NCBI RefSeq assembly: GCF_025717605.1
Contig: NZ_JAJIRQ010000005.1
Location: 62,001-126,000 of the forward strand
Direction of reading: 5' to 3'
Length of the DNA stretch: 64,000 bases
DNA from: Paucibacter sp. TC2R-5
Lineage (GTDB): Bacteria > Pseudomonadota > Gammaproteobacteria > Burkholderiales > Burkholderiaceae_C
Numbering within the stretch: the first letter of the stretch is position 1; every line of letters begins with the position of its first letter. Of the stretch, positions 1-64,000 are shown one piece after another. The notes under the pieces are model-generated. The model saw only the letters and a program-made list of their open reading frames with translations, made no database searches and had not been told where the DNA came from. The translations under genes were made by a program, and so were the position numbers.

Positions 1-147
1 GCCAGCGTAGAGAAAACCGATTGGTTGGCGGACGTGAGCATTGTTTCGAGACCTTTGCATGAGGAAACCCAGCGCCGTCTCGTGGACGATGCTGCTGTTA
101 ACCCTAATGCAAGCCGCGTGCCAGCCGGACAAGTTCTAAGTTTCTAA
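1..147 (+). CDS. C-terminal end of an unrecognised gene (5' partial)
   Basis: An open frame runs from the first base of the window to a TAA at 145-147 and gives 48 residues ending VPAGQVLSF. No family is recognised. It would converge on the GGDEF gene and overlap its 3' end by 12 bases. Third codon positions are less GC-rich than in neighbouring genes and rare codons such as AGA and CTA occur, so this may be a transferred gene or a non-coding frame. No in-frame stop interrupts it, which is the only direct support. Confidence 0.4.
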   Translation, partial: ASVEKTDWLADVSIVSRPLHEETQRRLVDDAAVNPNASRVPAGQVLSF

Positions 148-1338
148 ACCAGGCTCGGCCTGCAACTGGCCATGGCCGCCGCGCTTGGCCTCGTACAAGG
201 CGGTCTCGGCGCGCCGCATCAAATCATCGATATTGCGGTCACCATGGCGCAGCTTGGCCCACCCCGCGCTGAAGTTCAGCGTGTAGCCCAGCTCCGCTTG
301 CGCGCGGGCGTTCAGCGCATTGCGCAGGCGCTGGTCCATCGCCTGCGGGCCTTGCAACTCGCAGCGGTCCATCAGCAGGCCAAAATTCTCCGCACCGATG
401 CGGCCGGCCAAGTCGCCCAGGCGCATCTGCGCTTGCACGCAGCTGCTGAACAGCGCCAAGGCGCGCTCGGCGCCGGCCGCGCCATGTTCCGCCTCGATGG
501 CTTTGAAGTTGTCGATCTCCAGCAGCATCAGGGCGAGCTCTTCCTGATGGCGGCGCGCAGCCGAGATCATGTCCACCGAGCGCGCCGCAAAGGCGCGGTT
601 GTCACTGAGGCCCGTCAGCCTATCGGTCTGTGCCAAATGCGCCAATTCGGCTTCGGCCTCACCGCGCCACGCCAGCACGATGGCCAGTGCCGCCATCCCC
701 AAGCCCCAGAGCACTGCCAAGGCCAAAGCGCTATTGGCCGCGCCGGGCGCCATCAAGCTGCTCGGCCCGGCCCCGAAAGCGGCGCTGCTGGCCCGCCACA
801 GGCACACCATCAGCAGCGGCAGGACGCCGGCCAGCAAGACCGAGCGCCAGCGGCGCGTATCCGAGCTGGGCCCGGCCTCGGGCGGCGCTTTGGACAGGAT
901 GTCATGCAGCTCTGCGCTTTTGTTCGGCAACACCAGACACAAGACCAGCAGGCCGAGTTGCAGCGACAGCCAATACAGCGCCCAGGCGGCCCGAAACCCC
1001 AGGTCCTCAAACTGCAGGCCGTAGATCAAAGGCATCAGCAGCGGCGCCAGTAGGGCCAGGGCCCGACCCGGGTGGGGCTTCAACCAACGCTGCAGCGCCC
1101 ACCATAAAGCGCTCAAGCTGGCGCTGAAGGCCGCCATCGCCAAGCTCAGCCAAAGCCGCTCATGGCCCAAGTTAGCACCGGCCAGCAGCAGCCAGCCCAA
1201 GGCTTGCAAGCCCATGAATGCATGTCCTCGCTCGGCCGCAGGGCTGGGCCGCCAGCCCATCAGCAGCAAGAGCAGGGCGGTCGAAGACAGCGCCTGCAGC
1301 AGCGCCAGATTGAACAGAGTCGGGTTGTCGAATTGCAT
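136..1338 (-). CDS. Membrane GGDEF-like protein with degenerate active site
   Basis: This 400-residue protein has an N-terminal half of about six to seven hydrophobic segments (residues 5-225) followed by a GGDEF-type domain (about 235-390) that begins with DRLTGL. The domain keeps the IDNFKAIEAEHG segment. The signature loop reads GAENF instead of GGDEF, so the second Gly, the catalytic Asp-Glu pair and therefore cyclase activity are probably lost. Members of this family normally make cyclic di-GMP. A degenerate member more likely acts as a receptor or scaffold in c-di-GMP or other membrane signalling. The N-terminal segments do not match a sensor domain I can name. It is a monocistronic minus-strand gene with no partner beside it. 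Confidence 0.85.
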   Translation of the reverse strand: MQFDNPTLFNLALLQALSSTALLLLLMGWRPSPAAERGHAFMGLQALGWLLLAGANLGHERLWLSLAMAAFSASLSALWWALQRWLKPHPGRALALLAPLLMPLIYGLQFEDLGFRAAWALYWLSLQLGLLVLCLVLPNKSAELHDILSKAPPEAGPSSDTRRWRSVLLAGVLPLLMVCLWRASSAAFGAGPSSLMAPGAANSALALAVLWGLGMAALAIVLAWRGEAEAELAHLAQTDRLTGLSDNRAFAARSVDMISAARRHQEELALMLLEIDNFKAIEAEHGAAGAERALALFSSCVQAQMRLGDLAGRIGAENFGLLMDRCELQGPQAMDQRLRNALNARAQAELGYTLNFSAGWAKLRHGDRNIDDLMRRAETALYEAKRGGHGQLQAEPGLET

Positions 1339-1682
1339 GGCGGCTCACTCGGGGGAGACATGCCATTCTCTATCCGGATTGGCAGCGCGAGCTGGGCTTG
1401 CGTCAAGAATCTGAATCCAATAAAGAGACAAAGTGATTCAGCGGCATGGGGTGGGGTAGACCTCAGATTGAAGAATTTACGCGGAGCCTGTTTGCTTGTC
1501 GTCTTGGGGGCGGCGGTAGCAAAGTGCTCGAAGCAGCCGCTTTCGCTTCGAAAGTGGATCTTTCCCGGCCGGCCTTACAACCAGCGAAGCTGAGCTAGGT
1601 GTTTGTTGGCAAAAATGCTAACCTCCAGCGGCCCTGTACTGCATAGAGAGAATCTATTTCGCTTCAGTCCTTCAATCTGAAC
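1339..1682. other. Intergenic region between divergent genes
   Basis: These 344 bases separate the GGDEF-like gene (minus) from the LysR gene (plus). They must hold both promoters. No convincing operator, RNA or coding frame was found. Base composition is lower in GC than most of the window, and this continues through the next two genes. Confidence 0.5.
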
Positions 1683-2585
1683 TTGCTGCGTACGCTCGAC
1701 GTACTGCTGGAAACACGTAACCTCACGGCAGCGGGACGCTTGCTAGGCATGACCCAGTCTGCTGTGAGTCGGCAATTGGTGCAGTTGCGGGATCAATTGC
1801 GCGACCCGCTGCTCATTCGTGAAGGCCAGCGCTATATCCTGACGGCACGCGCCGTGTCGTTGCGCGCACCACTCAAGGCAATGCTGGTCGACATGGCGGC
1901 CTTGATGGAAGGGCCACTTTTTGACCCGGCCGAGTGCACACGGCGGTTCGCCATTTCCGGCTCCGACTACATTGCCGACAATATGCTACCCGACGTGATG
2001 GCCCTGCTCAGTCAACAGGCGCCCGGCGTGCGGGTGATGTTTCATATGTGGGAGTCGGGCCACTACCGACTGCTGGCTGACGAAGGCGTTGATCTCGTCC
2101 CCACCATCGCAGACGCGCTGCCGGAGAACCTTCACGGGCGCGCCTTGGGCGAGGACCGCCCCGTGTGCGCCATGCGTGCCAACCATCCGCTGGCAGACCA
2201 AGCACTGTCGCTACATGCCTATGCCGCAGCCGACCACCTCGACATTGGCGGTGGGGGTGACAAGATAAGTTTTATCGACCATCACTTGGCTCAGGCCGGT
2301 TTGGCGCGGCAGGTACGCTTGAGCGTGCCCTTTTACAGCACGGCGCTACGCCTGCTGGCGACCAATGACCTACTGCTCACCATACCCGAACATGTGGCGG
2401 TAGTCTTTGCGCGCCAGGCACCGATTGTTTGGAAGGCGCTGCCCATAGACGCGCACATCTATCGCTACTGGTTGTTGTGGCATGCGCGTAGCCAGCATGA
2501 CCCGGCCCACCAATGGTTTCGAAATCTGGTGCACTCAGTGCTATTCCAGTCTATCCATGGTGTGACCCAGTTTCGACGCGATTAA
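1683..2585 (+). CDS. LysR-family transcriptional regulator
   Basis: A LysR-type DNA-binding regulator of about 300 residues. The N-terminus has the winged-helix pattern (LLGMTQSAVSRQLVQL, about residues 18-35), followed by a substrate-binding-like effector domain. The first usable codon is TTG at 1683. The family usually begins a few residues earlier with a D/N-LNLL motif, and the in-frame codons just upstream do encode FNLN, so the true start may be a non-standard codon near 1677. It lies 90 bases upstream of the tandem DoxX gene on the same strand and may control it, though LysR targets are often divergent. The effector is unknown. GC content is lower than in most of the window. Confidence 0.85.
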   Translation: MLRTLDVLLETRNLTAAGRLLGMTQSAVSRQLVQLRDQLRDPLLIREGQRYILTARAVSLRAPLKAMLVDMAALMEGPLFDPAECTRRFAISGSDYIADNMLPDVMALLSQQAPGVRVMFHMWESGHYRLLADEGVDLVPTIADALPENLHGRALGEDRPVCAMRANHPLADQALSLHAYAAADHLDIGGGGDKISFIDHHLAQAGLARQVRLSVPFYSTALRLLATNDLLLTIPEHVAVVFARQAPIVWKALPIDAHIYRYWLLWHARSQHDPAHQWFRNLVHSVLFQSIHGVTQFRRD

Positions 2586-2663
2586 GTATTCCGGGTTTGC
2601 ATGATCACCATGCTGAGCCATGCGTTGATTTCATGCTCCTGCTCCCCTAAAGTGCCTGCACTG

Positions 2664-2669
2664 AAGGAG
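2664..2669 (+). promoter_or_regulatory. Shine-Dalgarno site fixing the DoxX start
   Basis: AAGGAG lies six bases before the ATG at 2676. This is a far better site than anything before the upstream in-frame ATG at 2601, so the first 25 codons of the longest frame are probably untranslated. Confidence 0.7.
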
Positions 2670-2675
2670 CACCCC

Positions 2676-3554
2676 ATGCAGATCGCCAAACAATTCTATT
2701 CACCCAAAAGGGCCGGCACTGACCTGCTGCGCCTGGTCCTTTGCGCCATGATCTTCACCCATGGCTTTGATCGCCTATGGAGCGCTAACCCAGTGTTAGG
2801 CCAGTACTTGAACACGCTTGGCTTCCCCATGGGCGCTTTGCTGGCGCAGTTGATCAGTTCATTCGAAGTGGTCGGTTCGCTGTTGCTGGCGTCGCGCCTG
2901 TTCGTGGTGCCGATTGGGTCGCTGTTCATCGGCTTGTATCTGGCCAGCATTCTGCTTTTTCATCGGCACATTGGTTTCTGGATCATTGGCCCGAGCGACA
3001 ACGGCTGGGAACTGAGCTTGATGCTCTGCGGGGCTCTATTTGCAGTTGTGTGCGAAGGGCTCGCTGACCGCCTCCCAGCCAAGTACGCGCGCTTGGGTAT
3101 GGATGCAATGCGACTCATACTTTGCATATGCATCTTCATGCACGGCGCCCATCGTCTATTGACCGGGCACAGCAACGTCCTGGGTGGCATCTTGACCGAA
3201 AAGGGCTTTCCGTTCGGGCTGCAAATCATCATTGGTGTGAACTTGGTTGAAACCATTGGTACGGTCTTAATTGCACTGCGCCTGATGGTCTTTCCGATCA
3301 GTCTGGTGCTGATTTGCTTCTATTCCGTGGGCATAGTCTGGTTCCATTGGCAATCGGGCTTCTTTATCGTCTCCCCTGGCGAACTGAAGTGGGCCCCGGA
3401 GGGTTGGGGTTGGGAATACAGCTTGCTGCTCATTACCTGCCTGGTGGCAACGTCATGGGATAACCGCGCCGCACCGTTCGCCTGGCCTAAGTTCGCAAAG
3501 CTGCGTCACCGGCCATCAACACCAACAATCGCCCAACAGGCTTCTGGGACTTGA
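2676..3554 (+). CDS. Tandem DoxX-like membrane protein
   Basis: This 292-residue integral membrane protein contains two similar DoxX-like units. The first starts at about residue 15 with DLLRLVLCAMIFTHGFDRLW and the second at about 145 with DAMRLILCICIFMHGAHRLL. Each has about four membrane helices and a matching short motif before the last helix (GPSDNGWELSL and APEGWGWEYSLL). Single-unit DoxX proteins are usually about 130-160 residues, so this looks like an internal duplication and fusion. DoxX proteins are linked to respiratory or redox functions, but this subtype has no assigned role. It follows the LysR gene and shares its lower GC content. Confidence 0.8.
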   Translation: MQIAKQFYSPKRAGTDLLRLVLCAMIFTHGFDRLWSANPVLGQYLNTLGFPMGALLAQLISSFEVVGSLLLASRLFVVPIGSLFIGLYLASILLFHRHIGFWIIGPSDNGWELSLMLCGALFAVVCEGLADRLPAKYARLGMDAMRLILCICIFMHGAHRLLTGHSNVLGGILTEKGFPFGLQIIIGVNLVETIGTVLIALRLMVFPISLVLICFYSVGIVWFHWQSGFFIVSPGELKWAPEGWGWEYSLLLITCLVATSWDNRAAPFAWPKFAKLRHRPSTPTIAQQASGT

Positions 3555-3664
3555 ATTGGGGCTTGCCCAGTGACTGCGACGGGCACGAAACTGACCAAAA
3601 TTCCATTGGACGATTGGGCCAGCGGAGCGCAATGTCCAGCAGGGCTTTATCCGTGCAATGCGCT

Positions 3665-5185
3665 TTACTGAAACGCCACCTCCGCAAAACTTCTCAACTT
3701 GCGGCTGTGTAACTGGCTCAAGGGCCCGGCGCGCAGCAACTCGACCGTGCGCAGGCCGATGCGCAGATGCTGGTCAACGCGGGCGCGGTAAAACTGGTCG
3801 GCCATGCCGGGCAGTTTGATCTCGCCGTGCAGCGGCTTGTCGCTGACGCAGAGCAAGGTGCCATAGGGCACGCGGAAGCGAAAACCGTTGGCGGCGATGG
3901 TGGCGCTTTCCATGTCCAGCGCGATCGCACGCGTCTGGCTGAAGCGGCGCTCGGGGCCGCCGTGGCGGTCGTTGGGGAGTAGCTCCCAGTTGCGGTTGTC
4001 GGTCGAGGCGACGGTACCGGTGCGCAAGACGCGCTTGAGCTCGAAGCCGCTGAGCTGGGTCACGTCGGCCACGGCCTGCTCCAGAGCGACTTGAATCTCG
4101 GCCAGCGGCGGGATAGGCACCCACAGCGGCAGCTCTTCGTCCAGCACATGATCCTCGCGCACATAGGCATGCGCCAGCACATAGTCGCCCAGCTGCTGGC
4201 TGGTCCGCAGGCCGGCGCAGTGGCCCAGCATCAACCAGGCATGCGGGCGCAAGACCGCCACATGGTCGCTCATGGTCTTGGCATTGGCCGGGCCGACACC
4301 GATATTGACCATGGTGATGCCGCTGTGGTCGCGTCGGATCAGGTGGTAGGCGGGCATCTGCGGCAGACGCGGCAAAGCCGCGCCGAGCGCATCCTCGGCC
4401 TCGGCGCTCAAGCCGATGCGCCGAGTTAACAAATTACCTGGTTCAACAAAGGCGATGCAGTCGTCCAGCTCATGCGGCTGGGCAGGGTCGGGGGCGCGCT
4501 GCATCAGCTCCCGCCCCATGCGCACGAACTCGTCGATGTAAAAAGCGTAGTTGGTGAACAGCACGAAGTTCTGAAAAAACTCGGCCCTGGTGCCGGTGTA
4601 GTGGCGCAGTCGGTGCAGCGAATAGTCGACCCTGGGCGCGGTGAAGAGCGACAAAGGCTGGGCGGCGCCGGCGCTGAGTTCTTGTGTGCCATTGGCGATG
4701 CCGTCGTCCATCGCGGCCAGGTCGGGCAGGTCGAACAGATCGCGCAGCAGTCGGCGGCGCTCTGGCGTCAAGCAACCTTCGAAATGCTCTTGCTCGCCCA
4801 GCGCAAAGTGCAGTGGAATCGGTTGGTTGCTGCTGCCCACCTCCAGCGCTTCGCCATGGTTGTCCAGCAGCAATTGGAATTGCCGCAGGTTGTAATCGGC
4901 GAAAAGATCGGGCCGGGTCAGCGTGGTTTCATAGCTGCCAATGCCGTCCACAAAGCCGAAGGCCAAGCGCGAATCGGGCGGCGCGGCATGGTTGTTGGAT
5001 CGCAGGCGCAGGCGCACAAAGGGATAGCAGGCCCGCACCTTGGGCAATTCTTCGCCGGCCACAAAGCGCTGCAGGGCGGCGCGCAAATGCTGGACGCTGG
5101 TGGCATAGATCTGCTGGGCTTGCGCCAGCGCGGCGGCGGCGTCGTGGTACTGCATGGGGGCAAAAAACGGCGGGCTGAAACTCAT
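3665..5185 (-). CDS. amn: AMP nucleosidase
   Basis: This 506-residue cytoplasmic enzyme hydrolyses AMP to adenine and ribose 5-phosphate and so helps set adenylate levels. The N-terminal regulatory domain (about residues 10-190) is followed by a nucleoside-phosphorylase-like catalytic domain. Segments typical of the family are NIGVGPANAKTMSDH, GHCAGLR and DMESATIAANGFR, the last carrying the Met-Glu-Ser nucleoside-binding motif. Length is close to the E. coli enzyme (484). A 57-base gap separates it from the DUF1127 gene upstream on the same strand, so the two may be co-transcribed. Confidence 0.95.
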   Translation of the reverse strand: MSFSPPFFAPMQYHDAAAALAQAQQIYATSVQHLRAALQRFVAGEELPKVRACYPFVRLRLRSNNHAAPPDSRLAFGFVDGIGSYETTLTRPDLFADYNLRQFQLLLDNHGEALEVGSSNQPIPLHFALGEQEHFEGCLTPERRRLLRDLFDLPDLAAMDDGIANGTQELSAGAAQPLSLFTAPRVDYSLHRLRHYTGTRAEFFQNFVLFTNYAFYIDEFVRMGRELMQRAPDPAQPHELDDCIAFVEPGNLLTRRIGLSAEAEDALGAALPRLPQMPAYHLIRRDHSGITMVNIGVGPANAKTMSDHVAVLRPHAWLMLGHCAGLRTSQQLGDYVLAHAYVREDHVLDEELPLWVPIPPLAEIQVALEQAVADVTQLSGFELKRVLRTGTVASTDNRNWELLPNDRHGGPERRFSQTRAIALDMESATIAANGFRFRVPYGTLLCVSDKPLHGEIKLPGMADQFYRARVDQHLRIGLRTVELLRAGPLSQLHSRKLRSFAEVAFQ

Positions 5186-5242
5186 TATTTGGCTCCTTGT
5201 CTTGAGCCGATTGTGAGTGCCGCCCGCGACGATTTGGCGACT

Positions 5243-5419
5243 TCAGTCGCCTTTGTGCAGAAGAAGAAATTCCAGCTCGCCCCGCCCCACGCCGAGATCC
5301 GCCAATTCGCGGCCCTCAAGACCCAGCAGCTCGGCCCGCATGCGCGCATTGCGACGCCGCTGCAGCCAAGCTGCGTACAGGCATTGCAGAAGGGGGAAGG
5401 TGTTTTTGAGGTTTTGCAT
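5243..5419 (-). CDS. DUF1127 small protein
   Basis: A 58-residue gene. The protein starts MQNLKNTFPLLQCLYAAWLQ and contains the DUF1127 core pattern of a basic RRRNARMRAELLGL stretch followed by EGRELADLGVGRGEL. A GGAG site lies about seven bases before the ATG. DUF1127 (YjiS-like) proteins are short and basic, and some family members contribute to phosphate, carbon or RNA-related regulation in other proteobacteria. The gene is divergent from a LysR gene 90 bases away, a common arrangement for a regulator and its target. A longer open frame on the same strand in another phase (5185-5808) is a shadow. Confidence 0.8.
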   Translation of the reverse strand: MQNLKNTFPLLQCLYAAWLQRRRNARMRAELLGLEGRELADLGVGRGELEFLLLHKGD

Positions 5420-5509
5420 GGTCTTGCTCCGTTGTCTTGTTGTGCATCTTCCGATTTGAGGTATGGTTTGAAAAGTTGAATCATCTGAATATTGAATTCA
5501 GAAAATCTG

Positions 5510-6409
5510 ATGCGAGCATTGAACTTGGACCAGCTGCGCACCTTGGTGGCGATTGCCGATCTGGGCACTTTTGCGGCCGCCGCGCAGGCCTTGCATCTGG
5601 CGGCCCCTACCGTCAGCCTGCACATCAGCGAGTTGGAGTCGCGCTTGGATGCCACGCTGCTGCTGCGCGGCAAGCGCGGCGCGCAGCTGACCTCGGCAGG
5701 CCAGGTCTTGGTGCAGCGCGGCAGGGCCTTGCTGCGCGATGCGGAAGCCGCCATCGAGCTGGTCGCTCGCCATGCGCGCGGGCGGGCCGGCAAGGTGAGG
5801 TTGGCCACGCAGACCGGCGTGCTGGTCTATCTGCTGCCCCAGGTCTTGGCGCGCTTGAAAGAAGTTCACCCGGAGATCGAGGTCGAGGTGGCAGTGCTGG
5901 GCACCCATCACACCTTGGCGGCGCTGCGCGAGGGCCGCCAGGATCTGGGCCTGGTGACCCTGCCGCTGCCGCCCGACCATGGCCAACAAAGCGAGCCCTG
6001 GCGCAGCGACCCTGTGCTGGCTTATCTGCCGCCGGACTGGGATGCGCCGGACGAAGTCACGCCCGCCTGGTTGGCCGACAAGCCCTTGATCCTGAACGAG
6101 AGTTCGACGCAGATGTACCGCCACACCATGGCCTGGTTCGGCCAGGCCGGCTTCAATCCGGTGACCCGCATCGAGCTCAATTACACCGAGGCCATCAAGA
6201 GCATGGTGGTGGCCGGCTATGGCGCTTCGGTGATGCCGCAGGACACGTTTGATGCGCCGCAGGTGCTGTCGCTGCACGAGCGCATGCAGCTGCGCCCGCT
6301 GCTGCCTGCGATGACGCGCGAGTTGGTGCTGGTCTACCCGGAGCCAGCGCTGATGGCGCCGGCGGCGCTGCCGGTGCTGGAAATGTTGCGCGAGTTTGCG
6401 CAAGCTTGA
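5510..6409 (+). CDS. LysR-family transcriptional regulator
   Basis: A 299-residue LysR regulator starting MRALNLDQLRTLVAIADLGT. The ATG at 5510 fits the family N-terminus better than the TTG at 5492. The helix-turn-helix lies at about residues 18-40 (FAAAAQALHLAAPTVSLHIS) and the effector-binding domain follows. It is transcribed away from the DUF1127/amn pair, so it may regulate those genes. The next gene downstream starts 115 bases later on the same strand. The effector cannot be read from the sequence. Confidence 0.9.
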   Translation: MRALNLDQLRTLVAIADLGTFAAAAQALHLAAPTVSLHISELESRLDATLLLRGKRGAQLTSAGQVLVQRGRALLRDAEAAIELVARHARGRAGKVRLATQTGVLVYLLPQVLARLKEVHPEIEVEVAVLGTHHTLAALREGRQDLGLVTLPLPPDHGQQSEPWRSDPVLAYLPPDWDAPDEVTPAWLADKPLILNESSTQMYRHTMAWFGQAGFNPVTRIELNYTEAIKSMVVAGYGASVMPQDTFDAPQVLSLHERMQLRPLLPAMTRELVLVYPEPALMAPAALPVLEMLREFAQA

Positions 6410-6524
6410 GTTGGGTGTCGGGATGGCGATTCGTCGCTCGCTCGGTTGATTCGTCGCTTGGCGCCGGCCAATTGCGGTGCGCCTTCCTACAGTGAAGACT
6501 CGATTCACTCAGCAGGTGCTCCCA

Positions 6525-7928
6525 ATGGCTAACTTCAAAATCACATGCATCGTGACCGCAGTCGCTTTGTCCCTCAGCCTGCCGGCCTTGGCCCAGCAGA
6601 TTCACGTCAGCCCGGCCGCCGAGGTCGTGGAGGGCACGGCCTTGAGCCTGCGCCTGAGTGAGCTGCCACCGCTGACTTCGATACGCATTGTCAGCAGCCG
6701 GCTGGCGCGTGGTATGGGCCCGCAGCAGCCTCATCAAGCTCAAGCCTGGTTCACCAGCAATGCCGCTGGCGAGCTGGACTTGGCAGCCCAAGCGCCCGAC
6801 AGGGGAAGCTACAGCGGCGCTGATGTGCGCGGGCTGTTTTGGTCCATGCAGCTGACCGCGCCGTCGGCCGCCTTGCCGCCGCTGGACCCCAAGCAGCAAG
6901 GCGAAGTCTGGCTGCAAGCCTTTGCCGGTGAGCGCTTGCTGGTGGAGAAGAAGCTCGTGCTGCGGCCGTTCGCGCCCGAGGTGCAGAGCCGGCCGGTGGC
7001 CGACTTTCCCGGTGCCCGCTTTTGCCTAGGGCCGGGAGCGCACAAGCGTGGCGCCATCATCGTGCTGGGCGGCTCGGAAGGCGGCTCGATTGCTGCCCGC
7101 ACGACCGCGCCACTGCTGGCCTCGCAGGGCTATGCGGTGCTGGGCTTGCCCTACTATTCGCCGCCGACTTGGGGCGCACAGGGCATGGAGCCGGCCGAGC
7201 TGCCGAGTCTGCCCAGCTCCTTCGCCGACATCGAGCTTGAGCGCCTGAACCAGGCGCGCGAATGGCTGGCCCGCCAGCCCGAGGTCGACGCCGAGCGCAT
7301 CGCCGTTTACGGCGTCTCCAAGGGTGCGGAATTCGCCTTGGCCGCAGCCGCGCGCATGGACTGGATACGCGCCGTCGTTGCCTATGTGCCCAGCGATGTG
7401 GTCTGGGAAGGTTGGGGCATGGGCGTGCCGCAGGCGGATACGCACTCGTCCTTTGCCTGGAAGGGCAAGCCGCTGGCCTGGCAGCCCTACAAGGGCATGG
7501 CTGAGGAGATGGCCGGCTTCGCCAGCGGCACAGGTGTGCATATCCGCCGGCCCATGGACCAGGGCCGGGTGGCCCACCCCGAGCGGCTGGCGGCGGCGCG
7601 CATCCCGGTCGAGAACTATGCTGGCCCCTTGTTGATGATTGCCGGCGGCGATGATCAGATGTGGGACTCGGCCGGCATGGCCCGCAATATCGAGGCCAGT
7701 CGCAAGGCGCTGGGCCTGCCCACCACCAGCCTGATCTACCCCGGCGCCGGCCACGGGCTGTCGGCCAGCGGCTGGGCGCCGACGACCGGCCACAACCTCG
7801 GCCCTATGAAGCTGGGCGGCAGCCCGGCCCTTGATGCGCGAGCACAGGCCGATGCCTGGCCGCAGATGCTGGCCTTTTTGCACCAATATCTGGCCAAGCC
7901 CATGCTCACCAGTGAGCTGTCGCGCTAA
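6525..7928 (+). CDS. Secreted BAAT/dienelactone-hydrolase-like alpha/beta hydrolase
   Basis: This 467-residue protein has a signal peptide (MANFKITCIVTAVALSLSLP, then ALAQQ). An N-terminal beta-sandwich resembles the acyl-CoA thioester hydrolase/BAAT N-domain. A C-terminal alpha/beta hydrolase domain (about 175-460) follows. The putative catalytic triad is Ser in YGVSKG, Asp in GGDDQMW and His in GAGHGLS. The family includes acyl-CoA thioesterases and bile-acid-CoA acyltransferases, but exported bacterial members have no agreed substrate. ATG at 6525 is preferred to 6477 because the signal peptide begins there. The gene converges on the lipoprotein gene with only three bases between the two stop codons. 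Confidence 0.8.
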   Translation: MANFKITCIVTAVALSLSLPALAQQIHVSPAAEVVEGTALSLRLSELPPLTSIRIVSSRLARGMGPQQPHQAQAWFTSNAAGELDLAAQAPDRGSYSGADVRGLFWSMQLTAPSAALPPLDPKQQGEVWLQAFAGERLLVEKKLVLRPFAPEVQSRPVADFPGARFCLGPGAHKRGAIIVLGGSEGGSIAARTTAPLLASQGYAVLGLPYYSPPTWGAQGMEPAELPSLPSSFADIELERLNQAREWLARQPEVDAERIAVYGVSKGAEFALAAAARMDWIRAVVAYVPSDVVWEGWGMGVPQADTHSSFAWKGKPLAWQPYKGMAEEMAGFASGTGVHIRRPMDQGRVAHPERLAAARIPVENYAGPLLMIAGGDDQMWDSAGMARNIEASRKALGLPTTSLIYPGAGHGLSASGWAPTTGHNLGPMKLGGSPALDARAQADAWPQMLAFLHQYLAKPMLTSELSR

Positions 7929-7931
7929 GGC

Positions 7932-9923
7932 TCAGCGCGAACGCAGCTCGCGCGTCGTTTGTTCCTTCTCATTCAGGCGCTGCTGGGCCGACAGCGGCCG
8001 TGCCTTGCCGGCGGCCAGGGCGGCCTGATCCAAGTTGGCACCCCAGGTCTGCCCGGCGCGCAGCAGCAAGGGCGGCGCCAGCGTGTCGACCAGGCCCATA
8101 TCGACCCAGGGCAGCGCTTCGGCCAAAACCAGCTTGGCGCGCGGCTTGATCGCCGCCTCGCCGATGCGCCCGCGCTGGCCCCAGCTGACGCTCAGATCGG
8201 CGCTGAGGGCGCCGTCCAGTAGCTTGTTGGTCACCGCATAGTCGCGCAGCACGCCATAGCGCAGCTGCATCATGGCTTCTTCCGCAAGCATGGCCGCGTC
8301 CTCGCGCGAGAAGCCCTGGCCCTCGGGCACCGAGTAGGCGTAGTCGTCGTTGACGCGGTCTGCGCTGAAGAAGTGGACGATGTCGGCTGGGGTGTAGGCG
8401 ATCTGCAGCGCGCTCGGCGTGGCGCCAAAGGACAGCACCTTGGCCAAGCCCTGCAGCTCGCTTGAGTAAAACGGGAACTGCTCGTACAGGCTTTGCGAGA
8501 GGCCGCGCGCCGGGCCGGCTTGGTAGACGCGCTTGTCGGTGGGCAGCGTGGCGTGCAGGTGCGGCGGCATGAAGTCGGCCGCGTGGGTCAGCTCGTGATA
8601 GAGCAAGCTGCCCAGCGCGTAGACCACCTCGCTCAAGGGCCGGCTCAGCCGGGGCTCGCGGGCCAGGCTGTTGTAGGCATGCTGGTTGTCTTTCACATAA
8701 CGCCAAGGCGTAGCGTATCCAAGCAGCACGCCGTTATTGCTGCGCGGGTCGGGTGACTCGCTGACCGTGTCGCGTTGTTCGGGCGTGAGCCACAGGCTGC
8801 TGGCGTCGAGATAAATGGCGCCGGTGGCGCTCCAGTAAAACGCCGGCCGCACCCGCCCGCCTATGACGATGGCCGTGACGCTGGCCAACATGCGGCGGTA
8901 GTCCCCGTAGGGGTCTTGCTCGCGCAAGAAGCGCTCGAACACCTCGCCCATCCAGTCGTTGGACACCAGCACGCGCTGCATCACCTGCTCGACCGTCGGC
9001 ACTTGGCCACCGGTGGCCTGGCCCAGCAGGGGCAGCTTGCCCAAGGTACACAGATTGGCATTGCTTAGGCGCGGGTTGTAGATGCACTCGTCCAGCGCTG
9101 TCGCGTGGGGCCCTTGCGCCAGATAAGGGTAGACGCGGCTGGCCGGGTCTTTGGCGCCAAACAGCGCGTCTGCCGGCGCGTCTGCCGGCGGCGCTTGCAG
9201 CAGCAAATTGAATTGCCCGCTGAGCTTGGCGCCGCTGGCCAGGGTGATGTTGGCCTGCAGGCGCAGCATGGTGTCTGCTGCCGTGGCCGGCGCGGTGAAC
9301 ACCACGCGGCGCGTGTTGGTCTCGCCCAGGTTCACGGTCGGGCCAGCCAGCTGAGTCCAATGCACGGTGGCCGTCTCCCAGTCGATGTCGCTGAGCTTGG
9401 CGTGGGTGGCGCGCACCGAAGTCTTGCCACCGGCCATCACCGAGGGCTCACCGCGCAGCGTCAATGCGTCGGTACTGGGTGCCGCACCGGCCTGCACTTG
9501 CAGGCTGTGGCTGAAGTTGCCGCCTTGGCCATCTTGGTAGCTCAGCTCGAAGCGGTAGGTCTCGCCTGGGGCGGGCTGCAGCGTGATGGCCTGCGAGCGC
9601 GCCGAGAGCAGGTTCAGCGCGCTGCCGGCAGTCTGTCGCCAGCTCAGCGCCTTGAGGGTTTTGCCACTGCACGCAAGCAGGGCAATCTCGGTGTTAGCAC
9701 CCGGCAACGCTGCGCCGTCTTGCGCCAACTTTGCCACCGACCCGGGCAGGCATTCGGCGCTCAGGGGCGGCACCGGCAATGGGGCCGGATCGGGCGCCGG
9801 CGGCGGGCTATCGCCGCCACCACCACCGCCGCCGCAAGCCGTTAGGATCAAAACCTGCGCCAGCAGTGCCAAGCCCAGTGCATGCCGCCGGATCGCTGCC
9901 GGCTTATCTGAAATGTTCGCCAT
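7932..9923 (-). CDS. Lipoprotein with HExxH metallopeptidase-like motif
   Basis: A 663-residue lipoprotein. The signal sequence ends in a lipobox LTAC (Cys about residue 30), followed by a poly-Gly and Pro-rich linker. Residues about 55-245 look like beta-rich Ig/PKD-like repeats. The C-terminal part contains LLYHELTHAAD (His 443, Glu 444, His 447), a zinc-peptidase HExxH motif, and acidic residues further on (for example LAEEAMMQL) that could supply a third ligand. No named peptidase family is recognised. It should sit in the outer membrane or periplasm. It is the last gene of a minus-strand run after the small exported protein and the binding protein, but the gaps are large enough for separate promoters. 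Confidence 0.75.
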   Translation of the reverse strand: MANISDKPAAIRRHALGLALLAQVLILTACGGGGGGGDSPPPAPDPAPLPVPPLSAECLPGSVAKLAQDGAALPGANTEIALLACSGKTLKALSWRQTAGSALNLLSARSQAITLQPAPGETYRFELSYQDGQGGNFSHSLQVQAGAAPSTDALTLRGEPSVMAGGKTSVRATHAKLSDIDWETATVHWTQLAGPTVNLGETNTRRVVFTAPATAADTMLRLQANITLASGAKLSGQFNLLLQAPPADAPADALFGAKDPASRVYPYLAQGPHATALDECIYNPRLSNANLCTLGKLPLLGQATGGQVPTVEQVMQRVLVSNDWMGEVFERFLREQDPYGDYRRMLASVTAIVIGGRVRPAFYWSATGAIYLDASSLWLTPEQRDTVSESPDPRSNNGVLLGYATPWRYVKDNQHAYNSLAREPRLSRPLSEVVYALGSLLYHELTHAADFMPPHLHATLPTDKRVYQAGPARGLSQSLYEQFPFYSSELQGLAKVLSFGATPSALQIAYTPADIVHFFSADRVNDDYAYSVPEGQGFSREDAAMLAEEAMMQLRYGVLRDYAVTNKLLDGALSADLSVSWGQRGRIGEAAIKPRAKLVLAEALPWVDMGLVDTLAPPLLLRAGQTWGANLDQAALAAGKARPLSAQQRLNEKEQTTRELRSR

Positions 9924-9978
9924 ACCACCCCTTTTGAGGTGGCGATATTACTTGTCAGCGAACAGCTTTCTAGCCGGG

Positions 9979-10188
9979 TTAGACCTGACGGCGGCCTTCA
10001 ATCAGCACCTTGGGCAGCTCGTTTGTCTGGGCTGTCAGCTCACGCGCCTGCCGCTGTTCCACCTGCTGAGGGCTGGCGGCCTGATCGGCCTGCGCAGCCA
10101 GATTCATGCCGAGTACGGCCGATGCGGCAATGGCGCCGAGGGCGGTCAAGCAGGTGGTCAAAAGCTGGGTGGGCTGGCGGGTGTTCAT
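9979..10188 (-). CDS. Small exported protein, unknown function
   Basis: A 69-residue protein with a likely signal peptide (MNTRQPTQLLTTCLTALGAI, cleavage near AQA at about residues 32-34). It ends ELPKVLIEGRRQV. An AAGGAG site lies nine bases before the ATG. The hydrophobic-basic C-terminal motif resembles the start of TonB-receptor plug regions (compare LDRVEVTG in the receptor at 16808-19747) and the small protein at 35281-35514. No function is known. Confidence 0.65.
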   Translation of the reverse strand: MNTRQPTQLLTTCLTALGAIAASAVLGMNLAAQADQAASPQQVEQRQARELTAQTNELPKVLIEGRRQV

Positions 10189-10337
10189 GGCTGCGGCTCC
10201 TTGGTGTTGAGAGGGCTACTCCTCTGTTGCAATGTCTGCAGTGTCTGCAAAGCCCGCACGCGGCGCTAGAAGCAGGCGACGAAGCGCGGGCCTGGCTGCG
10301 TGAAATGGGCTTGGCAGCGATGAACGGAGCGGCGCGC

Positions 10338-11069
10338 TCAGCGGTAGGCGGCGGCCATGCGGCTGAGCGCGCCGCTTTTCTCCAAGGCGGTGATGGCCTG
10401 GTTCAGCTGCTCCAGCTTCACCTCGCTACGGCGGGACAGGGCACAGGAACCGGCGTGGCGCGAGAGCACAAAGTCCGGATGCAGGGCCAGGCTCAGCACA
10501 CCTTGCCGGCGCTGGAATTCCGCATAGCGCTGATTGCTGACGGCATAGTCCATGCGGCCTTGATTGAGCTTGCGCAGATTGGCGCCTGCGTTGGGCGCAT
10601 CCTCGCGGACAAATCCGCTGCCCAGCGCCTGATCAAGTTCGGGGTAGACAAAACCATTGACGGTGCCAATCGTCAGCCCGCTCAAATCGGTCAATGTGCG
10701 CGGGCGCTTTGCGCGGGCAGCGCTCAGAATCAGCTCAGCTTCCGGCAGCAGCGGCTGACTCCAGTCGAACGGGCCAGCAAACCACTGCGGCCGCAGCGCA
10801 CAAACGATGTCGCCCTGGCCTTGCGTCAGAGCGGCGGCAATGCGTTTGCGGGGCAGCACCAGGAACTGCGCCTCACGCCCGAGTTGCTCGGCCAAGGCCA
10901 GTCCCAGGTCAAGGTGCAGGCCGGCCATCACCTGATCCGCCTGCAGCTGTGCCCAAGGCATTTCGGTGCTGCTGTCGACGATGACCCGCAAAGTCGGCCG
11001 CGAGCTGCCCACGGCTTGCGCAACTGCTAGAAACAAAAGTCCGGTCACTAAAACCGCCATGCCGCGCAT
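10338..11069 (-). CDS. Periplasmic amino-acid-type substrate-binding protein
   Basis: A 243-residue exported protein with a signal peptide ending near AQAVGSS, then an SBP_bac_3 fold starting LRVIVDSSTEMPW. Further family features are GLHLDLGLALAEQLG and DLSGLTIGTVNGFVYPELD. Such proteins bind amino acids or related small solutes for ABC uptake. No permease or ATPase gene is adjacent, so it may be an orphan receptor or serve a distant transporter. It lies 57 bases downstream of the GH35 gene on the same strand. Confidence 0.85.
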   Translation of the reverse strand: MRGMAVLVTGLLFLAVAQAVGSSRPTLRVIVDSSTEMPWAQLQADQVMAGLHLDLGLALAEQLGREAQFLVLPRKRIAAALTQGQGDIVCALRPQWFAGPFDWSQPLLPEAELILSAARAKRPRTLTDLSGLTIGTVNGFVYPELDQALGSGFVREDAPNAGANLRKLNQGRMDYAVSNQRYAEFQRRQGVLSLALHPDFVLSRHAGSCALSRRSEVKLEQLNQAITALEKSGALSRMAAAYR

Positions 11070-11125
11070 CGGACCCCCCAGAGCGAGAAATCGCCAAGGG
11101 CATGATAGCCGCCCGCCTGTTGGAG

Positions 11126-12940
11126 TTAAGGCTTCATGGCGCTATGCCCGCTGATCGCGCCGCCCGCGTTGCTGCGCAGGTCCAAGACGATGATCTCGTT
11201 GCTGCCCCGGCGCAGCCAGGGCGCGGGCAGATAGAGGCGCTGCTGCGGGCCGAGCTGCCAAAAGCGGCCCAGATTGTGGCCGTTGACCCAGACCATGCCC
11301 TTGCCAAACTGGCTCAGGTCGAGAAAGGTGTCGGCCGGCTGCTCGATAGAGACGCTGGCCTTGAAGAAGCGGCCCGGCCTGGGGTCAAGTCTTGCCTCGG
11401 GCAGCGTTTGAAGCGTTTGCACCCAGTCTTCGTGCAGCGGCAGCGGATGCATCTGCCAGTTCATCAAGGTCATGCCGGCCAGCGTGACGCGCTCGGTCAG
11501 ACCCTTGCGGTCGATCAAGGCCGGGCCGAAGTTGATGCGGCCCATCGCCTCGACCATGATTTCCAGCAAGGGTTCAGCGGTCTCGGTGGCCGGCAGTTCC
11601 AGGCTGTTCTCGCCCAAGCGCCTGTCCAAGTGGCCAATCAATTGGCCGTCCAGATAGACGCTGGCCAGGTCATGCAGGCCATTCAGCACCAGCTTGCCGC
11701 TGCGCGCGCCAATCAGGCGGGTGCTGTAAAGCATCAAGCCTTGGTAATGCCCCAGCGCTTCAAAAGGTTTGGGATGCGAAGCCTGTCGCGGGGCGGGCAG
11801 CGCCTGCCACAGCGACGCAAAGGCTGTCATCTGCACAGGCGCCAGCGTCATGGTCGGAATCGGCGCGGGCAGCTTGGCCGGCTTGCGGCCGGTCTCTTTC
11901 GCGATCAGGTCGCGCAGCTGAAAGAACTTGTCCCTGGGCCGCCCCTGCTCATCGATGGGCGCATCGTAGTCATAGCTGGTGACGTCGGGCTCATAGCCCT
12001 TGCCGCCCGAGTTGGCGCCGGCGGTGAAGCCGAAGTTCGTGCCGCCATGGGCGACGTAAAAGCTCAAGGACTTGCCCGCCTTGAGCAGGTAGGTGACGTC
12101 GGCCAGCAATTCCTCGCTGCCGGGCCGCGCCCAGTCCTCGCCCCAATGCGTCAGCCAGCCGGGATAAGTCTCGCTGCTGAACACCGGCACGCCGGGATTG
12201 ATCTGCTGGGCTAACTCGAAATGCGCGGCCTCGCTGCCCGAGTCCAGGCCGACCGCGGCGCCGGGCAGGCTGCCGGCCGCCAACATATGCGGCGTCGGGC
12301 CGTCGGCCGTGTAGAAGGGCACCTCGATACCGTTCGAGCGCCACAGCGCCGCCAGTTCCTTCAAATAGGCGCGGTCATTGGCATAGCTGCCGTATTCGTT
12401 CTCGACCTGCAGCATGGCAATCGGCCCGCCGCGTGTGATTTGCAGAGGCGCCAACTCCTTCGCCACCGCCCGCACATAACGTCGCACCGCCTGCATATAG
12501 CGCGGGTCCATGCCGCGCAGGCCTATGTCGGCATGCTTGAGCAAATAGGGCGGCAGACCGCCCAGATCCCATTCGCCGCAGACATAGGGCCCGGGGCGCA
12601 GCAAGACCAGCAGCCCCTCGGCTTGCGCCAGCTTCACGAAACGGGCGATATGGCGGCTGCCGGTCTTGAAATCAAACTTGCCCTCGACCGGCTCGTGATG
12701 GCTCCAGAACAGATAGATGGGCACCGTGTTGCAGCCCATCGCGCGGGCCATTTGCAGGCGATGCTGCCAATATTCGGGCGGGATGCGCGCCGGGTGCATC
12801 TCGCAGCCGATCACCTGCATGGGCTGGCCGTTGAGCAAAAAGTCGTCGCGACCCAGCGTGAAGCTGGCGGCCGCGGCCTGAGCCGCGCTCACGGCCAGCA
12901 GCCCAGCGATCAGGCAGCTCTTGAACAAGCGTGGCCGCAT
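11126..12940 (-). CDS. GH35 beta-galactosidase, exported
   Basis: A 604-residue glycoside hydrolase family 35 enzyme that removes terminal beta-linked galactose. It has a signal peptide (MRPRLFKSCLIAGLLAVSAA) and then the family start FLLNGQPMQVIGCEMHPARI. The acid/base Glu is expected in MLQVENEYGSY and the nucleophile Glu in VFSSETYPGW. C-terminal beta-sandwich domains follow, with GMVWVNGHNLGRFW, a classic GH35 segment. The open frame extends 107 codons upstream, but these overlap the GH109 gene. The ATG at 12940 leaves a 13-base gap after the GH109 stop and starts the signal peptide. Probably co-transcribed with the GH109 gene and acting in the periplasm or outside. Confidence 0.92.
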   Translation of the reverse strand: MRPRLFKSCLIAGLLAVSAAQAAAASFTLGRDDFLLNGQPMQVIGCEMHPARIPPEYWQHRLQMARAMGCNTVPIYLFWSHHEPVEGKFDFKTGSRHIARFVKLAQAEGLLVLLRPGPYVCGEWDLGGLPPYLLKHADIGLRGMDPRYMQAVRRYVRAVAKELAPLQITRGGPIAMLQVENEYGSYANDRAYLKELAALWRSNGIEVPFYTADGPTPHMLAAGSLPGAAVGLDSGSEAAHFELAQQINPGVPVFSSETYPGWLTHWGEDWARPGSEELLADVTYLLKAGKSLSFYVAHGGTNFGFTAGANSGGKGYEPDVTSYDYDAPIDEQGRPRDKFFQLRDLIAKETGRKPAKLPAPIPTMTLAPVQMTAFASLWQALPAPRQASHPKPFEALGHYQGLMLYSTRLIGARSGKLVLNGLHDLASVYLDGQLIGHLDRRLGENSLELPATETAEPLLEIMVEAMGRINFGPALIDRKGLTERVTLAGMTLMNWQMHPLPLHEDWVQTLQTLPEARLDPRPGRFFKASVSIEQPADTFLDLSQFGKGMVWVNGHNLGRFWQLGPQQRLYLPAPWLRRGSNEIIVLDLRSNAGGAISGHSAMKP

Positions 12941-12953
12941 GCCGCCGGCCGAC

Positions 12954-14315
12954 TCAGTATTTGTCGCCAAAGGCGAAGATCGGCTTGCGCGTCTTCCACT
13001 GCCCTTCGGTGAAGTCCGGGAAGGGGAGGGTTTTGAAGCCCTCGGCAATCGACTGCTCGGACAACGGCGTGATGGCACTCCAGGCCACCGCGTCGTAGAC
13101 GTCGATGGGCATGGGCGCGTCGGCTTTGAGCGCTTCGATAAAGGCATTGACGACAAACCAGTCCATGCCACCGTGGCCGGCCTCGGCTGCAGTGGCCGCA
13201 TGCTTCTTCCACAGCGGATGCTCGAATTTGTCCTGGTAGGCCTGGAAGTCCTCCCATTCATGCGGCTTGCTGATGCCCTCGATATGCACCGAGTGGTTCA
13301 GGTCCATCCACAGGCCGTTCGTGCCCTGCACCCGGAAGCCCAGCGAGTAAGGGCGCGGCAGCGAGGTGTCATGCTGCAAGAGAATCGTCTCGCCGTTCTC
13401 GCAGGCCAAGGTGGTGGTGACGATGTCGCCGAGCTTGAAATTGACCTTGGCCGAGGGGTGCTCAGGCTTGCCCATTTTGTTGGAGACAAAGTCGTGCAGA
13501 CCGCGCGCCTTGCTGGCGAAGGCATTGATATGCGTGAAGCGGTTGCCACGGTGGATATTGGTATACATCGCGCAGGGGCCGATGCCATGGCTGGGGTAGA
13601 GCTCGCCATTGCGATCGACCGCATGTTGCGTGCGCCAGCGCGCCTCCGACCAGCCCTTGTCTCCAAACTCGACGCCGCCGCCATAGGGCTTGGTCGGGTC
13701 ACCGGAATTGAACTTCACCGCGCGCAGATCATGCTGATAGCCGCCTTGCAGATGCACCAGCTCGCCGAACATCTGTGCGCGCACCATCTGCAACACCGCC
13801 ATCACATCGCGCCGGTAGCAGACGTTCTCCAACAACATATAGGGCGTGCCGGTGCGCTGCTGGGTGCGCAAGACATCCCAGTGATCTTGCAGCGTGATGC
13901 CAGCGACGACCTCGCAGCCGACCGCGACCTTTGCCTCCATCGCCGCGATGGACATCGCCGCATGCAGCTCCCAGGGCGTGGCGATGATGACCGCGTCCAG
14001 GTCCTTCATCGCCAGCAATTGCAAATAGGCCAGCTTGTCACCGCCCTCGCCAAAGGTCTGCGGCTTGGGGCGTTTGTACTTTTCGGCCATCGCCAAGGCG
14101 CGGCCCAACATGACGGGCTCGATATCGCAAAGCGCCACCACCTCCACGTCGTCGCGGCGCAGCAGCTCCTTCAGCAAGACCTGACCCCGCATGCCGGTGC
14201 CGATCAGGCCTACGCGCAGGCGCGGGCGGGCGGCTGCGGACGCGTTCTTCAGCAAGCCCAAGCTCGCTCCAGCGGCGCCGGAGGACAAGACAAAGTTTCT
14301 GCGGTTCAAGTTCAT
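12954..14315 (-). CDS. GH109 alpha-N-acetylgalactosaminidase (Gfo/Idh/MocA fold)
   Basis: A 453-residue protein with an N-terminal twin-arginine-like signal (NRRNFVLSSGAAGASLG) and a Rossmann NAD site (VGLIGTGMRG, about residues 35-44). Segments match the GH109 family: VIIATPWELHA, LYPSHGIGP, GHGGMDWFV, DVYDAVAWS and PFPDFTEGQW near the end. GH109 enzymes use bound NAD to cleave alpha-linked GalNAc, as on glycoproteins and blood-group A structures. General Gfo/Idh oxidoreductases lack this combination of motifs. It lies directly upstream of the GH35 gene in the same transcript and close to a complete set of GalNAc catabolic genes, which supports the substrate call. Confidence 0.88.
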   Translation of the reverse strand: MNLNRRNFVLSSGAAGASLGLLKNASAAARPRLRVGLIGTGMRGQVLLKELLRRDDVEVVALCDIEPVMLGRALAMAEKYKRPKPQTFGEGGDKLAYLQLLAMKDLDAVIIATPWELHAAMSIAAMEAKVAVGCEVVAGITLQDHWDVLRTQQRTGTPYMLLENVCYRRDVMAVLQMVRAQMFGELVHLQGGYQHDLRAVKFNSGDPTKPYGGGVEFGDKGWSEARWRTQHAVDRNGELYPSHGIGPCAMYTNIHRGNRFTHINAFASKARGLHDFVSNKMGKPEHPSAKVNFKLGDIVTTTLACENGETILLQHDTSLPRPYSLGFRVQGTNGLWMDLNHSVHIEGISKPHEWEDFQAYQDKFEHPLWKKHAATAAEAGHGGMDWFVVNAFIEALKADAPMPIDVYDAVAWSAITPLSEQSIAEGFKTLPFPDFTEGQWKTRKPIFAFGDKY

Positions 14316-14337
14316 GGTGCTAGGTCGGTAATGGATT

Positions 14338-14682
14338 TCAAAATTGGGCCAACAACCAAGCCAGGCCGGCCAAGAGCCATAGCAAGGTGGTCACGGCATT
14401 CAACGCTGCGGTCAAGGGCTTTTGCTGCATTCGCTCCCCGAAGGCCGGGCCGAACAGCCGCGCTGGTTCCAGAGCGAATATAAGGAAGTTCAGACTCGCG
14501 CCAATCCAGAACAGGCCACCGTGCAGGCTCAGCGTTTGGCGCGAAGCCCATAACAGCAGCAATATGAACAGCGCCAAGCCGCCAAACGCGCCCGAAGCTA
14601 TGCGTAGCTTGATGGGCGTCACAGGACTGCCCGCCCTGAGCTGATCATTCTGTTTCGGGTCTGAATCTCTTTTTCGCTGCAT
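14338..14682 (-). CDS. Small three-helix membrane protein
   Basis: A 114-residue hypothetical protein with a charged N-terminus (MQRKRDSDPKQNDQ) and three hydrophobic segments at about residues 30-50, 58-75 and 90-113. The start at 14682 lies 16 bases after the PEP-CTERM stop. An earlier in-frame ATG at 14769 would overlap that gene. No strong Shine-Dalgarno site is visible. It is not a family I recognise. Position between PEP-CTERM and GH109 genes suggests membership of the same transcript. Confidence 0.6.
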   Translation of the reverse strand: MQRKRDSDPKQNDQLRAGSPVTPIKLRIASGAFGGLALFILLLLWASRQTLSLHGGLFWIGASLNFLIFALEPARLFGPAFGERMQQKPLTAALNAVTTLLWLLAGLAWLLAQF

Positions 14683-14698
14683 CGGCAAAAACAAGTGC

Positions 14699-15277
14699 TT
14701 AGAGAATGGCCGGGCGATCCCGCCGCAGCCGCTTGCCCAGCAGCAAAAGCCCCAAGCCCAGCAAAGCATAACTGGCCGGCTCTGGCACAGCGGCGGCCGT
14801 CCAGTCTATGGCGAGCCGGCCAGACTGCCAGCGTCCGTCGGGGCTCAGGCCATCCGACGCCGCTTCGCTGAATTCCAGTCGCAGCACGCCATCGGCGCCG
14901 ACGCTGAAGTCCAAGCCTTGATCGAGCAAATCAATCGAGCCGGTAAAGGACAGGCTGCCGGCAAAGTCGCTGCCGGCACCGGGCGCAAACAGCAGGCCGG
15001 CGCTGCTCGTCTGTGAGCCACTCAGGCTCAGCTGCAAGTCCGACAGCCAACTCGGGTTGTAGGCCTCCAGATTGACTTGCCAGCTGAGGCTGTTGATATG
15101 AGCCAGCGCGCCGAGATTGACGTTCAGGACGGTGTTGGCGGCCGAGCCGATCACGTCCTGGCTATTGATGCCGCTGACATCAAGCGTCAGCACTTCGGCG
15201 CTTGCGGGCATGGCGATGGACGCTGCAGCGGCAAGCGCCAAGCTCCAGCGAGACAGGTATTTCTTCATCATGGGCAT
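14699..15277 (-). CDS. PEP-CTERM sorting-domain protein
   Basis: A 192-residue exported protein with a signal peptide (KKYLSRWSLALAAAASIAMP) and a C-terminal PEP-CTERM tripartite signal: AVPEPASYALL, a hydrophobic helix, then the basic tail KRLRRDR. The mature part is beta-rich and Ser/Gly/Leu-rich, as usual for this class, with no catalytic domain visible. Exosortase/EpsH systems process such proteins for surface or matrix delivery. No exosortase gene lies in this window. It lies six bases downstream of the DUF3472 lipoprotein gene, so it is almost certainly part of the glycan-locus transcript. Confidence 0.88.
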   Translation of the reverse strand: MPMMKKYLSRWSLALAAAASIAMPASAEVLTLDVSGINSQDVIGSAANTVLNVNLGALAHINSLSWQVNLEAYNPSWLSDLQLSLSGSQTSSAGLLFAPGAGSDFAGSLSFTGSIDLLDQGLDFSVGADGVLRLEFSEAASDGLSPDGRWQSGRLAIDWTAAAVPEPASYALLGLGLLLLGKRLRRDRPAIL

Positions 15278-15283
15278 CTCAGT

Positions 15284-16696
15284 TCAAGGCAGGGTGTCGA
15301 GTCGAACGTCGGGCTTGGCGCCGGTCAGCGGGCGTGTGAAGTACTGGCCCGCCGTCACCGTTTCATTGAAGAAGCCGCCATTGCGTAAGAAGAACTTGCC
15401 GCTGGCGTCGACGCCACCGGCATAGTCCAGGCGCTGCTTGTTGTCGCCGGTCGCGTCGACCGTGAAGCGGGCGCGGTTCAGCTCTTTCCAGCTGCCGTCT
15501 TTGTTGACCGCCCATTGCTGGCCATGCAACATCTTGCGTTCTCGCCAACCAAAGTCCCCGTCGAAGTTCTCGGCGAAGGCATAGAAGTCGGTCAGCCAAG
15601 TATTGATGTTAGGCCGCGTCCAGGTCGCAATGAAATGCCATTGGCCGTGTTCGGGCGCAAAAAACCAGGCCGAGTACAGGCTGGCACCTTGGCCGTCGGG
15701 CCGCACGCGGGTGATGAACTTATAGGTATTGCCGGCCACCCAGGGGTAGAGCAGGTAGGACTGGCCGCCTGTGCCTTCGCCGCCAAAGTCATTGACGACA
15801 ACGTCCTGGCCTTTCTTGACCAAGGTGGTTTTGCCGCCACCGTCCGGGTCCCAGACCGAGAACAGCACGCGGCGCTCGTCTGGCCCGTTCACCTGTATGC
15901 CCATATAGCCCTGGCCGAAGCCATTGGCCATGAAATAGGAGCCGATCGGGTCTTCGCCGACGGGGATTTGCAACTCGCTATAGGCGTACTCGGTATTGGC
16001 CGGCACGGCGTAGGACAGATGTACCGAGGGGCCACGGCGCGACCAGTAGTAGTCGTCCGGCGCGTTGGCATATTGCAGGCCGGTGGCGGCCGTGCCGCTT
16101 AGCTCGATCGCGGTCAAGTTGCCGAACGCTGCTCCGGTGCGCTTGAGCCCTTGCACATCGATCTTGACGTAGCCGGCCTGGGCCACGTCCACGGTGGCTA
16201 AGCTGGTGACTTGCCCTGTGCCAGCATTCAGGCGCTGGGTAAAACTCTTGCCCAGCGCCGTGATGCGCAGCGTGCTCACGCCGCCAGCCGGCGCACTGCC
16301 CTTGAGCACGATATTGAACTTGCCCGGCTGCGCGACGCGCACATAAGTGCTGATCACCGTGGCCGGGTCGGTCCAGTCCATCAGGCCTTCTTCATTCGAG
16401 ATCCACTCTGTCGTGTCGGGGCCGGCTGCGGTGATGTAGGCATTGCCGCCCAGGGCGACCAGCGGTGAGCGGGCTTTGACGGGCGCTGCGGTCGGGGCCG
16501 CCAAGGCATGCGCTGTCGGGCCAGCGGCGGCTGCAGGCGCTGCCAGCGCAGGCGCCTCGGCTTCAGCGACGTTGCCGCCGCCACAGGCTGCGAGCGACAG
16601 CAGCAACAGGGCGCTGAAGGTGAATTTCCGCGCAGCAGAGATCGGCTGTCTGGTCTGTATGGGCTTGAGGGGTTCGATTGCTTGATGCTGAGGCAT
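15284..16696 (-). CDS. DUF5077/DUF3472 lipoprotein of the glycan locus
   Basis: About 470 residues from the ATG at 16696 (an alternative start is 16741). The signal sequence ends in a lipobox LAAC followed by GGG. An N-terminal beta-sandwich resembling DUF5077 (about residues 85-205) is followed by a DUF3472-type domain with YYWSRRGPSVHLSY, GSYFMANGFGQGYMGIQVNG and VLFSVWDPD. DUF3472 proteins are common beside carbohydrate-degrading genes and are suspected to bind or act on glycans, but no activity is established. Here it lies between the TonB-dependent receptor and the PEP-CTERM protein, so a surface glycan-binding role is a reasonable inference. Confidence 0.8.
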   Translation of the reverse strand: MPQHQAIEPLKPIQTRQPISAARKFTFSALLLLSLAACGGGNVAEAEAPALAAPAAAAGPTAHALAAPTAAPVKARSPLVALGGNAYITAAGPDTTEWISNEEGLMDWTDPATVISTYVRVAQPGKFNIVLKGSAPAGGVSTLRITALGKSFTQRLNAGTGQVTSLATVDVAQAGYVKIDVQGLKRTGAAFGNLTAIELSGTAATGLQYANAPDDYYWSRRGPSVHLSYAVPANTEYAYSELQIPVGEDPIGSYFMANGFGQGYMGIQVNGPDERRVLFSVWDPDGGGKTTLVKKGQDVVVNDFGGEGTGGQSYLLYPWVAGNTYKFITRVRPDGQGASLYSAWFFAPEHGQWHFIATWTRPNINTWLTDFYAFAENFDGDFGWRERKMLHGQQWAVNKDGSWKELNRARFTVDATGDNKQRLDYAGGVDASGKFFLRNGGFFNETVTAGQYFTRPLTGAKPDVRLDTLP

Positions 16697-16807
16697 GGGC
16701 TGGCGAGCCTTTCTTTGAACTGAACTGAGGATGCCGCGCACAGCGGCGCCCGACCCGCCAGAAGCTGGCGGGCCAAGCGTGGCTATGCGTGGATCAGGGG
16801 CTGAGTC

Positions 16808-19747
16808 TTACCAGAACTTATAGCTGGCCGACACGCTGAACACGCGACCGAACAGGTTCTGGGCGTGGTTGTAGCCTTCCCATCCGTTCGGGTCGTACTC
16901 GGGCTGCTTGTTCAAGACGTTCTTGATGTTTAGGCCCAGGTTCAAGGTCTTGATCGGCTCCCAGTTGAAGCCCAAATTGACCGTGTAGAAGGCCGGTGCG
17001 CCGCCGCAGAGATTGGCCGGCAGGGCCACGTCGGCCGCCGTGCAGCTCGTGGGGTTGTTGTTCTCTTCGTCGGTCTTGTCGTAGGCCCATTTCGTGCCGC
17101 CGGTGTAGTTGACGAACAGGCTGCTGCCGAAGTTCTGGAAGCGCCAATCGGCATTGAAGGTCGCGCGGTACTTGGGTTGGCCGTAGTAGCCGACATAGTT
17201 CTGCGAGAAGCCGTCGCCCAGCGCGTCATCATGCTTGTTGCGATTCATGATGGTGGCGGCGATACCTAGATTGAGCCTGCCCATTTCGCCCAGACTGAAG
17301 CGGCCACGGGCATCGATGTCGAAGCCATCGACCAAGGTGCGGCCACGGTTCAGATAGCTATTGCTCATGCCCGCCAGCAGGCCCACCGAATAGTTCAAGG
17401 GCTTGCCCGTGCAGGCGGCCGCATTGGCCGGGTTGGCGCACATGGCGGCGGCGGCTGCGACATTGCTGCGGTCGGTGTCGGTGATAGGGCTGCGGATCAC
17501 GCCCGGCGCGCCGGCCAGGGTCGGGCCGTATTTCTCGGCGTATTGGTCGTACAGCTCCTGGAAGTCTTGGCGGATGATTTCATCGCGGCGCTGGATCAGC
17601 CAATAGTCGGCCGAGATGTCGAAGTCCTTGCCCGGCTGGAACACCAAGCCCAGTGTGCCGCTCTTGGCGGTTTCGGGTTTCAAGTCTTTGTTGGGTGGCG
17701 TCAGGCCGGCGATATTGTTGCTGCAGTTGCTGTTGAGCAGGTTCTTGCCCAGGTCTTGGTCGGCCTTGTCGACCGACTTTTTGAGCTGATTGGCAATTGC
17801 ATTGGTTTCGTTGCAGCGTATCGTGTCCTTCATGCCGCCGCGCTGTGCGAACACGCCGCCTTCGCCGGACTCGGCCAAATTCGGCGCGCGGAAGCCCTGC
17901 GAATAGGTGCCGCGCAAGAGCAGCTCAGGCATGGCGCGGAACTTCAGGCCGACCTTGGGTGCGAGGTTGGCGGCGAAGTTCGGGTATTTGTCCAGGCGAA
18001 CAGCGGCGTCCATCTCCAGGCTTTTGGTGATGGGCACGATGGCCTCGCTGAACAGCGCGCCTATGGTGCGCTGGCCGTCAAACCAGGAGCCGCCTTGCTG
18101 GGTGATGTGACCGTCGGCCGCGTCCTTGTTGCCGGGCGTCTCGAACGATTCCCGCATCAGGTTGTAGCCAAAAGCGGCGCGTACATCGCCGGCCGGCAAT
18201 GTGGCGACCTTGCCTTCGATCTTGCCGTCAAGGCTGATCAGCTTGGTGTGCGAGCGGATGTCAAAGGTCGGGAAGGCCTCGCGGATCAGCGCGGCATTCT
18301 TCTCGTTGATCACGCCGAACTGGTAGGCCGGATGGTCGGGGATGAAGCTGCGCTTGCTGACGGGGTCAACGGTAAAGGGGCCAAAAGCCTTCTCGACACC
18401 GACGGTGTTGATATTGACGGTCTGAAAGACGGTGGAGTCGCTACCCGCCACGCTCAGGGCGGTTTCATAGTCCCAGCTGCCAAACAAAGTGCCGCGCACG
18501 CCGGCCATGGCGCGGTAGCTCTTGTCGGTGGTCTCTTGCCCGAAATGGCCAGGGGCATCCTGCAGCAAATAGCTCAGGCCGGCCGCGCCGCCCATCTTGG
18601 CCTGCAACTCCGGTGTCAGCTTGTTGTACTCGTTATTGGGGCCCAAGAACGGAGCCACAAAGGTATTCAGCTTGGTGCCGGTATTGCGCGAGTACCAGTT
18701 GATGGTCTGACCGCTGCTGAAGCTGCCCGGCCCGCGCTCGCCGCGCAAATTGACATCGGTGTATACGAACTCGGCAAAGCCCTCCATATCGGGGCTGATA
18801 TTAAGGCGGCCGGCCAGGTAGCCGGTGGCGCGTTCGCTCTTGGGGCCGGTGTCGAACTGGTTGGGCAGACCGTTGACGACGCAGGTCTTGTTGGCGCCGG
18901 AGGTGAAGACGTTGTTGCAGCCGGGAGCCGCCATGCTGGTGCGCACGTTCTTGGAGTCGAACACAAACAAGCTGCCGGGGTTCATCACGCCGGGCTCGCT
19001 GCCCACACCGATGCGCAGATTGCTGATGAAATTGGGGTTGTTGACGTAGAACTGCTCGGGGCGCTTCAGATAGGTGTCCGAGAAAGCGATGCGGTCGCGC
19101 TGAAACAGATTGACCGAGCCATAGATATTGAAGCGGTCGCGATCAAAGTCGCCGAAGCCGTAGGTGGCGCTGAGCTGATGCTCGCCGAAGGCCTTGACTT
19201 CGCGGGAATGGTCGGTCGTGACGCTCATCTGCAGGCCCTGATAAGAGCGCTTGGTGATGACGTTGATGACGCCGGCGATCGCGTCAGAGCCATAGACGGC
19301 CGAGGCGCCGTCGGTCAGCACTTCCATGCGCTCAATCGCGGCGGCGGGGATGGCGTCGATATTGACGAACTGGGTCTGGAAGCCTTCGGGCGCGCCGTAA
19401 AAGGACAGGCGGCGGCCGTTCAGCAGCACCAAGGTGCCTTGCGCGCCGAGGCCGCGCAGATTGGCTTGCGAGGCGCCGTCCGAGCCGGTGTACATGGAGC
19501 GGAAGTCTTGCTGGCCGGGCTTGGCGGCCGGCAGGTTGTCCAGCACCTGCATCAAGGTGCGTGCCCCCATGCTTTCGATCTGCCGGGCCGTGATCACCTG
19601 TACTGGCGAAGCCTGCTCGGCGTTGACCCGCTTGATACTGGAGCCGGTCACCTCAACCCGGTCCAATTCCTCCGCGGCATAGGATGTGTGAGCGACTTGC
19701 ACCAAACCTGCTGCTGCGAGCAGCGCCACCAATTTCCTGACTTTCAT
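16808..19747 (-). CDS. TonB-dependent outer-membrane receptor
   Basis: A 979-residue receptor. It has a signal peptide to about residue 25, a TonB-box-like LDRVEVTGSSIKR, and a plug domain with SPVQVITARQIE, LRGLGAQGTLVLLNGRRL and YGSDAIAGVINVITK. A 22-strand-type barrel follows and ends in an aromatic residue (ASYKFW). Such receptors import large solutes across the outer membrane using TonB energy. The position between GH31 and DUF3472 genes makes a GalNAc/galactose oligosaccharide the likely ligand, in the manner of CUT loci (carbohydrate utilisation with a TonB receptor). No SusD partner is present, as usual for proteobacteria. A tonB gene lies at 41198-42028. Confidence 0.93.
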   Translation of the reverse strand: MKVRKLVALLAAAGLVQVAHTSYAAEELDRVEVTGSSIKRVNAEQASPVQVITARQIESMGARTLMQVLDNLPAAKPGQQDFRSMYTGSDGASQANLRGLGAQGTLVLLNGRRLSFYGAPEGFQTQFVNIDAIPAAAIERMEVLTDGASAVYGSDAIAGVINVITKRSYQGLQMSVTTDHSREVKAFGEHQLSATYGFGDFDRDRFNIYGSVNLFQRDRIAFSDTYLKRPEQFYVNNPNFISNLRIGVGSEPGVMNPGSLFVFDSKNVRTSMAAPGCNNVFTSGANKTCVVNGLPNQFDTGPKSERATGYLAGRLNISPDMEGFAEFVYTDVNLRGERGPGSFSSGQTINWYSRNTGTKLNTFVAPFLGPNNEYNKLTPELQAKMGGAAGLSYLLQDAPGHFGQETTDKSYRAMAGVRGTLFGSWDYETALSVAGSDSTVFQTVNINTVGVEKAFGPFTVDPVSKRSFIPDHPAYQFGVINEKNAALIREAFPTFDIRSHTKLISLDGKIEGKVATLPAGDVRAAFGYNLMRESFETPGNKDAADGHITQQGGSWFDGQRTIGALFSEAIVPITKSLEMDAAVRLDKYPNFAANLAPKVGLKFRAMPELLLRGTYSQGFRAPNLAESGEGGVFAQRGGMKDTIRCNETNAIANQLKKSVDKADQDLGKNLLNSNCSNNIAGLTPPNKDLKPETAKSGTLGLVFQPGKDFDISADYWLIQRRDEIIRQDFQELYDQYAEKYGPTLAGAPGVIRSPITDTDRSNVAAAAAMCANPANAAACTGKPLNYSVGLLAGMSNSYLNRGRTLVDGFDIDARGRFSLGEMGRLNLGIAATIMNRNKHDDALGDGFSQNYVGYYGQPKYRATFNADWRFQNFGSSLFVNYTGGTKWAYDKTDEENNNPTSCTAADVALPANLCGGAPAFYTVNLGFNWEPIKTLNLGLNIKNVLNKQPEYDPNGWEGYNHAQNLFGRVFSVSASYKFW

Positions 19748-19827
19748 CTTTTGTTCTCCGGTTGAAGGCGGTCAGACCCATCTGCCGCCTAGTTCTTAAG
19801 TTATTGCCGCCCCTTTTTTTGAGGGGT

Positions 19828-22800
19828 TCAGCGTTTTCTGCCCTGAATGACTTCGACCTTTGCCTTGGCCCCGCCCACAAGCGCGGCATTGGCCCAGTTG
19901 GCGCAAACCTTTTTGGCGTCCTTGCCCACGGCGCCGAGCGTGCGCAGGCTCAGCGAGGTCAAGCCGCGCACGTCGATTTCGGGCTTCACGACGGCGGGTG
20001 CTTGCACCAGGCCGCTGTCGTAGAGCAGGCGCTCATCGCCCCAGATCTGGAACTGCAGGCCGCCGTTTGAGCGGCAGCTGTCATCGATGCCAAGGTCGGC
20101 GCGGAACAAGTCCCAATTGCCTTGCAGGCTCAGGTCCAGGCGGTCTTGCGCGCCAAAGCCCAGGCCTTGCTGGAAGCGCAGGCCGTTCATGCGCATCGCC
20201 TCCGCCCCGCTTGCCGGCCGGTCTTTGGCGATACCCTTGGGCAAGCGCAGTTCGGACAGATAGCGTTGTTGTTGCTCGTCCAGGCCTTCGGCAGCGCGCT
20301 GCTCCAGCACATGAAACTCGGACAGCACGATGGGCTCGACCTCGCTGGGCGCCAGCGCATTGAAGGCCTTGGCCACAGGCGCTTGGGTCGCTGCGGCGGT
20401 CACCATCTCGTCGACCTTGGCTGAGGCCTGGTCAACTTCAGCGTTATGCGTGCTCAAGACCCGGAACCGCAGGAGGCGACCGGCGGCCGGCTTGGCGAAG
20501 GTCACCGTCTGCAAACCTTCTTGCAGCTTGAGCTGACCGACCTGCACCGGCTGGCCCCAATCGCCGTTGTTGTCGCCCAGATAGACCTCGTAATCGCGCA
20601 CCTGGCCATGCTTCCAGTGCTTGTCATTGCGCGGCGCGATCTCGAAGCCGTCGATCATGCGGCGCTCGCCCAGGCCCAGCACCCATTCATGCGGGCCGGC
20701 GCGCATGGCCTGATTGCGCGTCGTGCGGAACCAGGTCTCGGGCTTGCCATCAAAGGCGTTCTCGATCGCGTGGCCCGGCTCTTCGCCGGGGCGGTTGACG
20801 ACGGTGAGGCTGTCGACCGGCACCTGGCGCCCCAGCACAGGCGCAGCGGGGAAGTCCTCGCCCTTGGCCAGCGCGGTGTCGGGCGAAATCTGCAGCGTGA
20901 ACTCGGCCGCATGGCGAATGCTGCGCTTGGGCGTCTTGATGTGGACCGTGCCGAACTTGTCGTTCGCATCAAACCACCAGGCTTGCGTGGCGGCGTCAAA
21001 CGTCGCTTGATCGCCCGACTCTGGCAAGACCTGGCCCCCGAGTTCTACCGCTTGTGGTTTGGCGCGGCTGTGCACGATCAGCGCCAGGCTGCGCTGTGGC
21101 TCTTGGCCGGCATAGTCGCCCTGCACCGGGCCGACCTTGACGCGAATGTCACCCGCACCCTGTGTCGGCGCCGTCATCAATATGACTTGGCGGCTGCTCT
21201 TGCCCTGCTCGCTGTACTGGCGCGTCAGGCCGTCGTCTTCATACAGCGTGTAGCTCGACTCACCTTGCGGATACAGGTCCAGCGTCAGCTGATCTTTGGG
21301 CTTTTGTCCGTCGAACAGGACCTCGGGGTACATCGGCAAAATGGCGCCTGCGCGCACAAACACCGGCAGCTTGTCCAGCGTCACTTGCAGATCAACCGTC
21401 TTGCCGGCCTGGCCGGCTTGCACCTGGCGGCCGTCCCAATAGTCGAACCACAGGCCTTGCGGCAAGTAAATGTTCTTGCGCCAGCCCTGGCTGGCGGCCT
21501 GGCTGCGGAACACCGGCGCCACCAGCAGGTCGCGCCCCAGCAAGAATTGGTACTTGTGCGCTTCGGTCGCCGCGTTCGGGTCCTTGGGGTGATCCCACAT
21601 CAGGCCGCGCACAATCGGCGCGCCGCTCGCCTCTGCCTCTTGCGCCAGGCCGTACATATAGGGGGTCAGCCGCAGCTTCAGCTTCAGGTACTTGCGGTTG
21701 ATGCTGCGGTAAGGCTCCTCATAGGCCCAGGGGTGCTTGCGCGCCTGCGCCGCCCAGCCGCTCATGCCCATCAGCACGGGGGTGAAAGTCTTCCACTGCA
21801 GATCGCGGGTGAAGGTCTCGGGGCTGCCGCCGAAGATGGCGTCCACATCGCCGGTCGCGTAAGCCTGGCCCGACAGGGCCGAGCCGATCAGCGTCGGGAT
21901 ATGCCAGCGGATGTAGTCCCAGCTGCTGCTTTGATCACCGGTCCAGGTGACGGCATAGCGCTGTATGCCGGCCCAGCCCATCACGGTCCACAGAAAAGGC
22001 CGTGCGTCGGAGTTGTCCAGGATGCCTTGATAGGCCGATTGGTTGGCGTCCATCGCGAACTGGTAGCCCGCGCCCGTCCAGGCCACATCGAGCTTTTGCG
22101 CGCGCGTGCCGGCCGTGCCGACTTCCCACTTGATCTTGTCGACCCCGTTCTCGGTCCACAAGCCGGTGCGAAAGCCTAGCTCGCTCAGGCCAGATACGAC
22201 CTTGGGCAGGTCGGTATAGCCGCAGCCATAGCCATCATTGGGCAAAATCCAGCCACCGGGCATATCGTGCTCGCGGTATTTTTTGGCCACCGACTCGATC
22301 ACGTCCGGCGTCTTGCCGGTCGGACCGTCGCTCCAGCCCTTTGGCACGGTGCCGGGTTTCTTGACGTTGTCGCCGTCGTTATAGCAATCGGCGTCACCAT
22401 ATTCATAGGCCCAGCGCGGCAGCATCTTGGCGCGTCCGGTCAGCTCGGTGTAGCGGGCCAAGACCTCACGAATGCTGGGGCCGGCGAAGATGAAGGCGTC
22501 AAAGCGGCCATCTTGGTGGGCCAGCGTGATGCGCTCGTTCTGGCGCAGATCGTAAGAACCGTCGCGCCAGCTATTGCGCAAAATGCCCCAGCCCTTGGAG
22601 CTCATCAGAAAAGGCGCGGGGCTGGGCCGGTCGCCTTCTTCCCAGCCGCCGGAGTAAGAGACTTCGAGCTGCTTTCCCTTGAACTCGAAGCGACCGTTTT
22701 GCTGGCCGCCACCGAAGAAACGCTCTGACTTGTCGCTGCTCAGGGTTTGAACCGAAAGCTTGTCGCTCAGGTCCAGGCTTTCGGTTTCGCGCCACAGCAG

Positions 22801-23283
22801 CTGTTGGTTGTCGGCCCGGTAGAGCGCCAGGCGCAGCGGCTTCTTGTTGATGCGCAGCGCCAGGCTGTCGGTTTGGAGCAGGTAGTGGTCGCCCTGATCG
22901 CTGAGCTTGTGCGCGATGGATGCACCCTCAGCGTGGGCTGCTAGGCTTTCGGGCAGCACGATGGGCGCGGCCTTGTCTTCGCTGGCCGCAAATTGGCCGG
23001 TGGCGCTCGCTTCGATGCGCAGCACATCGGCCCGCAGCAAGCTGATGCGCAGCCTGGCCTTGCCTTCGGCGCGCAAGTCCCATTGCGGGGCGGCTTGCTG
23101 GCCTGTGGCGCCTTCGATGACCTGCTTGGATTGGGGCAGGGCCACCAACTCGCGCAGATTGCCCAGTGAGGCCGCCGCAGCGCGGTCGGCCTGCAGCAAG
23201 CCGATGACGATCAATGCCGCCATGCTGGTGGCTCTTCTGATGGCCGATGTCTTGCCGGTTTGCGAGTGCAAGCGATGCTTCAT
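19828..23283 (-). CDS. GH31 glycosidase, possible alpha-N-acetylgalactosaminidase, with discoidin-like and NPCBM domains
   Basis: An 1151-residue exported enzyme. The order is signal peptide (to about 38), GH31 N-terminal beta-sandwich (about 55-280), catalytic barrel (about 285-610), proximal and distal beta-domains, an F5/8C-like domain (about 850-990) and a C-terminal NPCBM galactose-type binding domain (about 1000-1140). The nucleophile position reads KLDVAW (Asp about 399) rather than the DMNE of alpha-glucosidases. The acid/base is expected in VTWTGD (Asp about 450). The KLDVAW variant and WTENGVDKIKWEVG resemble, from memory, the GH31 subgroup with alpha-N-acetylgalactosaminidase activity. 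The divergent GalNAc genes agree with this, but alpha-glucosidase or alpha-galactosidase activity is not excluded. Confidence 0.85.
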   Translation of the reverse strand: MKHRLHSQTGKTSAIRRATSMAALIVIGLLQADRAAAASLGNLRELVALPQSKQVIEGATGQQAAPQWDLRAEGKARLRISLLRADVLRIEASATGQFAASEDKAAPIVLPESLAAHAEGASIAHKLSDQGDHYLLQTDSLALRINKKPLRLALYRADNQQLLWRETESLDLSDKLSVQTLSSDKSERFFGGGQQNGRFEFKGKQLEVSYSGGWEEGDRPSPAPFLMSSKGWGILRNSWRDGSYDLRQNERITLAHQDGRFDAFIFAGPSIREVLARYTELTGRAKMLPRWAYEYGDADCYNDGDNVKKPGTVPKGWSDGPTGKTPDVIESVAKKYREHDMPGGWILPNDGYGCGYTDLPKVVSGLSELGFRTGLWTENGVDKIKWEVGTAGTRAQKLDVAWTGAGYQFAMDANQSAYQGILDNSDARPFLWTVMGWAGIQRYAVTWTGDQSSSWDYIRWHIPTLIGSALSGQAYATGDVDAIFGGSPETFTRDLQWKTFTPVLMGMSGWAAQARKHPWAYEEPYRSINRKYLKLKLRLTPYMYGLAQEAEASGAPIVRGLMWDHPKDPNAATEAHKYQFLLGRDLLVAPVFRSQAASQGWRKNIYLPQGLWFDYWDGRQVQAGQAGKTVDLQVTLDKLPVFVRAGAILPMYPEVLFDGQKPKDQLTLDLYPQGESSYTLYEDDGLTRQYSEQGKSSRQVILMTAPTQGAGDIRVKVGPVQGDYAGQEPQRSLALIVHSRAKPQAVELGGQVLPESGDQATFDAATQAWWFDANDKFGTVHIKTPKRSIRHAAEFTLQISPDTALAKGEDFPAAPVLGRQVPVDSLTVVNRPGEEPGHAIENAFDGKPETWFRTTRNQAMRAGPHEWVLGLGERRMIDGFEIAPRNDKHWKHGQVRDYEVYLGDNNGDWGQPVQVGQLKLQEGLQTVTFAKPAAGRLLRFRVLSTHNAEVDQASAKVDEMVTAAATQAPVAKAFNALAPSEVEPIVLSEFHVLEQRAAEGLDEQQQRYLSELRLPKGIAKDRPASGAEAMRMNGLRFQQGLGFGAQDRLDLSLQGNWDLFRADLGIDDSCRSNGGLQFQIWGDERLLYDSGLVQAPAVVKPEIDVRGLTSLSLRTLGAVGKDAKKVCANWANAALVGGAKAKVEVIQGRKR

Positions 23284-23366
23284 GCCTGTGTTTTCCCTGG
23301 CCTATGGCGGCCTTGATCAAAATGACTTGGTCGAACTCTAGGCACCCGACTTGCAACAGTCAATTG

Positions 23367-23387
23367 AGTGAAAGTCAGACCGAAAGA
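23367..23387. promoter_or_regulatory. Candidate AgaR operator, GH31 side
   Basis: AGTGAAAGTCA is followed by GACCGAAAG. The first part is repeated exactly at 23597-23607 and the CGAAAG core recurs before agaR. It lies 84-104 bases upstream of the GH31 start. Confidence 0.45.
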
Positions 23388-23428
23388 TATACGGCGAAAT
23401 ATAGTGAAAACCACTAGAAATAATCATA

Positions 23429-23440
23429 TGAAACGAAAAA
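23429..23440. promoter_or_regulatory. Candidate AgaR half-site, centre of divergent region
   Basis: TGAAACGAAAAA shares AAACGAAA with the right arm of the inverted repeat before agaR (27180-27188). Confidence 0.3.
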
Positions 23441-23580
23441 ATCATCGCGACTTCGGCGTTGATTCGGCCCATTAAGTGTTGAGCTAATTTGGTGTTTCGC
23501 GAGCTATAGCTGCAATCCGCGCGTTCTGTGCTTGCGATTCCTGGTCTCGATTGGCTCTTGAAATTTGTTCTTTCTTTTTT

Positions 23581-23607
23581 CTTTCGACTTTGCTAAAGTG
23601 AAAGTCA
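23581..23607. promoter_or_regulatory. Candidate AgaR operator, agaS side
   Basis: CTTTCGACTTT is followed by AAAGTGAAAGTCA, giving an inverted GACTTT/AAAGTC pair (23586-23591 and 23601-23606). CTTTCG matches the left arm of the agaR operator. It lies 58-84 bases before the agaS start and overlaps the presumed -10 element. Confidence 0.45.
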
Positions 23608-23664
23608 AATTGCCTGTCGGCGATCTCGCTCGACTGTCTTCACCGTCTGTTTCCACTGCGCTCA

Positions 23665-24879
23665 ATGAACCCATTACTGACCCGTTCCCGCGATGACTGG
23701 CAGGCCCAAGGTGGCCTGTCAACGGCCGAGGAGATTGCCCAGCAGCCGATGGTGTGGCGCGAGCTGGCGCAGTCCTTGGGCCCCGCGCAGCAAGCGGCCT
23801 TGGCGGCTTTTCTCGAGGCATGGCTGCGCGAGCCAAGTCATCAGGTCATCCTGACCGGCGCCGGTAGCTCGGCCTATTGCGGTGAGGGCGTGGTCGATGA
23901 AATCAACCGCCTGTGGCCTGCGCAGGTGCGCGCGGTGCCGACCACCAGCCTGATCTCGCATCCGGCGCTCTATTTGCGCCGCGATCAGCCGACGCTCTTG
24001 GTGTCTTTCGCGCGCAGCGGCAACAGCCCGGAGAGTTTGGGTGCCGTCGATCTTGTGCGTCAGCTGGTGGATCAGCCGCGTTTCTTGAACATTACATGCA
24101 ATGCCGACGGCGCCTTGTTCTCGCGCAATGGCGCCAAGCGTGACAGCTTCAATCTCCTGATGCCCGCTCGTTCTTGTGACCGGGGCTTCGCGATGACCAG
24201 CAGCTTCACTTGCATGCAGTTGGCGGCACTGCTCGCTTTCGGGCGCGACAGCTGGGACGCGCGGCTGGCGCGTGTCGAAGCGCTGGCGACGCAGGCCGAG
24301 CGGCTGCTGCGCGACTGGGCGGCGCCGCTGGCCGCTTTGGCGCAAGAGCCGTTTGCGCGCCTGGTCTATTTGGGCAGCGGGCCGCTGGAGGCCTTGGCCA
24401 AAGAGTCGGCCTTGAAGATCCTGGAGCTGACCTGTGGCCATGTGCTGGCTTTCGCCAACACCTGCCTGGGCTTTCGTCATGGCCCCAAGTCGATTCTGAA
24501 CGAGAACACCTTGGTGATGGTGTTCCCGTCCAGCGACGCCCATGTCCGCAAGTTTGACGCCGACCTGGTGGCCGAGCTTCAGCGCGAGGGCGTGGCGGGG
24601 CGTGTCTTGCAAGTGGGGCTTGTGGCGCCGGCTGGATCAGACTCCCCGGCCGACCTCATTGCGCCCGCCGGCAATTTGCTGTGCAGCGTCGGCGCCGAGC
24701 TGGCGGCCGCGGACGACTGTTGGCTGGCGCCCTTGTGGTTGTTGGCGGCGCAGCAATATGCGCTGCACCGTTCCGCCGCACTGGGGCTGACCCCGGACAA
24801 CCCCTTCCCCGACGGCACCGTCAACCGCGTCGTTCAAGGCGTCACCCTTCACGCTTATGTCGCAGCCGTCCAGCACTGA
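23665..24879 (+). CDS. agaS: AgaS-type sugar-phosphate isomerase/deaminase (two SIS domains)
   Basis: A 404-residue cytoplasmic enzyme with two SIS (sugar isomerase) domains. The first has LTGAGSSAYCGEGV and VSFARSGNSPESLG, and the second has YLGSGPLEALAKESALKILE and FRHGPKSIL. AgaS deaminates and isomerises galactosamine 6-phosphate to tagatose 6-phosphate in the GalNAc pathway. Length agrees with E. coli AgaS (384). It is the first gene of the plus-strand catabolic operon and its 3' end overlaps the kinase gene by 23 bases. The enzyme is related to GlmS isomerase domains, but the neighbours decide for AgaS. Confidence 0.9.
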   Translation: MNPLLTRSRDDWQAQGGLSTAEEIAQQPMVWRELAQSLGPAQQAALAAFLEAWLREPSHQVILTGAGSSAYCGEGVVDEINRLWPAQVRAVPTTSLISHPALYLRRDQPTLLVSFARSGNSPESLGAVDLVRQLVDQPRFLNITCNADGALFSRNGAKRDSFNLLMPARSCDRGFAMTSSFTCMQLAALLAFGRDSWDARLARVEALATQAERLLRDWAAPLAALAQEPFARLVYLGSGPLEALAKESALKILELTCGHVLAFANTCLGFRHGPKSILNENTLVMVFPSSDAHVRKFDADLVAELQREGVAGRVLQVGLVAPAGSDSPADLIAPAGNLLCSVGAELAAADDCWLAPLWLLAAQQYALHRSAALGLTPDNPFPDGTVNRVVQGVTLHAYVAAVQH

Positions 24880-25801
24880 GGGCATGCTTTACGGTGTCGA
24901 CATCGGCGGCACCAAAATGGAGCTGGTGGCCTACCAAGGGGCGGACTTGACCGAGCGCTGGCGGCGCCGTGTCGACACGCCGACAAGGGATTTCACCGCC
25001 TTTGTTGAAGCGCTGGCGGGCTTGGTGGAGGCGGCCGATGCGAGCCTGGGTCAGCGCGGCGCCATCGGCTTGGGGCTGCCCGGCGTGGTCGACCCGCGCA
25101 GCGGCTTGCAGCTCAGTTCCAATGTGCCGGCGCTGAACGGGCAAGCGGTGGCGCCGGCCTTGACGGCGCGCTTGCAGCGCCCGGTGGTGATAGGCAATGA
25201 CTGCCAGTGTTTCGCGCTGTCCGAGGCTTGCGGTGGCGCGGCGGCCGGCGCCGAGAGCATGTTTGGCGCCATCTTGGGCACCGGCGCCGGGGGCGGCTAT
25301 TGTGTCGGCGGGCGCTTGCTGCGCGGCTACAACAGCCTGGCCGGCGAGTGGGGCCATTGCAGCTTGCCCGCCACCCTGCGAGAGCAGCACGGCCTGCCGC
25401 TCTGGCCCTGTGCATGCGGACTAAACGCTTGTTTGGAGCGTTATGTGTCCGGCAGCGGGCTGGCCGCGCTGTACCGATATTTTGGCGGGCCGGCGCTTGA
25501 TGCGGCCGCCATCAATGCACAGGCCGAGGCGGGTGAGGCCTTGGCGCAGCGCACGCTGGCCGTGCATCTGGACCTGCTCGCCCACGGCCTGGCCGGGCTG
25601 GTGCTGGTCTTGGACCCGCATGTGATCGTGCTGGGCGGCGGCCTGTCCAAGCTGCAGCGCCTGTACCGCGATCTTCCTGCCGCCGTGGCGCGCCATTTGT
25701 TTGCCGGCGCGCGCGTGCCGCAGATTCTGCCGCCCGCGTTTGGTGACGCCGGCGGCACGCGCGGTGCGGCCTTGTTGGCGCGGCAACAGCAGCAGCAATA
25801 A
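24857..25801 (+). CDS. agaK: ROK-family hexosamine kinase, probable GalNAc kinase
   Basis: A 314-residue ROK kinase. It has the N-terminal ATP phosphate-binding motif YGVDIGGTKMEL, the ROK signature region LGTGAGGGYCVGG, EWGHCSLP, and the zinc-binding CACGLNACLERY. The last motif and overall form resemble NagK-type N-acetylhexosamine kinases. In this operon, GalNAc 6-phosphorylation is the expected job because import is by an MFS porter rather than a phosphotransferase system. The start at 24857 overlaps agaS. An internal ATG at 24884 (MLYGVDIGG) is an alternative without overlap. The C-terminus ends in a run of glutamines. Confidence 0.85.
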   Translation: MSQPSSTEGMLYGVDIGGTKMELVAYQGADLTERWRRRVDTPTRDFTAFVEALAGLVEAADASLGQRGAIGLGLPGVVDPRSGLQLSSNVPALNGQAVAPALTARLQRPVVIGNDCQCFALSEACGGAAAGAESMFGAILGTGAGGGYCVGGRLLRGYNSLAGEWGHCSLPATLREQHGLPLWPCACGLNACLERYVSGSGLAALYRYFGGPALDAAAINAQAEAGEALAQRTLAVHLDLLAHGLAGLVLVLDPHVIVLGGGLSKLQRLYRDLPAAVARHLFAGARVPQILPPAFGDAGGTRGAALLARQQQQQ

Positions 25802-25830
25802 CAGTCCATTCCCAATTTCTGAGAACCTCC

Positions 25831-27165
25831 ATGTCGCATCTTCTTGACATCATCAGCGCCCACCGCCAAGGCCGGCCGGTCGGCATCTACAGCGTCTGCT
25901 CGGCCAACGAATATGTGTTGCGGGCCGCCTTTGAACAAGCGGCGCGTTACGGCACGCCCTTGTTGATCGAGTCAACCTCGAACCAGGTCGACCAGTTCGG
26001 CGGCTATACCGGCATGAACCCCGTGCAGTTCCGAAGCTATGTCCTGAAGCTCGCCGAAGAGGCCGGCTTCCCACCAGAGCGTTTGGTGTTGGGCGGTGAC
26101 CACCTCGGCCCCAATGCCTGGCAGCATCTGCCGGCCGCCGAGGCGATGGGTTTTGCGACCGAGTTGATCCGCAGCTATGTGGCGGCGGGCTTCGAGAAGA
26201 TCCATCTCGATTGCAGCATGGCTTGCGCGGATGATCCCAAACGGCTGCCGGACGCAGTAGTGGCCGAGCGCTCGGCGCAATTGGCCCTGGTGGCCGAAGC
26301 CGCTGCACAGGCTGCTGGTTTGCCGGCGCCGGTCTATGTGATCGGCACCGAAGTGCCCATTCCCGGTGGCGAGGCTTCGCTGGGCGCCGGCGTGGCGGTG
26401 ACCACGCCTGCGGCGGCAGCGGCCACCTTGGCCGTGCACGCGGCCGCCTTTGCCGCCCATGGGCTGCAGTCTGCTTGGCAACGAGTGATTGCAATGGTGG
26501 TACAGCCGGGTGTGGACTTCGATCACAGCCAGATCCAGCATTACGAGCCCGCTGCCGCGACCGCGCTGTCTAACTTCGTCGCTCAGCAGATGGATCCGCC
26601 GGCGCTGGTCTTCGAGGCGCATTCGACCGATTACCAAACCGAGAGCGCCATGCATGCGCTGGTGCGCGATCATTTTGCGATCCTGAAAGTCGGCCCGGCG
26701 GTCACCTTTGCGCTGCGCGAGGCCTGGTTTGCCTTGGCGGCGATCGAGCGCGAGATCGTCCCGTTTGGGCGGCAGTCGCAGTTGCCGGCGGTGCTGGAGC
26801 AGCGCATGCTGGCCGAGCCCAAACATTGGCTCAAGCATTACGCCGGCACGCCGGCTCAGCAACATCTGCTGCGCGCTTATGCGCTGAGCGACCGCTGCCG
26901 CTACTACTGGGGCGATGCGGCCGTGCTGGCCGCCGTGGCCAAGCTGATCGCCAATTTGGAGCAGCAGCCTATTCCCTTGCCCCTGCTGAGCCAATACCTG
27001 CCCGAGCAGTTCGATGCGGTACTTGCCAGCGATTTGGCGGCCCAGCCTCGCGCGCTGGCCCAGCACAAGGTGGGCATGGTGCTGGCGCGTTATGCGCGGG
27101 CCTGCAGCCGCAACCGGCATGCCGCAAGCGAAAGTACCAATGCTCAAAATCTTTCGTTTGCATAA
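25831..27165 (+). CDS. agaZ: Tagatose-bisphosphate aldolase accessory subunit (GatZ/KbaZ/AgaZ family)
   Basis: A 444-residue member of the GatZ/KbaZ/AgaZ family with GIYSVCSANEYVL, ESTSNQVDQFGGYTGM, GGDHLGPNAW and HLDCSMACADD. In E. coli such proteins are needed for full activity and stability of the class II tagatose-1,6-bisphosphate aldolase (GatY/KbaY). The family has also been annotated as a putative tagatose-6-phosphate kinase. Neither an aldolase catalytic subunit nor a separate tagatose-6-phosphate kinase gene is present in this window. Those steps must be encoded elsewhere, or this protein does more than its usual label says. A GAGAA site precedes the ATG. Confidence 0.88.
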   Translation: MSHLLDIISAHRQGRPVGIYSVCSANEYVLRAAFEQAARYGTPLLIESTSNQVDQFGGYTGMNPVQFRSYVLKLAEEAGFPPERLVLGGDHLGPNAWQHLPAAEAMGFATELIRSYVAAGFEKIHLDCSMACADDPKRLPDAVVAERSAQLALVAEAAAQAAGLPAPVYVIGTEVPIPGGEASLGAGVAVTTPAAAAATLAVHAAAFAAHGLQSAWQRVIAMVVQPGVDFDHSQIQHYEPAAATALSNFVAQQMDPPALVFEAHSTDYQTESAMHALVRDHFAILKVGPAVTFALREAWFALAAIEREIVPFGRQSQLPAVLEQRMLAEPKHWLKHYAGTPAQQHLLRAYALSDRCRYYWGDAAVLAAVAKLIANLEQQPIPLPLLSQYLPEQFDAVLASDLAAQPRALAQHKVGMVLARYARACSRNRHAASESTNAQNLSFA

Positions 27166-27188
27166 AATGCTTGCTGTCAAAACGAAAG
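27151..27188. promoter_or_regulatory. Inverted-repeat operator in front of agaR
   Basis: A perfect 9-base inverted repeat, CTTTCGTTT (27151-27159) and AAACGAAAG (27180-27188), with a 20-base spacer. Arm centres are 29 bases apart, close to three helical turns. A -10-like TAAAAT (27163-27168) lies in the spacer. The agaR start codon is 16 bases beyond the right arm. This fits autoregulation by a DeoR-type repressor. Related motifs occur at 23367-23387 and 23581-23607. Confidence 0.65.
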
Positions 27189-27204
27189 AGTTGAAAAGTA
27201 AGCC

Positions 27205-27996
27205 ATGAGCAAGAACGAAAAGCCGCCAAGCCGCAATACCGGCCAGCGTCGTGAGCAAATCATGCAGTTGCTGATGGAGCAGGGGCGCGTGGATGTGTCG
27301 GACTTGGCGCCCAAGCTGGGCGTATCCACGGTGACGATTCGCAGCGATCTGGCCGCTTTCGAGGAGCAGGGCCTGGTCACGCGCAGCTACGGCGGCGCCG
27401 CGCTCAAGCGCATGCCGCCCCAAGAACACAATATTCGCCAGAAAGACGGCTTGAATAGCAGCCTGAAGGAGCGCATCGGCACGCGTGCCGCCCAGATGGT
27501 CAACTCGGGCGACAACATCATCATCGACTCCGGCACCACGACGATGGCCTTGGCCCACCACCTGCGCGAGCTGCGCAATGTGACGGTGATGACCAACGGC
27601 CTGAACATTGCTTGGGAGCTGGCCGATGCCGAGGGCGTCGAGCTGATGCTGACCGGCGGCCTCTTGCGCAAGAAGTCGCTGTCCATCCTGGGCACGCAGG
27701 CCGAGGCCTGCTTGGGCGGCTATATCTTTGACAAACTCTTTCTCGGCGTGGACGGCTGCGACCTGCAGTTCGGCTTGACCACCCACCATGAGGCGGAAGC
27801 CAGGCTCAATCACATGATGGTGGAGCGGGCCAAAAAGGTCATCGTGCTGAGTGACTCCAGCAAGTTTGGCCGCGTCAGCTTGCACCGCATCGTGCAGCTC
27901 GACCGTGTGCATACCTTGATCACCGACGCCGGCATCAGCAGCGAGTACCGCGACGGCCTGCAGCGTTTAGGCATAGAGCTGATCATCGTCGAATGA
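27205..27996 (+). CDS. agaR: DeoR/GlpR-family repressor of GalNAc catabolism
   Basis: A 263-residue DeoR-family regulator. The N-terminal helix-turn-helix has the family pattern RREQIMQLLMEQGRVDVSDL then STVTIRSDL. The C-terminal sugar-phosphate sensor domain contains VNSGDNIIIDSGTTTMALA and DKLFLGVDGCD. DeoR repressors usually respond to phosphorylated sugars, here probably galactosamine or tagatose 6-phosphate. Its stop overlaps the agaA start by four bases (ATGA), so the two are translationally coupled. The inverted repeat just upstream is the likely autoregulatory site. Confidence 0.9.
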   Translation: MSKNEKPPSRNTGQRREQIMQLLMEQGRVDVSDLAPKLGVSTVTIRSDLAAFEEQGLVTRSYGGAALKRMPPQEHNIRQKDGLNSSLKERIGTRAAQMVNSGDNIIIDSGTTTMALAHHLRELRNVTVMTNGLNIAWELADAEGVELMLTGGLLRKKSLSILGTQAEACLGGYIFDKLFLGVDGCDLQFGLTTHHEAEARLNHMMVERAKKVIVLSDSSKFGRVSLHRIVQLDRVHTLITDAGISSEYRDGLQRLGIELIIVE

Positions 27997-29099
27997 AAAC
28001 AAGGCCAAACAGCTTGTCGGGACGCATCCTGACGCCGGGCGGCTGGCTGCTCGGCCGGATCGAATTCGCGGAGCATGTACTCAATATTTACCCCGATGCT
28101 GACGCACCATCCGAGCTGAGCATTCTGCCGGGCTTCGTGGACCTGCATGTGCATGGCGGCGCGGGTGTGGACATCATGCAGGGCGGTGATACGGCGGTGC
28201 AGGTCGCGCGCGCCCATGCCCAGCACGGCACGACGGTGATCTTGGGCACGACCATGACCGCCAGCCCGGCCGCTATTGAACATGCCTTGGAGGGCTTGGC
28301 GGAGGCGATCTCACAGCGCGCGCCCGGCACGGCCCGCATCCTCGGCGTGCATCTGGAAGGCCCTTTCATCAGCGAGAAGCGCCTGGGCGCTCAGCCCAAT
28401 CTGGTCTGCTCGGCGACGCTGGAGCAGGTCTTGCATTACCACTCGATTGCGCCGATCAAGGTCTTGACCCTGGCGCCCGAACTGAGCGGGCACTTGGCAT
28501 TGATCCCGCAACTCAAAGAGTTGGGTATCCGCGTGCAGATCGGCCATTCGGCCGGCAGTTATGAAGAGGGGCTGGCGGCGCTGCAAGCCGGCGTTGCGGG
28601 CTTCACCCATCTGTTCAACGGCATGACGCCGCTGAATCATTACCAGCCCGGCATGGTCGGTGCGGCCCTGGCCCATGCCGAATATGCGGAGTTGATTCCA
28701 GATCTGCAGCATGTGCATCCAGGTGCGATGCGCGCCGCCATCCGCGCCATCCCCAAGCTCTTTTGCGTCACCGATGCAACGGCCGCCACCGGCATGCCGG
28801 ACGGTGAATATGCGCTGGGCTCGCAAACGGTGATGAAGTGTCTGGGCTGCGTGCGTCTTGCTTCTGGGTCGTTGGCCGGCAGCGCCTTGACGATGGACCA
28901 GGCGCTGCGTAATTTGGTCTCCATCGGTCTTGATCTGGCGGCTGCGTCGAACTGCCTGTCCCGCCACCCGGCCGACTATCTGGGACTGCCCGATCGCGGC
29001 CGCATTGCGCCGGGCGCCTGGGCCGACTTTGTCGTCTTGGATGCCGATCTGCAAGTGCAGACCGTCGTCATCGAAGGTGAATTGGTTTCTCTCGTTTGA
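27993..29099 (+). CDS. agaA: N-acetylgalactosamine-6-phosphate deacetylase (NagA family)
   Basis: A 368-residue amidohydrolase of the NagA family, removing acetate from an N-acetylhexosamine 6-phosphate. Motifs are PGFVDLHVHGGAGVD (metal-binding His pair region), GVHLEGPFIS (metal Glu), IGHSAGSYEEG (metal His), THLFNGMTPLNH and CVTDATAATGMPDG (catalytic Asp). NagA and AgaA cannot be told apart by motifs alone. The operon of agaS, agaZ and agaR favours the GalNAc 6-phosphate substrate. Start codon overlaps agaR. Confidence 0.9.
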   Translation: MKTRPNSLSGRILTPGGWLLGRIEFAEHVLNIYPDADAPSELSILPGFVDLHVHGGAGVDIMQGGDTAVQVARAHAQHGTTVILGTTMTASPAAIEHALEGLAEAISQRAPGTARILGVHLEGPFISEKRLGAQPNLVCSATLEQVLHYHSIAPIKVLTLAPELSGHLALIPQLKELGIRVQIGHSAGSYEEGLAALQAGVAGFTHLFNGMTPLNHYQPGMVGAALAHAEYAELIPDLQHVHPGAMRAAIRAIPKLFCVTDATAATGMPDGEYALGSQTVMKCLGCVRLASGSLAGSALTMDQALRNLVSIGLDLAAASNCLSRHPADYLGLPDRGRIAPGAWADFVVLDADLQVQTVVIEGELVSLV

Positions 29100-29119
29100 C
29101 CGTTCAAGGAACGACCCGC

Positions 29120-30931
29120 ATGAATGCACCCGCTTTCGCCATACCCATGGCCGCCAATGATTCGCCCAAAGTCTGGTCTATGCGCTTCATGCTCTTTATC
29201 GCCGGCATGGGCGGCCTGCTCTACGGCATCGACATCGGCATCATCGCCGGCGCGCTGCCCTATCTGGAGTCCACCGCCTCGGTAACGTGGCGTTTGAGCG
29301 CACAGCAGCTTGGCTTTATCGTGGCGGCCGTGCTCTTGGGCAGCGTCTTGTCGTCCTTGTTTGCTGGGGCGCTGGCCGATTGGGTCGGCCGTAAGAAGGT
29401 GATGGTGCTGAGTGGCTTGTTGTTCACCTTGAGCATCCCCATCATTGCCTTGGCCGACGGTTACACGCCGCTGCTGCTGGGGCGTTTGCTGCAAGGCATC
29501 AGCGGCGGCTTGATTGGCGTGGTGGTGCCGCTATACCTGGCCGAATGCCTGACGGCCGACAAGCGCGGGCGCGGCACCGCGATGTTTCAACTCTTGTTGA
29601 CGATAGGCCTGGTGGTGGCGGCCTTGATCGGCCTTTACTACGCCCGCGAGGTGGAGACCTTCGCCGGCGGCAGTGGGGACGCCTTGTTCGCGGCCAAGGA
29701 CCAGGCTTGGCGCAGCATTTTCTGGATTTGCCTTGCCCCTGGTTTGGTTTTTACCGTCGGCTGCTTGTTCCTGAGTGAGTCGCCGCGCTGGTTGGTCGGG
29801 CGCGGCCGCCCGGCCGATATCCGCGCTGCGCGGGCCGCGCTCTTGCGCAGCCGCAGTGCGGCAGCCACCGAGCAAGAGCTCAGCGATATGCAGCAGGCCC
29901 GAGCGATATCGACCGGCACGGCGGGTCAAAGCCAAAGCGCGCGCGAGCCTTTGCTGAGCCGGCGCTATCTGGTGCCCTTTGTCTTGGCCTGCGTGATCCT
30001 GGCCTGCACCCAGGCGACCGGCATCAACTCGATCTTGGCCTATGTGGTGAACATCTTGAATCAAGCCGGCTTGAGCGGATCGACGGCCAATTCGGCCGAC
30101 GTGGCCATCAAGGTTTTGAACGCAGTGATGACCGTGGTGGCGCTGCTGCTGGTGGACCGCAAGGGGCGCAAATTCCTCTTGATGCTGGGCAGTGGTGGCA
30201 TCTTTTTGTCTTTGATTTTGGCCGGCAGTTTGTTCTGGTCGGCCGAGCGGGGCCGCGTTGACGTGACGCCGACCCTGCAGCAGCTGGTGCAGCAAGACCG
30301 CCTGCAGCTGAGTGTCGATGCTGCCGGCCTGGCCCGGCTCGGTGTGGCCGCAGGCGGCGCCCCGCAACAGCTGACCCTGTCCTACGCCTTCGGCGACTTC
30401 AGCAATGTGCAGAGCCGGCGCAGCGACGAACTGGATGCCCGGCCGATCGAGATTTCACGCGAGCACACAGTGCAAGCCGACAGCGTGATCGGGGCCTTCT
30501 TTCGCCGCCTGCATCTGAACCCCTTTGCCGACCCCGTCAGCGCTGCCAGCGCGCCTTTGGTCATTACGCAGGCCCTGGTCGGCCCGGTGCCCAGCGCCAC
30601 CCATGGCTGGCTGGTGACGGCTTGCATCTTCGCCTTTGTGGCCTTCTTCGCGGTGGGGCCGGGCGTGTGTGTCTGGCTGGCGCTGTCGGAGCTGATGCCC
30701 ACGCGCATTCGCTCCAACGGCATGAGTATTGCCTTGCTGATCAATCAGTTTGTGTCCACCACGATCGCGGCGGTGTTCTTGCCTACCGTCGGCAATCATG
30801 GTTATGCGGCGATGTTCTTTTTCTGGGCCGGCTGTACGGTGGTCTATTTCTTGGTGGCGGCTTTTGTATTGCCGGAGACCAAGGGCAAGACGCTGGAGCA
30901 GATCGAGGCGCATTTCGCGCGTCGGCGCTGA
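29120..30931 (+). CDS. MFS sugar porter with large insertion, probable GalNAc importer
   Basis: About 603 residues with the 12-helix major facilitator fold of the sugar porter family. Typical motifs are DIGIIAGALP, DWVGRKK, GGLIGVVVPLYLAE, SPRWLV, QATGINSILAY and PETKGKTLEQIE. A soluble-looking segment of about 130 residues (about 370-500) is inserted after helix 9, before the last three helices, so the protein is about 130 residues longer than usual. The expected side is periplasmic. AAGGA at 29106-29110 lies nine bases before the ATG at 29120, so the upstream TTG at 29096 is less likely. As last gene of the operon it is the obvious inner-membrane importer of GalNAc or a related sugar. Confidence 0.88.
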   Translation: MNAPAFAIPMAANDSPKVWSMRFMLFIAGMGGLLYGIDIGIIAGALPYLESTASVTWRLSAQQLGFIVAAVLLGSVLSSLFAGALADWVGRKKVMVLSGLLFTLSIPIIALADGYTPLLLGRLLQGISGGLIGVVVPLYLAECLTADKRGRGTAMFQLLLTIGLVVAALIGLYYAREVETFAGGSGDALFAAKDQAWRSIFWICLAPGLVFTVGCLFLSESPRWLVGRGRPADIRAARAALLRSRSAAATEQELSDMQQARAISTGTAGQSQSAREPLLSRRYLVPFVLACVILACTQATGINSILAYVVNILNQAGLSGSTANSADVAIKVLNAVMTVVALLLVDRKGRKFLLMLGSGGIFLSLILAGSLFWSAERGRVDVTPTLQQLVQQDRLQLSVDAAGLARLGVAAGGAPQQLTLSYAFGDFSNVQSRRSDELDARPIEISREHTVQADSVIGAFFRRLHLNPFADPVSAASAPLVITQALVGPVPSATHGWLVTACIFAFVAFFAVGPGVCVWLALSELMPTRIRSNGMSIALLINQFVSTTIAAVFLPTVGNHGYAAMFFFWAGCTVVYFLVAAFVLPETKGKTLEQIEAHFARRR

Positions 30932-30946
30932 AGCCTGAGCAAGCTG

Positions 30947-33900
30947 CTAGACGCAGGCCATCAGACGCCGCGTCTTTTGCAAATGCCAGGCCATGTTCAA
31001 GGCTTCAAATGAGGCTGCGGCTTCACTCAGTTGGTGCTGCGCCGGCTCACCCAGGGCCAAGGCAAGTTCGGCCGCGCAGAGTTGATTGACGGCCGCCTCA
31101 TGCGCCGAGCCACGCAGCGCAGCCACACGCTGCGCGGCCGCCAAGTAATGACTAGCCCGCGCGGCTTGGCCGGCGTCAGCGGCCAAGCGGGCCGCCGCCC
31201 GGTAGGCCATGGCCACGCCTATCCAGTCGCGCTGACGCGCCCGCCGCAAGGCCTGTGCGACCTGCTGGCGCGCGCCGGCCGCATCACCTTGCTCGGCCAG
31301 CAGCTCGGCCCGCCAACCGTGAATCAGCGAGCTGAACAAGCCGCCGCCGCGAGATGCCAGCCAGTTCGCCGCAACCTGCAGGCCCAGCGCGGATGCCGCT
31401 GAGCGCTCGGTCTGCCAGTCGGCGAAAGCGCAAACCGCATGTCCCATCGAATAGGTGAACAGGCTGCGTACCAGGCCGCCGATGCGCTGCGCCTCGGCCG
31501 CGGCCTGCCTTGCCTCGGGCCAGCGGCCCTGCCACAAAAACACCGCCGCTCGCCAACCCTGCACCGAAGCCTCAACGGCATGGTTGCTGCCCTGAATGAT
31601 GGCCAGCGCCTCATCAAAGTAGGCATGCGCCTCGCCAAACTGGCCTTGATCACCCAAGACATAGGCGCGGCAAGCGAGCGAATAGGCCAGGCTGACGGCC
31701 GGCCGTGCGGGCGGTACCGTCGCCTGATTCAAAGGCCGCAAGAACGCGATCGCCTGATCCAGCAAGCCCAGCGCGGCCGGGTAATCTGCCGCTGCGGCCA
31801 ATAGCTGGCCCTGCGCGCCGAGCAACTGCGCGAGCAGCGCACCATTGGGGGGCTGCTTGACTTGCGCCGCTTGCAGCCCGCGCTCGCAGTGCAAGAGTCC
31901 TTCTCGCACCTCGCCCAGCGCATAGCTGGCATAACCCAGCCAATAGTCGGCCCGCGCAATCAAGTCTGCGTCGCCGCTGCCTTGAGCCAGTTGCACCGCA
32001 TGCTGCAGCACCCGCAAATCGGCTCTTGAGGCGTCAAACACGCAGGCGATGCCGAAGCGCTGCGCGATAGCCACCCAGCGCATATCAATGTCGCCGCTGC
32101 TGGGCAGATGCTCCAGCGCCGTCAGGGCGGCGCGGTATTGCTTTTTGGCCCGGTCCAGCGCCGAGGCGGCCAGGGCTTGATCGCCGGCCCGCTCCGCATG
32201 CAGGGCGGCTTCCGCCCATTGCTCGGCCGCCGCCGCGTGATAGCCCAATAGTTCATCGGTGGCTTGGCGGGGCGTGTCGTGCACCTGTGAGCGCAACTCC
32301 GCCGCGATATGGCGGTGCATGGCCTGACGCTCATGCCAGCCAATCGACTCGTAGACCACGTCCCGGGTCAGTCCATGCTTGAAGCGAAAGAAACCGGCCC
32401 GCCGGTCCGGGAAGACAAAGTCGCGCTCGGCCAGCGCCAGCACGGCCGGGTCCTGCTCGGTGCAGCCGGTCAAGCGTTGCAGTAGCCAGGTCGGGATGAC
32501 ATTGCCGATGACGGCTGCGGCGCGCAGCAAGGCCGCTTGCTCGGGCGCCAAACGCGCGACCCGCGACAGCGTCAGCGCGGCCAGCCAGGCCTGCCCCGCC
32601 GAGTCAGCTCGGGGGCGTATCAACGCCCGGCGTCCGGCATGCTCATGCTTGATGGCGTGACACAGCTCTTCAATGAACAGCGGGTTGCCGCCCGCATGGC
32701 GCTGAATATCGAGCGCCACAAAAGGGTCGGTATTGGGCAAGAGCTGAACAATCGCCTGTTCGGCATCGTTCGCATCGAAGGGCGCCAACTCCAATACCCG
32801 GGCCCCGTCGGCCTGCAGTTCGGTCTCTTGCGGCCGGCTTGCCGTCAGCAACAGCAGGGGCAGTTGCTGCTCGCGCGCCAGCGCATACACGCGGTGCAGC
32901 AAGAGGAGGCTGGCGTCATCGGCCCATTGCAAGTCATCAATGAAAATCACTTGGGGTCTTTGGCGGGCCAGCGCTTGCAAGAGCTGCAAGAGCCCGGCCG
33001 GTCGGGCCGCGGCCTCGGCCGTCAAGAGCGCGGCAGCAATTCCCAGCCCCTGCGAAGCCAAGGCACGCAGCATCTGCAAATAAGGTTGCAGCGGCTCGGC
33101 GCTCAAATAGCTCTCGCAATAGCCGCGCTGCACCTGGCAGTTCTGGGCGGCCGTGCGAGCCAAGAATTCTTCGGTCAGCCGCGTCTTGCCCACACCGGCA
33201 CTGGCCCGAATATTGATCCAAGCCGGCCGACCCTGCTGTGCTTCGGCCAGCGCAAGTTCGAGTTGCTTCAACTCGAACTTGCGGCCCACAAAAGGCGCCA
33301 AGCCGCGCTGCTGGCTGGCTTCGAAGCGCCGGCCTATCGCTGCCCGACCCTTGATCGCATAGACCGCCAGCGCGCTGCTGCGGCCCTTGAGCTGCACCAG
33401 CCGGCGCTCACTGGTTTGGAAGTAATGGCAATGCAGGCCCAGGGTCTCTTCGCTGACGAGGATTTCATCGGCGCCGGCCTGGTCAGACAGGCGGGCGGCG
33501 AAATTCGGCGTGTTGCCCAGCAGATCGAAACGCCCCCTGACCGCGTCGCCTTCTTCAACCAAGACAATGCCGGCGTGGATGCCCGAGTGCAGGCTCAGCT
33601 CCTGGCCATGCGGCCATTGGCCGCTGCTGCCGGGTGGGCGCATCAAGCGCACCAGCTGGTGCAACTCAAGCGCGGCCTCGGTGGCGCGCCGCCCATCGTC
33701 TTCGCGCATCTGCGGGTGGCCAAAGATGGCCAACATGCCGTCACCCTGGATCCGAACGACCGTGCCGCCGTGGCGTGGCACCACGCTTTGGTAGAGCGCA
33801 CGCAAGTCGCGCAGCATCAGCGCGTAATGCTCAGCCTGCATGGCGTCCGCGAGCCGGGTGGACTCGGATAAATCGGCAAACAGCACGGTCAGATTACGGC

Positions 33901-33949
33901 GCTCGCCCGGCGCTTGCGGCGCCGACGCGCGATCGGTCGGATGCATCAT
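30947..33949 (-). CDS. Class III adenylate/guanylate cyclase fused to AAA ATPase and TPR region
   Basis: A 1000-residue soluble protein. The N-terminal class III nucleotide cyclase domain (about residues 18-195) has metal-binding Asp residues in VLFADLSESTRL and RIQGDGMLAIFG, and catalytic Asn/Arg in LLGNTPNFAARL. A P-loop ATPase domain follows (about 225-500) with Walker A ASAGVGKTRL and Walker B VIFIDDLQWAD. The rest (about 560-1000) is helical, TPR-like. This architecture is widespread in bacteria and is thought to couple an unknown signal to cAMP/cGMP production or to regulatory ATPase action. Catalytic residues appear intact. A second cyclase-like gene lies immediately upstream on the same strand, 41 bases away. 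Confidence 0.9.
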   Translation of the reverse strand: MMHPTDRASAPQAPGERRNLTVLFADLSESTRLADAMQAEHYALMLRDLRALYQSVVPRHGGTVVRIQGDGMLAIFGHPQMREDDGRRATEAALELHQLVRLMRPPGSSGQWPHGQELSLHSGIHAGIVLVEEGDAVRGRFDLLGNTPNFAARLSDQAGADEILVSEETLGLHCHYFQTSERRLVQLKGRSSALAVYAIKGRAAIGRRFEASQQRGLAPFVGRKFELKQLELALAEAQQGRPAWINIRASAGVGKTRLTEEFLARTAAQNCQVQRGYCESYLSAEPLQPYLQMLRALASQGLGIAAALLTAEAAARPAGLLQLLQALARQRPQVIFIDDLQWADDASLLLLHRVYALAREQQLPLLLLTASRPQETELQADGARVLELAPFDANDAEQAIVQLLPNTDPFVALDIQRHAGGNPLFIEELCHAIKHEHAGRRALIRPRADSAGQAWLAALTLSRVARLAPEQAALLRAAAVIGNVIPTWLLQRLTGCTEQDPAVLALAERDFVFPDRRAGFFRFKHGLTRDVVYESIGWHERQAMHRHIAAELRSQVHDTPRQATDELLGYHAAAAEQWAEAALHAERAGDQALAASALDRAKKQYRAALTALEHLPSSGDIDMRWVAIAQRFGIACVFDASRADLRVLQHAVQLAQGSGDADLIARADYWLGYASYALGEVREGLLHCERGLQAAQVKQPPNGALLAQLLGAQGQLLAAAADYPAALGLLDQAIAFLRPLNQATVPPARPAVSLAYSLACRAYVLGDQGQFGEAHAYFDEALAIIQGSNHAVEASVQGWRAAVFLWQGRWPEARQAAAEAQRIGGLVRSLFTYSMGHAVCAFADWQTERSAASALGLQVAANWLASRGGGLFSSLIHGWRAELLAEQGDAAGARQQVAQALRRARQRDWIGVAMAYRAAARLAADAGQAARASHYLAAAQRVAALRGSAHEAAVNQLCAAELALALGEPAQHQLSEAAASFEALNMAWHLQKTRRLMACV

Positions 33950-33990
33950 GGGCAGAGGTATTTTTCACCTCATCATAGAGGGACTACACC

Positions 33991-35220
33991 TTAGCGCGAC
34001 CCCAGCGGCGCCGAAAAAGCCGGTAAATCTTCTTCCCGCAAACCGAGGTAAATGGGCAGCCCGGCGCGGCGGTGGATATTGATCTTGGCGTTATAGACCC
34101 GATGCGGGCGTCCATGCTTGTCGCTGATCTCGAACTCGCTGATGCCGAAGTTGCCGGCCGCATTGCGGCTACCGGTCAAGTAACAGGCAATTTCATCGAT
34201 CTCCGCGCCGGCCAGGGTCAGGCCGTTCAGCGCCTTGAGGGGGCGCCGGGTGCGCTCGACAAAGTCCACCGAGTCGAGCCGCTGGATCTCGCCGCTGTGC
34301 TCATCACGCATCAAGGTGTTGAACTTGCCGAGCAAAATCTGCCCCGGCAGGGCACGCTCGATCATGCGGGCCAGCTCTATCGTCACTTGGCCGACCAAAT
34401 AGCTGAAGGAGGTCGGATTGAGCCCCTCGCTTTGATAGAACTCATAGTGCGAACCGACATGGAAAGCGGCGCGCAACTGCGGCACCGACTCGGGCCGGCG
34501 TGCCCGCTCCCGCGCCAAGGCGTTATCGGCCAGGATGAACTGCAGCAGTTGGTACAGCTCGACATTGGCCTCGATGCCGCGCATGCGGTTCCAGATATAG
34601 AAGCCGTCGCCGGTAGTGGTGCGGGCGAAATTGATATTGATCTCTCGGTCCAGCAGCTTGGCATAGGCCGCATTGACCGAGCAGGACAGGCTGTTGAGTT
34701 GCACCACTTGCTGCAGCGGCGTCAGCAGCGAAAAGCCGACCGCGTCGAACAGAATCACCGCCCGGTCCTCGACCAGACGAATGCCATAACGGGCCACGAT
34801 GGCGGCGATCAGATCCAGCCCCAGCCCCAGCTCGGGCGCGAAGGGCAGGGCGATGAAATGTGGCCTCAGGCCCAGCTCGGCGGCGGCTTGGCTGAATTGC
34901 TCTGCCGGCAGATGCGCTTGGTTGGCCAGTAACTCGTCCAGCAAGCGGCCGCGCCGCAGGGCCTCTTCGGGGTCGGCTGTGGCCTGGGTGAACTCGGTTA
35001 ACAGCGGGTGCGGTGCGACCAGCACGGCCAAGCCTTGCTCGCCTTCGACGCCGGGCGTCCAGGCAAAAATCAGGTTTTCACCCAGATCCCACAGCGCATA
35101 AAGCAGCTGATCAAGCACGACGATGTTGTCGCGCACCTGGGCCTCGCTCAGGCCGCTCGGCAAGGCATAAGCCATGAAGCCATCAAGCCAAGATCTGCGC
35201 TTGCGGATTTCTTCGGTCAC
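33991..35220 (-). CDS. Divergent class III cyclase-like protein
   Basis: A 409-residue protein with GTG start. An N-terminal domain of unknown type (1-140) precedes a cyclase-like domain. It keeps metal-binding candidates in AVILFDAVGFSLL and RTTTGDGFYIWN. The region where catalytic cyclases have NxxxR reads GQVTIELARMIE, so the Asn is not conserved although an Arg remains. A C-terminal extension of about 90 residues follows (SEFEISDKHGRPHRVYNAKI). Activity may be altered or lost. It probably shares a transcript with the 1000-residue cyclase-ATPase downstream, suggesting the two work together. Confidence 0.7.
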   Translation of the reverse strand: MTEEIRKRRSWLDGFMAYALPSGLSEAQVRDNIVVLDQLLYALWDLGENLIFAWTPGVEGEQGLAVLVAPHPLLTEFTQATADPEEALRRGRLLDELLANQAHLPAEQFSQAAAELGLRPHFIALPFAPELGLGLDLIAAIVARYGIRLVEDRAVILFDAVGFSLLTPLQQVVQLNSLSCSVNAAYAKLLDREININFARTTTGDGFYIWNRMRGIEANVELYQLLQFILADNALARERARRPESVPQLRAAFHVGSHYEFYQSEGLNPTSFSYLVGQVTIELARMIERALPGQILLGKFNTLMRDEHSGEIQRLDSVDFVERTRRPLKALNGLTLAGAEIDEIACYLTGSRNAAGNFGISEFEISDKHGRPHRVYNAKINIHRRAGLPIYLGLREEDLPAFSAPLGSR

Positions 35221-35226
35221 TCGACG

Positions 35227-35262
35227 CTCCCCTGATCAATGCTGAAGTCAGCATTGTCGGGG
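35227..35262 (-). promoter_or_regulatory. Hairpin overlapping the ribosome binding site of the cyclase-like gene
   Basis: CAATGCTGA/TCAGCATTG form a 9-base stem with a two-base loop, extended after a short internal loop by CCCC/GGGG. On the minus strand the GGGG of the 3' arm is part of the GGGGAG Shine-Dalgarno element before the GTG start at 35220. The structure could limit translation. There is no U-tract, so a terminator for the small upstream gene is less likely. Confidence 0.45.
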
Positions 35263-35280
35263 AAAGGTTTGCTGCTCTGC

Positions 35281-35514
35281 TCAAACCCGACGCACAGTTG
35301 GTTTGGCTGCAGCCAACATCAGCTGCTGCATCTGACTCTTGGCGCTCAGGCCGGTGACGACGACGCGCGGCAACTGCACCAACTCGGGCCGAACTGCCTT
35401 GCCGGTGATCACCACCCGGTCCAGTTGCGCCGGCTCGGCTGCCTCAGCAGCCTGGGCGCCGGCGGCGAAAAGGGTGGCGGCAAAAAGGACTGAAACAAAG
35501 GCTGGGGTACGCAT
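35281..35514 (-). CDS. Small exported protein with two TonB-plug-like motifs
   Basis: A 77-residue protein with a signal peptide (MRTPAFVSVLFAATLFAAGA, cleavage near AQA-AEA). The mature part has LDRVVITGKAV and LPRVVVTGLS, both of the form that begins TonB-receptor plug regions (the receptor at 16808-19747 has LDRVEVTG). No barrel follows. Function is unknown. It might interact with TonB or simply be a relic. The 69-residue protein at 9979-10188 ends with a similar motif. Confidence 0.65.
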   Translation of the reverse strand: MRTPAFVSVLFAATLFAAGAQAAEAAEPAQLDRVVITGKAVRPELVQLPRVVVTGLSAKSQMQQLMLAAAKPTVRRV

Positions 35515-35776
35515 GATGTGAGGCTCCTGGGGTGAACATCGAAGCGGCGCTTTGGGGACTCAATGCCTGCTTCGTTGAACTCAGTATCGGCAAGCGCTGG
35601 GCTTGCCGCCACGCTCATGCGACGGATTGCCGACGCTGCAGCGTGGCCTGCGCCTGCGAGCGATAAAGGGTTTACCCGTTGTTGCGGCGCCGCCGTCTGG
35701 TGGTCGCAATGAGGTCTGTTTAGGCGCAAATACACCTTCGGCCTATGATGTCAGGTTGCTTCGCCCTGTGCACACC

Positions 35777-38734
35777 ATGTCCGACTCCCTATCTTTGCCC
35801 TCGACCGCGCCCCTGCCTTTGCCGTTTGAAATCCCGATGATTCGCGTGCGCGGTGCGCGCACCCACAATCTGAAAAACATCGATGTGGACCTGCCGCGCA
35901 ACAAGCTGGTGGTGATCACCGGCTTGAGCGGCTCGGGCAAATCCAGCCTGGCGTTTGACACGCTCTATGCTGAGGGCCAGCGCCGTTACGTCGAGAGTTT
36001 GTCGGCCTATGCGCGGCAGTTCCTGCAGCTGATGGACAAGCCCGATGTCGATGTGATTGAGGGTCTGTCGCCGGCGATCTCGATCGAACAGAAAGCAACC
36101 AGCCACAACCCGCGCTCGACGGTGGGCACGGTCACCGAGATTCATGATTACCTGCGTTTGCTTTACGCCCGCGCCGGCACGCCGTTCTGCCCCGACCACA
36201 ATTTGCCCTTGGAGGCGCAAAGCGTCAGCCAGATGGTGGATGCCGTCTTGGCCATGCCCGAGGACTCCAAGCTGATGTTGCTGGCACCCGTGGTGCGCGA
36301 CCGCAAGGGCGAGTTTCTCGACTTGTTCGAGTCGCTGCAGGCACAGGGCTATGTACGCTTTCGCGTCGACGGCGCGACCATAGACGCGCCCGACTTCCCG
36401 GTGCTGAAGAAGACCGAGAAGCACGATATCGATGTGGTGGTAGACCGCATCAAGCTCAAAGCGCGCGACGCCAAGGACGCCGATGAAAGCGCTGATGGCC
36501 TGCGCCAGCGCTTGGCCGAGAGCTTCGAGGCGGCGCTGCGCCTGGCCGAGGGCCGCGCCTTGGTGCTGAATATGGACAGCGGCGCCGAGAAGGTTTTGTC
36601 GAGCAAGTTCGCCTGCCCCGCCTGCAGCTATTCGCTGTCGGAGTTGGAGCCACGGCTGTTCTCGTTCAACTCTCCCGTCGGCGCCTGCCCCTCCTGCGAA
36701 GGCCTGGGCCAGCTGACCATGTTCGATGCGGACAAGGTCGTCGCCTTCCCGACCTTGAGCTTGTCCAGCGGCGCGGTGAAGGGCTGGGACAGGCGCAATG
36801 CCTATACCTTCTCGATGCTGGAGGCGGTGGCGGCCCATTACAAGGTCGATATCGATCAGCCCTTCGAGGAACTGCCCGAGGCCGTGCGCCATGCCTTCTT
36901 GCATGGTTCTGGCAGCGAGGAGATTGCCTTCGTCTACCAAGCCGAGAGTGCGGCCGGCGGCCCTAAGAAGCGCGCGGTCAAACGCTCGCACCCGTTCGAG
37001 GGCATCTTGCCCAGCCTGGAGCGGCGCTTCAAGGAATCGGATTCCAGCGCGGTGCGCGAGGATCTGGCGCGCTATATGTCGGCCAAGCCCTGCCCGCATT
37101 GCGAGGGCTCGCGCCTGCGCCGGGAAGCGCGCAATGTCGTGTTGCAACCCGCCGACGCAGCGCCAGGAGCCAAGGGCCGACCGATTTATGACGTCGAACA
37201 TTCGACGCTGCGTGACTGCCTAGTCTATTTTGAAGGCCTGAGGCTGAAGGGTTCCAAGGCTGAAATCGGCGACAAAGTGGTGCGCGAGATCACGTCGAGG
37301 CTGCGCTTCCTCAACGACGTCGGGCTGAACTATCTGAGCCTGGATCGCAGCGCCGATACGCTGTCGGGCGGCGAGGCGCAGCGCATCCGGCTGGCTTCGC
37401 AAATCGGCTCGGGCCTGACGGGGGTGATGTATGTGCTGGACGAGCCCAGCATCGGCCTGCATCAGCGCGATAACGACCGATTGATCGCGACGCTGCGGCG
37501 CCTGCGCGATCTGGGCAACACGGTCATCGTGGTCGAGCATGATGAGGATGCAATCCGCGCGGCCGACTATGTCTTGGACCTCGGCCCCGGCGCCGGCGTG
37601 CATGGCGGGCGCATCATGTCGCAGGGCACGCCCGAGCAGGTGGCGGCCGACCCGAATTCACCGACCGGGCGCTATCTGTCCGGCGCGGCCTGTATCGAAG
37701 TGCCGCGCGAGCGTCATCAAGTCAGCCCGCAGGCCGCGCATCACGCGCTCAAGATCATCAATGCCCGTGGCAATAATCTGAAGGGCGTGACGGTCGAGAT
37801 TCCGGTCGGTCTCTTGACCTGCGTGACCGGCGTGTCCGGCTCGGGCAAGAGCACCTTGATCAATGACACGCTCTATACAGCGGTCGCCAAGAAGCTCTAT
37901 CAAAGCCATGCCGACCCGGCGCCACATGACCAGATCGAGGGGCTAGAGGCCTTTGACAAGGTCATCAATGTGGACCAAAGCCCGATCGGCCGCACGCCGC
38001 GCAGCAATCCGGCCACCTATACCGGCCTGTTCACACCTATCCGCGAGCTCTTCGCCGAAATGAACACCGCGCGCGAGCGGGGTTACGGGCCCGGGCGCTT
38101 CAGCTTCAACGTCGCCGGTGGCCGCTGCGAGGCTTGCCAGGGCGACGGCGTGTTGAAGGTGGAGATGCATTTTCTGCCCGATGTCTATGTGCCTTGCGAT
38201 AGCTGTTTTGGCAAGCGCTACAACCGCGAAACGCTGGAAGTGCTCTACAAGGGCAAGAACATCACCGAAGTGCTGGCGATGACGGTGGAGGACGCGCATC
38301 AGTTCTTCAGCGCCGTGCCCACGCTGGCGCGCAAGCTGCAGACGCTGCTCGATGTGGGCTTGGGCTATGTGAAGTTAGGCCAGAGTGCCACCACCTTGTC
38401 GGGCGGCGAGGCGCAGCGGGTCAAGCTGGCGCTGGAGCTGAGCAAGCGCGACACCGGCCGCACGCTTTACATCCTGGACGAGCCGACCACCGGCCTACAT
38501 TTCGCCGACATCGCCTTGCTCTTGAAGGTCTTGCACCAGTTGCGCGACGCCGGCAACACCATTGTCGTGATCGAGCACAACCTCGACGTCATCAAGACGG
38601 CGGATTGGGTCATCGATATGGGGCCGGAAGGCGGCTCGGGCGGCGGCCAGCTCTTGGTGGCCGGCACACCGGAAACGGTGGCCGCCCATGAAGGCAGCCA
38701 TACCGGACGCTATTTGAAGAACCTGCTGCGCTGA
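35777..38734 (+). CDS. uvrA: UvrABC excinuclease subunit A
   Basis: A 985-residue damage-recognition ATPase of nucleotide excision repair. There are two ABC-type ATPase modules: Walker [20 protein letters not shown] near residue 40 and [16 protein letters not shown] near 685, with signatures [13 protein letters not shown] and [13 protein letters not shown]. Zinc-binding cysteines appear in [16 protein letters not shown] and [17 protein letters not shown]. The ATG at 35777 gives a slightly long N-terminus. The conserved core begins at residue 22 ([20 protein letters not shown]), so 35840 is an alternative start. No LexA-type CTGT-N8-ACAG box is visible just upstream. Confidence 0.97.
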
Positions 38735-38736
38735 GC

Positions 38737-39519
38737 TCAAGCCTGCTTGCGGCGGGCCACCCAGGCCACTGCGAGCAAACCGGCCACCAACATGGCCCAA
38801 GTGCTTGGCTCGGGTATCGGAATCGTTGGCGGGCCGGGGGGCAGGGTGGGTATGCCGCCGCCGATATTGCCACCACCACCACCACCACCACCGCCCAAGC
38901 CAGGGTAGCCGCCGCCACCGCCGGGTGCCAGCACGCCGGGCGCCGGCAGGGGGCCACCCTCAAAGCCCGAGCCACCGGCAATCTGGGCGAAGCTGCCTGG
39001 GCTGGCCGCTGGGCCGGCCGCTGTAGGATCCAATTCCAATGGGCCTTCTGCCTCTTGCGTCGAAGAAGCTACGCTGCCGCCACCGACCGGGCCGGCTGCG
39101 CGCGGCGCGATGCGCTGAATGCGGCTGACATTGCGGCACACGGTGGGCACCAGCACGCATTGACCTTCTTCGCAATAGACCAGACCGCGCTCTTCGTAGG
39201 CCTGCGTCCATTTGGCGCGGCTGACTGTCTTGCAGACGCTGTTGGCACCGAAGTGCATATCGGTGATGGCACTGCTGTACTGGGATTGACCTTCGATACT
39301 GTCGCGCTTGATGGTGACCAACTCGTCATAGTCGCGCTTGAGCATGCGCGCCTTCAGCTTGGCCCTTACCGGCGCAGCAATGTCCTTGTAGCGGTCGACG
39401 GCTGCCACCAGGTCACCCATATAGGGGTTGACGCCGGGCTTGTCCCATGAGCAGTTTGGCAGAGTAGCGCCAGACGCTGCACTTGAGGCGGCAAGAGCGA
39501 TCGATGCAAGCAAAGACAT
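38737..39519 (-). CDS. MHFG-family PEP-CTERM protein
   Basis: A 260-residue exported protein. A short signal peptide is followed by a conserved Cys-containing domain (about 20-130) with the motif ITDMHFGANSVC, which matches the MHFG-type PEP-CTERM group. Paired cysteines occur in SVCKT, VYCEEGQCV and TVCRN. A long Gly-rich low-complexity linker (about 180-230, including nine consecutive Gly) leads to the sorting signal PIPEPSTWAMLVAGLLA and a basic tail RRKQA. Function of the family is unknown. The gene stop is two bases from the uvrA stop. Confidence 0.85.
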   Translation of the reverse strand: MSLLASIALAASSAASGATLPNCSWDKPGVNPYMGDLVAAVDRYKDIAAPVRAKLKARMLKRDYDELVTIKRDSIEGQSQYSSAITDMHFGANSVCKTVSRAKWTQAYEERGLVYCEEGQCVLVPTVCRNVSRIQRIAPRAAGPVGGGSVASSTQEAEGPLELDPTAAGPAASPGSFAQIAGGSGFEGGPLPAPGVLAPGGGGGYPGLGGGGGGGGGNIGGGIPTLPPGPPTIPIPEPSTWAMLVAGLLAVAWVARRKQA

Positions 39520-39894
39520 TATTTAAAATTCCGTCAAATTCAGCCCGCAGGCTGTGGGCGGCAGAGCCGTCGGTACTTCCAAAAAACAGTAACTCAGCGA
39601 TTTCAAGGGTGGGGAGACGCTAATCGTGTCCCCTCAATCTGCTACACCCACAGTGTAATAAGCCTGGGTGAATGCAAGAGCCCTTGTTCTGTGGACAGAT
39701 GGTCCGTGAGGGTGTGTTAGTTCACGTTTACCCTAGAAAAATACAAACTCCCTTCGGCGCAACGGTGGCGCAAGAGCTGGTGAACCCGCGGATTCGAATG
39801 TTTTTCAGTGCCGTCGGGCTCTTCGGGCTCGCGCCGACTAAATCGCTGCTAATCTGCGCAGGCTTTGCAACTGACCTCATCGCCCCAAAAATCC
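39520..39894. other. Intergenic region between divergent genes
   Basis: These 375 bases separate the MHFG PEP-CTERM gene (minus) and the response regulator gene (plus). No sigma-54-type site, riboswitch or coding frame was recognised. Short inverted repeats occur but without a clear terminator or operator pattern. Confidence 0.4.
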
Positions 39895-40275
39895 ATGTGC
39901 TCGGCCCCAGCCCGCCTCGTGCTTTATGTTGAAGACGATCGCATCAACCTTGTGTTGATGGAAGAGGTCTTCCGGCGCCTACCCGGCTGGCGCCTGGAGT
40001 GCGCCGAGGACGGCGCGCAGGCCTTGAGCATGCTGGAAGGCTTGCAGCCCGACCTGTTGCTGATTGATATGAATCTGCCTGATATGACGGGGCTGGAATT
40101 GCTGGCGCAACTGCGCGCTATCGAGACCGGCTCCGCTCTGCGTTGTGTGGCGCTCTCGGCCGATGATTTGCCGGATCAAGTCGAGGCGGCGCGGGCAGCG
40201 GGCTTCAGTGACTACTGGGTCAAGCCCATTGATGTGATGAAGATGGTCGCTGCTTTGCAGCGAGCCTTGGCTTGA
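39895..40275 (+). CDS. Single-domain response regulator (receiver only)
   Basis: A 126-residue CheY-like receiver. It has acidic residues in LYVEDDRINL, the phosphoacceptor Asp in LLIDMNLPDMTG, Ser/Thr position in VALSADD and Lys in YWVKPID. There is no output domain. ATG at 39895 is preferred over a TTG at 39865. The form VLYVEDDRIN is typical of receivers from hybrid-kinase phosphorelays. The partner kinase is not nearby. Confidence 0.88.
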   Translation: MCSAPARLVLYVEDDRINLVLMEEVFRRLPGWRLECAEDGAQALSMLEGLQPDLLLIDMNLPDMTGLELLAQLRAIETGSALRCVALSADDLPDQVEAARAAGFSDYWVKPIDVMKMVAALQRALA

Positions 40276-40283
40276 AGCACAGA

Positions 40284-40311
40284 CAAAAAAAGGTCCGGCT
40301 GGCCGGACCTT
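40284..40311 (-). terminator. Rho-independent terminator of the SWIB gene
   Basis: AAGGTCCGG (40290-40298) pairs with CCGGACCTT (40303-40311) around a CTGG loop. Read on the minus strand the hairpin is followed by a run of seven T residues (complement of 40285-40291). It lies about 75 bases beyond the stop of the SWIB gene and may also stop transcription from the response regulator gene. Confidence 0.75.
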
Positions 40312-40384
40312 GATGCTTTGAACCTGGCGCCGCAAGAAACCAGTCCTGCGGCTCGGTCGCTCGGTGGCCCAGGGGGCTCACGCA

Positions 40385-40834
40385 TTACTTCAGGTGACTG
40401 TTGATCAGCTTGGTCATCTCGAACATATCGGCTTTGGCTTTGCCGAAGATTTCCTTCAGCGCCGCGTCGGCAACGATGATGCGCTTTTGGACGGCATCTT
40501 GCAGATTGTGCTTCTTGATGTATTCCCAGACCTTCTTGGTCACATCGGTGCGCGGCAGCGGTGCTGCGCCGACGATGGCTGCCAAGGCGGCGCTAGGCGT
40601 CAAGGCCTTCATGAATGCTGCATTCGGGGTGCGCTTCTTTGCGGGAGCAGCAGCCTTCTTGGCGGCAGGAGCCTTCTTGACCGCAGCAGCCTTTTTGGCG
40701 GGCGCAGCTTTCTTGGCCGGCGCAGCAGCTTTAACAGCCTTGACGGCCGGAGCCGCGGCTACTTTTTTCGCCGGTGCGGCTTTGGTGGCCGGTGCCGCTT
40801 TCTTAGCGGGCGCGGCCTTCTTTGCAGTTGCCAT
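40385..40834 (-). CDS. SWIB/MDM2-domain protein with histone-like Lys/Ala/Pro tail
   Basis: A 149-residue protein. The N-terminal half (1-70) is a repetitive basic tail of AAPAKKAA-type units, like histone H1. The C-terminal part (about 72-149) is a SWIB domain: ALTPSAALAAIVG, LPRTDVTKKVWEYIKKHNL and ADMFEMTKLINSHL. SWIB domains are best known in eukaryotic chromatin remodelling. In bacteria the fusion to a Lys-rich tail suggests a nucleoid protein, but the role is not established. ATG at 40834 is preceded by GGAGAGA. The longer frame from 40912 adds residues unlike the family. Confidence 0.9.
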   Translation of the reverse strand: MATAKKAAPAKKAAPATKAAPAKKVAAAPAVKAVKAAAPAKKAAPAKKAAAVKKAPAAKKAAAPAKKRTPNAAFMKALTPSAALAAIVGAAPLPRTDVTKKVWEYIKKHNLQDAVQKRIIVADAALKEIFGKAKADMFEMTKLINSHLK

Positions 40835-41197
40835 TTCAATTCTCTCCATCAAAAGTTGTTGATGTGCTGGTTCCGGGTGAAGGCCGCATAAGCCTTCATT
40901 TCTCTCTAGCACCTAGCAGGGGCGATGGTACTGCGGCACCAGGCGCTTGAGAAGGCTTTCATAGGGCGGCTGAGCCCAATCTCACGCCGAAATGCAGCTT
41001 GTTTACCCTAGGTGTCGCGCACCCGCATCACTTGTTGAACTTTTACCCTTGAATTGGGGCTTAGCACCGGTGCAAGCGCGGGCGTCGGCGCCTGCTCGTC
41101 AAGACATCTTGCGTGATGTTGGTGTGATTGAATTTGGCGTTAGGTATCAACGCGAAGGCGGCATGTTCGGCTTTGGGTACGAGCAGGCCATGTGCGA
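40835..41197. other. Intergenic region upstream of the SWIB gene
   Basis: These 363 bases lie between the SWIB start and the 3' end of the TonB gene, both minus strand, and must hold the SWIB promoter. A small hairpin GAAGGC/GCCTTC is present at 40879-40897. A 74-codon plus-strand frame at 40992-41216 has no recognisable features and is not called. Confidence 0.4.
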
Positions 41198-42028
41198 TCA
41201 GCGATCGATCTCGTAGGACAAGAGAGCGACCGTTTCCCATTCGACCGGCTGACCGTTTTCAAGATAGGGCGCAAAGCGTGCCGAGCGTATGTCCAGCAAG
41301 GCCTGTTGGTCCAAACGCGCATAGCCGGCAGATTTTTTCAAGCTGGCTTCCTTCAGGCGGCCGTTCGCGTCGACGACGATGCGCAGGTGCACCACACCCG
41401 ATTCGCCCAAACGGCGCGATAGCAGCGGCACGGTCATCTGGGGCTCGACCACATATCGCAGCGCACTTGAGGCCACTTGGCGGGGGCCGGCGGGGGCTTG
41501 GGTCGAAGGCGCTGCACTGCGAGGCGGCACCTCTACCTGAGCGTTTACAGCTGCCGTGGAAGCTTGCGGCGCGAGTTCGACCAGCGTCGGTGCCGCGTTC
41601 TGGGGCTGAACAAGAAGATGGCTGGCCATCGGCGGCGCCAGCGGAACTGGCGGAGCACTGAGTTGGCTGTTTATTGCGTGCTGCGGCAGCGCCGGCGGCG
41701 AAGTTTTGGGTGTCGGGGCCGGCGGGCTTGCGGCAATCAAGCTGAGCACGATGGGCAGGGGCTTGTTCGGCGCCGATCGCATGCCGAGCGAGTGCCACAG
41801 CCCCCAGCCCGCCAGCATATGGGCCAAGAGCACAGCCGCCAGAAACAGATGGCGGCTGGTGACCGCCAAGGCTTTGCGTTGCGTCGGCGCGCCTGATTCA
41901 GTCTGTGTCGCCTTGCTCTTGGCGGTCGATGGCTTGCTGGCTCCCCGAGGTGCCGAGGATGCGTTTGGGGTGACAAATGCGGGAATCACAAGAGGCCTTG
42001 AACTTGAGTTTGGTGAAGATCCTAGCAT
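41198..42028 (-). CDS. tonB: TonB energy-transducer protein
   Basis: A 276-residue protein with a cytoplasmic N-terminus of about 55 residues, one membrane helix (SRHLFLAAVLLAHMLAGWGL, about 58-77), and a Pro/Ala-rich periplasmic linker. A C-terminal TonB domain follows (about 190-276): VPLLSRRLGESGVVHLRIVV, SLKKSAGYARLDQQALLDI and WETVALLSYEI. It passes proton-motive energy to outer-membrane receptors such as the one at 16808-19747. No exbB/exbD genes are adjacent. The N-terminus before the helix is longer than usual. The ATG may be internal to this frame, but no better start is evident. Confidence 0.88.
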   Translation of the reverse strand: MLGSSPNSSSRPLVIPAFVTPNASSAPRGASKPSTAKSKATQTESGAPTQRKALAVTSRHLFLAAVLLAHMLAGWGLWHSLGMRSAPNKPLPIVLSLIAASPPAPTPKTSPPALPQHAINSQLSAPPVPLAPPMASHLLVQPQNAAPTLVELAPQASTAAVNAQVEVPPRSAAPSTQAPAGPRQVASSALRYVVEPQMTVPLLSRRLGESGVVHLRIVVDANGRLKEASLKKSAGYARLDQQALLDIRSARFAPYLENGQPVEWETVALLSYEIDR

Positions 42029-42066
42029 TAATGCGAACGATTGTTATTTGTATTTGATCGCGAGAC

Positions 42067-42101
42067 AAAAAAATGCCCCGCGAGGCTGTGCTTCGCGGGG
42101 C
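42067..42101 (-). terminator. Rho-independent terminator of the alx-like gene
   Basis: GCCCCGCGA (42075-42083) pairs with TCGCGGGGC (42093-42101). On the minus strand the hairpin is followed by a run of seven T residues (complement of 42067-42073). It sits about 55 bases after the stop of the TerC/Alx gene. Confidence 0.85.
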
Positions 42102-42153
42102 AGTTGCTTGGGTGTTGGTAAGGGTGGGGCGCGGCCTAGGGCCGCGCATCGCC

Positions 42154-43122
42154 TCAGTGTTCGCTGTTCTTGGAGATTTTAGGTGCGGTGTGCAGGCTCA
42201 GCACCATGGTCGCCGCGAGGATCACGACCACCGCGCCCAGGGAGACCAGGACCGGGATCTTGATGATGTCGATCAACAACATCTTGGTTCCGATGAATGC
42301 CAGCACCACGGCCAGACCATAGCTGAGCAGATGGAACTTGGTCGCCATCGCGGCCAGCAAGAAGTACATCGCACGCAAGCCCAGAATGGCGAAGATGTTC
42401 GAGGTCAAGACGATGAAGGGGTCGTCGGTGATGGCGAAGATGGCCGGGATCGAATCGACCGCGAAGATCACATCGGTCATGCCGATCAACGCAATCACCA
42501 GCAGCAGCGGAGTGGCGACACGTTTGCCGTTCTCGACCGTGAAGAAGCGCTCGCCATCAAAGTTCTTGCTCACCGGCATGGTGCGACGCAGCAGCTTCAG
42601 CGCGGGGTTGGACTCAAGATCGGGCTCTTGGCCAGCTGCCCACCACATCTTGATGCCGGTGATCAGCAAGAAGGCGCCGAACACATAAAGCACCCAGTGG
42701 AACTGGGCAATCAAATAGCTGCCCACCAGAATCATCACCGTGCGCAGCACGATGGCGCCGATGATGCCGTACATCAGCACACGCTTTTGGTAGGCGGTCG
42801 GCACCGAAAAGTAGGTGAAGATCATCAGGAAGACAAAGATGTTGTCCACCGCCAGCGACTTCTCGATCAAGTAGCCGGTCAAGAACTCCAAGGCACGGGT
42901 GTTGGCCAGCTCTGTGCTGCCGGTGCTGTCTTTGATCGCCCACCAGAACAAGCCGTTGAAAGCCAGGCTCAGCGCTACCCAGACCAGTGACCAGTTGATG
43001 GCCTCTTTGACCGAGACGTCATGCGCGCCTTGCTTGCGCAAGACGACAAAGTCGACGAAGAGAGCGGCGAGCACCGAGCCGCCAAAGAAGAACCACAGCC
43101 ACAGAGGCGCAATCGTATCCAT
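42154..43122 (-). CDS. alx: TerC/Alx-family membrane metal transporter
   Basis: A 322-residue integral membrane protein with about nine helices, essentially the same length as E. coli Alx (321). Shared segments include GYLIEKSLAVDN, YFSVPTAYQKRVL, DVIFAVDSIPAIFA, DPFIVLTSNIFAILGLRAMYF and GTKMLLIDI, with conserved acidic residues in the helices. E. coli Alx is linked to manganese export and alkaline response. ATG at 43122 matches the family start. The longer frame from 43260 runs through the leader RNA. A yybP-ykoY riboswitch lies 66 bases upstream, as in E. coli alx and mntP, so manganese control is expected. Confidence 0.93.
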   Translation of the reverse strand: MDTIAPLWLWFFFGGSVLAALFVDFVVLRKQGAHDVSVKEAINWSLVWVALSLAFNGLFWWAIKDSTGSTELANTRALEFLTGYLIEKSLAVDNIFVFLMIFTYFSVPTAYQKRVLMYGIIGAIVLRTVMILVGSYLIAQFHWVLYVFGAFLLITGIKMWWAAGQEPDLESNPALKLLRRTMPVSKNFDGERFFTVENGKRVATPLLLVIALIGMTDVIFAVDSIPAIFAITDDPFIVLTSNIFAILGLRAMYFLLAAMATKFHLLSYGLAVVLAFIGTKMLLIDIIKIPVLVSLGAVVVILAATMVLSLHTAPKISKNSEH

Positions 43123-43188
43123 TGAATATCCCGCAAAAAGCCAAACATCTACCCGGCATTGCTCAAGGCAATGGCCGCGGCCAAGAGT

Positions 43189-43318
43189 CGAAAGGTCTTG
43201 CGGGACGGCGCTGTGGACAGACTGCGTCCACGGCCGGCTGCGGGGCCCGGGCATCTTCACAGACGCCGTACTGACGGGCTGCCGCCACGGCTTGCACCGC
43301 GTAGCTACTCCCCCTTCG
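43189..43318 (-). ncRNA. yybP-ykoY manganese riboswitch
   Basis: On the minus strand the segment starts CGAAGGGGGAGTAGC and ends GCAAGACCTTTCG. These are the two most conserved parts of the yybP-ykoY class (GGGGAGUAGC and GCAAGACCUUU). The flanks pair to form helix P1 (CGAAGG with CCTTTCG). Mn2+ binding usually raises expression of the downstream exporter. Between this element and the alx start, CATTGC/GCAATG (43157-43173) can form a further hairpin followed by a T-rich stretch, which may be the expression platform. Confidence 0.88.
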
Positions 43319-43422
43319 AAGCCCGCATTCTGCCAGTAAAAAGCAAGACCTGTCCCCGTCTAGGGGCAACTCTCCAGCGCGGCGAGCTGAAAAAAGTCAC
43401 GGCGCGCTTGTATATTCGGCGC

Positions 43423-43779
43423 ATGAAATTACTTCTGCGTTGGCTTCTATTGGCCGCAGCCTTGCTGTTGGTGGCTCATTTGTATCCGGGCGTGGTGGTG
43501 ACCAGCTTCAGCTCGGCCTTGATCGCGGCGATGGTGCTGGGCCTGCTCAACACCTTGTTGCGGCCGGTTTTGGTGCTGCTGACCCTGCCCGTTACGGTGG
43601 TCAGCCTCGGGCTCTTCCTGTTCGTGATCAATGCCTTGATGTTCTGGGCGGCGGCGCGTTTGCTGAGCGGCTTTGATGTGGCGGGCTTTTGGGCCGCCTT
43701 GATCGGCTCCTTGATTTACAGCCTGTGCGGCATGTTGATCGACACCTTGTTCGAGCGCCTGTTCCCGGATTCGGACTGA
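43423..43779 (+). CDS. Phage-holin-family four-helix membrane protein
   Basis: A 118-residue membrane protein with four hydrophobic segments: MKLLLRWLLLAAALLL, SALIAAMVLGLLNTLLRPVL, VVSLGLFLFVINALMFW and AALIGSLIYSLCGMLI. This matches the four-TMS mycobacterial-phage-holin/YvlD-like family (DUF360). Despite the name, most members are ordinary chromosomal membrane proteins of unknown role, and no phage genes are near. The ATG at 43423 fits the family. The upstream extension of the open frame crosses the antisense riboswitch leader. Confidence 0.85.
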   Translation: MKLLLRWLLLAAALLLVAHLYPGVVVTSFSSALIAAMVLGLLNTLLRPVLVLLTLPVTVVSLGLFLFVINALMFWAAARLLSGFDVAGFWAALIGSLIYSLCGMLIDTLFERLFPDSD

Positions 43780-43789
43780 ATTCAGCCGC

Positions 43790-45376
43790 TCAAGGTAGCT
43801 CCGCACCCGGCGGCACGCCGCGCGGATACATCTCCGCCAGCAGCTGGCGCCGCTCGTACAGCAGGCTGCGCAGGCGCGCATCGATCACCGCCGCTTCGAC
43901 CTGATCGGCATCACGGCCACGGGACTGACGCAGGCCTGAGCGGAAGCGGTCAATAGCGCCGTTCAAATCACCCATGGCCGCGCGCTCCTCGCCTTGTGCG
44001 CGCACCGCCCTCAGCGGCTGGTCCAGCTTGCTCCACAGCTGCCCCAGTTCGGCCCAGGCCAAGGGATCCATCGGGTTCAGGCTGACATAGGTCTGCAGCG
44101 CTTCGGCGGCCTCGCGCACGGTGGCCGGGTTGCTGTCGACGCGAGCCAGCTGTGCTTTTTGAATCAACATCGGCCTTGATCGCTCGCCCGCCAGCGGCTT
44201 CAAGGCCGCGTAGCCATCCGCCGCCTGACCGCGCGCCTGATTCAGCTCGGCGCGCAAGTAACGCAGCAAACGCTCGGCTTTGGGGTCCGGGCCCATCAGC
44301 TTCAGGGTCAGTTCGGCGCTGCGCAAAGCGTTTTCGGCGCGCGCAAAGTCACGCATCTTGATCGAGGCCAGCGCGCCGGTATAGCGCGCCGCCAGTTGCT
44401 CGTAGCCCTTGTTCTCGCTGCCGCCCTTGGCTTGTTGCTCACGCGCGCCGGCGTCGAGGTTTTGCAATTGGCCCCAGGCTTCGGCCCGAGCATCCATCAG
44501 CACCTTGGCGCGCGCGGCCATCAGCGCATGTTCGGCGCTGCCGGCTGGGCGTTCGTAGTCGATGGCGCCCATTCGCAAGCGCGCGTCGCCGATCCGCTCG
44601 GTGGTCAAAGGGTGGGAACGCAGATAGGGATAGGAGCCGTTGTCCATCAAATGATTGGCCTGCTCCATGCGGTCGAACATGCTGTACATGCCGGCCGGCG
44701 AGAAACCGGCCTGGTTCATCACCGTGAAGCCGACCCGGTCCGCCTCGCGCTCCATATCGCGCGAAAAACTCAGCGAGGCCTGTGCGGCAGCCGCTTGGCT
44801 GCCGACGATGGCGGCATTGGCCACGTCGGTGCTGTGGGTCCGCGAAGCGACGATCAGACCCGCCACCAAGCCGGCCAAGGCCAGCATGCTGTTGCGCGAA
44901 TCGCCGGCCATGCGCCGCGCGATATGGCGCTGCGTCACATGCGACAACTCATGCGCCAGCACCGAAGCCAGCTCATCGGCCGAACCCGTCATCGCGATCA
45001 AGCCCAGATGCACGCCGACATAGCCGCCCGGCAGGGCGAAGGCGTTGATGCTGCGGTCGCGCACCAAAAATATTTCCCAGGCGAAGCGTTCGCTGGTCTC
45101 GTCGCCGATATTGCCGAGTTGCTTGGCGGTGCCGACCAGCGGCGCCCAGATGGACTGCAAATACTCCAGCAGCAAGGGGTCTTCGAGGAAGTCCGGGTCG
45201 GGGCGAATTTGCCGCATCACCTGCTCGCCAATGCGCCGCTCGGTGCCCAGGTCCAGGTCTTGCGAGACCGAGTCACCCAGCGCCGGCAGGTTCACCTGTG
45301 CATGCCCAAGCGGGCTGCCCAGGCTCAAGACCGCCGCCGCCAAAAAACTGATGGCACAGCGGCCCGGGCGACGCAT
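43790..45376 (-). CDS. bepA: BepA-like M48 metalloprotease with TPR region
   Basis: About 528 residues from ATG at 45376. GTG at 45403 is an alternative. Signal peptide, then an M48 peptidase domain with LASVLAHELSHVTQRH (zinc His pair and catalytic Glu) and a downstream zinc Glu in DMEREADRVGF. A long helical TPR region follows (about 330-520). BepA (YfgC) acts in the periplasm as chaperone and protease for outer-membrane proteins such as LptD. Architecture and length (E. coli 487) agree. It is divergent from moaC. Confidence 0.88.
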   Translation of the reverse strand: MRRPGRCAISFLAAAVLSLGSPLGHAQVNLPALGDSVSQDLDLGTERRIGEQVMRQIRPDPDFLEDPLLLEYLQSIWAPLVGTAKQLGNIGDETSERFAWEIFLVRDRSINAFALPGGYVGVHLGLIAMTGSADELASVLAHELSHVTQRHIARRMAGDSRNSMLALAGLVAGLIVASRTHSTDVANAAIVGSQAAAAQASLSFSRDMEREADRVGFTVMNQAGFSPAGMYSMFDRMEQANHLMDNGSYPYLRSHPLTTERIGDARLRMGAIDYERPAGSAEHALMAARAKVLMDARAEAWGQLQNLDAGAREQQAKGGSENKGYEQLAARYTGALASIKMRDFARAENALRSAELTLKLMGPDPKAERLLRYLRAELNQARGQAADGYAALKPLAGERSRPMLIQKAQLARVDSNPATVREAAEALQTYVSLNPMDPLAWAELGQLWSKLDQPLRAVRAQGEERAAMGDLNGAIDRFRSGLRQSRGRDADQVEAAVIDARLRSLLYERRQLLAEMYPRGVPPGAELP

Positions 45377-45487
45377 CAAACTGACAGTTAGCTTTAACAA
45401 CACAGACTCCAAAAAGCGCCAAGCATCTCTATGATGCACCCACAATCGTTTCCCAATTGTTGCCACGCTCCGGTGGCCCACCCTGCA

Positions 45488-45967
45488 ATGACATCAGAAC
45501 TCACTCATTTTGACGCCCAAGGCCAAGCCCATATGGTGGACGTTGCGGCCAAAGATGTCACGCACCGTGTTGCGGTCGCGGCGGGCCGCATCAGCATGCA
45601 AGCCGCTACCCTAGCATTGATCACCAGTGGCAGTGCGAAAAAGGGTGATGTTTTGGGCATCGCCCGCATCGCCGCCATCCAAGCAGCCAAACGCTGCGCC
45701 GACTTGATTCCGCTGTGCCACCCCTTGCCCTTGACGCGGGTGGCGGTCGAGTTCGAGATCGACGCGGCCGCCAACGCCGTGCTGTGCCGCGCGCAAGTCG
45801 AGACCTTGGGCCGCACCGGCGTTGAGATGGAGGCGCTGACCTCGGTGCAAATCGGCCTGCTGACTATTTACGATATGTGTAAAGCAGCGGATCGCGGCAT
45901 GGTGATGGGCGATATCCGGGTGCTGGAAAAGCACGGCGGCAAGAGCGGCGACTGGTCGGCGCCTTGA
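45488..45967 (+). CDS. moaC: Cyclic pyranopterin monophosphate synthase MoaC
   Basis: A 159-residue enzyme of molybdenum cofactor synthesis. It turns the MoaA product into cyclic pyranopterin monophosphate. Conserved segments are [49 protein letters not shown] and ADRGM with the catalytic Lys/Asp region. Length matches E. coli MoaC (161). The ATG at 45488 is chosen over 45431, which adds residues not found in the family. No other moa gene lies beside it. Confidence 0.95.
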
Positions 45968-45976
45968 TCTGACCTC

Positions 45977-47746
45977 TTATTGGCGCAACTCGCGCCAGCT
46001 GTAGTCGCGCAGCGGCGGCTCGCATTGAAACGGCTTGAGCGCACCCGTCTCTTGCGTGAGCTCGCAGTCTTCCAGCCATTCCGTGCCGGACGGGTTGCGG
46101 AATTCCCGCAGTCTTTGCACCACATAACGGGCTTTGTCATCGTCGCCGGTCGCATGCAGTGATTTGGCCCAGGCGATCATCAGCCGCGCGTCGATCAGGT
46201 TGTGGGCGGTGCGCTGGGCCGCTGCCAGGGCAGCAGGGCCGGCGGGCAAGGAGGTGGCGGCGGCATAGTCGGCCTGCGTTGAAAACATGGCTGTGGCCTG
46301 GCCTGTGGCGATGCGCTGATGCAGCGGCTGCGCATTGGCCGAGGGCGCGTAAATATCGACCACGCGCAGATAGTCCCAAGCGGTATAGGCGCTGGCCGCC
46401 AGCATCAAGACCCCAATCCAGACCCAGCTGCTGTCGCTGGTTTTGGCTTGGCGAGGCGTTTCGTTCAAGGGCGCGCCGAGCGCCAAACCGAAGGCGAAAG
46501 CGGTCGGCAGCAGGAAGTAGGCATACCAGAGCGGGTACTCCAGCAGGCTGTGCAGCCCAATCATCAAGACCAGCATGAAGGCGCAGCGCCGCGCCACCGC
46601 GTCGCCTGCGCTGGCCGCGCGGCTGAGGGCAAAAGCGCGCCAGAGCGAGAACGCCAGCAGGCCCAAAATGGCCAGGCTCAGGGGCAGGCCTAACTCGACG
46701 GCCAGTTGCATCACGATATTGTGGGTGTGATCAAAAAAGGCAATCGGCCGGTCCGGGAAGGGCGTCATGCTCCAGGCCAGATTGAAGTCGCCCCAGCCCA
46801 CCCCCATCCAGGGATTGGCCTTCAAGAGGCTCCAGGCATTGGCGATGATGGCCAGGCGCGACGGCGAGCCCGCGCCCTCGGCCAAGCGCGACTCGGCGCC
46901 CAGGGGGTGCGCGCCGCTAGCCGCCCAGACCGACAGCAGCCACCAACTCAGCGCCAGCAACATCGGCGTGGCCATCAGCGACAACTTGGCCGCGCGACCC
47001 AGCTTGCGGTCCAGCGCGCCCCAGGCCGCCAGAATCAGCACGCCGATCACGCCGGTACGCGAGGCACTGAGCACCACCGCAAACACCAGGCCGAACAGCA
47101 GTAGCGGCAAGACCAGGGCGCCGCCGAAGGATTTGAAGCGGCCCTGATCAGCCAGATACACCGCCGCCACACAGGCCCACATCAAGAGGCTGGCCAGGTG
47201 ATTGGGTTGGCGCATATTGCCGACGGCGCGCCCCGGTATGCCCGAGCGCGCAATCACATGCCCATCGGCCCATGCAGGCATAAAGACCTGCACCAGGCTC
47301 ACGATCAAACTCAAGACCCCCGCCAATAACAGGCCCCAGCACAGCGCCTCCAGCCAGCGCTGCCGCTCGCTGCGCTGCAGGCCCTGGCCCGCCAGCAGCA
47401 GCGCCAAAGCTGCCAAGAGCATGCCGCTATTGGCCAGCGCCAAGGCGCTAGGTAGGCTGCCGAACAGCACCGACGCCCAAGGCGCCAGTGCCAACAAACT
47501 CAGCGCGAGGGCCGCCGGCGTGAGCCGCCAGGCGGGTGCCTGCCGGCCGCTCATACAAATCAGCACCAGCCCCCAGCCGGCCAGGGCGGTGAGCTGATTG
47601 AACAGCGTCGCCGACGGAGTCAGGTTGTAGGCCAGCAGCGGCGCCACCGAGCAGGCCAAGAGCATGGCCAATAGCCCAAGGGGCTCAGGGGACGAACTGC
47701 TTGGAGAGGACGACATCAGTGAGGGGGGCGCGATCGATTTCTGCAT
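45977..47746 (-). CDS. O-antigen ligase/PglL-like membrane protein
   Basis: A 589-residue protein with about 11-12 membrane helices and the Wzy_C domain. A large periplasmic loop has HVIARSGIPGRAVGNMRQPN, and the segment FFDHTHNIVMQLAVELGLP carries the conserved His typical of PglL/pilin O-oligosaccharyltransferases and O-antigen ligases. A C-terminal soluble region (about 440-589) with helical repeats is typical of PglL (Wzy_C_2). It probably transfers lipid-linked glycans to proteins in the periplasm. No pilin or glycan assembly genes are adjacent. It converges on moaC nine bases away. Confidence 0.82.
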   Translation of the reverse strand: MQKSIAPPSLMSSSPSSSSPEPLGLLAMLLACSVAPLLAYNLTPSATLFNQLTALAGWGLVLICMSGRQAPAWRLTPAALALSLLALAPWASVLFGSLPSALALANSGMLLAALALLLAGQGLQRSERQRWLEALCWGLLLAGVLSLIVSLVQVFMPAWADGHVIARSGIPGRAVGNMRQPNHLASLLMWACVAAVYLADQGRFKSFGGALVLPLLLFGLVFAVVLSASRTGVIGVLILAAWGALDRKLGRAAKLSLMATPMLLALSWWLLSVWAASGAHPLGAESRLAEGAGSPSRLAIIANAWSLLKANPWMGVGWGDFNLAWSMTPFPDRPIAFFDHTHNIVMQLAVELGLPLSLAILGLLAFSLWRAFALSRAASAGDAVARRCAFMLVLMIGLHSLLEYPLWYAYFLLPTAFAFGLALGAPLNETPRQAKTSDSSWVWIGVLMLAASAYTAWDYLRVVDIYAPSANAQPLHQRIATGQATAMFSTQADYAAATSLPAGPAALAAAQRTAHNLIDARLMIAWAKSLHATGDDDKARYVVQRLREFRNPSGTEWLEDCELTQETGALKPFQCEPPLRDYSWRELRQ

Positions 47747-47806
47747 GGGGCCGAATCATCACATGAAGCGAGCCCGTCCTCGCGCGCAAGCGCTGCAGTC
47801 GGGAAC

Positions 47807-47847
47807 TTGACGCGACCTGTATGTGTGTACTACTATGCTGGTACACA
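47807..47847 (+). promoter_or_regulatory. Promoter and palindromic GntR operator
   Basis: A perfect inverted repeat TGTGTAC (47824-47830) and GTACACA (47841-47847), ten bases apart, resembles YtrA-type operators. A -35 element TTGACG (47807-47812) and a -10 TACTAT (47831-47836) are spaced by 18 bases, so the -10 lies in the repeat spacer. The operator ends just before the AAGGAG ribosome site (47849-47854) of the GntR gene, giving a very short leader. This is the expected layout for autorepression. Confidence 0.7.
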
Positions 47848-47859
47848 TAAGGAGCAGCT

Positions 47860-48279
47860 TTGAGTGCCGACAGCTTTTTCTTTCAAATCAACACCGGCTC
47901 GACCGAACCGATTTATCGGCAGTTGGTCGAGCAGGTGCGCCGCCGTGTGGCCAGCGGGCAGCTGGTCGCCGGCCAGGAAATCCCCTCGGTGCGCGAGGTC
48001 GCGCAGGCCTTGGCCGTGCACCCGATGACGATCTCCAAGGCCTATAGCCTGCTCGAAGCCGAGGGGCTGCTGGAGCGCCGGCGCGGCTTGGCGATGCGGG
48101 TGGCGGCACAGCACAGCAAAGCGCAACCGGCGCTTGACCGCCTCGAGCTGCTGCGGCCGACGCTGGAGCGGGCGGCGGCCGAGGTGCATCAGCTGGAGGT
48201 GTCGACCCGACAGGCCTTGCAGCTGTTCGATCAAATTCTCAATCAAGATCTCATTCAAGAAAAGGGAGGCGCCGCATGA
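47860..48279 (+). CDS. GntR-family regulator, YtrA type
   Basis: A 139-residue regulator with TTG start, five bases after AAGGAG. The N-terminal winged helix has EPIYRQLVEQVRRRVASGQL, EIPSVREVAQAL and HPMTISKAYSLLEAEG. The short C-terminal part (about 85-139) is helical, as in the YtrA subfamily, which has no ligand-binding domain. YtrA regulators control adjacent ABC transporters, often for antibiotic or envelope stress. The stop overlaps the ATPase gene start by four bases, so the operon is coupled. Confidence 0.9.
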   Translation: MSADSFFFQINTGSTEPIYRQLVEQVRRRVASGQLVAGQEIPSVREVAQALAVHPMTISKAYSLLEAEGLLERRRGLAMRVAAQHSKAQPALDRLELLRPTLERAAAEVHQLEVSTRQALQLFDQILNQDLIQEKGGAA

Positions 48280-49163
48280 GCGCAGTCACGACGTCCAGTA
48301 CAGCCACTGCTGAGGTGCAAGGGCTGAGCCTGAGCTATGGCCAGCAGTCGGTCTTGAGTAACTTGGACTGGCAACTGCTGCCCGGCCAAGTTGTAGGCCT
48401 CTTGGGCCGCAACGGCTCCGGCAAGACCAGCTTGCTGGAGAGCGTGTTGGGTCTGCGCGAGCCGCAGCTCGGTGCGGTGCAGCTGTTCGGTCAGAGCGCC
48501 ACTGAGCTGGACGACGCCGGCCGTGCCCGTATCGGCTATGTGCCGCAGCAAAGCGATTTGTTCGAGGGTTTCACGCCCGCGCAGCTGCTGCGTTACTTCA
48601 AGAGCTTTTATCCGCGCTGGAACGAGGCCAAGGTCGAAGGCCTTTTGTCGCGCTGGGACATTGCGCGTGACAAGCCCATTGCCAAGCTCAGCGGCGGCCA
48701 GCAGCAGCGCCTGTCCATCATCCGTGCGCTCGCTCATGAACCGGACTTGTTGGTGCTGGACGAGCCAGTGGCCAGCCTGGACCCGGCCGGGCGGCGCGAC
48801 TTTCTGCGCGAGCTGGTCGAGCAGGTGTTGGACCGTGGCACGACGGTGGTGTTCTCGACCCATATCTTGTCGGACCTGGAGCGCGTTGCATTCAATGTCG
48901 CATTCTTGAAGCAAGGCCGCATCGGCTTGCAAGCGCCGCTGGATGAGTTGCTGGACGAGGTGCGCGCGGTGACGGGGCCGAGCGCGCAGTTGCAAGCGTT
49001 GATCGCCGCCGAGGGCGTGCAAGCCTTGAGCCGCAGCCCGCTGGAGGGCGGGCGCGAGCGCTGCTTGCTGCGCCTTCCCCAGTCGGGGGTGAATGACCCG
49101 CTGCCTGCTGGCCTCAGCAGTGAGCGCGTCAATCTGGAAGACCTGTTCATGGAGCTGACATGA
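48276..49163 (+). CDS. ABC transporter ATP-binding protein
   Basis: A 295-residue ATPase with Walker A LLGRNGSGKTSL (about residue 45), Q-loop VPQQSDL, signature KLSGGQQQRLS, Walker B LLVLDEPVASLDP and H-loop FSTHILSDLER. The last 70 residues form an extra C-terminal domain. It is the energy subunit for the membrane protein encoded next, whose start overlaps by four bases. Substrate unknown. Homologues in YtrA-type operons act in export or drug and envelope-stress response. Confidence 0.93.
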   Translation: MSAVTTSSTATAEVQGLSLSYGQQSVLSNLDWQLLPGQVVGLLGRNGSGKTSLLESVLGLREPQLGAVQLFGQSATELDDAGRARIGYVPQQSDLFEGFTPAQLLRYFKSFYPRWNEAKVEGLLSRWDIARDKPIAKLSGGQQQRLSIIRALAHEPDLLVLDEPVASLDPAGRRDFLRELVEQVLDRGTTVVFSTHILSDLERVAFNVAFLKQGRIGLQAPLDELLDEVRAVTGPSAQLQALIAAEGVQALSRSPLEGGRERCLLRLPQSGVNDPLPAGLSSERVNLEDLFMELT

Positions 49164-50626
49164 CTATGCGCAAGCTTTGGGAACAGTACGGCCCGCTCTT
49201 GGCCGCGCCATTTCAGCAGCGCCGTCACACCGGTGAGCTATGGGTGTGGCTCGCATTGCTGCTCTTGTCGGTGGCGGTGGCAATCGCTTGCGCCATCTTG
49301 GCCGACCTGAAGGCGGCGCTCGTGGTCCTTGGCATCGACGCTGGCGCGAGCGTGCTGATTCTGTGGGGTATCTGTTTTGCCAGCCTGCGGCGGCAGAACC
49401 ACCCAAACGCGGCCCGTCTCGTGCCCGGCCATCTCGACCGCTTGCGCCGCTGCGCCATCGGCCTGTTGCTGTTTTTGAGCCTCATCACGGCGCTGCTGTT
49501 TGGCTCGCAGTTGGGTCAACCGCTGGCCTGGGGTTTGGGTGCGGCCGCGCTGATGCTCGTCGTGGCAGCTTTCGTCCGCTGGATACAACTGTGGTTTTAC
49601 TTCTGGATTGTCATTAGCCTTGCCTTTTGGGGGCCAGTTGGTGCGGCGTGCATGCGCGTGTGGAGCGGGCTGCTGCAGTGGTACACCTTGCAGCCCGCCA
49701 GCTTGGCGCTGCTGGCCGTTCTGATCCTGCCTTGGCTGCTGAGCCGGCTGCTGCAAGACGGCGGGCCCGCACATCAAGCGAACTATCGGGCGGCCGAGAA
49801 AATCCGTTTGGCCTTTGCCGAGCAGACGCGTGGCCTGTCCACCGCCAAATACGCCGGCAAGACCGGTTTGACCATGATGCGCTTGTTCTCTTGGCCACAG
49901 CCGCTGTGGCAGCGCTATCTGCTCCAACATGCCCGGCCCGCGGCGCGCAGTGCCTTGGCGCGTGCCGAACTGGTGTACCTGGGCAATCTGCACTGGACCA
50001 GCATGCTGGGGGCTTTGACGGTTATTTCGGCGCTGTTGGCCATTGGCGCCACAGTATTTGCGCAGTTCTATACGCCGGATTGGGCCGGGCTGAGTTCCGG
50101 TGGCGGCTTTGGCCTGCAGATCGGCATCATCAGCATGGCATTGAACCCGCTGATAGGCCTGGCCGCGTGCCTGCATCGGAGCCGGCGCGAGCAGGCGCTG
50201 CTGATCTTGCTGCCCGGCATGCCGCGCGGCCAGGCGCTGAATCGGCTGATGGCGCGGCGTCTGTTGACCCAGTTCTATATGCAGTGGAGCCTCGCGCTGG
50301 TCTTGATCGGCCTGATGATGGCGCCCGCAGCGCCTGGACAGGCCTCGCGCATTGGGCTGTATGCGCTCTTGTTGGCCCTGCCTATGGGGGCTTATGTGCT
50401 GCGCGACTGGTCCCGTCAAGCCGCGCCGGTGGGCGCCCATCAAGTGCTGCCCTTGATGATCATCATCGCCGGCGGTGCGCTATTGGCCGGCATGGCCTGG
50501 TTGGGTGTGAGCATCTGGATCACGGTGGGCCTGAGCGTGGGCCTGACCTTGTTCTTGCTGCAGCGCCGCTGGCAAGGCTTGGTCAAGGGCAGCCCGGCAG
50601 CGATGCCGGTCGGGCGTTGGGCTTGA
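49160..50626 (+). CDS. ABC transporter membrane subunit
   Basis: A 488-residue membrane protein with about 11-12 hydrophobic segments, for example VWLALLLLSVAVAIACAIL, LALLAVLILPWLLSRLL and MLGALTVISALLAIGATVFA. It has no recognised substrate-binding motif. Start overlaps the ATPase gene, which identifies it as the permease of that transporter. It is too long for a simple six-helix permease and may form the channel as a single large subunit or dimer. Confidence 0.85.
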   Translation: MTMRKLWEQYGPLLAAPFQQRRHTGELWVWLALLLLSVAVAIACAILADLKAALVVLGIDAGASVLILWGICFASLRRQNHPNAARLVPGHLDRLRRCAIGLLLFLSLITALLFGSQLGQPLAWGLGAAALMLVVAAFVRWIQLWFYFWIVISLAFWGPVGAACMRVWSGLLQWYTLQPASLALLAVLILPWLLSRLLQDGGPAHQANYRAAEKIRLAFAEQTRGLSTAKYAGKTGLTMMRLFSWPQPLWQRYLLQHARPAARSALARAELVYLGNLHWTSMLGALTVISALLAIGATVFAQFYTPDWAGLSSGGGFGLQIGIISMALNPLIGLAACLHRSRREQALLILLPGMPRGQALNRLMARRLLTQFYMQWSLALVLIGLMMAPAAPGQASRIGLYALLLALPMGAYVLRDWSRQAAPVGAHQVLPLMIIIAGGALLAGMAWLGVSIWITVGLSVGLTLFLLQRRWQGLVKGSPAAMPVGRWA

Positions 50627-50648
50627 CGCCCCATCACCAGCTCAGCCG

Positions 50649-50668
50649 GATCGCCGCAAGAGGCGATC
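50649..50668 (+). terminator. Possible terminator of the GntR-ABC operon
   Basis: GATCGCC/GGCGATC with a GCAAGA loop is followed by TAGCTGTTTTC. It lies 22 bases after the permease stop. The T-tract is short and interrupted, so the call is tentative. Confidence 0.45.
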
Positions 50669-50759
50669 TAGCTGTTTTCGCTGGCCCACTGTAAGAAACC
50701 CTGCCGCGTCCAGACTGCCTTGTAGGAGAGGGACTCACAGGGAAGGCTCGCACGGTCAC

Positions 50760-51341
50760 ATGAATTCTGCTTTTCTTCAATCAACTGTCGCGCAGGCGGC
50801 GCCGCTGGCGGAGGTCTGTCAGCAAGAGCAGCGCTTTCGCGAGGCGATTGCCTTGCATGGCGCCGAGCTGGCCCGCTTTATGGCCGGCTATGAGCGCGAT
50901 GAGGCCAAGCGCAGGGAGCTGCTGCAGGAACTGCAACTGGCGCTGTGGCAAAGCCTGGCCGGTTTCAAAGGCGACTGTTCGCTGCGCACCTGGGTCTACC
51001 GGGTCGCGCACAACGTGGGCGCCAGCCATGTGCAGCGTAGCCTGCGACTGCGCGAGGGAAAGGGGCTGGACCTGGAGGAGTTGGAGGCGTCAGAGTCCGC
51101 CAGCCTCAGCGATCAAGGTGCAGCGATGCAGCAGACCGAGCGCGCGATCGATCTGGCTCGCATCATGGGCTGGATTCACCGCCTCAAGATGCCGGATCGC
51201 GAGCTCATGCTGCTTTACCTGGAAGGTCTGGATGCTGCAGCCATCGGCGAAGTGACGGCGCTGTCCGCCCGCAATGTCGCCACAAAAATCCACCGAATCA
51301 AGGCCCTGCTTGCCGCCAAGCACCGGGCCGGGAGTGCCTAA
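50760..51341 (+). CDS. Sigma-70-family (ECF-like) RNA polymerase sigma factor
   Basis: A 193-residue sigma factor. Region 2 is at about 30-95 (LQELQLALWQSLAGFKG then SLRTWVYRVAHNVGASHVQR). Region 4 is at about 135-190 (MPDRELMLLYLEGLDAAAIG then SARNVATKIHRIKALL). Region 3 is absent, as in ECF sigma factors. Its stop lies two bases before the next gene, a four-helix membrane protein that could be its regulator. A TGTAAGAAACCC stretch at 50690-50701 upstream could be part of an autoregulated promoter, but I cannot support this further. Confidence 0.9.
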   Translation: MNSAFLQSTVAQAAPLAEVCQQEQRFREAIALHGAELARFMAGYERDEAKRRELLQELQLALWQSLAGFKGDCSLRTWVYRVAHNVGASHVQRSLRLREGKGLDLEELEASESASLSDQGAAMQQTERAIDLARIMGWIHRLKMPDRELMLLYLEGLDAAAIGEVTALSARNVATKIHRIKALLAAKHRAGSA

Positions 51342-51343
51342 CG

Positions 51344-51952
51344 ATGAACCCTCACGGACCTAGGACGCAGACCGACGCGGATCTGCCGCAACAACTCTGG
51401 CAGGCGCAAGCGGTGGCCGCCCTGGACATCGATGTCGAGGCCCTGCGCGAACAATCGCGGCACTTGCAAGGTCAGATAGCGCGGCGCAATCGGCGTGAAT
51501 ACATGGCCGGCTACCTGTTCGTCATTCCCGCCTTCATGTTCTATGCCTGGTTCTTTCCGTCCTGGCTGATCAAGCTGGGCGCGCTGTTGACGATTCTGGC
51601 AACGCTGCTGGTGATGCAGCAACTGCGCCGCCGTGCTGGCAGCCGCCAATTGCCGGCCACGGCGATGGGCCAATCCTGGCTTGACTTCCAGCGCGCCGAG
51701 CTGCTGCGGCAGCGCGCTGCGCTGCGCTCGGTCTGGCTTTGGTATATCGGGCCATTTGTGCCGGGCTTTGTGCTGTTTGTGTGGGGTATCGAGCGCGAGT
51801 TGGCCGATCCGGCCATGGCGACCGCGTTTGCACTCTTCCGCGCCGGCGGCCTGGTGCTCGCGCTGAGCATCATCGCTCTAAACCTGCGCACAGCACGGCG
51901 CTATGAGCGCGACATCGAGGCGCTAGAGCGCCAGTTCACGGCCTCGGCCTAA
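51344..51952 (+). CDS. Membrane protein of the sigma-factor operon, possible anti-sigma
   Basis: A 202-residue protein with a soluble, helical N-terminus of about 50 residues (DVEALREQSRHLQGQIARRN) and four membrane segments at about 53-70, 74-92, 128-147 and 160-180. No known anti-sigma domain is recognised. The location directly after a sigma gene, with only two bases between them, makes a role as its membrane-bound regulator plausible. A separate membrane function is equally possible. Confidence 0.7.
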   Translation: MNPHGPRTQTDADLPQQLWQAQAVAALDIDVEALREQSRHLQGQIARRNRREYMAGYLFVIPAFMFYAWFFPSWLIKLGALLTILATLLVMQQLRRRAGSRQLPATAMGQSWLDFQRAELLRQRAALRSVWLWYIGPFVPGFVLFVWGIERELADPAMATAFALFRAGGLVLALSIIALNLRTARRYERDIEALERQFTASA

Positions 51953-51985
51953 ATGCCGCCCCGGCCTTCCTATTGAGGTCCACTC

Positions 51986-53677
51986 ATGATGAGGAAATCC
52001 ATGAAAAACAACTTCCCGCTGCGTCGTCTCGGGCGGCTTCTTCTATTCGGCTTCGGTGCAGCGCTGCTGGGGTTGGGCGCCGCCCTGGCCGCGCCTGAAC
52101 CACCGCCTCCCAATCCGCTGCAAACGATCTTGGCCCAACGTTTCACCGGTGACCGCAGCGGCGCCTGCCTGCTGGCGGCCTTGATCGAAGGGCCACGGGT
52201 GCAGCAGGCCCGCGTCTGCGCCCAGGCGCGCGCTGGGGGCCACGAGCCGGGCTACGACAGCCTGTTCGAGATCGGCTCCATCAGCAAGACCATGACGGCA
52301 TTTCTTGTCGCTGAGCTGATCCAGCAAGGACGCTGGAGTCTGGACGACCCGATTGCCAAGCACCTGCCGCAGGGCACGCCGATGCCACGCCAGGGCGAGC
52401 GCCAAATCCTCGTGCGCGATCTGCTGACGCACCGCTCCGGCCTACCTGCTTTGCCGCCGGGCTTCGCGCCCAAGAATCCGTTCGATCCCTATGCGGATCT
52501 GAGCGAGGCGCAACTGCTGGCCGCACTCGGCCAGGTCCGGCTGGAACGGCCGATCGGCAGCCAGTTCGAGTATTCGAACTTCGCAATGATGCTGGTCTCG
52601 GCGGCGGTGGCGCGTAGCAGCAGCGGCGGCGACTTTGAACAAGCAATGGTGCGGCTGTTTGAACCGCTGCAGATGCGCAGTGCCTTTATCGCCACACCGC
52701 GCGAGCCAAAAGCGCCGCTGGCTCAGGGCCACTTGCCCACCGGGCAAGTGACGCCCGCCTGGACAATAACGCCGAATTTGGCCGGCGTCGGGATGGTGCG
52801 CGCCAGCCTGGACGATATGACCCGTTATGCGCAGGCCCAATTGGGTCTATTGCCGCAGCTGGCGCCCGAGCTGCAGGCCGCGTTGACAATGACCCAGCAG
52901 GCCTTGAACGAACATAGCGGCATGAGCTGGATGCGCGTCAGCCACCAGGGCCGGACCTTGTTGACCCATGAGGGCGGCACCGGCGGTTTCTCATCGCTGC
53001 TGATGCTGGAGCCCGCGGCCGGCCGCGCCCTGGTGCTGCTGGCCGACACGGCCTTGACTGACCTGGGCGGACTGGGTGATGTGGGCAGCGCCCTGCTAGG
53101 CTTGAGCGAGCAGCAGGCTTTGCGCCCGCGGCTCAAGCTTGCGGCACCGCCCGACTTGCTGGCGGCGCTGCCGGGCCCATATGAAATCAGCGGCATGAAG
53201 GCGCGGCTTTGGCTGGACGGCGCGCAACTGATGGCTCAGGTCGAAGGCCAAGCCGCGTTTGCGCTTGACTACGACAGTTGGGGCGACTTTTACCCGCGTC
53301 ACATCAGCGCTTTGCTGCGCCCCGTGTTTCAAAACGGCAAGGTCGAGCATGCGCTTTGGCAGCAAGGCGGCGGGGTGCTTGAATTGCGCCGGCTTGGCAG
53401 TCTCTCCGCCACCAAGGCCAGCGACCCGCGTTGGCAAGAGCTGGTCGGTGAATACCAGCTGATGCCGCAATTCAGCTTGCGGGTGTTTGAAGACGCTGGT
53501 CAGCTGAAGGTGCAGGCGACGGGCCAGCCGGCCATTGCGGCCGAGCTGAGCGGCCCGGACCGCATCGAGATCAAGGCGGTGGGGGCGATTGTCGAGTTCA
53601 AGCGCGATGGCCAGGGGCAGCTGCGCAGTGCCGTGCTCTTGCAGGGCGGGCAAAAGATCGAAGGTCTGCGCAAATGA
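51986..53677 (+). CDS. Serine hydrolase of the class C beta-lactamase family
   Basis: A 563-residue exported protein with a signal peptide (LLLFGFGAALLGLGAALA). The beta-lactamase/transpeptidase-like domain (about 50-370) has the SxxK nucleophile motif SISKTMT, the YxN motif YSN, and HEGGTGG in the place of the KTG box. A C-terminal beta-rich domain of about 190 residues follows. Such proteins include esterases, D-aminopeptidases and peptidoglycan-related enzymes, and most are not antibiotic resistance enzymes. ATG at 51986 or 52001 are both possible, the latter after GAGGA. Third gene in the sigma-factor cluster. Confidence 0.85.
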   Translation: MMRKSMKNNFPLRRLGRLLLFGFGAALLGLGAALAAPEPPPPNPLQTILAQRFTGDRSGACLLAALIEGPRVQQARVCAQARAGGHEPGYDSLFEIGSISKTMTAFLVAELIQQGRWSLDDPIAKHLPQGTPMPRQGERQILVRDLLTHRSGLPALPPGFAPKNPFDPYADLSEAQLLAALGQVRLERPIGSQFEYSNFAMMLVSAAVARSSSGGDFEQAMVRLFEPLQMRSAFIATPREPKAPLAQGHLPTGQVTPAWTITPNLAGVGMVRASLDDMTRYAQAQLGLLPQLAPELQAALTMTQQALNEHSGMSWMRVSHQGRTLLTHEGGTGGFSSLLMLEPAAGRALVLLADTALTDLGGLGDVGSALLGLSEQQALRPRLKLAAPPDLLAALPGPYEISGMKARLWLDGAQLMAQVEGQAAFALDYDSWGDFYPRHISALLRPVFQNGKVEHALWQQGGGVLELRRLGSLSATKASDPRWQELVGEYQLMPQFSLRVFEDAGQLKVQATGQPAIAAELSGPDRIEIKAVGAIVEFKRDGQGQLRSAVLLQGGQKIEGLRK

Positions 53678-53679
53678 AC

Positions 53680-54093
53680 TCAGCGTAGCCAAGCCACGAT
53701 CTGCGGCGCTTGCAGCGCCCCCGACAGGCGCTGCAACTCCTTGCCCTGCTGCAACTGCAACAAGGTCGGGATGCTGCGGATGCCGAAGCGCTGTGACAGC
53801 TGCGGGCTTTCGTCACTGTTCACCTTGACCAGCAAGACCTGACCCTTGAGTTGCTGGGCGGCGATGGCGAACTGCGGCGCCATCTGGCGGCATGGGCCGC
53901 ACCAGGGCGCCCAGAAGTCGACCAGGACGGGCAACTCGCTGCCAGCCACCACCGCGTCGAAGTTGGCATCGTTGAGCTCGACCACCTCGCCGCTGAGCAG
54001 CGCTTGGCCGCATTTGCCGCAGACCGGGTCTTGGGTCGCGCGCTCATTCGGCACGCGGTTCTTGGTCAGGCAGTGGGGGCAGGTGATCAGCAT
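53680..54093 (-). CDS. trxC: Thioredoxin 2
   Basis: A 137-residue cytoplasmic thioredoxin. The N-terminal zinc domain has CPHC (about 5-8) and CGKC. The thioredoxin fold has the active site FWAPWCGPCRQMAP and the cis-Pro in RSIPTLL. This matches TrxC (139 residues in E. coli), which reduces proteins under oxidative stress. ATG at 54093 is preceded by GGAG. The in-frame start at 54129 adds residues unlike the family. Stop is two bases from the hydrolase stop. Confidence 0.93.
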   Translation of the reverse strand: MLITCPHCLTKNRVPNERATQDPVCGKCGQALLSGEVVELNDANFDAVVAGSELPVLVDFWAPWCGPCRQMAPQFAIAAQQLKGQVLLVKVNSDESPQLSQRFGIRSIPTLLQLQQGKELQRLSGALQAPQIVAWLR

Positions 54094-54141
54094 GGCAAAA
54101 AGCTCCTTATGGTCGTGACTTGAGGCCAAGGCTGCAATTCT

Positions 54142-55050
54142 TCAAGGTGCAGCCGCCAGCGTCGCCTGCAGTTGCGCACCCACCTCCTGCATGAAGGCGC
54201 GCACCCGCGCGGTCTGGCGCAGGTCCGGATGTGTCAAAAGCCAGACCGGCGTGCTGACGTCGCTGAGCACCTCGGATACCGGCACTAAGTCGGGTTCATG
54301 GCCTTCGATCAAGGTGGGCAGCAGCGCCAAGGCCAAGCCGGTGCGCGCCATTGCCACCGCCGGGTGCAGCAGATCCAGGCGCACGGCGATGCTGGTTTGC
54401 GGCACATGGTCGAGCATCCAGCGGTCAAAAAAACGCGAACGGCGTTCGCGGTCGAACCCTATCCAGGGATAGTTGGCGCAGAGTTCACGCACCGGCAGGA
54501 TGTGTTGCGGCAGGCCCGCCTGGCCGCGTTTGGCATAGACGCGCATGCGCACATCGCCCAGGCGCCGCCCGACCAGATGCTCGGGCACGACCCGGTTCAT
54601 GCGCAGCGCCACATCGGCGTCGCGTTTGGACATATCGACCAGGCTGGAGTTCTCGTTCACCTCGACCTCGATGCCCGGATGGCTGCGCCGGAACGCCGCC
54701 AGCGCCTCGGGCAGCAGGTAAAGCATCGCCACAAAAGCGGTGCTCAGGCGCAGCGTGCCTTGCAGCTCGAGGTCGCGGCCGACGATGCGGCGCTGCATCT
54801 CGGCAATCGCCGGCCGCATCTCGCGCGCCTGCGCTGCCATCAACTCGCCCGCCTCGGTCGGCCGATAGCCGCTGCGCAGACGCTCGAACAGGCGCGCGCC
54901 CAGTCTGTCCTCCAGGGCGTCCAGGCGCCGCAGCACGGTGGTATGGCGCACCCCCATCAGCTTGGCGGCGCCGTTCAGCGAGCCGGCCTCGGCAATCGCC
55001 AGCGCGTAGCGCAAATCATCCCAATTCAGCCCGACTTCCAGTTGCCCCAT
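54142..55050 (-). CDS. LysR-family transcriptional regulator
   Basis: A 302-residue LysR regulator. The helix-turn-helix is at about 10-40 (LNWDDLRYALAIAEAGSLNG, then RHTTVLRRLDALE), followed by an effector domain. The ATG at 55050 is preferred to TTG at 55065. It is divergent from the 59-residue gene and the tautomerase gene, which are its likely targets. The DNA-binding region, especially GVRHTTVLRRLDALE, is of the type seen in LysR proteins that control small divergent oxidoreductase or tautomerase genes. Confidence 0.88.
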   Translation of the reverse strand: MGQLEVGLNWDDLRYALAIAEAGSLNGAAKLMGVRHTTVLRRLDALEDRLGARLFERLRSGYRPTEAGELMAAQAREMRPAIAEMQRRIVGRDLELQGTLRLSTAFVAMLYLLPEALAAFRRSHPGIEVEVNENSSLVDMSKRDADVALRMNRVVPEHLVGRRLGDVRMRVYAKRGQAGLPQHILPVRELCANYPWIGFDRERRSRFFDRWMLDHVPQTSIAVRLDLLHPAVAMARTGLALALLPTLIEGHEPDLVPVSEVLSDVSTPVWLLTHPDLRQTARVRAFMQEVGAQLQATLAAAP

Positions 55051-55172
55051 TGTGCATATTTGCAAACTTCAAGTGCAGTTTGCGTAGTTGTTTGTGCGTT
55101 GGCGCAAACATAACATCTGTTCCATCGAAAGCCAAGCCTCAATCCGCAAACAAACCCAGCGAGCAAGCCAGC

Positions 55173-55352
55173 ATGAACAACAGCCTCAACTACGCCCTAT
55201 ATCGCGACGCCGCCCAAGTGCTGCCCGGGCCGGCTCCTAGCCCGTCTTTCTTCAGCTCCCCGCGCCTTTGGCTGGATCGCTTGTTTGACAACTGGGCTGC
55301 GCGCGTCGAGGCACGCTGGCAGAGCACAGATGTGCGCAGCCGCTATTACTGA
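55173..55352 (+). CDS. Small protein of unknown function
   Basis: A 59-residue frame starting MNNSLNYALYRDAAQVLPGP and ending RSRYY, with basic and aromatic residues in the second half (LWLDRLFDNWAARVEARW). It is divergent from the LysR gene and lies 37 bases before the tautomerase gene, so it is probably its first co-transcribed neighbour. No family recognised. The longer frame upstream (54351) is antisense to the LysR gene and not real. Confidence 0.6.
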   Translation: MNNSLNYALYRDAAQVLPGPAPSPSFFSSPRLWLDRLFDNWAARVEARWQSTDVRSRYY

Positions 55353-55389
55353 CAACCCAAGCTAGAACCATAAGCAGGAGAACACCACC

Positions 55390-55800
55390 ATGCCTTATCT
55401 GCACCTCAGCCTATGCCCCGCGCCCGGCGCTGACCCCAGCCTGCGCGACTTGGCCGCCACCTTGACCGACTTGACCGCCGAGCATCTGGCCAAAGACCCT
55501 GCTTTGACCGCTGTGCGTATCGAACTGGTGCCGGCCACGCATTGGTTCATTGGCGCGCGGTCGCTGGCCGCCGACACGCAGGCCAGCTATCAGCTGCAGA
55601 TTCAGGTCACGGCCGGCACCAATACCGCCGCCCAGATCAGTGCCTACCTGGCCGCCGTCCATGCGGCGATGGGCGTCGCGCTGGGGCGCCTGCATCCGAC
55701 CAGCTATTGCGTGGTGCAACAAGTGCCCGCCGATGCCTGGGGTTACGGTGGGCAGAGCCAAGCCGCACGACGGCTCAGCATCGAGCCGGCCCAGCTCTGA
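55390..55800 (+). CDS. Tautomerase-superfamily protein
   Basis: A 136-residue protein that begins MPYLHLSLCP, giving an N-terminal Pro after Met removal, the catalytic base of the 4-oxalocrotonate tautomerase superfamily. The beta-alpha-beta pattern is followed by a second half (THWFIGARSL to LHPTSYCVVQ) consistent with two fused units, as in longer superfamily members. An AGGAG site lies before the ATG. The substrate is unknown. It lies downstream of the small gene and is probably controlled by the divergent LysR regulator. Confidence 0.8.
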   Translation: MPYLHLSLCPAPGADPSLRDLAATLTDLTAEHLAKDPALTAVRIELVPATHWFIGARSLAADTQASYQLQIQVTAGTNTAAQISAYLAAVHAAMGVALGRLHPTSYCVVQQVPADAWGYGGQSQAARRLSIEPAQL

Positions 55801-55859
55801 GCGCGGCCGATCATGCGTCCCTGATGCTTTCCTGATGCCCACAATGCTAAGGTGGGCGC

Positions 55860-57506
55860 ATGGATCACAAGAGCGCGGCGCGAGTCGCTTTCAAACGTAC
55901 TTGGCTTGAGCCGCTGCCGGCCGTTCTGAGCTGGGCCGTGGCTTGGTGGCTGCTGTTTTGGCTGGATGGGCGGGTCAATCTGGCCAATCAGGCGCTGTTG
56001 CTGGTCTTGGCGGCGGCGGTAGCCAGCTTGTGGCTGCCACTGGTGGCGGCACTGCTGCTGAGCCTGGTGTCGGTGTTGCTGTTTAACTGGCATTTCGTCA
56101 GCCCGCGCGGCAGCCTCAGCGTCGAGGGCAATCAGCACCTGCTGCTGCTGGGCGCGATGCTGGGGCTCAGCTGCATCACCGCCTTGTTAATCGCCAGCCA
56201 ACGCCGCCAGGCGGGGCTGGCGCGGCGCCAAGCAGGCCAAGCCGAGCAACTGCGCAGCTTCAACGACAGCCTGCGCGAGGCTCGCGACTGGGCGAGCTTG
56301 GGCGCTTTGCTGCAGGCCGAGTTGCAGGCGCAGCTGGGCAGGCCGACGCATTTGATGCTCTTGCGTCAAGAGCAGGCGCTGCCGCAGCAAAATTTGCCCG
56401 AATCGGTGCAATGGTTGGCGGCCTCTGGCCCGAGCAGCGCTGCCGACCCGAGCGCTGAATTGAGCGCCGATCAGCGCGCCGGCCTTTGGCAATGCCTGCG
56501 CCAAGCCCAAGCGTTCGGGCCCGGCACCGCTCGGTTTGAAGGTCAGCCGGATTGGTATTTGCCGATTCGCGGGCGCGGCGCCGCCCTCGGTGCTGCGCTC
56601 TTGCGACCCAGCCGCGCGCAAGCGCTGGACGCGGGTTTGTTGACCCATTTGCAACTGCTATGCACGCAGATGGGCTTGGCTTTGGAGCGACTGACGACCG
56701 AGCATTTGGCGCAGATGGCGCGTGATGAGGCCGCGAGCCAAGCCAACCGCAACGCCTTGCTGGCGGCGATCTCGCATGACTTTCGCACGCCCTTGGCTTG
56801 CATCATGGGCGCGGCCTCCTCGCTGCAGGATCAGGACGCGCGCCTGAGCCCGGCGCAACGCACGCGGCTGCTGGCCACGATCCTGGATGAGACGGAAGCA
56901 TTGGCCGATATGACGGCCAACAGCCTGCAGCTGGCTCGCCTTGACGCACCCGGCATGTTGCTGCGCCTGGACTGGGAGTCGGCCGAGGAGATCGTCGGCG
57001 CGGTGCTGCGCCGCGCCCGCCAGCGGCGTGCCACCTTAGTTTCGAATAGTGACGGTGAGACAGCGCTTGAGCTGCAAGCGCGGCTTGAGCCGGCGCTGCC
57101 ACTGCTGCGCTGCGACGCGCTGCTGTTGACCCAACTGCTGGGCAATCTGGTCGACAACGCGCAGAAATATGCGCCCGCTTCCCATATAGAAATCGCGGCC
57201 CGCACGGCGCAGGAGGGTGGCCAACGCTTTGTCGTGCTGGCGGTTCGTGATCGCGGCCCCGGGGTGCCGCTGGCTTGGCGCGAGCGCATTTTTGAGGCCT
57301 TTCAGCGCGGTGCCGAGCAGCAGCATGCGGCCGGCCCCGACGCCAAGGCCAGGCGCGGCGCCGGCGTCGGCTTGGCCGCCTGCCGAGCAATCGCCCAGGC
57401 GCATGGTGGCCAGATGCGCTACCGCTCGCGTGGTCATGGTGGCGCCAGTTTCGAGTGTTGGCTGCCTCTCGTCGCATCACCCCAGGCCGAGGAAATTCCC
57501 GCATGA
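55860..57506 (+). CDS. KdpD-like sensor histidine kinase lacking the N-terminal sensor
   Basis: A 548-residue membrane kinase. It has four helices of the DUF4118 type (about 20-115), a GAF-like linker (about 130-280), then HisKA with the H-box LLAAISHDFRTPLACIMGAA (phospho-His about 308). The ATPase domain has QLLGNLVDNAQKYAP, VRDRGPGVP and GAGVGLAACRAIAQAHGG. The core resembles KdpD, but the KdpD/UspA N-terminal domains (about 370 residues) are missing. The stop overlaps the regulator gene start by four bases. The signal may be envelope or potassium status, inferred only from KdpD likeness and a kup gene 5 kb downstream. Confidence 0.88.
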   Translation: MDHKSAARVAFKRTWLEPLPAVLSWAVAWWLLFWLDGRVNLANQALLLVLAAAVASLWLPLVAALLLSLVSVLLFNWHFVSPRGSLSVEGNQHLLLLGAMLGLSCITALLIASQRRQAGLARRQAGQAEQLRSFNDSLREARDWASLGALLQAELQAQLGRPTHLMLLRQEQALPQQNLPESVQWLAASGPSSAADPSAELSADQRAGLWQCLRQAQAFGPGTARFEGQPDWYLPIRGRGAALGAALLRPSRAQALDAGLLTHLQLLCTQMGLALERLTTEHLAQMARDEAASQANRNALLAAISHDFRTPLACIMGAASSLQDQDARLSPAQRTRLLATILDETEALADMTANSLQLARLDAPGMLLRLDWESAEEIVGAVLRRARQRRATLVSNSDGETALELQARLEPALPLLRCDALLLTQLLGNLVDNAQKYAPASHIEIAARTAQEGGQRFVVLAVRDRGPGVPLAWRERIFEAFQRGAEQQHAAGPDAKARRGAGVGLAACRAIAQAHGGQMRYRSRGHGGASFECWLPLVASPQAEEIPA

Positions 57507-58198
57507 GCTTGCTGAGAATCTTGTTGCTGGAGGATGACCGCGAGTTGCGCGCGACCTTGGCCAATGCCCTGCGGGTAGAGGGTTATGAGTTGCTCTGCGC
57601 TGCCAGCCTGGCCGAGGCGCGGGCCTTGCTGATCCACGCCGAAGCGCCCGATCTGGTACTGCTGGATCTGGGTTTGCCCGACGGTGACGGCGCCGAACTG
57701 CTGGCGCAGCTGAGGCAGGGCAAGAACACGCCGGTGCTGATCATCTCGGCGCGCGAACAAGATGCGCACAAGGTGAGCCTGCTCGATGCCGGCGCCGATG
57801 ACTATCTGGTTAAACCCTTCAGCATCAGCGAGCTATTGGCGCGCATGCGGGTGGCACTGCGCCACCGCGGCGTCCACACGCGGCCGGCGCAGACGCTTTA
57901 CGAGCAGCAAGGCCTGCGGGTGGATCTGGCCGCGCACAGCGTCAGTTTGAATGGCGCCGAAGTCCACCTGACGCCGACCGAGTTCAAGCTGCTGGGGCGG
58001 CTGGTGCGCAATGCCGGCCAGGTGTTGACGCACCGCACCTTGCTGGCCGATGTGTGGGGGCCAGAGTTTGTGGAACACACGCATTACCTGCGGCTCTATA
58101 TGGGGCAGCTGCGCGCCAAGCTCGAAAACACGCCGGCCGATCCGCAGCGCTTGTTGACGGAGCCGGGGGTCGGCTATCGGCTGGAGAGTGGCAGCTGA
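57503..58198 (+). CDS. KdpE-like OmpR-family response regulator
   Basis: A 231-residue regulator. The receiver has acidic residues in LLLEDDREL, phosphoacceptor Asp in VLLDLGLPDGDG and Lys in DDYLVKPFS. The winged-helix output has LTPTEFKLLGRLVRNAGQVL, DVWGPEFVEHTHYLRLYMG and EPGVGYRLE, close to KdpE. Start is ATG at 57503, overlapping the kinase stop as ATGA. No kdpFABC promoter or operon is present in the window, so the targets lie elsewhere or differ. Confidence 0.92.
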   Translation: MSLLRILLLEDDRELRATLANALRVEGYELLCAASLAEARALLIHAEAPDLVLLDLGLPDGDGAELLAQLRQGKNTPVLIISAREQDAHKVSLLDAGADDYLVKPFSISELLARMRVALRHRGVHTRPAQTLYEQQGLRVDLAAHSVSLNGAEVHLTPTEFKLLGRLVRNAGQVLTHRTLLADVWGPEFVEHTHYLRLYMGQLRAKLENTPADPQRLLTEPGVGYRLESGS

Positions 58199-58378
58199 GC
58201 CTGTGTCCGCGTGTCATGTTGCGGTGCAGCATCCTCGCGTTTGGCGCGTTGCTGTGGGGTTAAGCCCAGCGATGGGGCGAAATGCCCAGGAAAACCCTTG
58301 TTTTGACCTGGCACGAGCTTTGCAATCACTGAGCTTGCCGGGGCGACTGGCCTCGGAACAACCTAAGGAGTAAACACC

Positions 58379-58735
58379 ATGACCACCTTGACCACTTTGA
58401 AGAATGCGCGCTCGTTCAAGCTACTGGCCGCATTTCTTGCTTCGCTGGCCTTGTCTGCGCATGCTGGTGTGCCCGCGATGCCCGGCACCGCTGCCGAACG
58501 CAGCTTGCTGCGCGAAGCGACCGGCTATTACGAGCTTGAGGACGGGCGCACGCTCAAAGTCGATATCGGTGCGCACCGCGTTGCGGTGGCCCTCGACGGG
58601 CAGCCGCTTGAACAATGGCGTGCCGAGAATGCGGACATGCTCTTGAGCTCCGACGGCCATCGCCGTGTGCGGCTGTTCCGCGATGCCGCAGGCTCGGTCT
58701 ACCGGGTCGCCTACGAAATGGATAGCTTGCGCTGA
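58379..58735 (+). CDS. Exported protein of unknown function
   Basis: A 118-residue protein with a signal peptide (SFKLLAAFLASLALSAHAG). The mature domain has TGYYELEDGRTLKVDIGAHRV and RRVRLFRDAAG, suggesting a small beta-rich fold. An AAGGAG site (58365-58370) lies eight bases before the ATG. No family recognised. It follows the KdpE-like gene after 180 bases without a clear terminator, and converges on the phospholipase C gene. Confidence 0.75.
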   Translation: MTTLTTLKNARSFKLLAAFLASLALSAHAGVPAMPGTAAERSLLREATGYYELEDGRTLKVDIGAHRVAVALDGQPLEQWRAENADMLLSSDGHRRVRLFRDAAGSVYRVAYEMDSLR

Positions 58736-58833
58736 ATCGCAAGCGCCGCCCCATACGGCATCAGACCTTGTTGAAGCTTGAGCCGCAAGCGGAGCAAGAC
58801 TGTTCAGCATCAAGTTCCACTTGCGCTGGGCAA

Positions 58834-58869
58834 GCCCTGGCGCCATGGTTTTCGCCATGGCGCCAGGGC
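58834..58869. other. Perfect 15-bp hairpin between convergent genes
   Basis: GCCCTGGCGCCATGG (58834-58848) and CCATGGCGCCAGGGC (58855-58869) pair perfectly around TTTTCG. The location, between the ends of the 118-residue gene and plc, suits a bidirectional terminator, but there is no T-tract on either side. It is very stable in RNA from either strand. Confidence 0.6.
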
Positions 58870-58896
58870 CTCCCGCTGCACCTTTCGCTTGATTGA

Positions 58897-61083
58897 TCAC
58901 ACCTGCCATTGGTCGGCGCGGGCGCTGCCGCCCATGGTCGGGTCGCTGACCGACGGTGCACCCGTTTCCACCCGACCGGCAAAGCGGCGGCTGAAGTCGG
59001 CCTGGTCCTTCACCTTGGCGCTGAAGTCGTACCAGCGGTAGCTTTGTGCCAGCGGCAAGCGCAGATTGGTCTCGCCGCGTGCGAGCACCGTGTACTCGCT
59101 GACCGTGGCCGCGCTGTAGCGGTTGGCGGCCAGCTGAAACACGCAAGGCGCGTTGCCACTGTTGAGCAACTTCACGAGCAGGTCGCCGCTGACGCTGTCG
59201 CAGCTGATCTGCACTTCCGGGTTGGCTTGGGTCGCCGCCTTCAGGCGCCCGGCATTGCCGGTCAGATGACGGTGAAAACCGTTAGGCCCCAGTATCCACA
59301 GGTCATACGCACCGTTGGCATCGGCCGCCCAGCTGCCATTGAGCTGCTTGCCGGCTTCGACGGTGTAGCGGCGTGGGATTTCGGCCAGGCGCAGGCGGTC
59401 ATAGACATGGAACACGGCGGCCGCTTTGCCGGTGTTCTGGAAGCTGACCTTGACGGCAGAGGACGTGACGAGTGCGGTGGCCGCCAGTTCGTAAGGCAAT
59501 GCCGCCGAGGGGCGCACACCGCTGTCTTGCACCGGCAAGCTGAGTGTGCTCGGCAAGGTCGGGCGCGGCTTGGTCGGGTTGTTCAAAGCCCGGGTCTTGT
59601 CGGCCAGCGCCTTGGTGTCGGGCAACTGCGCCATGAAGGCCGTGCTGTTGTTCGGGTTTGCGAAGTTGAAGGCGCTGGTCAGATCGCCGCACACCGCCCG
59701 GCGCCAGGCCGAGATATTCGGTTCCATAACGCCAAAGCGCTGTTCCATGAAGCGCAGCACCGAGGTGTGGTCGAACACCTGCGAGTTGACCCAGCCGCCC
59801 TTGCTGAACGGCGACACCACATACATCGGCACCCGTGCGCCCAGGCCGTAAGGCCAGTGCAGCGTGCTGGGAGCTGGGCTGTTAGGGTTCTCGACCTCGT
59901 GATATTCGCCGGAGGTGGCCACCGTCGAGGCGCCCGCGTAGACGCGTTTGGCCGGATCGGCGTCCCATTGAACCAGCGAAGGCGCAGCCGGCGGCGGCAT
60001 ATGGTCGAAGAAGCCATCGTTCTCGTCGAAGTTGATGAACAGCACCGTGCTTGCCCAGACCTCCGGATTGGCCGTCAGCGCTTCCAGTACCTTGGCCGTG
60101 TATTCAGCCCCTTGGGCCGGGCTGGACGGGCCTGGGTGCTCGGAGCCAGCCTCGGTGGCCACGATCCAGGATACCTGGGGCAACGTGCCATTGACGACGT
60201 CCTGGCGCAGCAGGTCCAGGTCGCGTGTCGTGATGCCGCGCGCCTTCAGCTCGGCCGAGGCACCGGGGCGGTTGAACCAGCCGTCGCGGAAGGACTTGAA
60301 ACCGACCAACGAGTTGTCGGTGAAGTTGTCGTCCATATTTTCGTAGACCTGCCAGGAGATGCCGGCCGCCTGCAGGCGCTCCGGGTAAGTCGTCCAGGTG
60401 TAGTCGGGCAGGTTGTCGAACCAGTCATTGCGGTTGCTGACCGCCGGGCCCCCGTTGCGGCCCAGCGGGTCGTTGGTGCCGGTGAAGAGGAAGAGTCGGT
60501 TCGGGTTGGTCGAGCCGGCCAGCGAGCAGTGATAGGCGTCGCAGACCGTGAAGGCATTGGCGAGCGCAAACTGGAAGGGGATGTCTTCCTTGGCGAAGTA
60601 GCCCATCGAATGGTTGTGCTTGGTCAGGGTCCAGTAGTTCATGCGGCCCTGGTCCCAATGCAGATCACCCCAGCCATGCGGCGTGCCGTCAACCCGCATC
60701 AGGTTGAAGTTCAGCTTGGTGTTGAGCCGGAACGGCGCCACGGTCTTGGGTTGTGTGCGGCCCGGCACGGCAGGGTTGCTCACGCTGCTGCTCGGCTCGG
60801 TCGGCTGCACCCAGATGTTCTTGCGCACGATGGTGCCAGGGCGGTCAACCACCGGCAGCGGCAGCGGGTCGCCAAAGCCACGCACGCCATGCAGCGTGCC
60901 GAAGTAATGATCAAAGGAGCGGTTCTCCTGCGTCAGGATCACCACATGTTTGACGTCCTGGATGGTGCCAGTGACAACCTTGGCTTGCGCGGCCAGCGCG
61001 CGTTGGATCACCGCCGGGAAGGCAGTGAGGGCGGCGCCGGTGGCGGCCGATTGGAGGAATCTGCGACGAGAGGCTTGAGTCAT
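58897..61083 (-). CDS. plcN: Phosphocholine-specific phospholipase C
   Basis: A 728-residue secreted enzyme. It has a Tat signal (SRRRFLQSAATGAALTAF) and the phosphoesterase domain with VVILTQENRSFDHYFGTLHG, INFDENDGFFDH and GLGARVPMYVVSPFSKGGWV. Two C-terminal beta-domains (DUF756 type, about 500-610 and 620-710) are present. The family splits phosphatidylcholine and sphingomyelin into phosphocholine and diacylglycerol or ceramide. Length and domain order match Pseudomonas PlcH/PlcN. Haemolytic ability cannot be read from sequence. Confidence 0.93.
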   Translation of the reverse strand: MTQASRRRFLQSAATGAALTAFPAVIQRALAAQAKVVTGTIQDVKHVVILTQENRSFDHYFGTLHGVRGFGDPLPLPVVDRPGTIVRKNIWVQPTEPSSSVSNPAVPGRTQPKTVAPFRLNTKLNFNLMRVDGTPHGWGDLHWDQGRMNYWTLTKHNHSMGYFAKEDIPFQFALANAFTVCDAYHCSLAGSTNPNRLFLFTGTNDPLGRNGGPAVSNRNDWFDNLPDYTWTTYPERLQAAGISWQVYENMDDNFTDNSLVGFKSFRDGWFNRPGASAELKARGITTRDLDLLRQDVVNGTLPQVSWIVATEAGSEHPGPSSPAQGAEYTAKVLEALTANPEVWASTVLFINFDENDGFFDHMPPPAAPSLVQWDADPAKRVYAGASTVATSGEYHEVENPNSPAPSTLHWPYGLGARVPMYVVSPFSKGGWVNSQVFDHTSVLRFMEQRFGVMEPNISAWRRAVCGDLTSAFNFANPNNSTAFMAQLPDTKALADKTRALNNPTKPRPTLPSTLSLPVQDSGVRPSAALPYELAATALVTSSAVKVSFQNTGKAAAVFHVYDRLRLAEIPRRYTVEAGKQLNGSWAADANGAYDLWILGPNGFHRHLTGNAGRLKAATQANPEVQISCDSVSGDLLVKLLNSGNAPCVFQLAANRYSAATVSEYTVLARGETNLRLPLAQSYRWYDFSAKVKDQADFSRRFAGRVETGAPSVSDPTMGGSARADQWQV

Positions 61084-61127
61084 GATGGGCTGCCAGTCAA
61101 TGGTGAAGAGTGAGCTAATGCGTGGTT

Positions 61128-61802
61128 TCAGCGTGCGCGGCGGCGGGCTACAGCGCCCACGGCAAACAGGCCCGCCAGCATCAGCGCGTAGCTTTGTGGT
61201 TCAGGCACGGCTGGCGTGGTCAGGCTGAAGTGCAGGTTGTCGGCGTAGGCGCCGCTGGAGTTGCCGTCTGGCCCCTCCATCGACAGGTCGAAACGGATCG
61301 CGCGCGTCTGCTCGGGCACATAGCCGTTGGTGTGGAAGGCAGCGAGCACGGTGTAATAGTCGCGCAGGTCGACGTAGTTTGGGCCCAGTTCGGTGTGATT
61401 GATTTCGATGCCGGAGGCGTCCAAAAAAGACACATACAACAAGGTGTTGTCTTCCTGGTTGCCCACGCCACCAAGATAGGCGTCGAGCTTGAACGCTACG
61501 CGGCCACCGTCAATGTCGGCGGCCTTGTCGCTCACGTCGACTTGTTGCCAGCCGGCAGAAAGGGCGCTGCTGCTGCCGGCAAAGTGCATTGCGCCATGGG
61601 CCGTATCCGGATACAGGAACAAAGGGTCTGCATAGGCCACGGTTTGAAACATCGAGATGTTGTCAATCGCGTTCCAAGCGCTTGTGCCTGATTCGGCATC
61701 ACTGCTGGCAATCAGGTTGGCTTCATAGGCCGTAGCGTGAGCGCCAACTGGCGCGAACGCTGTCAGCAGAGTCAGGGATGCAAGAAGGGCGCTTAGTTTC
61801 AT
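61128..61802 (-). CDS. PEP-CTERM sorting-domain protein
   Basis: A 224-residue exported protein with a signal peptide (LSALLASLTLLTAFAPVGAH). A beta-rich mature domain (AYEANLIASSDAESGTSAWN, then LSMEGPDGNSSGAYADNLHF) follows and may be a carbohydrate-binding-like sandwich. The C-terminal signal is AVPEPQSYALMLAGLFAVGA with an ARRRAR tail. Function unknown. It lies 44 bases upstream of the phospholipase C gene on the same strand, so the two may be co-transcribed. Confidence 0.88.
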   Translation of the reverse strand: MKLSALLASLTLLTAFAPVGAHATAYEANLIASSDAESGTSAWNAIDNISMFQTVAYADPLFLYPDTAHGAMHFAGSSSALSAGWQQVDVSDKAADIDGGRVAFKLDAYLGGVGNQEDNTLLYVSFLDASGIEINHTELGPNYVDLRDYYTVLAAFHTNGYVPEQTRAIRFDLSMEGPDGNSSGAYADNLHFSLTTPAVPEPQSYALMLAGLFAVGAVARRRAR

Positions 61803-62083
61803 GATGACCTTGGGCTAAAGGGTTGAGCAGGAGGGCGGCGTTTCTTGCTGTATGTTCTTCCCGCCATATGACGCCCGTCATCGCTTGCCAAGATGCTGTT
61901 CGGCTCATCCGCTGCGATACGCCTCCATCTCGTTACTTTTTGTCCTGGCGTTCGTGGCGGCCCTTAATTGCCTTTTTGTGCCTTTTCAGCGCCACTCTTG
62001 CGCCATTGATGTGCCACTTATGCCTTCCTTATGCAGGAGGTTTCACAGTGGGGCCATCAATCCCGCCACTACCGCTCGAGACC

Positions 62084-64000
62084 ATGTCCTCAGCCCGTTC
62101 TGCCTTGCCAGATTTACCCAATTTACCCAGTTCCGGCCATCCGCAGCGCCAGGCGCTGCCGGCGCTAACGCTGGGCGCCATCGGTGTCGTCTATGGCGAC
62201 ATCGGCACCAGCCCGCTCTACACCGTCAAGGAAATCTTCTTGCCCGCCACCGGCGTGGCGCTGAATCCAGCCAATCTGATCGGCGCGGTGTCGGTGATCA
62301 TCTGGGCGCTGATGCTGGTCGTGACGCTCAAATACGTGATCCTGATCCTGCGCGCCGACAACCGCGGCGAGGGCGGCGGCCTGGCCTTGACGGCGCTGGC
62401 CGCCAAGGCGGTGGGCACGGGCAAGCCACGGCTGCACAAGGGCTTGCTCTTGCTGGGCGTGTTCGGCGCCACGCTGTTTTATGGCGACAGCATCATCACC
62501 CCGGCCATCACCGTGATGGGGGCTGTTGAGGGCTTGGAGGTCATCACCCCGGCCTTCAAACCCTATGTGCTGCCTATTGCACTGGGCGTGCTGCTGGCGC
62601 TGTTCATGGTGCAACGCTGGGGCACCCACGCGATGGGCAAGGTGTTCGGCCCGGTGATCACGCTGTGGTTTGTGTTGCTGGCCGTCATCGGCGTGATCCA
62701 TATTCAGACCCAACCGCAGGTGCTGGCCGCCTTGAACCCGCTGCATGCCTGGGAATTCTTGATCGCGCGCGGCTGGTATGTGTTTGCCGCCGTGGGAGCC
62801 ATCGTGCTGGCGCTGACCGGCGCGGAAGCGCTGTATGCCGATATGGGCCATTTCGGCGCCAAGCCGATCCGGCTGGCCTGGACGACGCTGGTGTTCCCGG
62901 CTCTGGCGCTGAACTATATGGGGCAAGGCGCGCTGCTGATCGGCGACCCGAGCGCGATCGAAAACCCGTTCTACCGCCTCTTCCCCGAGAGCTTGATGCT
63001 GCCGGTGGTGGTGCTGGCCGCGCTGGCCGCGGTGATCGCATCACAGGCGGTGATCTCGGGCGCCTATTCGATGACCAAGCAGGCGATACAGCTGGGCTTC
63101 TTACCGCGCATGACGGTGCGCTACACCTCGGCCAGCGAGGTCGGCCAGATCTACATTCCGGTCGTCAACTGGGCCTTGTTGCTTGGCGTGGTGGCTGCCG
63201 TGCTGCTGTTCGGCAGCAGTTCGGCCTTGGCCGGCGCCTACGGCATTGCGGTGACGATGACGATGTTGATCACCACCCTGCTGACCTTTTTCGTGGTGCG
63301 GCACGGCTGGCGCTTGCCGGCACCGGTGGCCATTTCGGCCACGCTGTTCTTCCTGGCCGTGGATTTGCTGCTGGTAGCCGGCTGCGCGATCAAGTTTGTC
63401 GACGGCGGTTGGTTCCCCTTGGCCTTTGCGCTGGGCTTGTTTCTGGTCATGAGCACCTGGTCGCGCGGCCGGGCCTTGCTGATGGGCAGCATCCGGCGCG
63501 ACGGCTTGGAGCTGCAACCCTTCCTCGAAAACCTGAGCGGCGCTGAGACCCACCGCGTCATGCGCACCGCCGTTTATGCCGTGGCCAACCCCGACACCGT
63601 ACCGCAGGCCTTGCTGCACAACCTCAAGCACAACCAGGTGCTGCATGAGACGAATGTGATCATGACCGTGGTGTTTCACGACCGGCCCTGGGTGCCCGAG
63701 GACGAGCGCATCGTGCTGCAGGAGTTGGCACCGAGTTTTTGGCGCGTGAGCCTGCATTTCGGTTTCATGGATCAGCCCGATGTGCCCAAGGCCCTGGCTC
63801 TGTGCGCGGACAAAGGCCTGCACATCTCCGCTTTCGAAACGAGTTACTTCCTCAGCCGCGAAACCGTGGTGCCGACCCCCGGTGAGGGCATGGTGCAATG
63901 GCGAGAGCGCCTGTTTGCCGCCATGAGTCGCAACGCCGGCGGCGTGGCCGAGTTCTTCTGCCTGCCGGACAACGCGGTGGTGGAACTGGGCACGCGGGTG
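62084..64000 (+). CDS. kup: Kup/Trk-type low-affinity potassium transporter (3' partial)
   Basis: An open frame of 639 codons from ATG at 62084 to the window edge. The protein has about 12 membrane helices and family segments [61 protein letters not shown] and [10 protein letters not shown], then a C-terminal cytoplasmic domain. E. coli Kup is 622 residues and typical C-termini end shortly after VVELGTRV, so probably only a few codons are cut off. It takes up K+ with protons. Confidence 0.95.

Follow-up and report, generated by a model that had tools for sequence, protein, structure and literature searches.

The question raised by this locus is whether the two divergent gene sets at positions 11126-30931 of the window (the whole 64,000-nucleotide stretch of Paucibacter sp. 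TC2R-5 DNA analysed here) constitute a single system and, if so, for which glycan. The two sets flank one 381-bp control region, as a preliminary description had claimed, and every gene that it had named was found by profile searches and ORF translations at the position and on the strand given for it; its gene list needed amendment in two places, namely the start of the GH35 gene, which had been set too early, and a small ORF (14338-14769) that had been missed (Table 1). Neither Rfam families nor tRNA genes were detected in the window. A dedicated GalNAc-glycan locus is argued for by conserved linkage, a shared control region and two families of alpha-N-acetylgalactosaminidase, and as judged from its sequence the locus very probably represents a self-contained system for the capture, cleavage and catabolism of alpha-GalNAc glycans under one repressor, AgaR.

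Table 1. Features of the divergent locus, with positions in the window.
Feature	Position	Strand	Support
GH35 beta-galactosidase, signal-peptide-like N-terminus	11126..12940	-	PF01301 2.4e-100; accessory
GH109 NAD-dependent alpha-N-acetylgalactosaminidase, Tat-like N-terminus MNLNRRNFVLSS	12954..14315	-	PF21252 1.3e-81
Small hydrophobic ORF, absent from earlier gene list	14338..14769	-	translation
PEP-CTERM protein, exosortase-type C-terminal signal	14699..15277	-	PF07589, TIGR02595
DUF5077 + DUF3472 lipoprotein	15284..16741	-	PF11958 9e-96, PF16871 3.6e-32, lipobox LSLAAC
TonB-dependent outer-membrane receptor, 979 aa	16808..19747	-	PF00593 7.7e-31, PF07715 2e-21
GH31, predicted EfNag31A-type alpha-N-acetylgalactosaminidase, F5/8C + NPCBM domains	19828..23283	-	structure-database match
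Sigma-70-like promoter, GH31 arm, TTGACT-17-TAGAGT	23335..23363	-	pattern search
Two CTTTC boxes, putative AgaR operator, GH31 arm	23370..23386 (23370-23374, 23382-23386)	-	
Imperfect palindrome TAGTGAAAACCACTA	23402..23416	.	sole exact copy in genome
Three CTTTC/GAAAG boxes, putative AgaR operator, aga arm	23570..23604 (23570-23574, 23581-23585, 23600-23604)	+	
AgaS, galactosamine-6-phosphate deaminase/isomerase, SIS domain	23665..24879	+	TIGR02815 6.6e-119, below cut-off
ROK-family kinase, probable GalNAc kinase (AgaK role)	24857..25801	+	PF00480 1.4e-60
AgaZ/KbaZ, non-catalytic tagatose-bisphosphate aldolase subunit	25831..27165	+	TIGR02810
AgaR, DeoR-family repressor	27205..27996	+	NF040755
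AgaA, GalNAc-6-phosphate deacetylase, NagA-like	27993..29099	+	TIGR00221, 2vhl 2.5e-54
MFS sugar porter, 611 aa, probable GalNAc permease	29096..30931	+	PF00083 2.4e-83, TIGR00879

The best solved relative of the GH31 protein, to which the preliminary description had given no activity, is the Enterococcus alpha-N-acetylgalactosaminidase (E 1.6e-119, as compared to 2.2e-55 for the next GH31), and 6m76, 7f7r and 7f7q, whose source organism is presumably Enterococcus faecalis, all match it at about 1e-119. The alignment to these structures extends across residues 73-774 and includes the catalytic Asp pair, with which Asp399 and Asp450 (KxDVAW and WTGDQ motifs) line up; both residues, which we take to be the nucleophile and the acid/base, are invariant in 10 sequences. 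Going by this nearest solved relative, the window enzyme is assigned to the EfNag31A-type alpha-GalNAc-ases. It additionally bears F5/8-type and NPCBM domains according to the profile search. The E. faecalis GH31 differs in its annotation, which describes an LPXTG protein anchored to the cell wall. The GH109 protein combines an NAD-binding fold (PF01408) with the GH109 C-terminal domain (PF21252), matches the alpha-N-acetylgalactosaminidase 2ixa at 1.6e-144 and conserves in the alignment Glu149, Tyr225, His228 and Tyr307 of 2ixa, presumably active-site residues; its N-terminus is of the twin-arginine (Tat-like) type. With these assignments, two predicted alpha-GalNAc-ase families adjoin the aga pathway.

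Within that pathway, curated cut-offs were passed by AgaR (NF040755, 328/260), AgaZ (TIGR02810, 602/569) and the deacetylase (TIGR00221, 233/226). AgaS scored 397 bits with TIGR02815, under the curated cut-off of 529, over residues 17-398 of 404, and matched the solved structure 3odp at 7.5e-89. The nearest NCBIfam of the ROK kinase is N-acetylglucosamine kinase (1e-84, under cut-off), and the MFS porter reached 270 bits with TIGR00879 (cut-off 238). The catalytic aldolase subunit KbaY/AgaY was not found in the locus, and the sole class II aldolase of the genome (PF01116) sits on a different contig.

AgaS was found at an identity of at least 58% in 11 of the 59 genomes searched, its own genome included, and in all 11 of these true-AgaS genomes GH31, the TonB receptor and GH109 divergently adjoin the aga genes. 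Conservation of the set in relatives, which the preliminary description had proposed to check by comparative genomics, was thereby borne out in 10/10 true-AgaS relatives. GH31 occurs in these 11 genomes and, as a fragment, in one further genome that is incomplete; GH109 is likewise found in all 11, and also in two other relatives (G007 and G015), from which AgaS and GH31 are absent. AgaS, the receptor and GH109 are present together in 31 of 78 GH31-anchored loci, as called with bit-score limits that we set ourselves, and these 31 core loci (8 from genomes already among the 11 and 23 further ones) are divergent without exception and span three families. Homologous loci with aga genes but consistently lacking the minus-strand set had been named as the pattern that would speak against a joint system; the opposite was found in both samples, and the recurrence of the arrangement is more than chance. 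The hosts belong to Roseateles/Paucibacter, Massilia, Duganella, Janthinobacterium, Lysobacter and Pseudoxanthomonas, which are mostly environmental genera; among them is a cultured species, Paucibacter oligotrophus (L061), whose locus matches that of the window. In the AgaS tree the Oxalobacteraceae rows cluster, as do the Lysobacteraceae rows, and the Sphaerotilaceae rows are not one group; row L072 (486 aa, branch length 10) was disregarded as an ORF-choice artefact. An ABC importer replaces the MFS porter in 4 of the 11 true-AgaS loci.

CTTTC is the AgaR consensus in the proteobacterial GalNAc pathway, and AgaR with this motif was reportedly covered by a 2012 study of proteobacterial aga genes. 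Clusters of this word stand near both divergent start sites of the window locus. Across 32 control regions it was counted 208 times, as compared to a mean of 53.8 (sd 6.7, max 69) over 200 shuffles, with at least three copies in 32/32, and nine other orderings of its letters were counted 10 to 56 times. The top 5-mer in these regions is CGAAA (225), followed by CTTTC; the true operator word may therefore be longer, e.g., CTTTCG. The control region of the window taken alone shows a modest excess (5 as compared to 1.6 expected, P 0.019). Upstream of GH31 in non-core loci (46 of the 47 were counted), 8, 6 and 6 copies occur in L066, L117 and L131, which have a close-type aga set, 0-2 in 39 of the remaining 43, and 3-5 in four loci without a close-type aga set; seven loci with a distant AgaS (37-42% identity) have 0-2. 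The sigma-70-like pattern was found once in the window's control region (0.3 expected), and a looser form, counted without background control, is present in 26/31 core loci. The palindrome TAGTGAAAACCACTA recurs with at most two mismatches in 6/31 core loci and with 3-5 in the other 25, like background stretches, which suggests an element of the nearest clade only. Paired CTTTC-N7-CTTTC gave nine matches genome-wide, one of them within the window's control region, and was dropped as an AgaR regulon finder, its chance level not being separable when the same word reversed served as control.

These results also bear on the possibility that the divergence is accidental, the aga operon merely lying next to an operon of unrelated function for the uptake of a glycan or a metal. 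The plug region of the receptor is indeed similar to that of siderophore receptors, as is usual in the superfamily, but divergence is kept in 31/31 core loci, CTTTC clusters lie by both starts, and GH31 and AgaS co-occur over the 59 genomes, one fragment excepted. Given conserved divergence and shared repeats we reject this reading, which we regard as hardly credible.

The GH35 ORF as called (11126-13261) is over-long: 107 codons precede the likely ATG at 12940, which is followed by a signal-peptide-like stretch, and the ORF shares 308 bases with GH109 in a different frame. Its best solved matches are the beta-galactosidases 6eon and 3d3a. Within the flanks fetched, GH35 is present in 3/11 true-AgaS loci, the window included, and in 3/41 AgaS-bearing GH31-anchored loci, two of these three being only 44% identical; these counts rule it out as a core part. 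The proposal of a galactose-GalNAc glycan system therefore stands for GalNAc capture and catabolism, to which linkage and the two alpha-GalNAc-ases point, with galactose as an optional part, and the substrate is better worded as alpha-GalNAc, sometimes capped by beta-Gal.

Concerning the cell-surface components, the TonB receptor is present in 11/11 true-AgaS loci. It scored 44.8 with the SusC/RagA model (TIGR04056), far under the cut-off of 368, and the SusD family was not detected among the locus proteins scanned, which rules out membership of the Bacteroidota Sus-type PULs. The DUF3472/DUF5077 lipoprotein has the solved relative 4qhw (3.4e-94, residues 94-482) and is a candidate surface glycan-binding or glycan-acting protein; a literature search, as far as the sources could be seen, yielded no functional paper on any bacterial DUF3472 protein. 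The PEP-CTERM protein, which had been counted among the parts of the unit together with this lipoprotein, scored 25.2 bits with PF07589 (cut-off 20.7) and 19.9 with TIGR02595 (cut-off 16), and the exosortase EpsH is encoded elsewhere in the genome (PF09721 5.5e-66); both marks of a PEP-CTERM sorted protein are thus present, a C-terminal PEP motif that scores above cut-off and a genomic exosortase gene. It occurs in 5/11 true-AgaS loci, some of the Roseateles/Paucibacter ones, and is accessory, outside the conserved unit. The small ORF is 54% identical over codons 38-143 in one relative (G012), its conserved part starting around codon 38.

Following this, we propose that the lipoprotein would hold alpha-GalNAc glycans or glycopeptides at the cell surface and that the receptor, to judge by its class and linkage, would carry alpha-GalNAc glycans across the outer membrane. 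GH35 would take off a beta-Gal cap where present, and GH31 and the probably Tat-exported GH109 would free GalNAc, GH31 probably acting on peptide-linked (Tn-like) GalNAc and GH109 on smaller or terminal alpha-GalNAc, by analogy with what is described of BT3169 and BT4243, respectively (PMC11992087). GalNAc would be imported by the MFS porter, or by the ABC importer in some relatives, phosphorylated by the ROK kinase and deacetylated by AgaA. AgaS would then deaminate and isomerise the product to tagatose-6-phosphate, which a housekeeping PFK could phosphorylate and a class II aldolase split with the help of AgaZ. E. coli AgaR is released by GalNAc phosphate. Likewise, AgaR of the window would sit on the CTTTC repeats at both divergent promoters until released from them by GalNAc phosphate.

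As to the origin of the glycan, a system for core-1 (Gal-beta-1,3-GalNAc) O-glycans of animal mucin, with GH35 as integral first step, appears rather unlikely given the low frequency of GH35 in both sets of loci, the absence of sialidase, fucosidase and M60-type families among the locus proteins scanned, and host genera that are mostly environmental. Speaking for it are the position of GH35 directly downstream of GH109, two M13 peptidases inside the cluster in two relatives and, as far as the source describes them, the coupling of a beta-1,3-galactosidase with GH109 in BT4240-50 and the activity of a B. theta GH31 on de-sialylated mucin (PMC11992087). We give a little under an even chance to the alternative that the alpha-GalNAc glycan actually used is of non-animal origin, e.g., part of a glycoprotein or surface polysaccharide of bacteria or algae encountered in fresh water or soil. 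This would be in line with the spread over the host genera listed above and with window proteins without a mucin-specific peptidase family, but the sequence gives no pointer to the aglycone, and mucin GalNAc is described as the target of the B. theta GH31 (PMC11992087).

The component parts of the alpha-GalNAc system are already known; their combination as one package appears to be a fresh variation on described systems, and the earlier statement that the unit was undescribed holds within the open-access literature searched, near relatives being in print. The gene content of Xanthomonas CUT loci ties a TonB receptor to the import and metabolism of a single sugar. These loci for TonB-receptor carbohydrate utilisation (PMC1790865) are similar to the window locus in tying a proteobacterial TonB receptor to the use of one sugar, whereas the window locus would serve an amino sugar and has AgaR as its repressor. 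In Bacteroides thetaiotaomicron, the PUL BT4240-50 is described as holding a receptor, a surface glycan-binding lipoprotein, a beta-galactosidase, GH109, a putative inner-membrane transporter and a GalNAc kinase (PMC11992087), and the window locus shares with it receptor, lipoprotein, beta-galactosidase, GH109, sugar transporter and GalNAc kinase. BT4240-50, as far as described there, features SusC/SusD, GH2, an M60-like peptidase and sigma/anti-sigma genes, with GH31 (BT3169) outside the PUL; by contrast, the receptor in the window is not of the SusC type, SusD is missing, and the locus itself encodes GH31, the DUF3472 lipoprotein, AgaS-AgaZ-AgaA and AgaR. The Shewanella aga pathway for GalNAc includes agaP, agaK, agaA-II, agaS and the TonB-type omp-Aga (PMC2996990) and thus has kinase, deacetylase, AgaS and TonB-type receptor in common with the window. 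The portion of that description available mentions no alpha-GalNAc-ase, whereas the window has two such families, the DUF3472 lipoprotein and sometimes GH35 on a shared control region. If our reading is correct, environmental Proteobacteria have a complete, self-regulated alpha-GalNAc glycan system, similar in scope to a gut Bacteroides mucin PUL and made from other outer-membrane parts, and some DUF3472/DUF5077 lipoproteins gain a functional context in GalNAc glycans. In that case the locus would also be a source of new candidate enzymes, GH31 and GH109, for work on the Tn antigen and blood group A.

Furthermore, 12 loci of a different make-up, from Undibacterium (among them U. umbellatum, L116), Massilia, Pseudoduganella and others, combine a GH31 with 61-67% identity to that of the window with genes for a LysR regulator, an SDR, an OngB-type amidohydrolase, a PLP D-serine-dehydratase-like enzyme, RidA and a 2-keto-3-deoxy-galactonokinase; three of the 12 also carry a KDPG/KDPGal-family aldolase. 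For an additional protein of this module (alignment A3), neither Pfam nor NCBIfam yielded a match, and none of the solved structures matched it at an E value below 0.027. AgaS is absent from 10/11 of the module-bearing genomes searched. The module clusters what appears to be an ong-type family set, namely a D-aminoacylase-like deacetylase, a PLP deaminase, RidA and a 2-keto-3-deoxy sugar kinase, and it hints at a possible unphosphorylated GalNAc route. Whether the GH31 alpha-GalNAc-ase is a shared front end with two back ends, the AgaR kinase pathway or an oxidative route, seems to us evenly balanced. Such a route might lead, unphosphorylated, from GalNAc via N-acetylgalactosaminate, galactosaminate and 2-keto-3-deoxygalactonate to pyruvate, and, as judged from gene families alone, would mirror for galacto-configured sugars the ong pathway of chitin oxidation.

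The gene list of the preliminary description for the window locus was borne out, except for the start of GH35 and one ORF that it had omitted (see the table). For the GH31 gene, whose presence had been noted correctly but with no specificity, an assignment can now be given by structure matching: among solved structures, the top three distinct sequences (E 1.6e-119 to 1.9e-118) belong to an alpha-N-acetylgalactosaminidase and variants of it, and the next GH31 follows at E 2.2e-55. Asp399 (KLDVAW) and Asp450 (WTGDQ) align on the corresponding Asp residues of the alpha-N-acetylgalactosaminidase chain and are invariant in an alignment of ten sequences; we take this pair to be nucleophile and acid/base. 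F5/8C and NPCBM domains are also present on the protein. The window GH109 matches 2ixa (E 1.6e-144) and keeps Glu149, Tyr225, His228 and Tyr307 of that chain, residues that presumably have active-site roles. Thus, two unrelated families matched to the same bond adjoin the GalNAc pathway, and the sequence comparisons point to GH31 as a key component of the locus. In B. theta, labour is divided within such a pair: BT4243-GH109 seems to favour small products and blood group A, and BT3169-GH31 attacks only de-sialylated mucin (PMC11992087).

Coordinates of features in the window and in related loci (L numbers, fetched loci; G numbers, genomes)
Feature	Position	Remark
GH35, corrected start	window 12940	
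Small hydrophobic ORF	window 14338-14769	between PEP-CTERM and GH109; 54% conserved in G012
Palindrome TAGTGAAAACCACTA	window 23402-23416	sole exact copy in genome; kept only in nearest clade
MFS porter	window 29096-30931	611 aa, long; Sugar_tr match split into two stretches
Nucleotide cyclase with AAA and TPR domains	window 30947-33949	adjoins locus; kept there in 5/10 relatives
Second TonB-type outer-membrane protein (OMP_b-brl_4 + CarboxypepD_reg)	L063:16528-19698	also in four kin
Two tandem M13-family peptidases	L036:11341-15740 (G011)	after agaA
Two tandem M13-family peptidases	G008:C22:266531-270921	after agaA
DUF3472 fused to ricin-type lectin domains	L038:15256-17259	L072 protein 60% identical
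Module protein of about 400 aa	L116:5044-6339	nine kin

The window AgaS lies below the curated family cut-off; judged by this protein, the closest named relatives are Paucibacter/Roseateles (Sphaerotilaceae). AgaZ is present, and no KbaY was found in the locus; since the genome holds one class II aldolase and two PFK-family genes, the last two steps would be given to housekeeping enzymes. The DUF3472 protein has a lipobox, and its solved relative 4qhw (weaker: 8pmu, 8pn3, 8pn5, named just DUF3472) carries no stated function; contact of this protein with glycans is supported by the ricin-type lectin fusion in a related locus. Scans of the window for tRNAs and for Rfam families at gathering score were both negative.

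AgaS at an identity of at least 58% was detected in 11 of the 59 genomes of the relative set, the window's own included; the other matches in the AgaS table, at most E 1e-8, were weak SIS-domain matches. GH31 at E <1e-100 was found in those 11 genomes, and G002, which is 76% complete, carries a fragment of it. GH109 occurred in the same 11 and in two genomes with neither AgaS nor GH31 (G007 and G015; loci L142 and L143, 79-81% identical). In 11/11 loci, one of them (G011) pieced together from two contigs, the aga genes S-kinase-Z-R-A were divergent from the GH31-receptor-GH109 set. Counted over the fetched flanks, the TonB receptor and GH109 were present in 11/11 loci, the DUF3472 protein in 9/11 (once as the ricin-lectin fusion; missing from G006 and G012), the PEP-CTERM protein in 5/11 and GH35 in 3/11. 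The inner-membrane porter was of MFS type in 7/11 and a ribose-type ABC importer in 4/11; in the latter (L036, L037, L039, L040) the importer lies between agaS and GH31 and the MFS porter is missing, a non-homologous swap at the inner-membrane step. The tandem M13 peptidases of two relatives may point to glycopeptide substrates.

When the species-genome collection was scanned once with the GH31 alignment, the matches listed comprised 78 loci; being anchored on GH31, this set is uninformative on aga loci lacking that gene. With presence decided by bit-score limits that we set, AgaS was found in 41 of these 78 listed loci, and AgaS, receptor and GH109 together in 31, divergently in 31/31. Eight of these core loci belong to the 59-genome set, leaving 23 further genomes; grouped by hand from record titles, the 31 comprise Sphaerotilaceae (10), Oxalobacteraceae (15) and Lysobacteraceae (6). 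An MFS porter was present in 28 and an ABC importer in 3; over 30 loci, the median length of the MFS porter is 611 aa. The other ten loci with AgaS, which fall outside this core, have contigs ending early, a more distant AgaS or, in L066, GH109 with no matching receptor; five distant-AgaS loci, from Rheinheimera or a gammaproteobacterial MAG, lack both a receptor and a GH109 of the window type. DUF3472 exceeded its limit in 16 of the 78 listed loci, every one among the 41 with AgaS. The OMP_b-brl_4 protein differs from the receptor and sits between receptor and DUF3472 in some loci.

The CTTTC word, reportedly named as the AgaR word in a 2012 proteobacterial study, occurs five times (as CTTTC/GAAAG) in the 381-bp control region of the window, compared with a mean of 0.44 in window stretches of the same size and 1.6 in dinucleotide shuffles of the region itself (P 0.019), a weak excess when this region is taken alone. 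When the control regions of the 31 core loci are pooled with that of the window (32 in all), the enrichment is strong: 208 words were observed, every region holding at least three, and 200 shuffles gave 53.8 (sd 6.7, max 69); the nine alternative arrangements of these letters gave 10 to 56. CTTTC ranks second of all 5-mers there, after CGAAA (225), which overlaps it as CTTTCG. In the window, two words lie immediately upstream of the GH31-arm promoter TTGACT-17-TAGAGT and three precede agaS; a loose form of this promoter occurs in 26/31 core loci, a count run without a control pattern. Among non-core loci, 46 of 47 had sufficient sequence (L123 was dropped) for counting over 450 bp before GH31. 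Three of them carry a close-type aga set and held 8, 6 and 6 words. Of the other 43, 39 held 0-2, seven distant-AgaS loci among them, and the remaining four held 3 (L113 and L129), 4 (L138) and 5 (L130). The repeat thus tracks the close-type aga set and not GH31.

The window locus works like a PUL, yet it is no Sus-type PUL, as it has no SusD and its receptor falls far below the SusC model. Our search, covering mainly open-access literature, returned no paper on such a proteobacterial arrangement; the Shewanella encyclopedia and the work on the B. theta PUL came nearest.

In 12 of the 78 listed loci (L079, L082, L085, L089, L090, L095, L096, L099, L114, L116, L118 and L119), a GH31 61-67% identical has no aga genes nearby and a different module instead: DGOK (12), LysR (12), RidA (11), a protein of about 400 aa (11), SDR (10), a PLP D-serine-dehydratase-like enzyme (9) and, after flank extension, an Amidohydro_3 protein (7), several of the contigs ending early. 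In L079, L114 and the extended L089 region, the cluster itself includes a KDPG/KDPGal-family aldolase; in L116 and L095 such a gene is farther away on the same contig. The module's enzyme types parallel those of OngB, OngC, OngD and KdgK in the pathway of chitin oxidation (PMC9537276), the kinase being galacto-type here. We propose a putative oxidative, unphosphorylated GalNAc route, its steps inferred from enzyme families alone; our search, covering mainly open-access literature, found none in print. The 11 module genomes searched are those of all the module loci but L090, and some are probably incomplete MAGs; AgaS was absent at E 1e-20 from 10 of them; the module genome G064 holds two fragments of a distant AgaS. 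The protein of about 400 aa gave no Pfam/NCBIfam match, no solved structure matched it at an E below 0.027, and it is conserved in an alignment of the L116 protein with nine kin.
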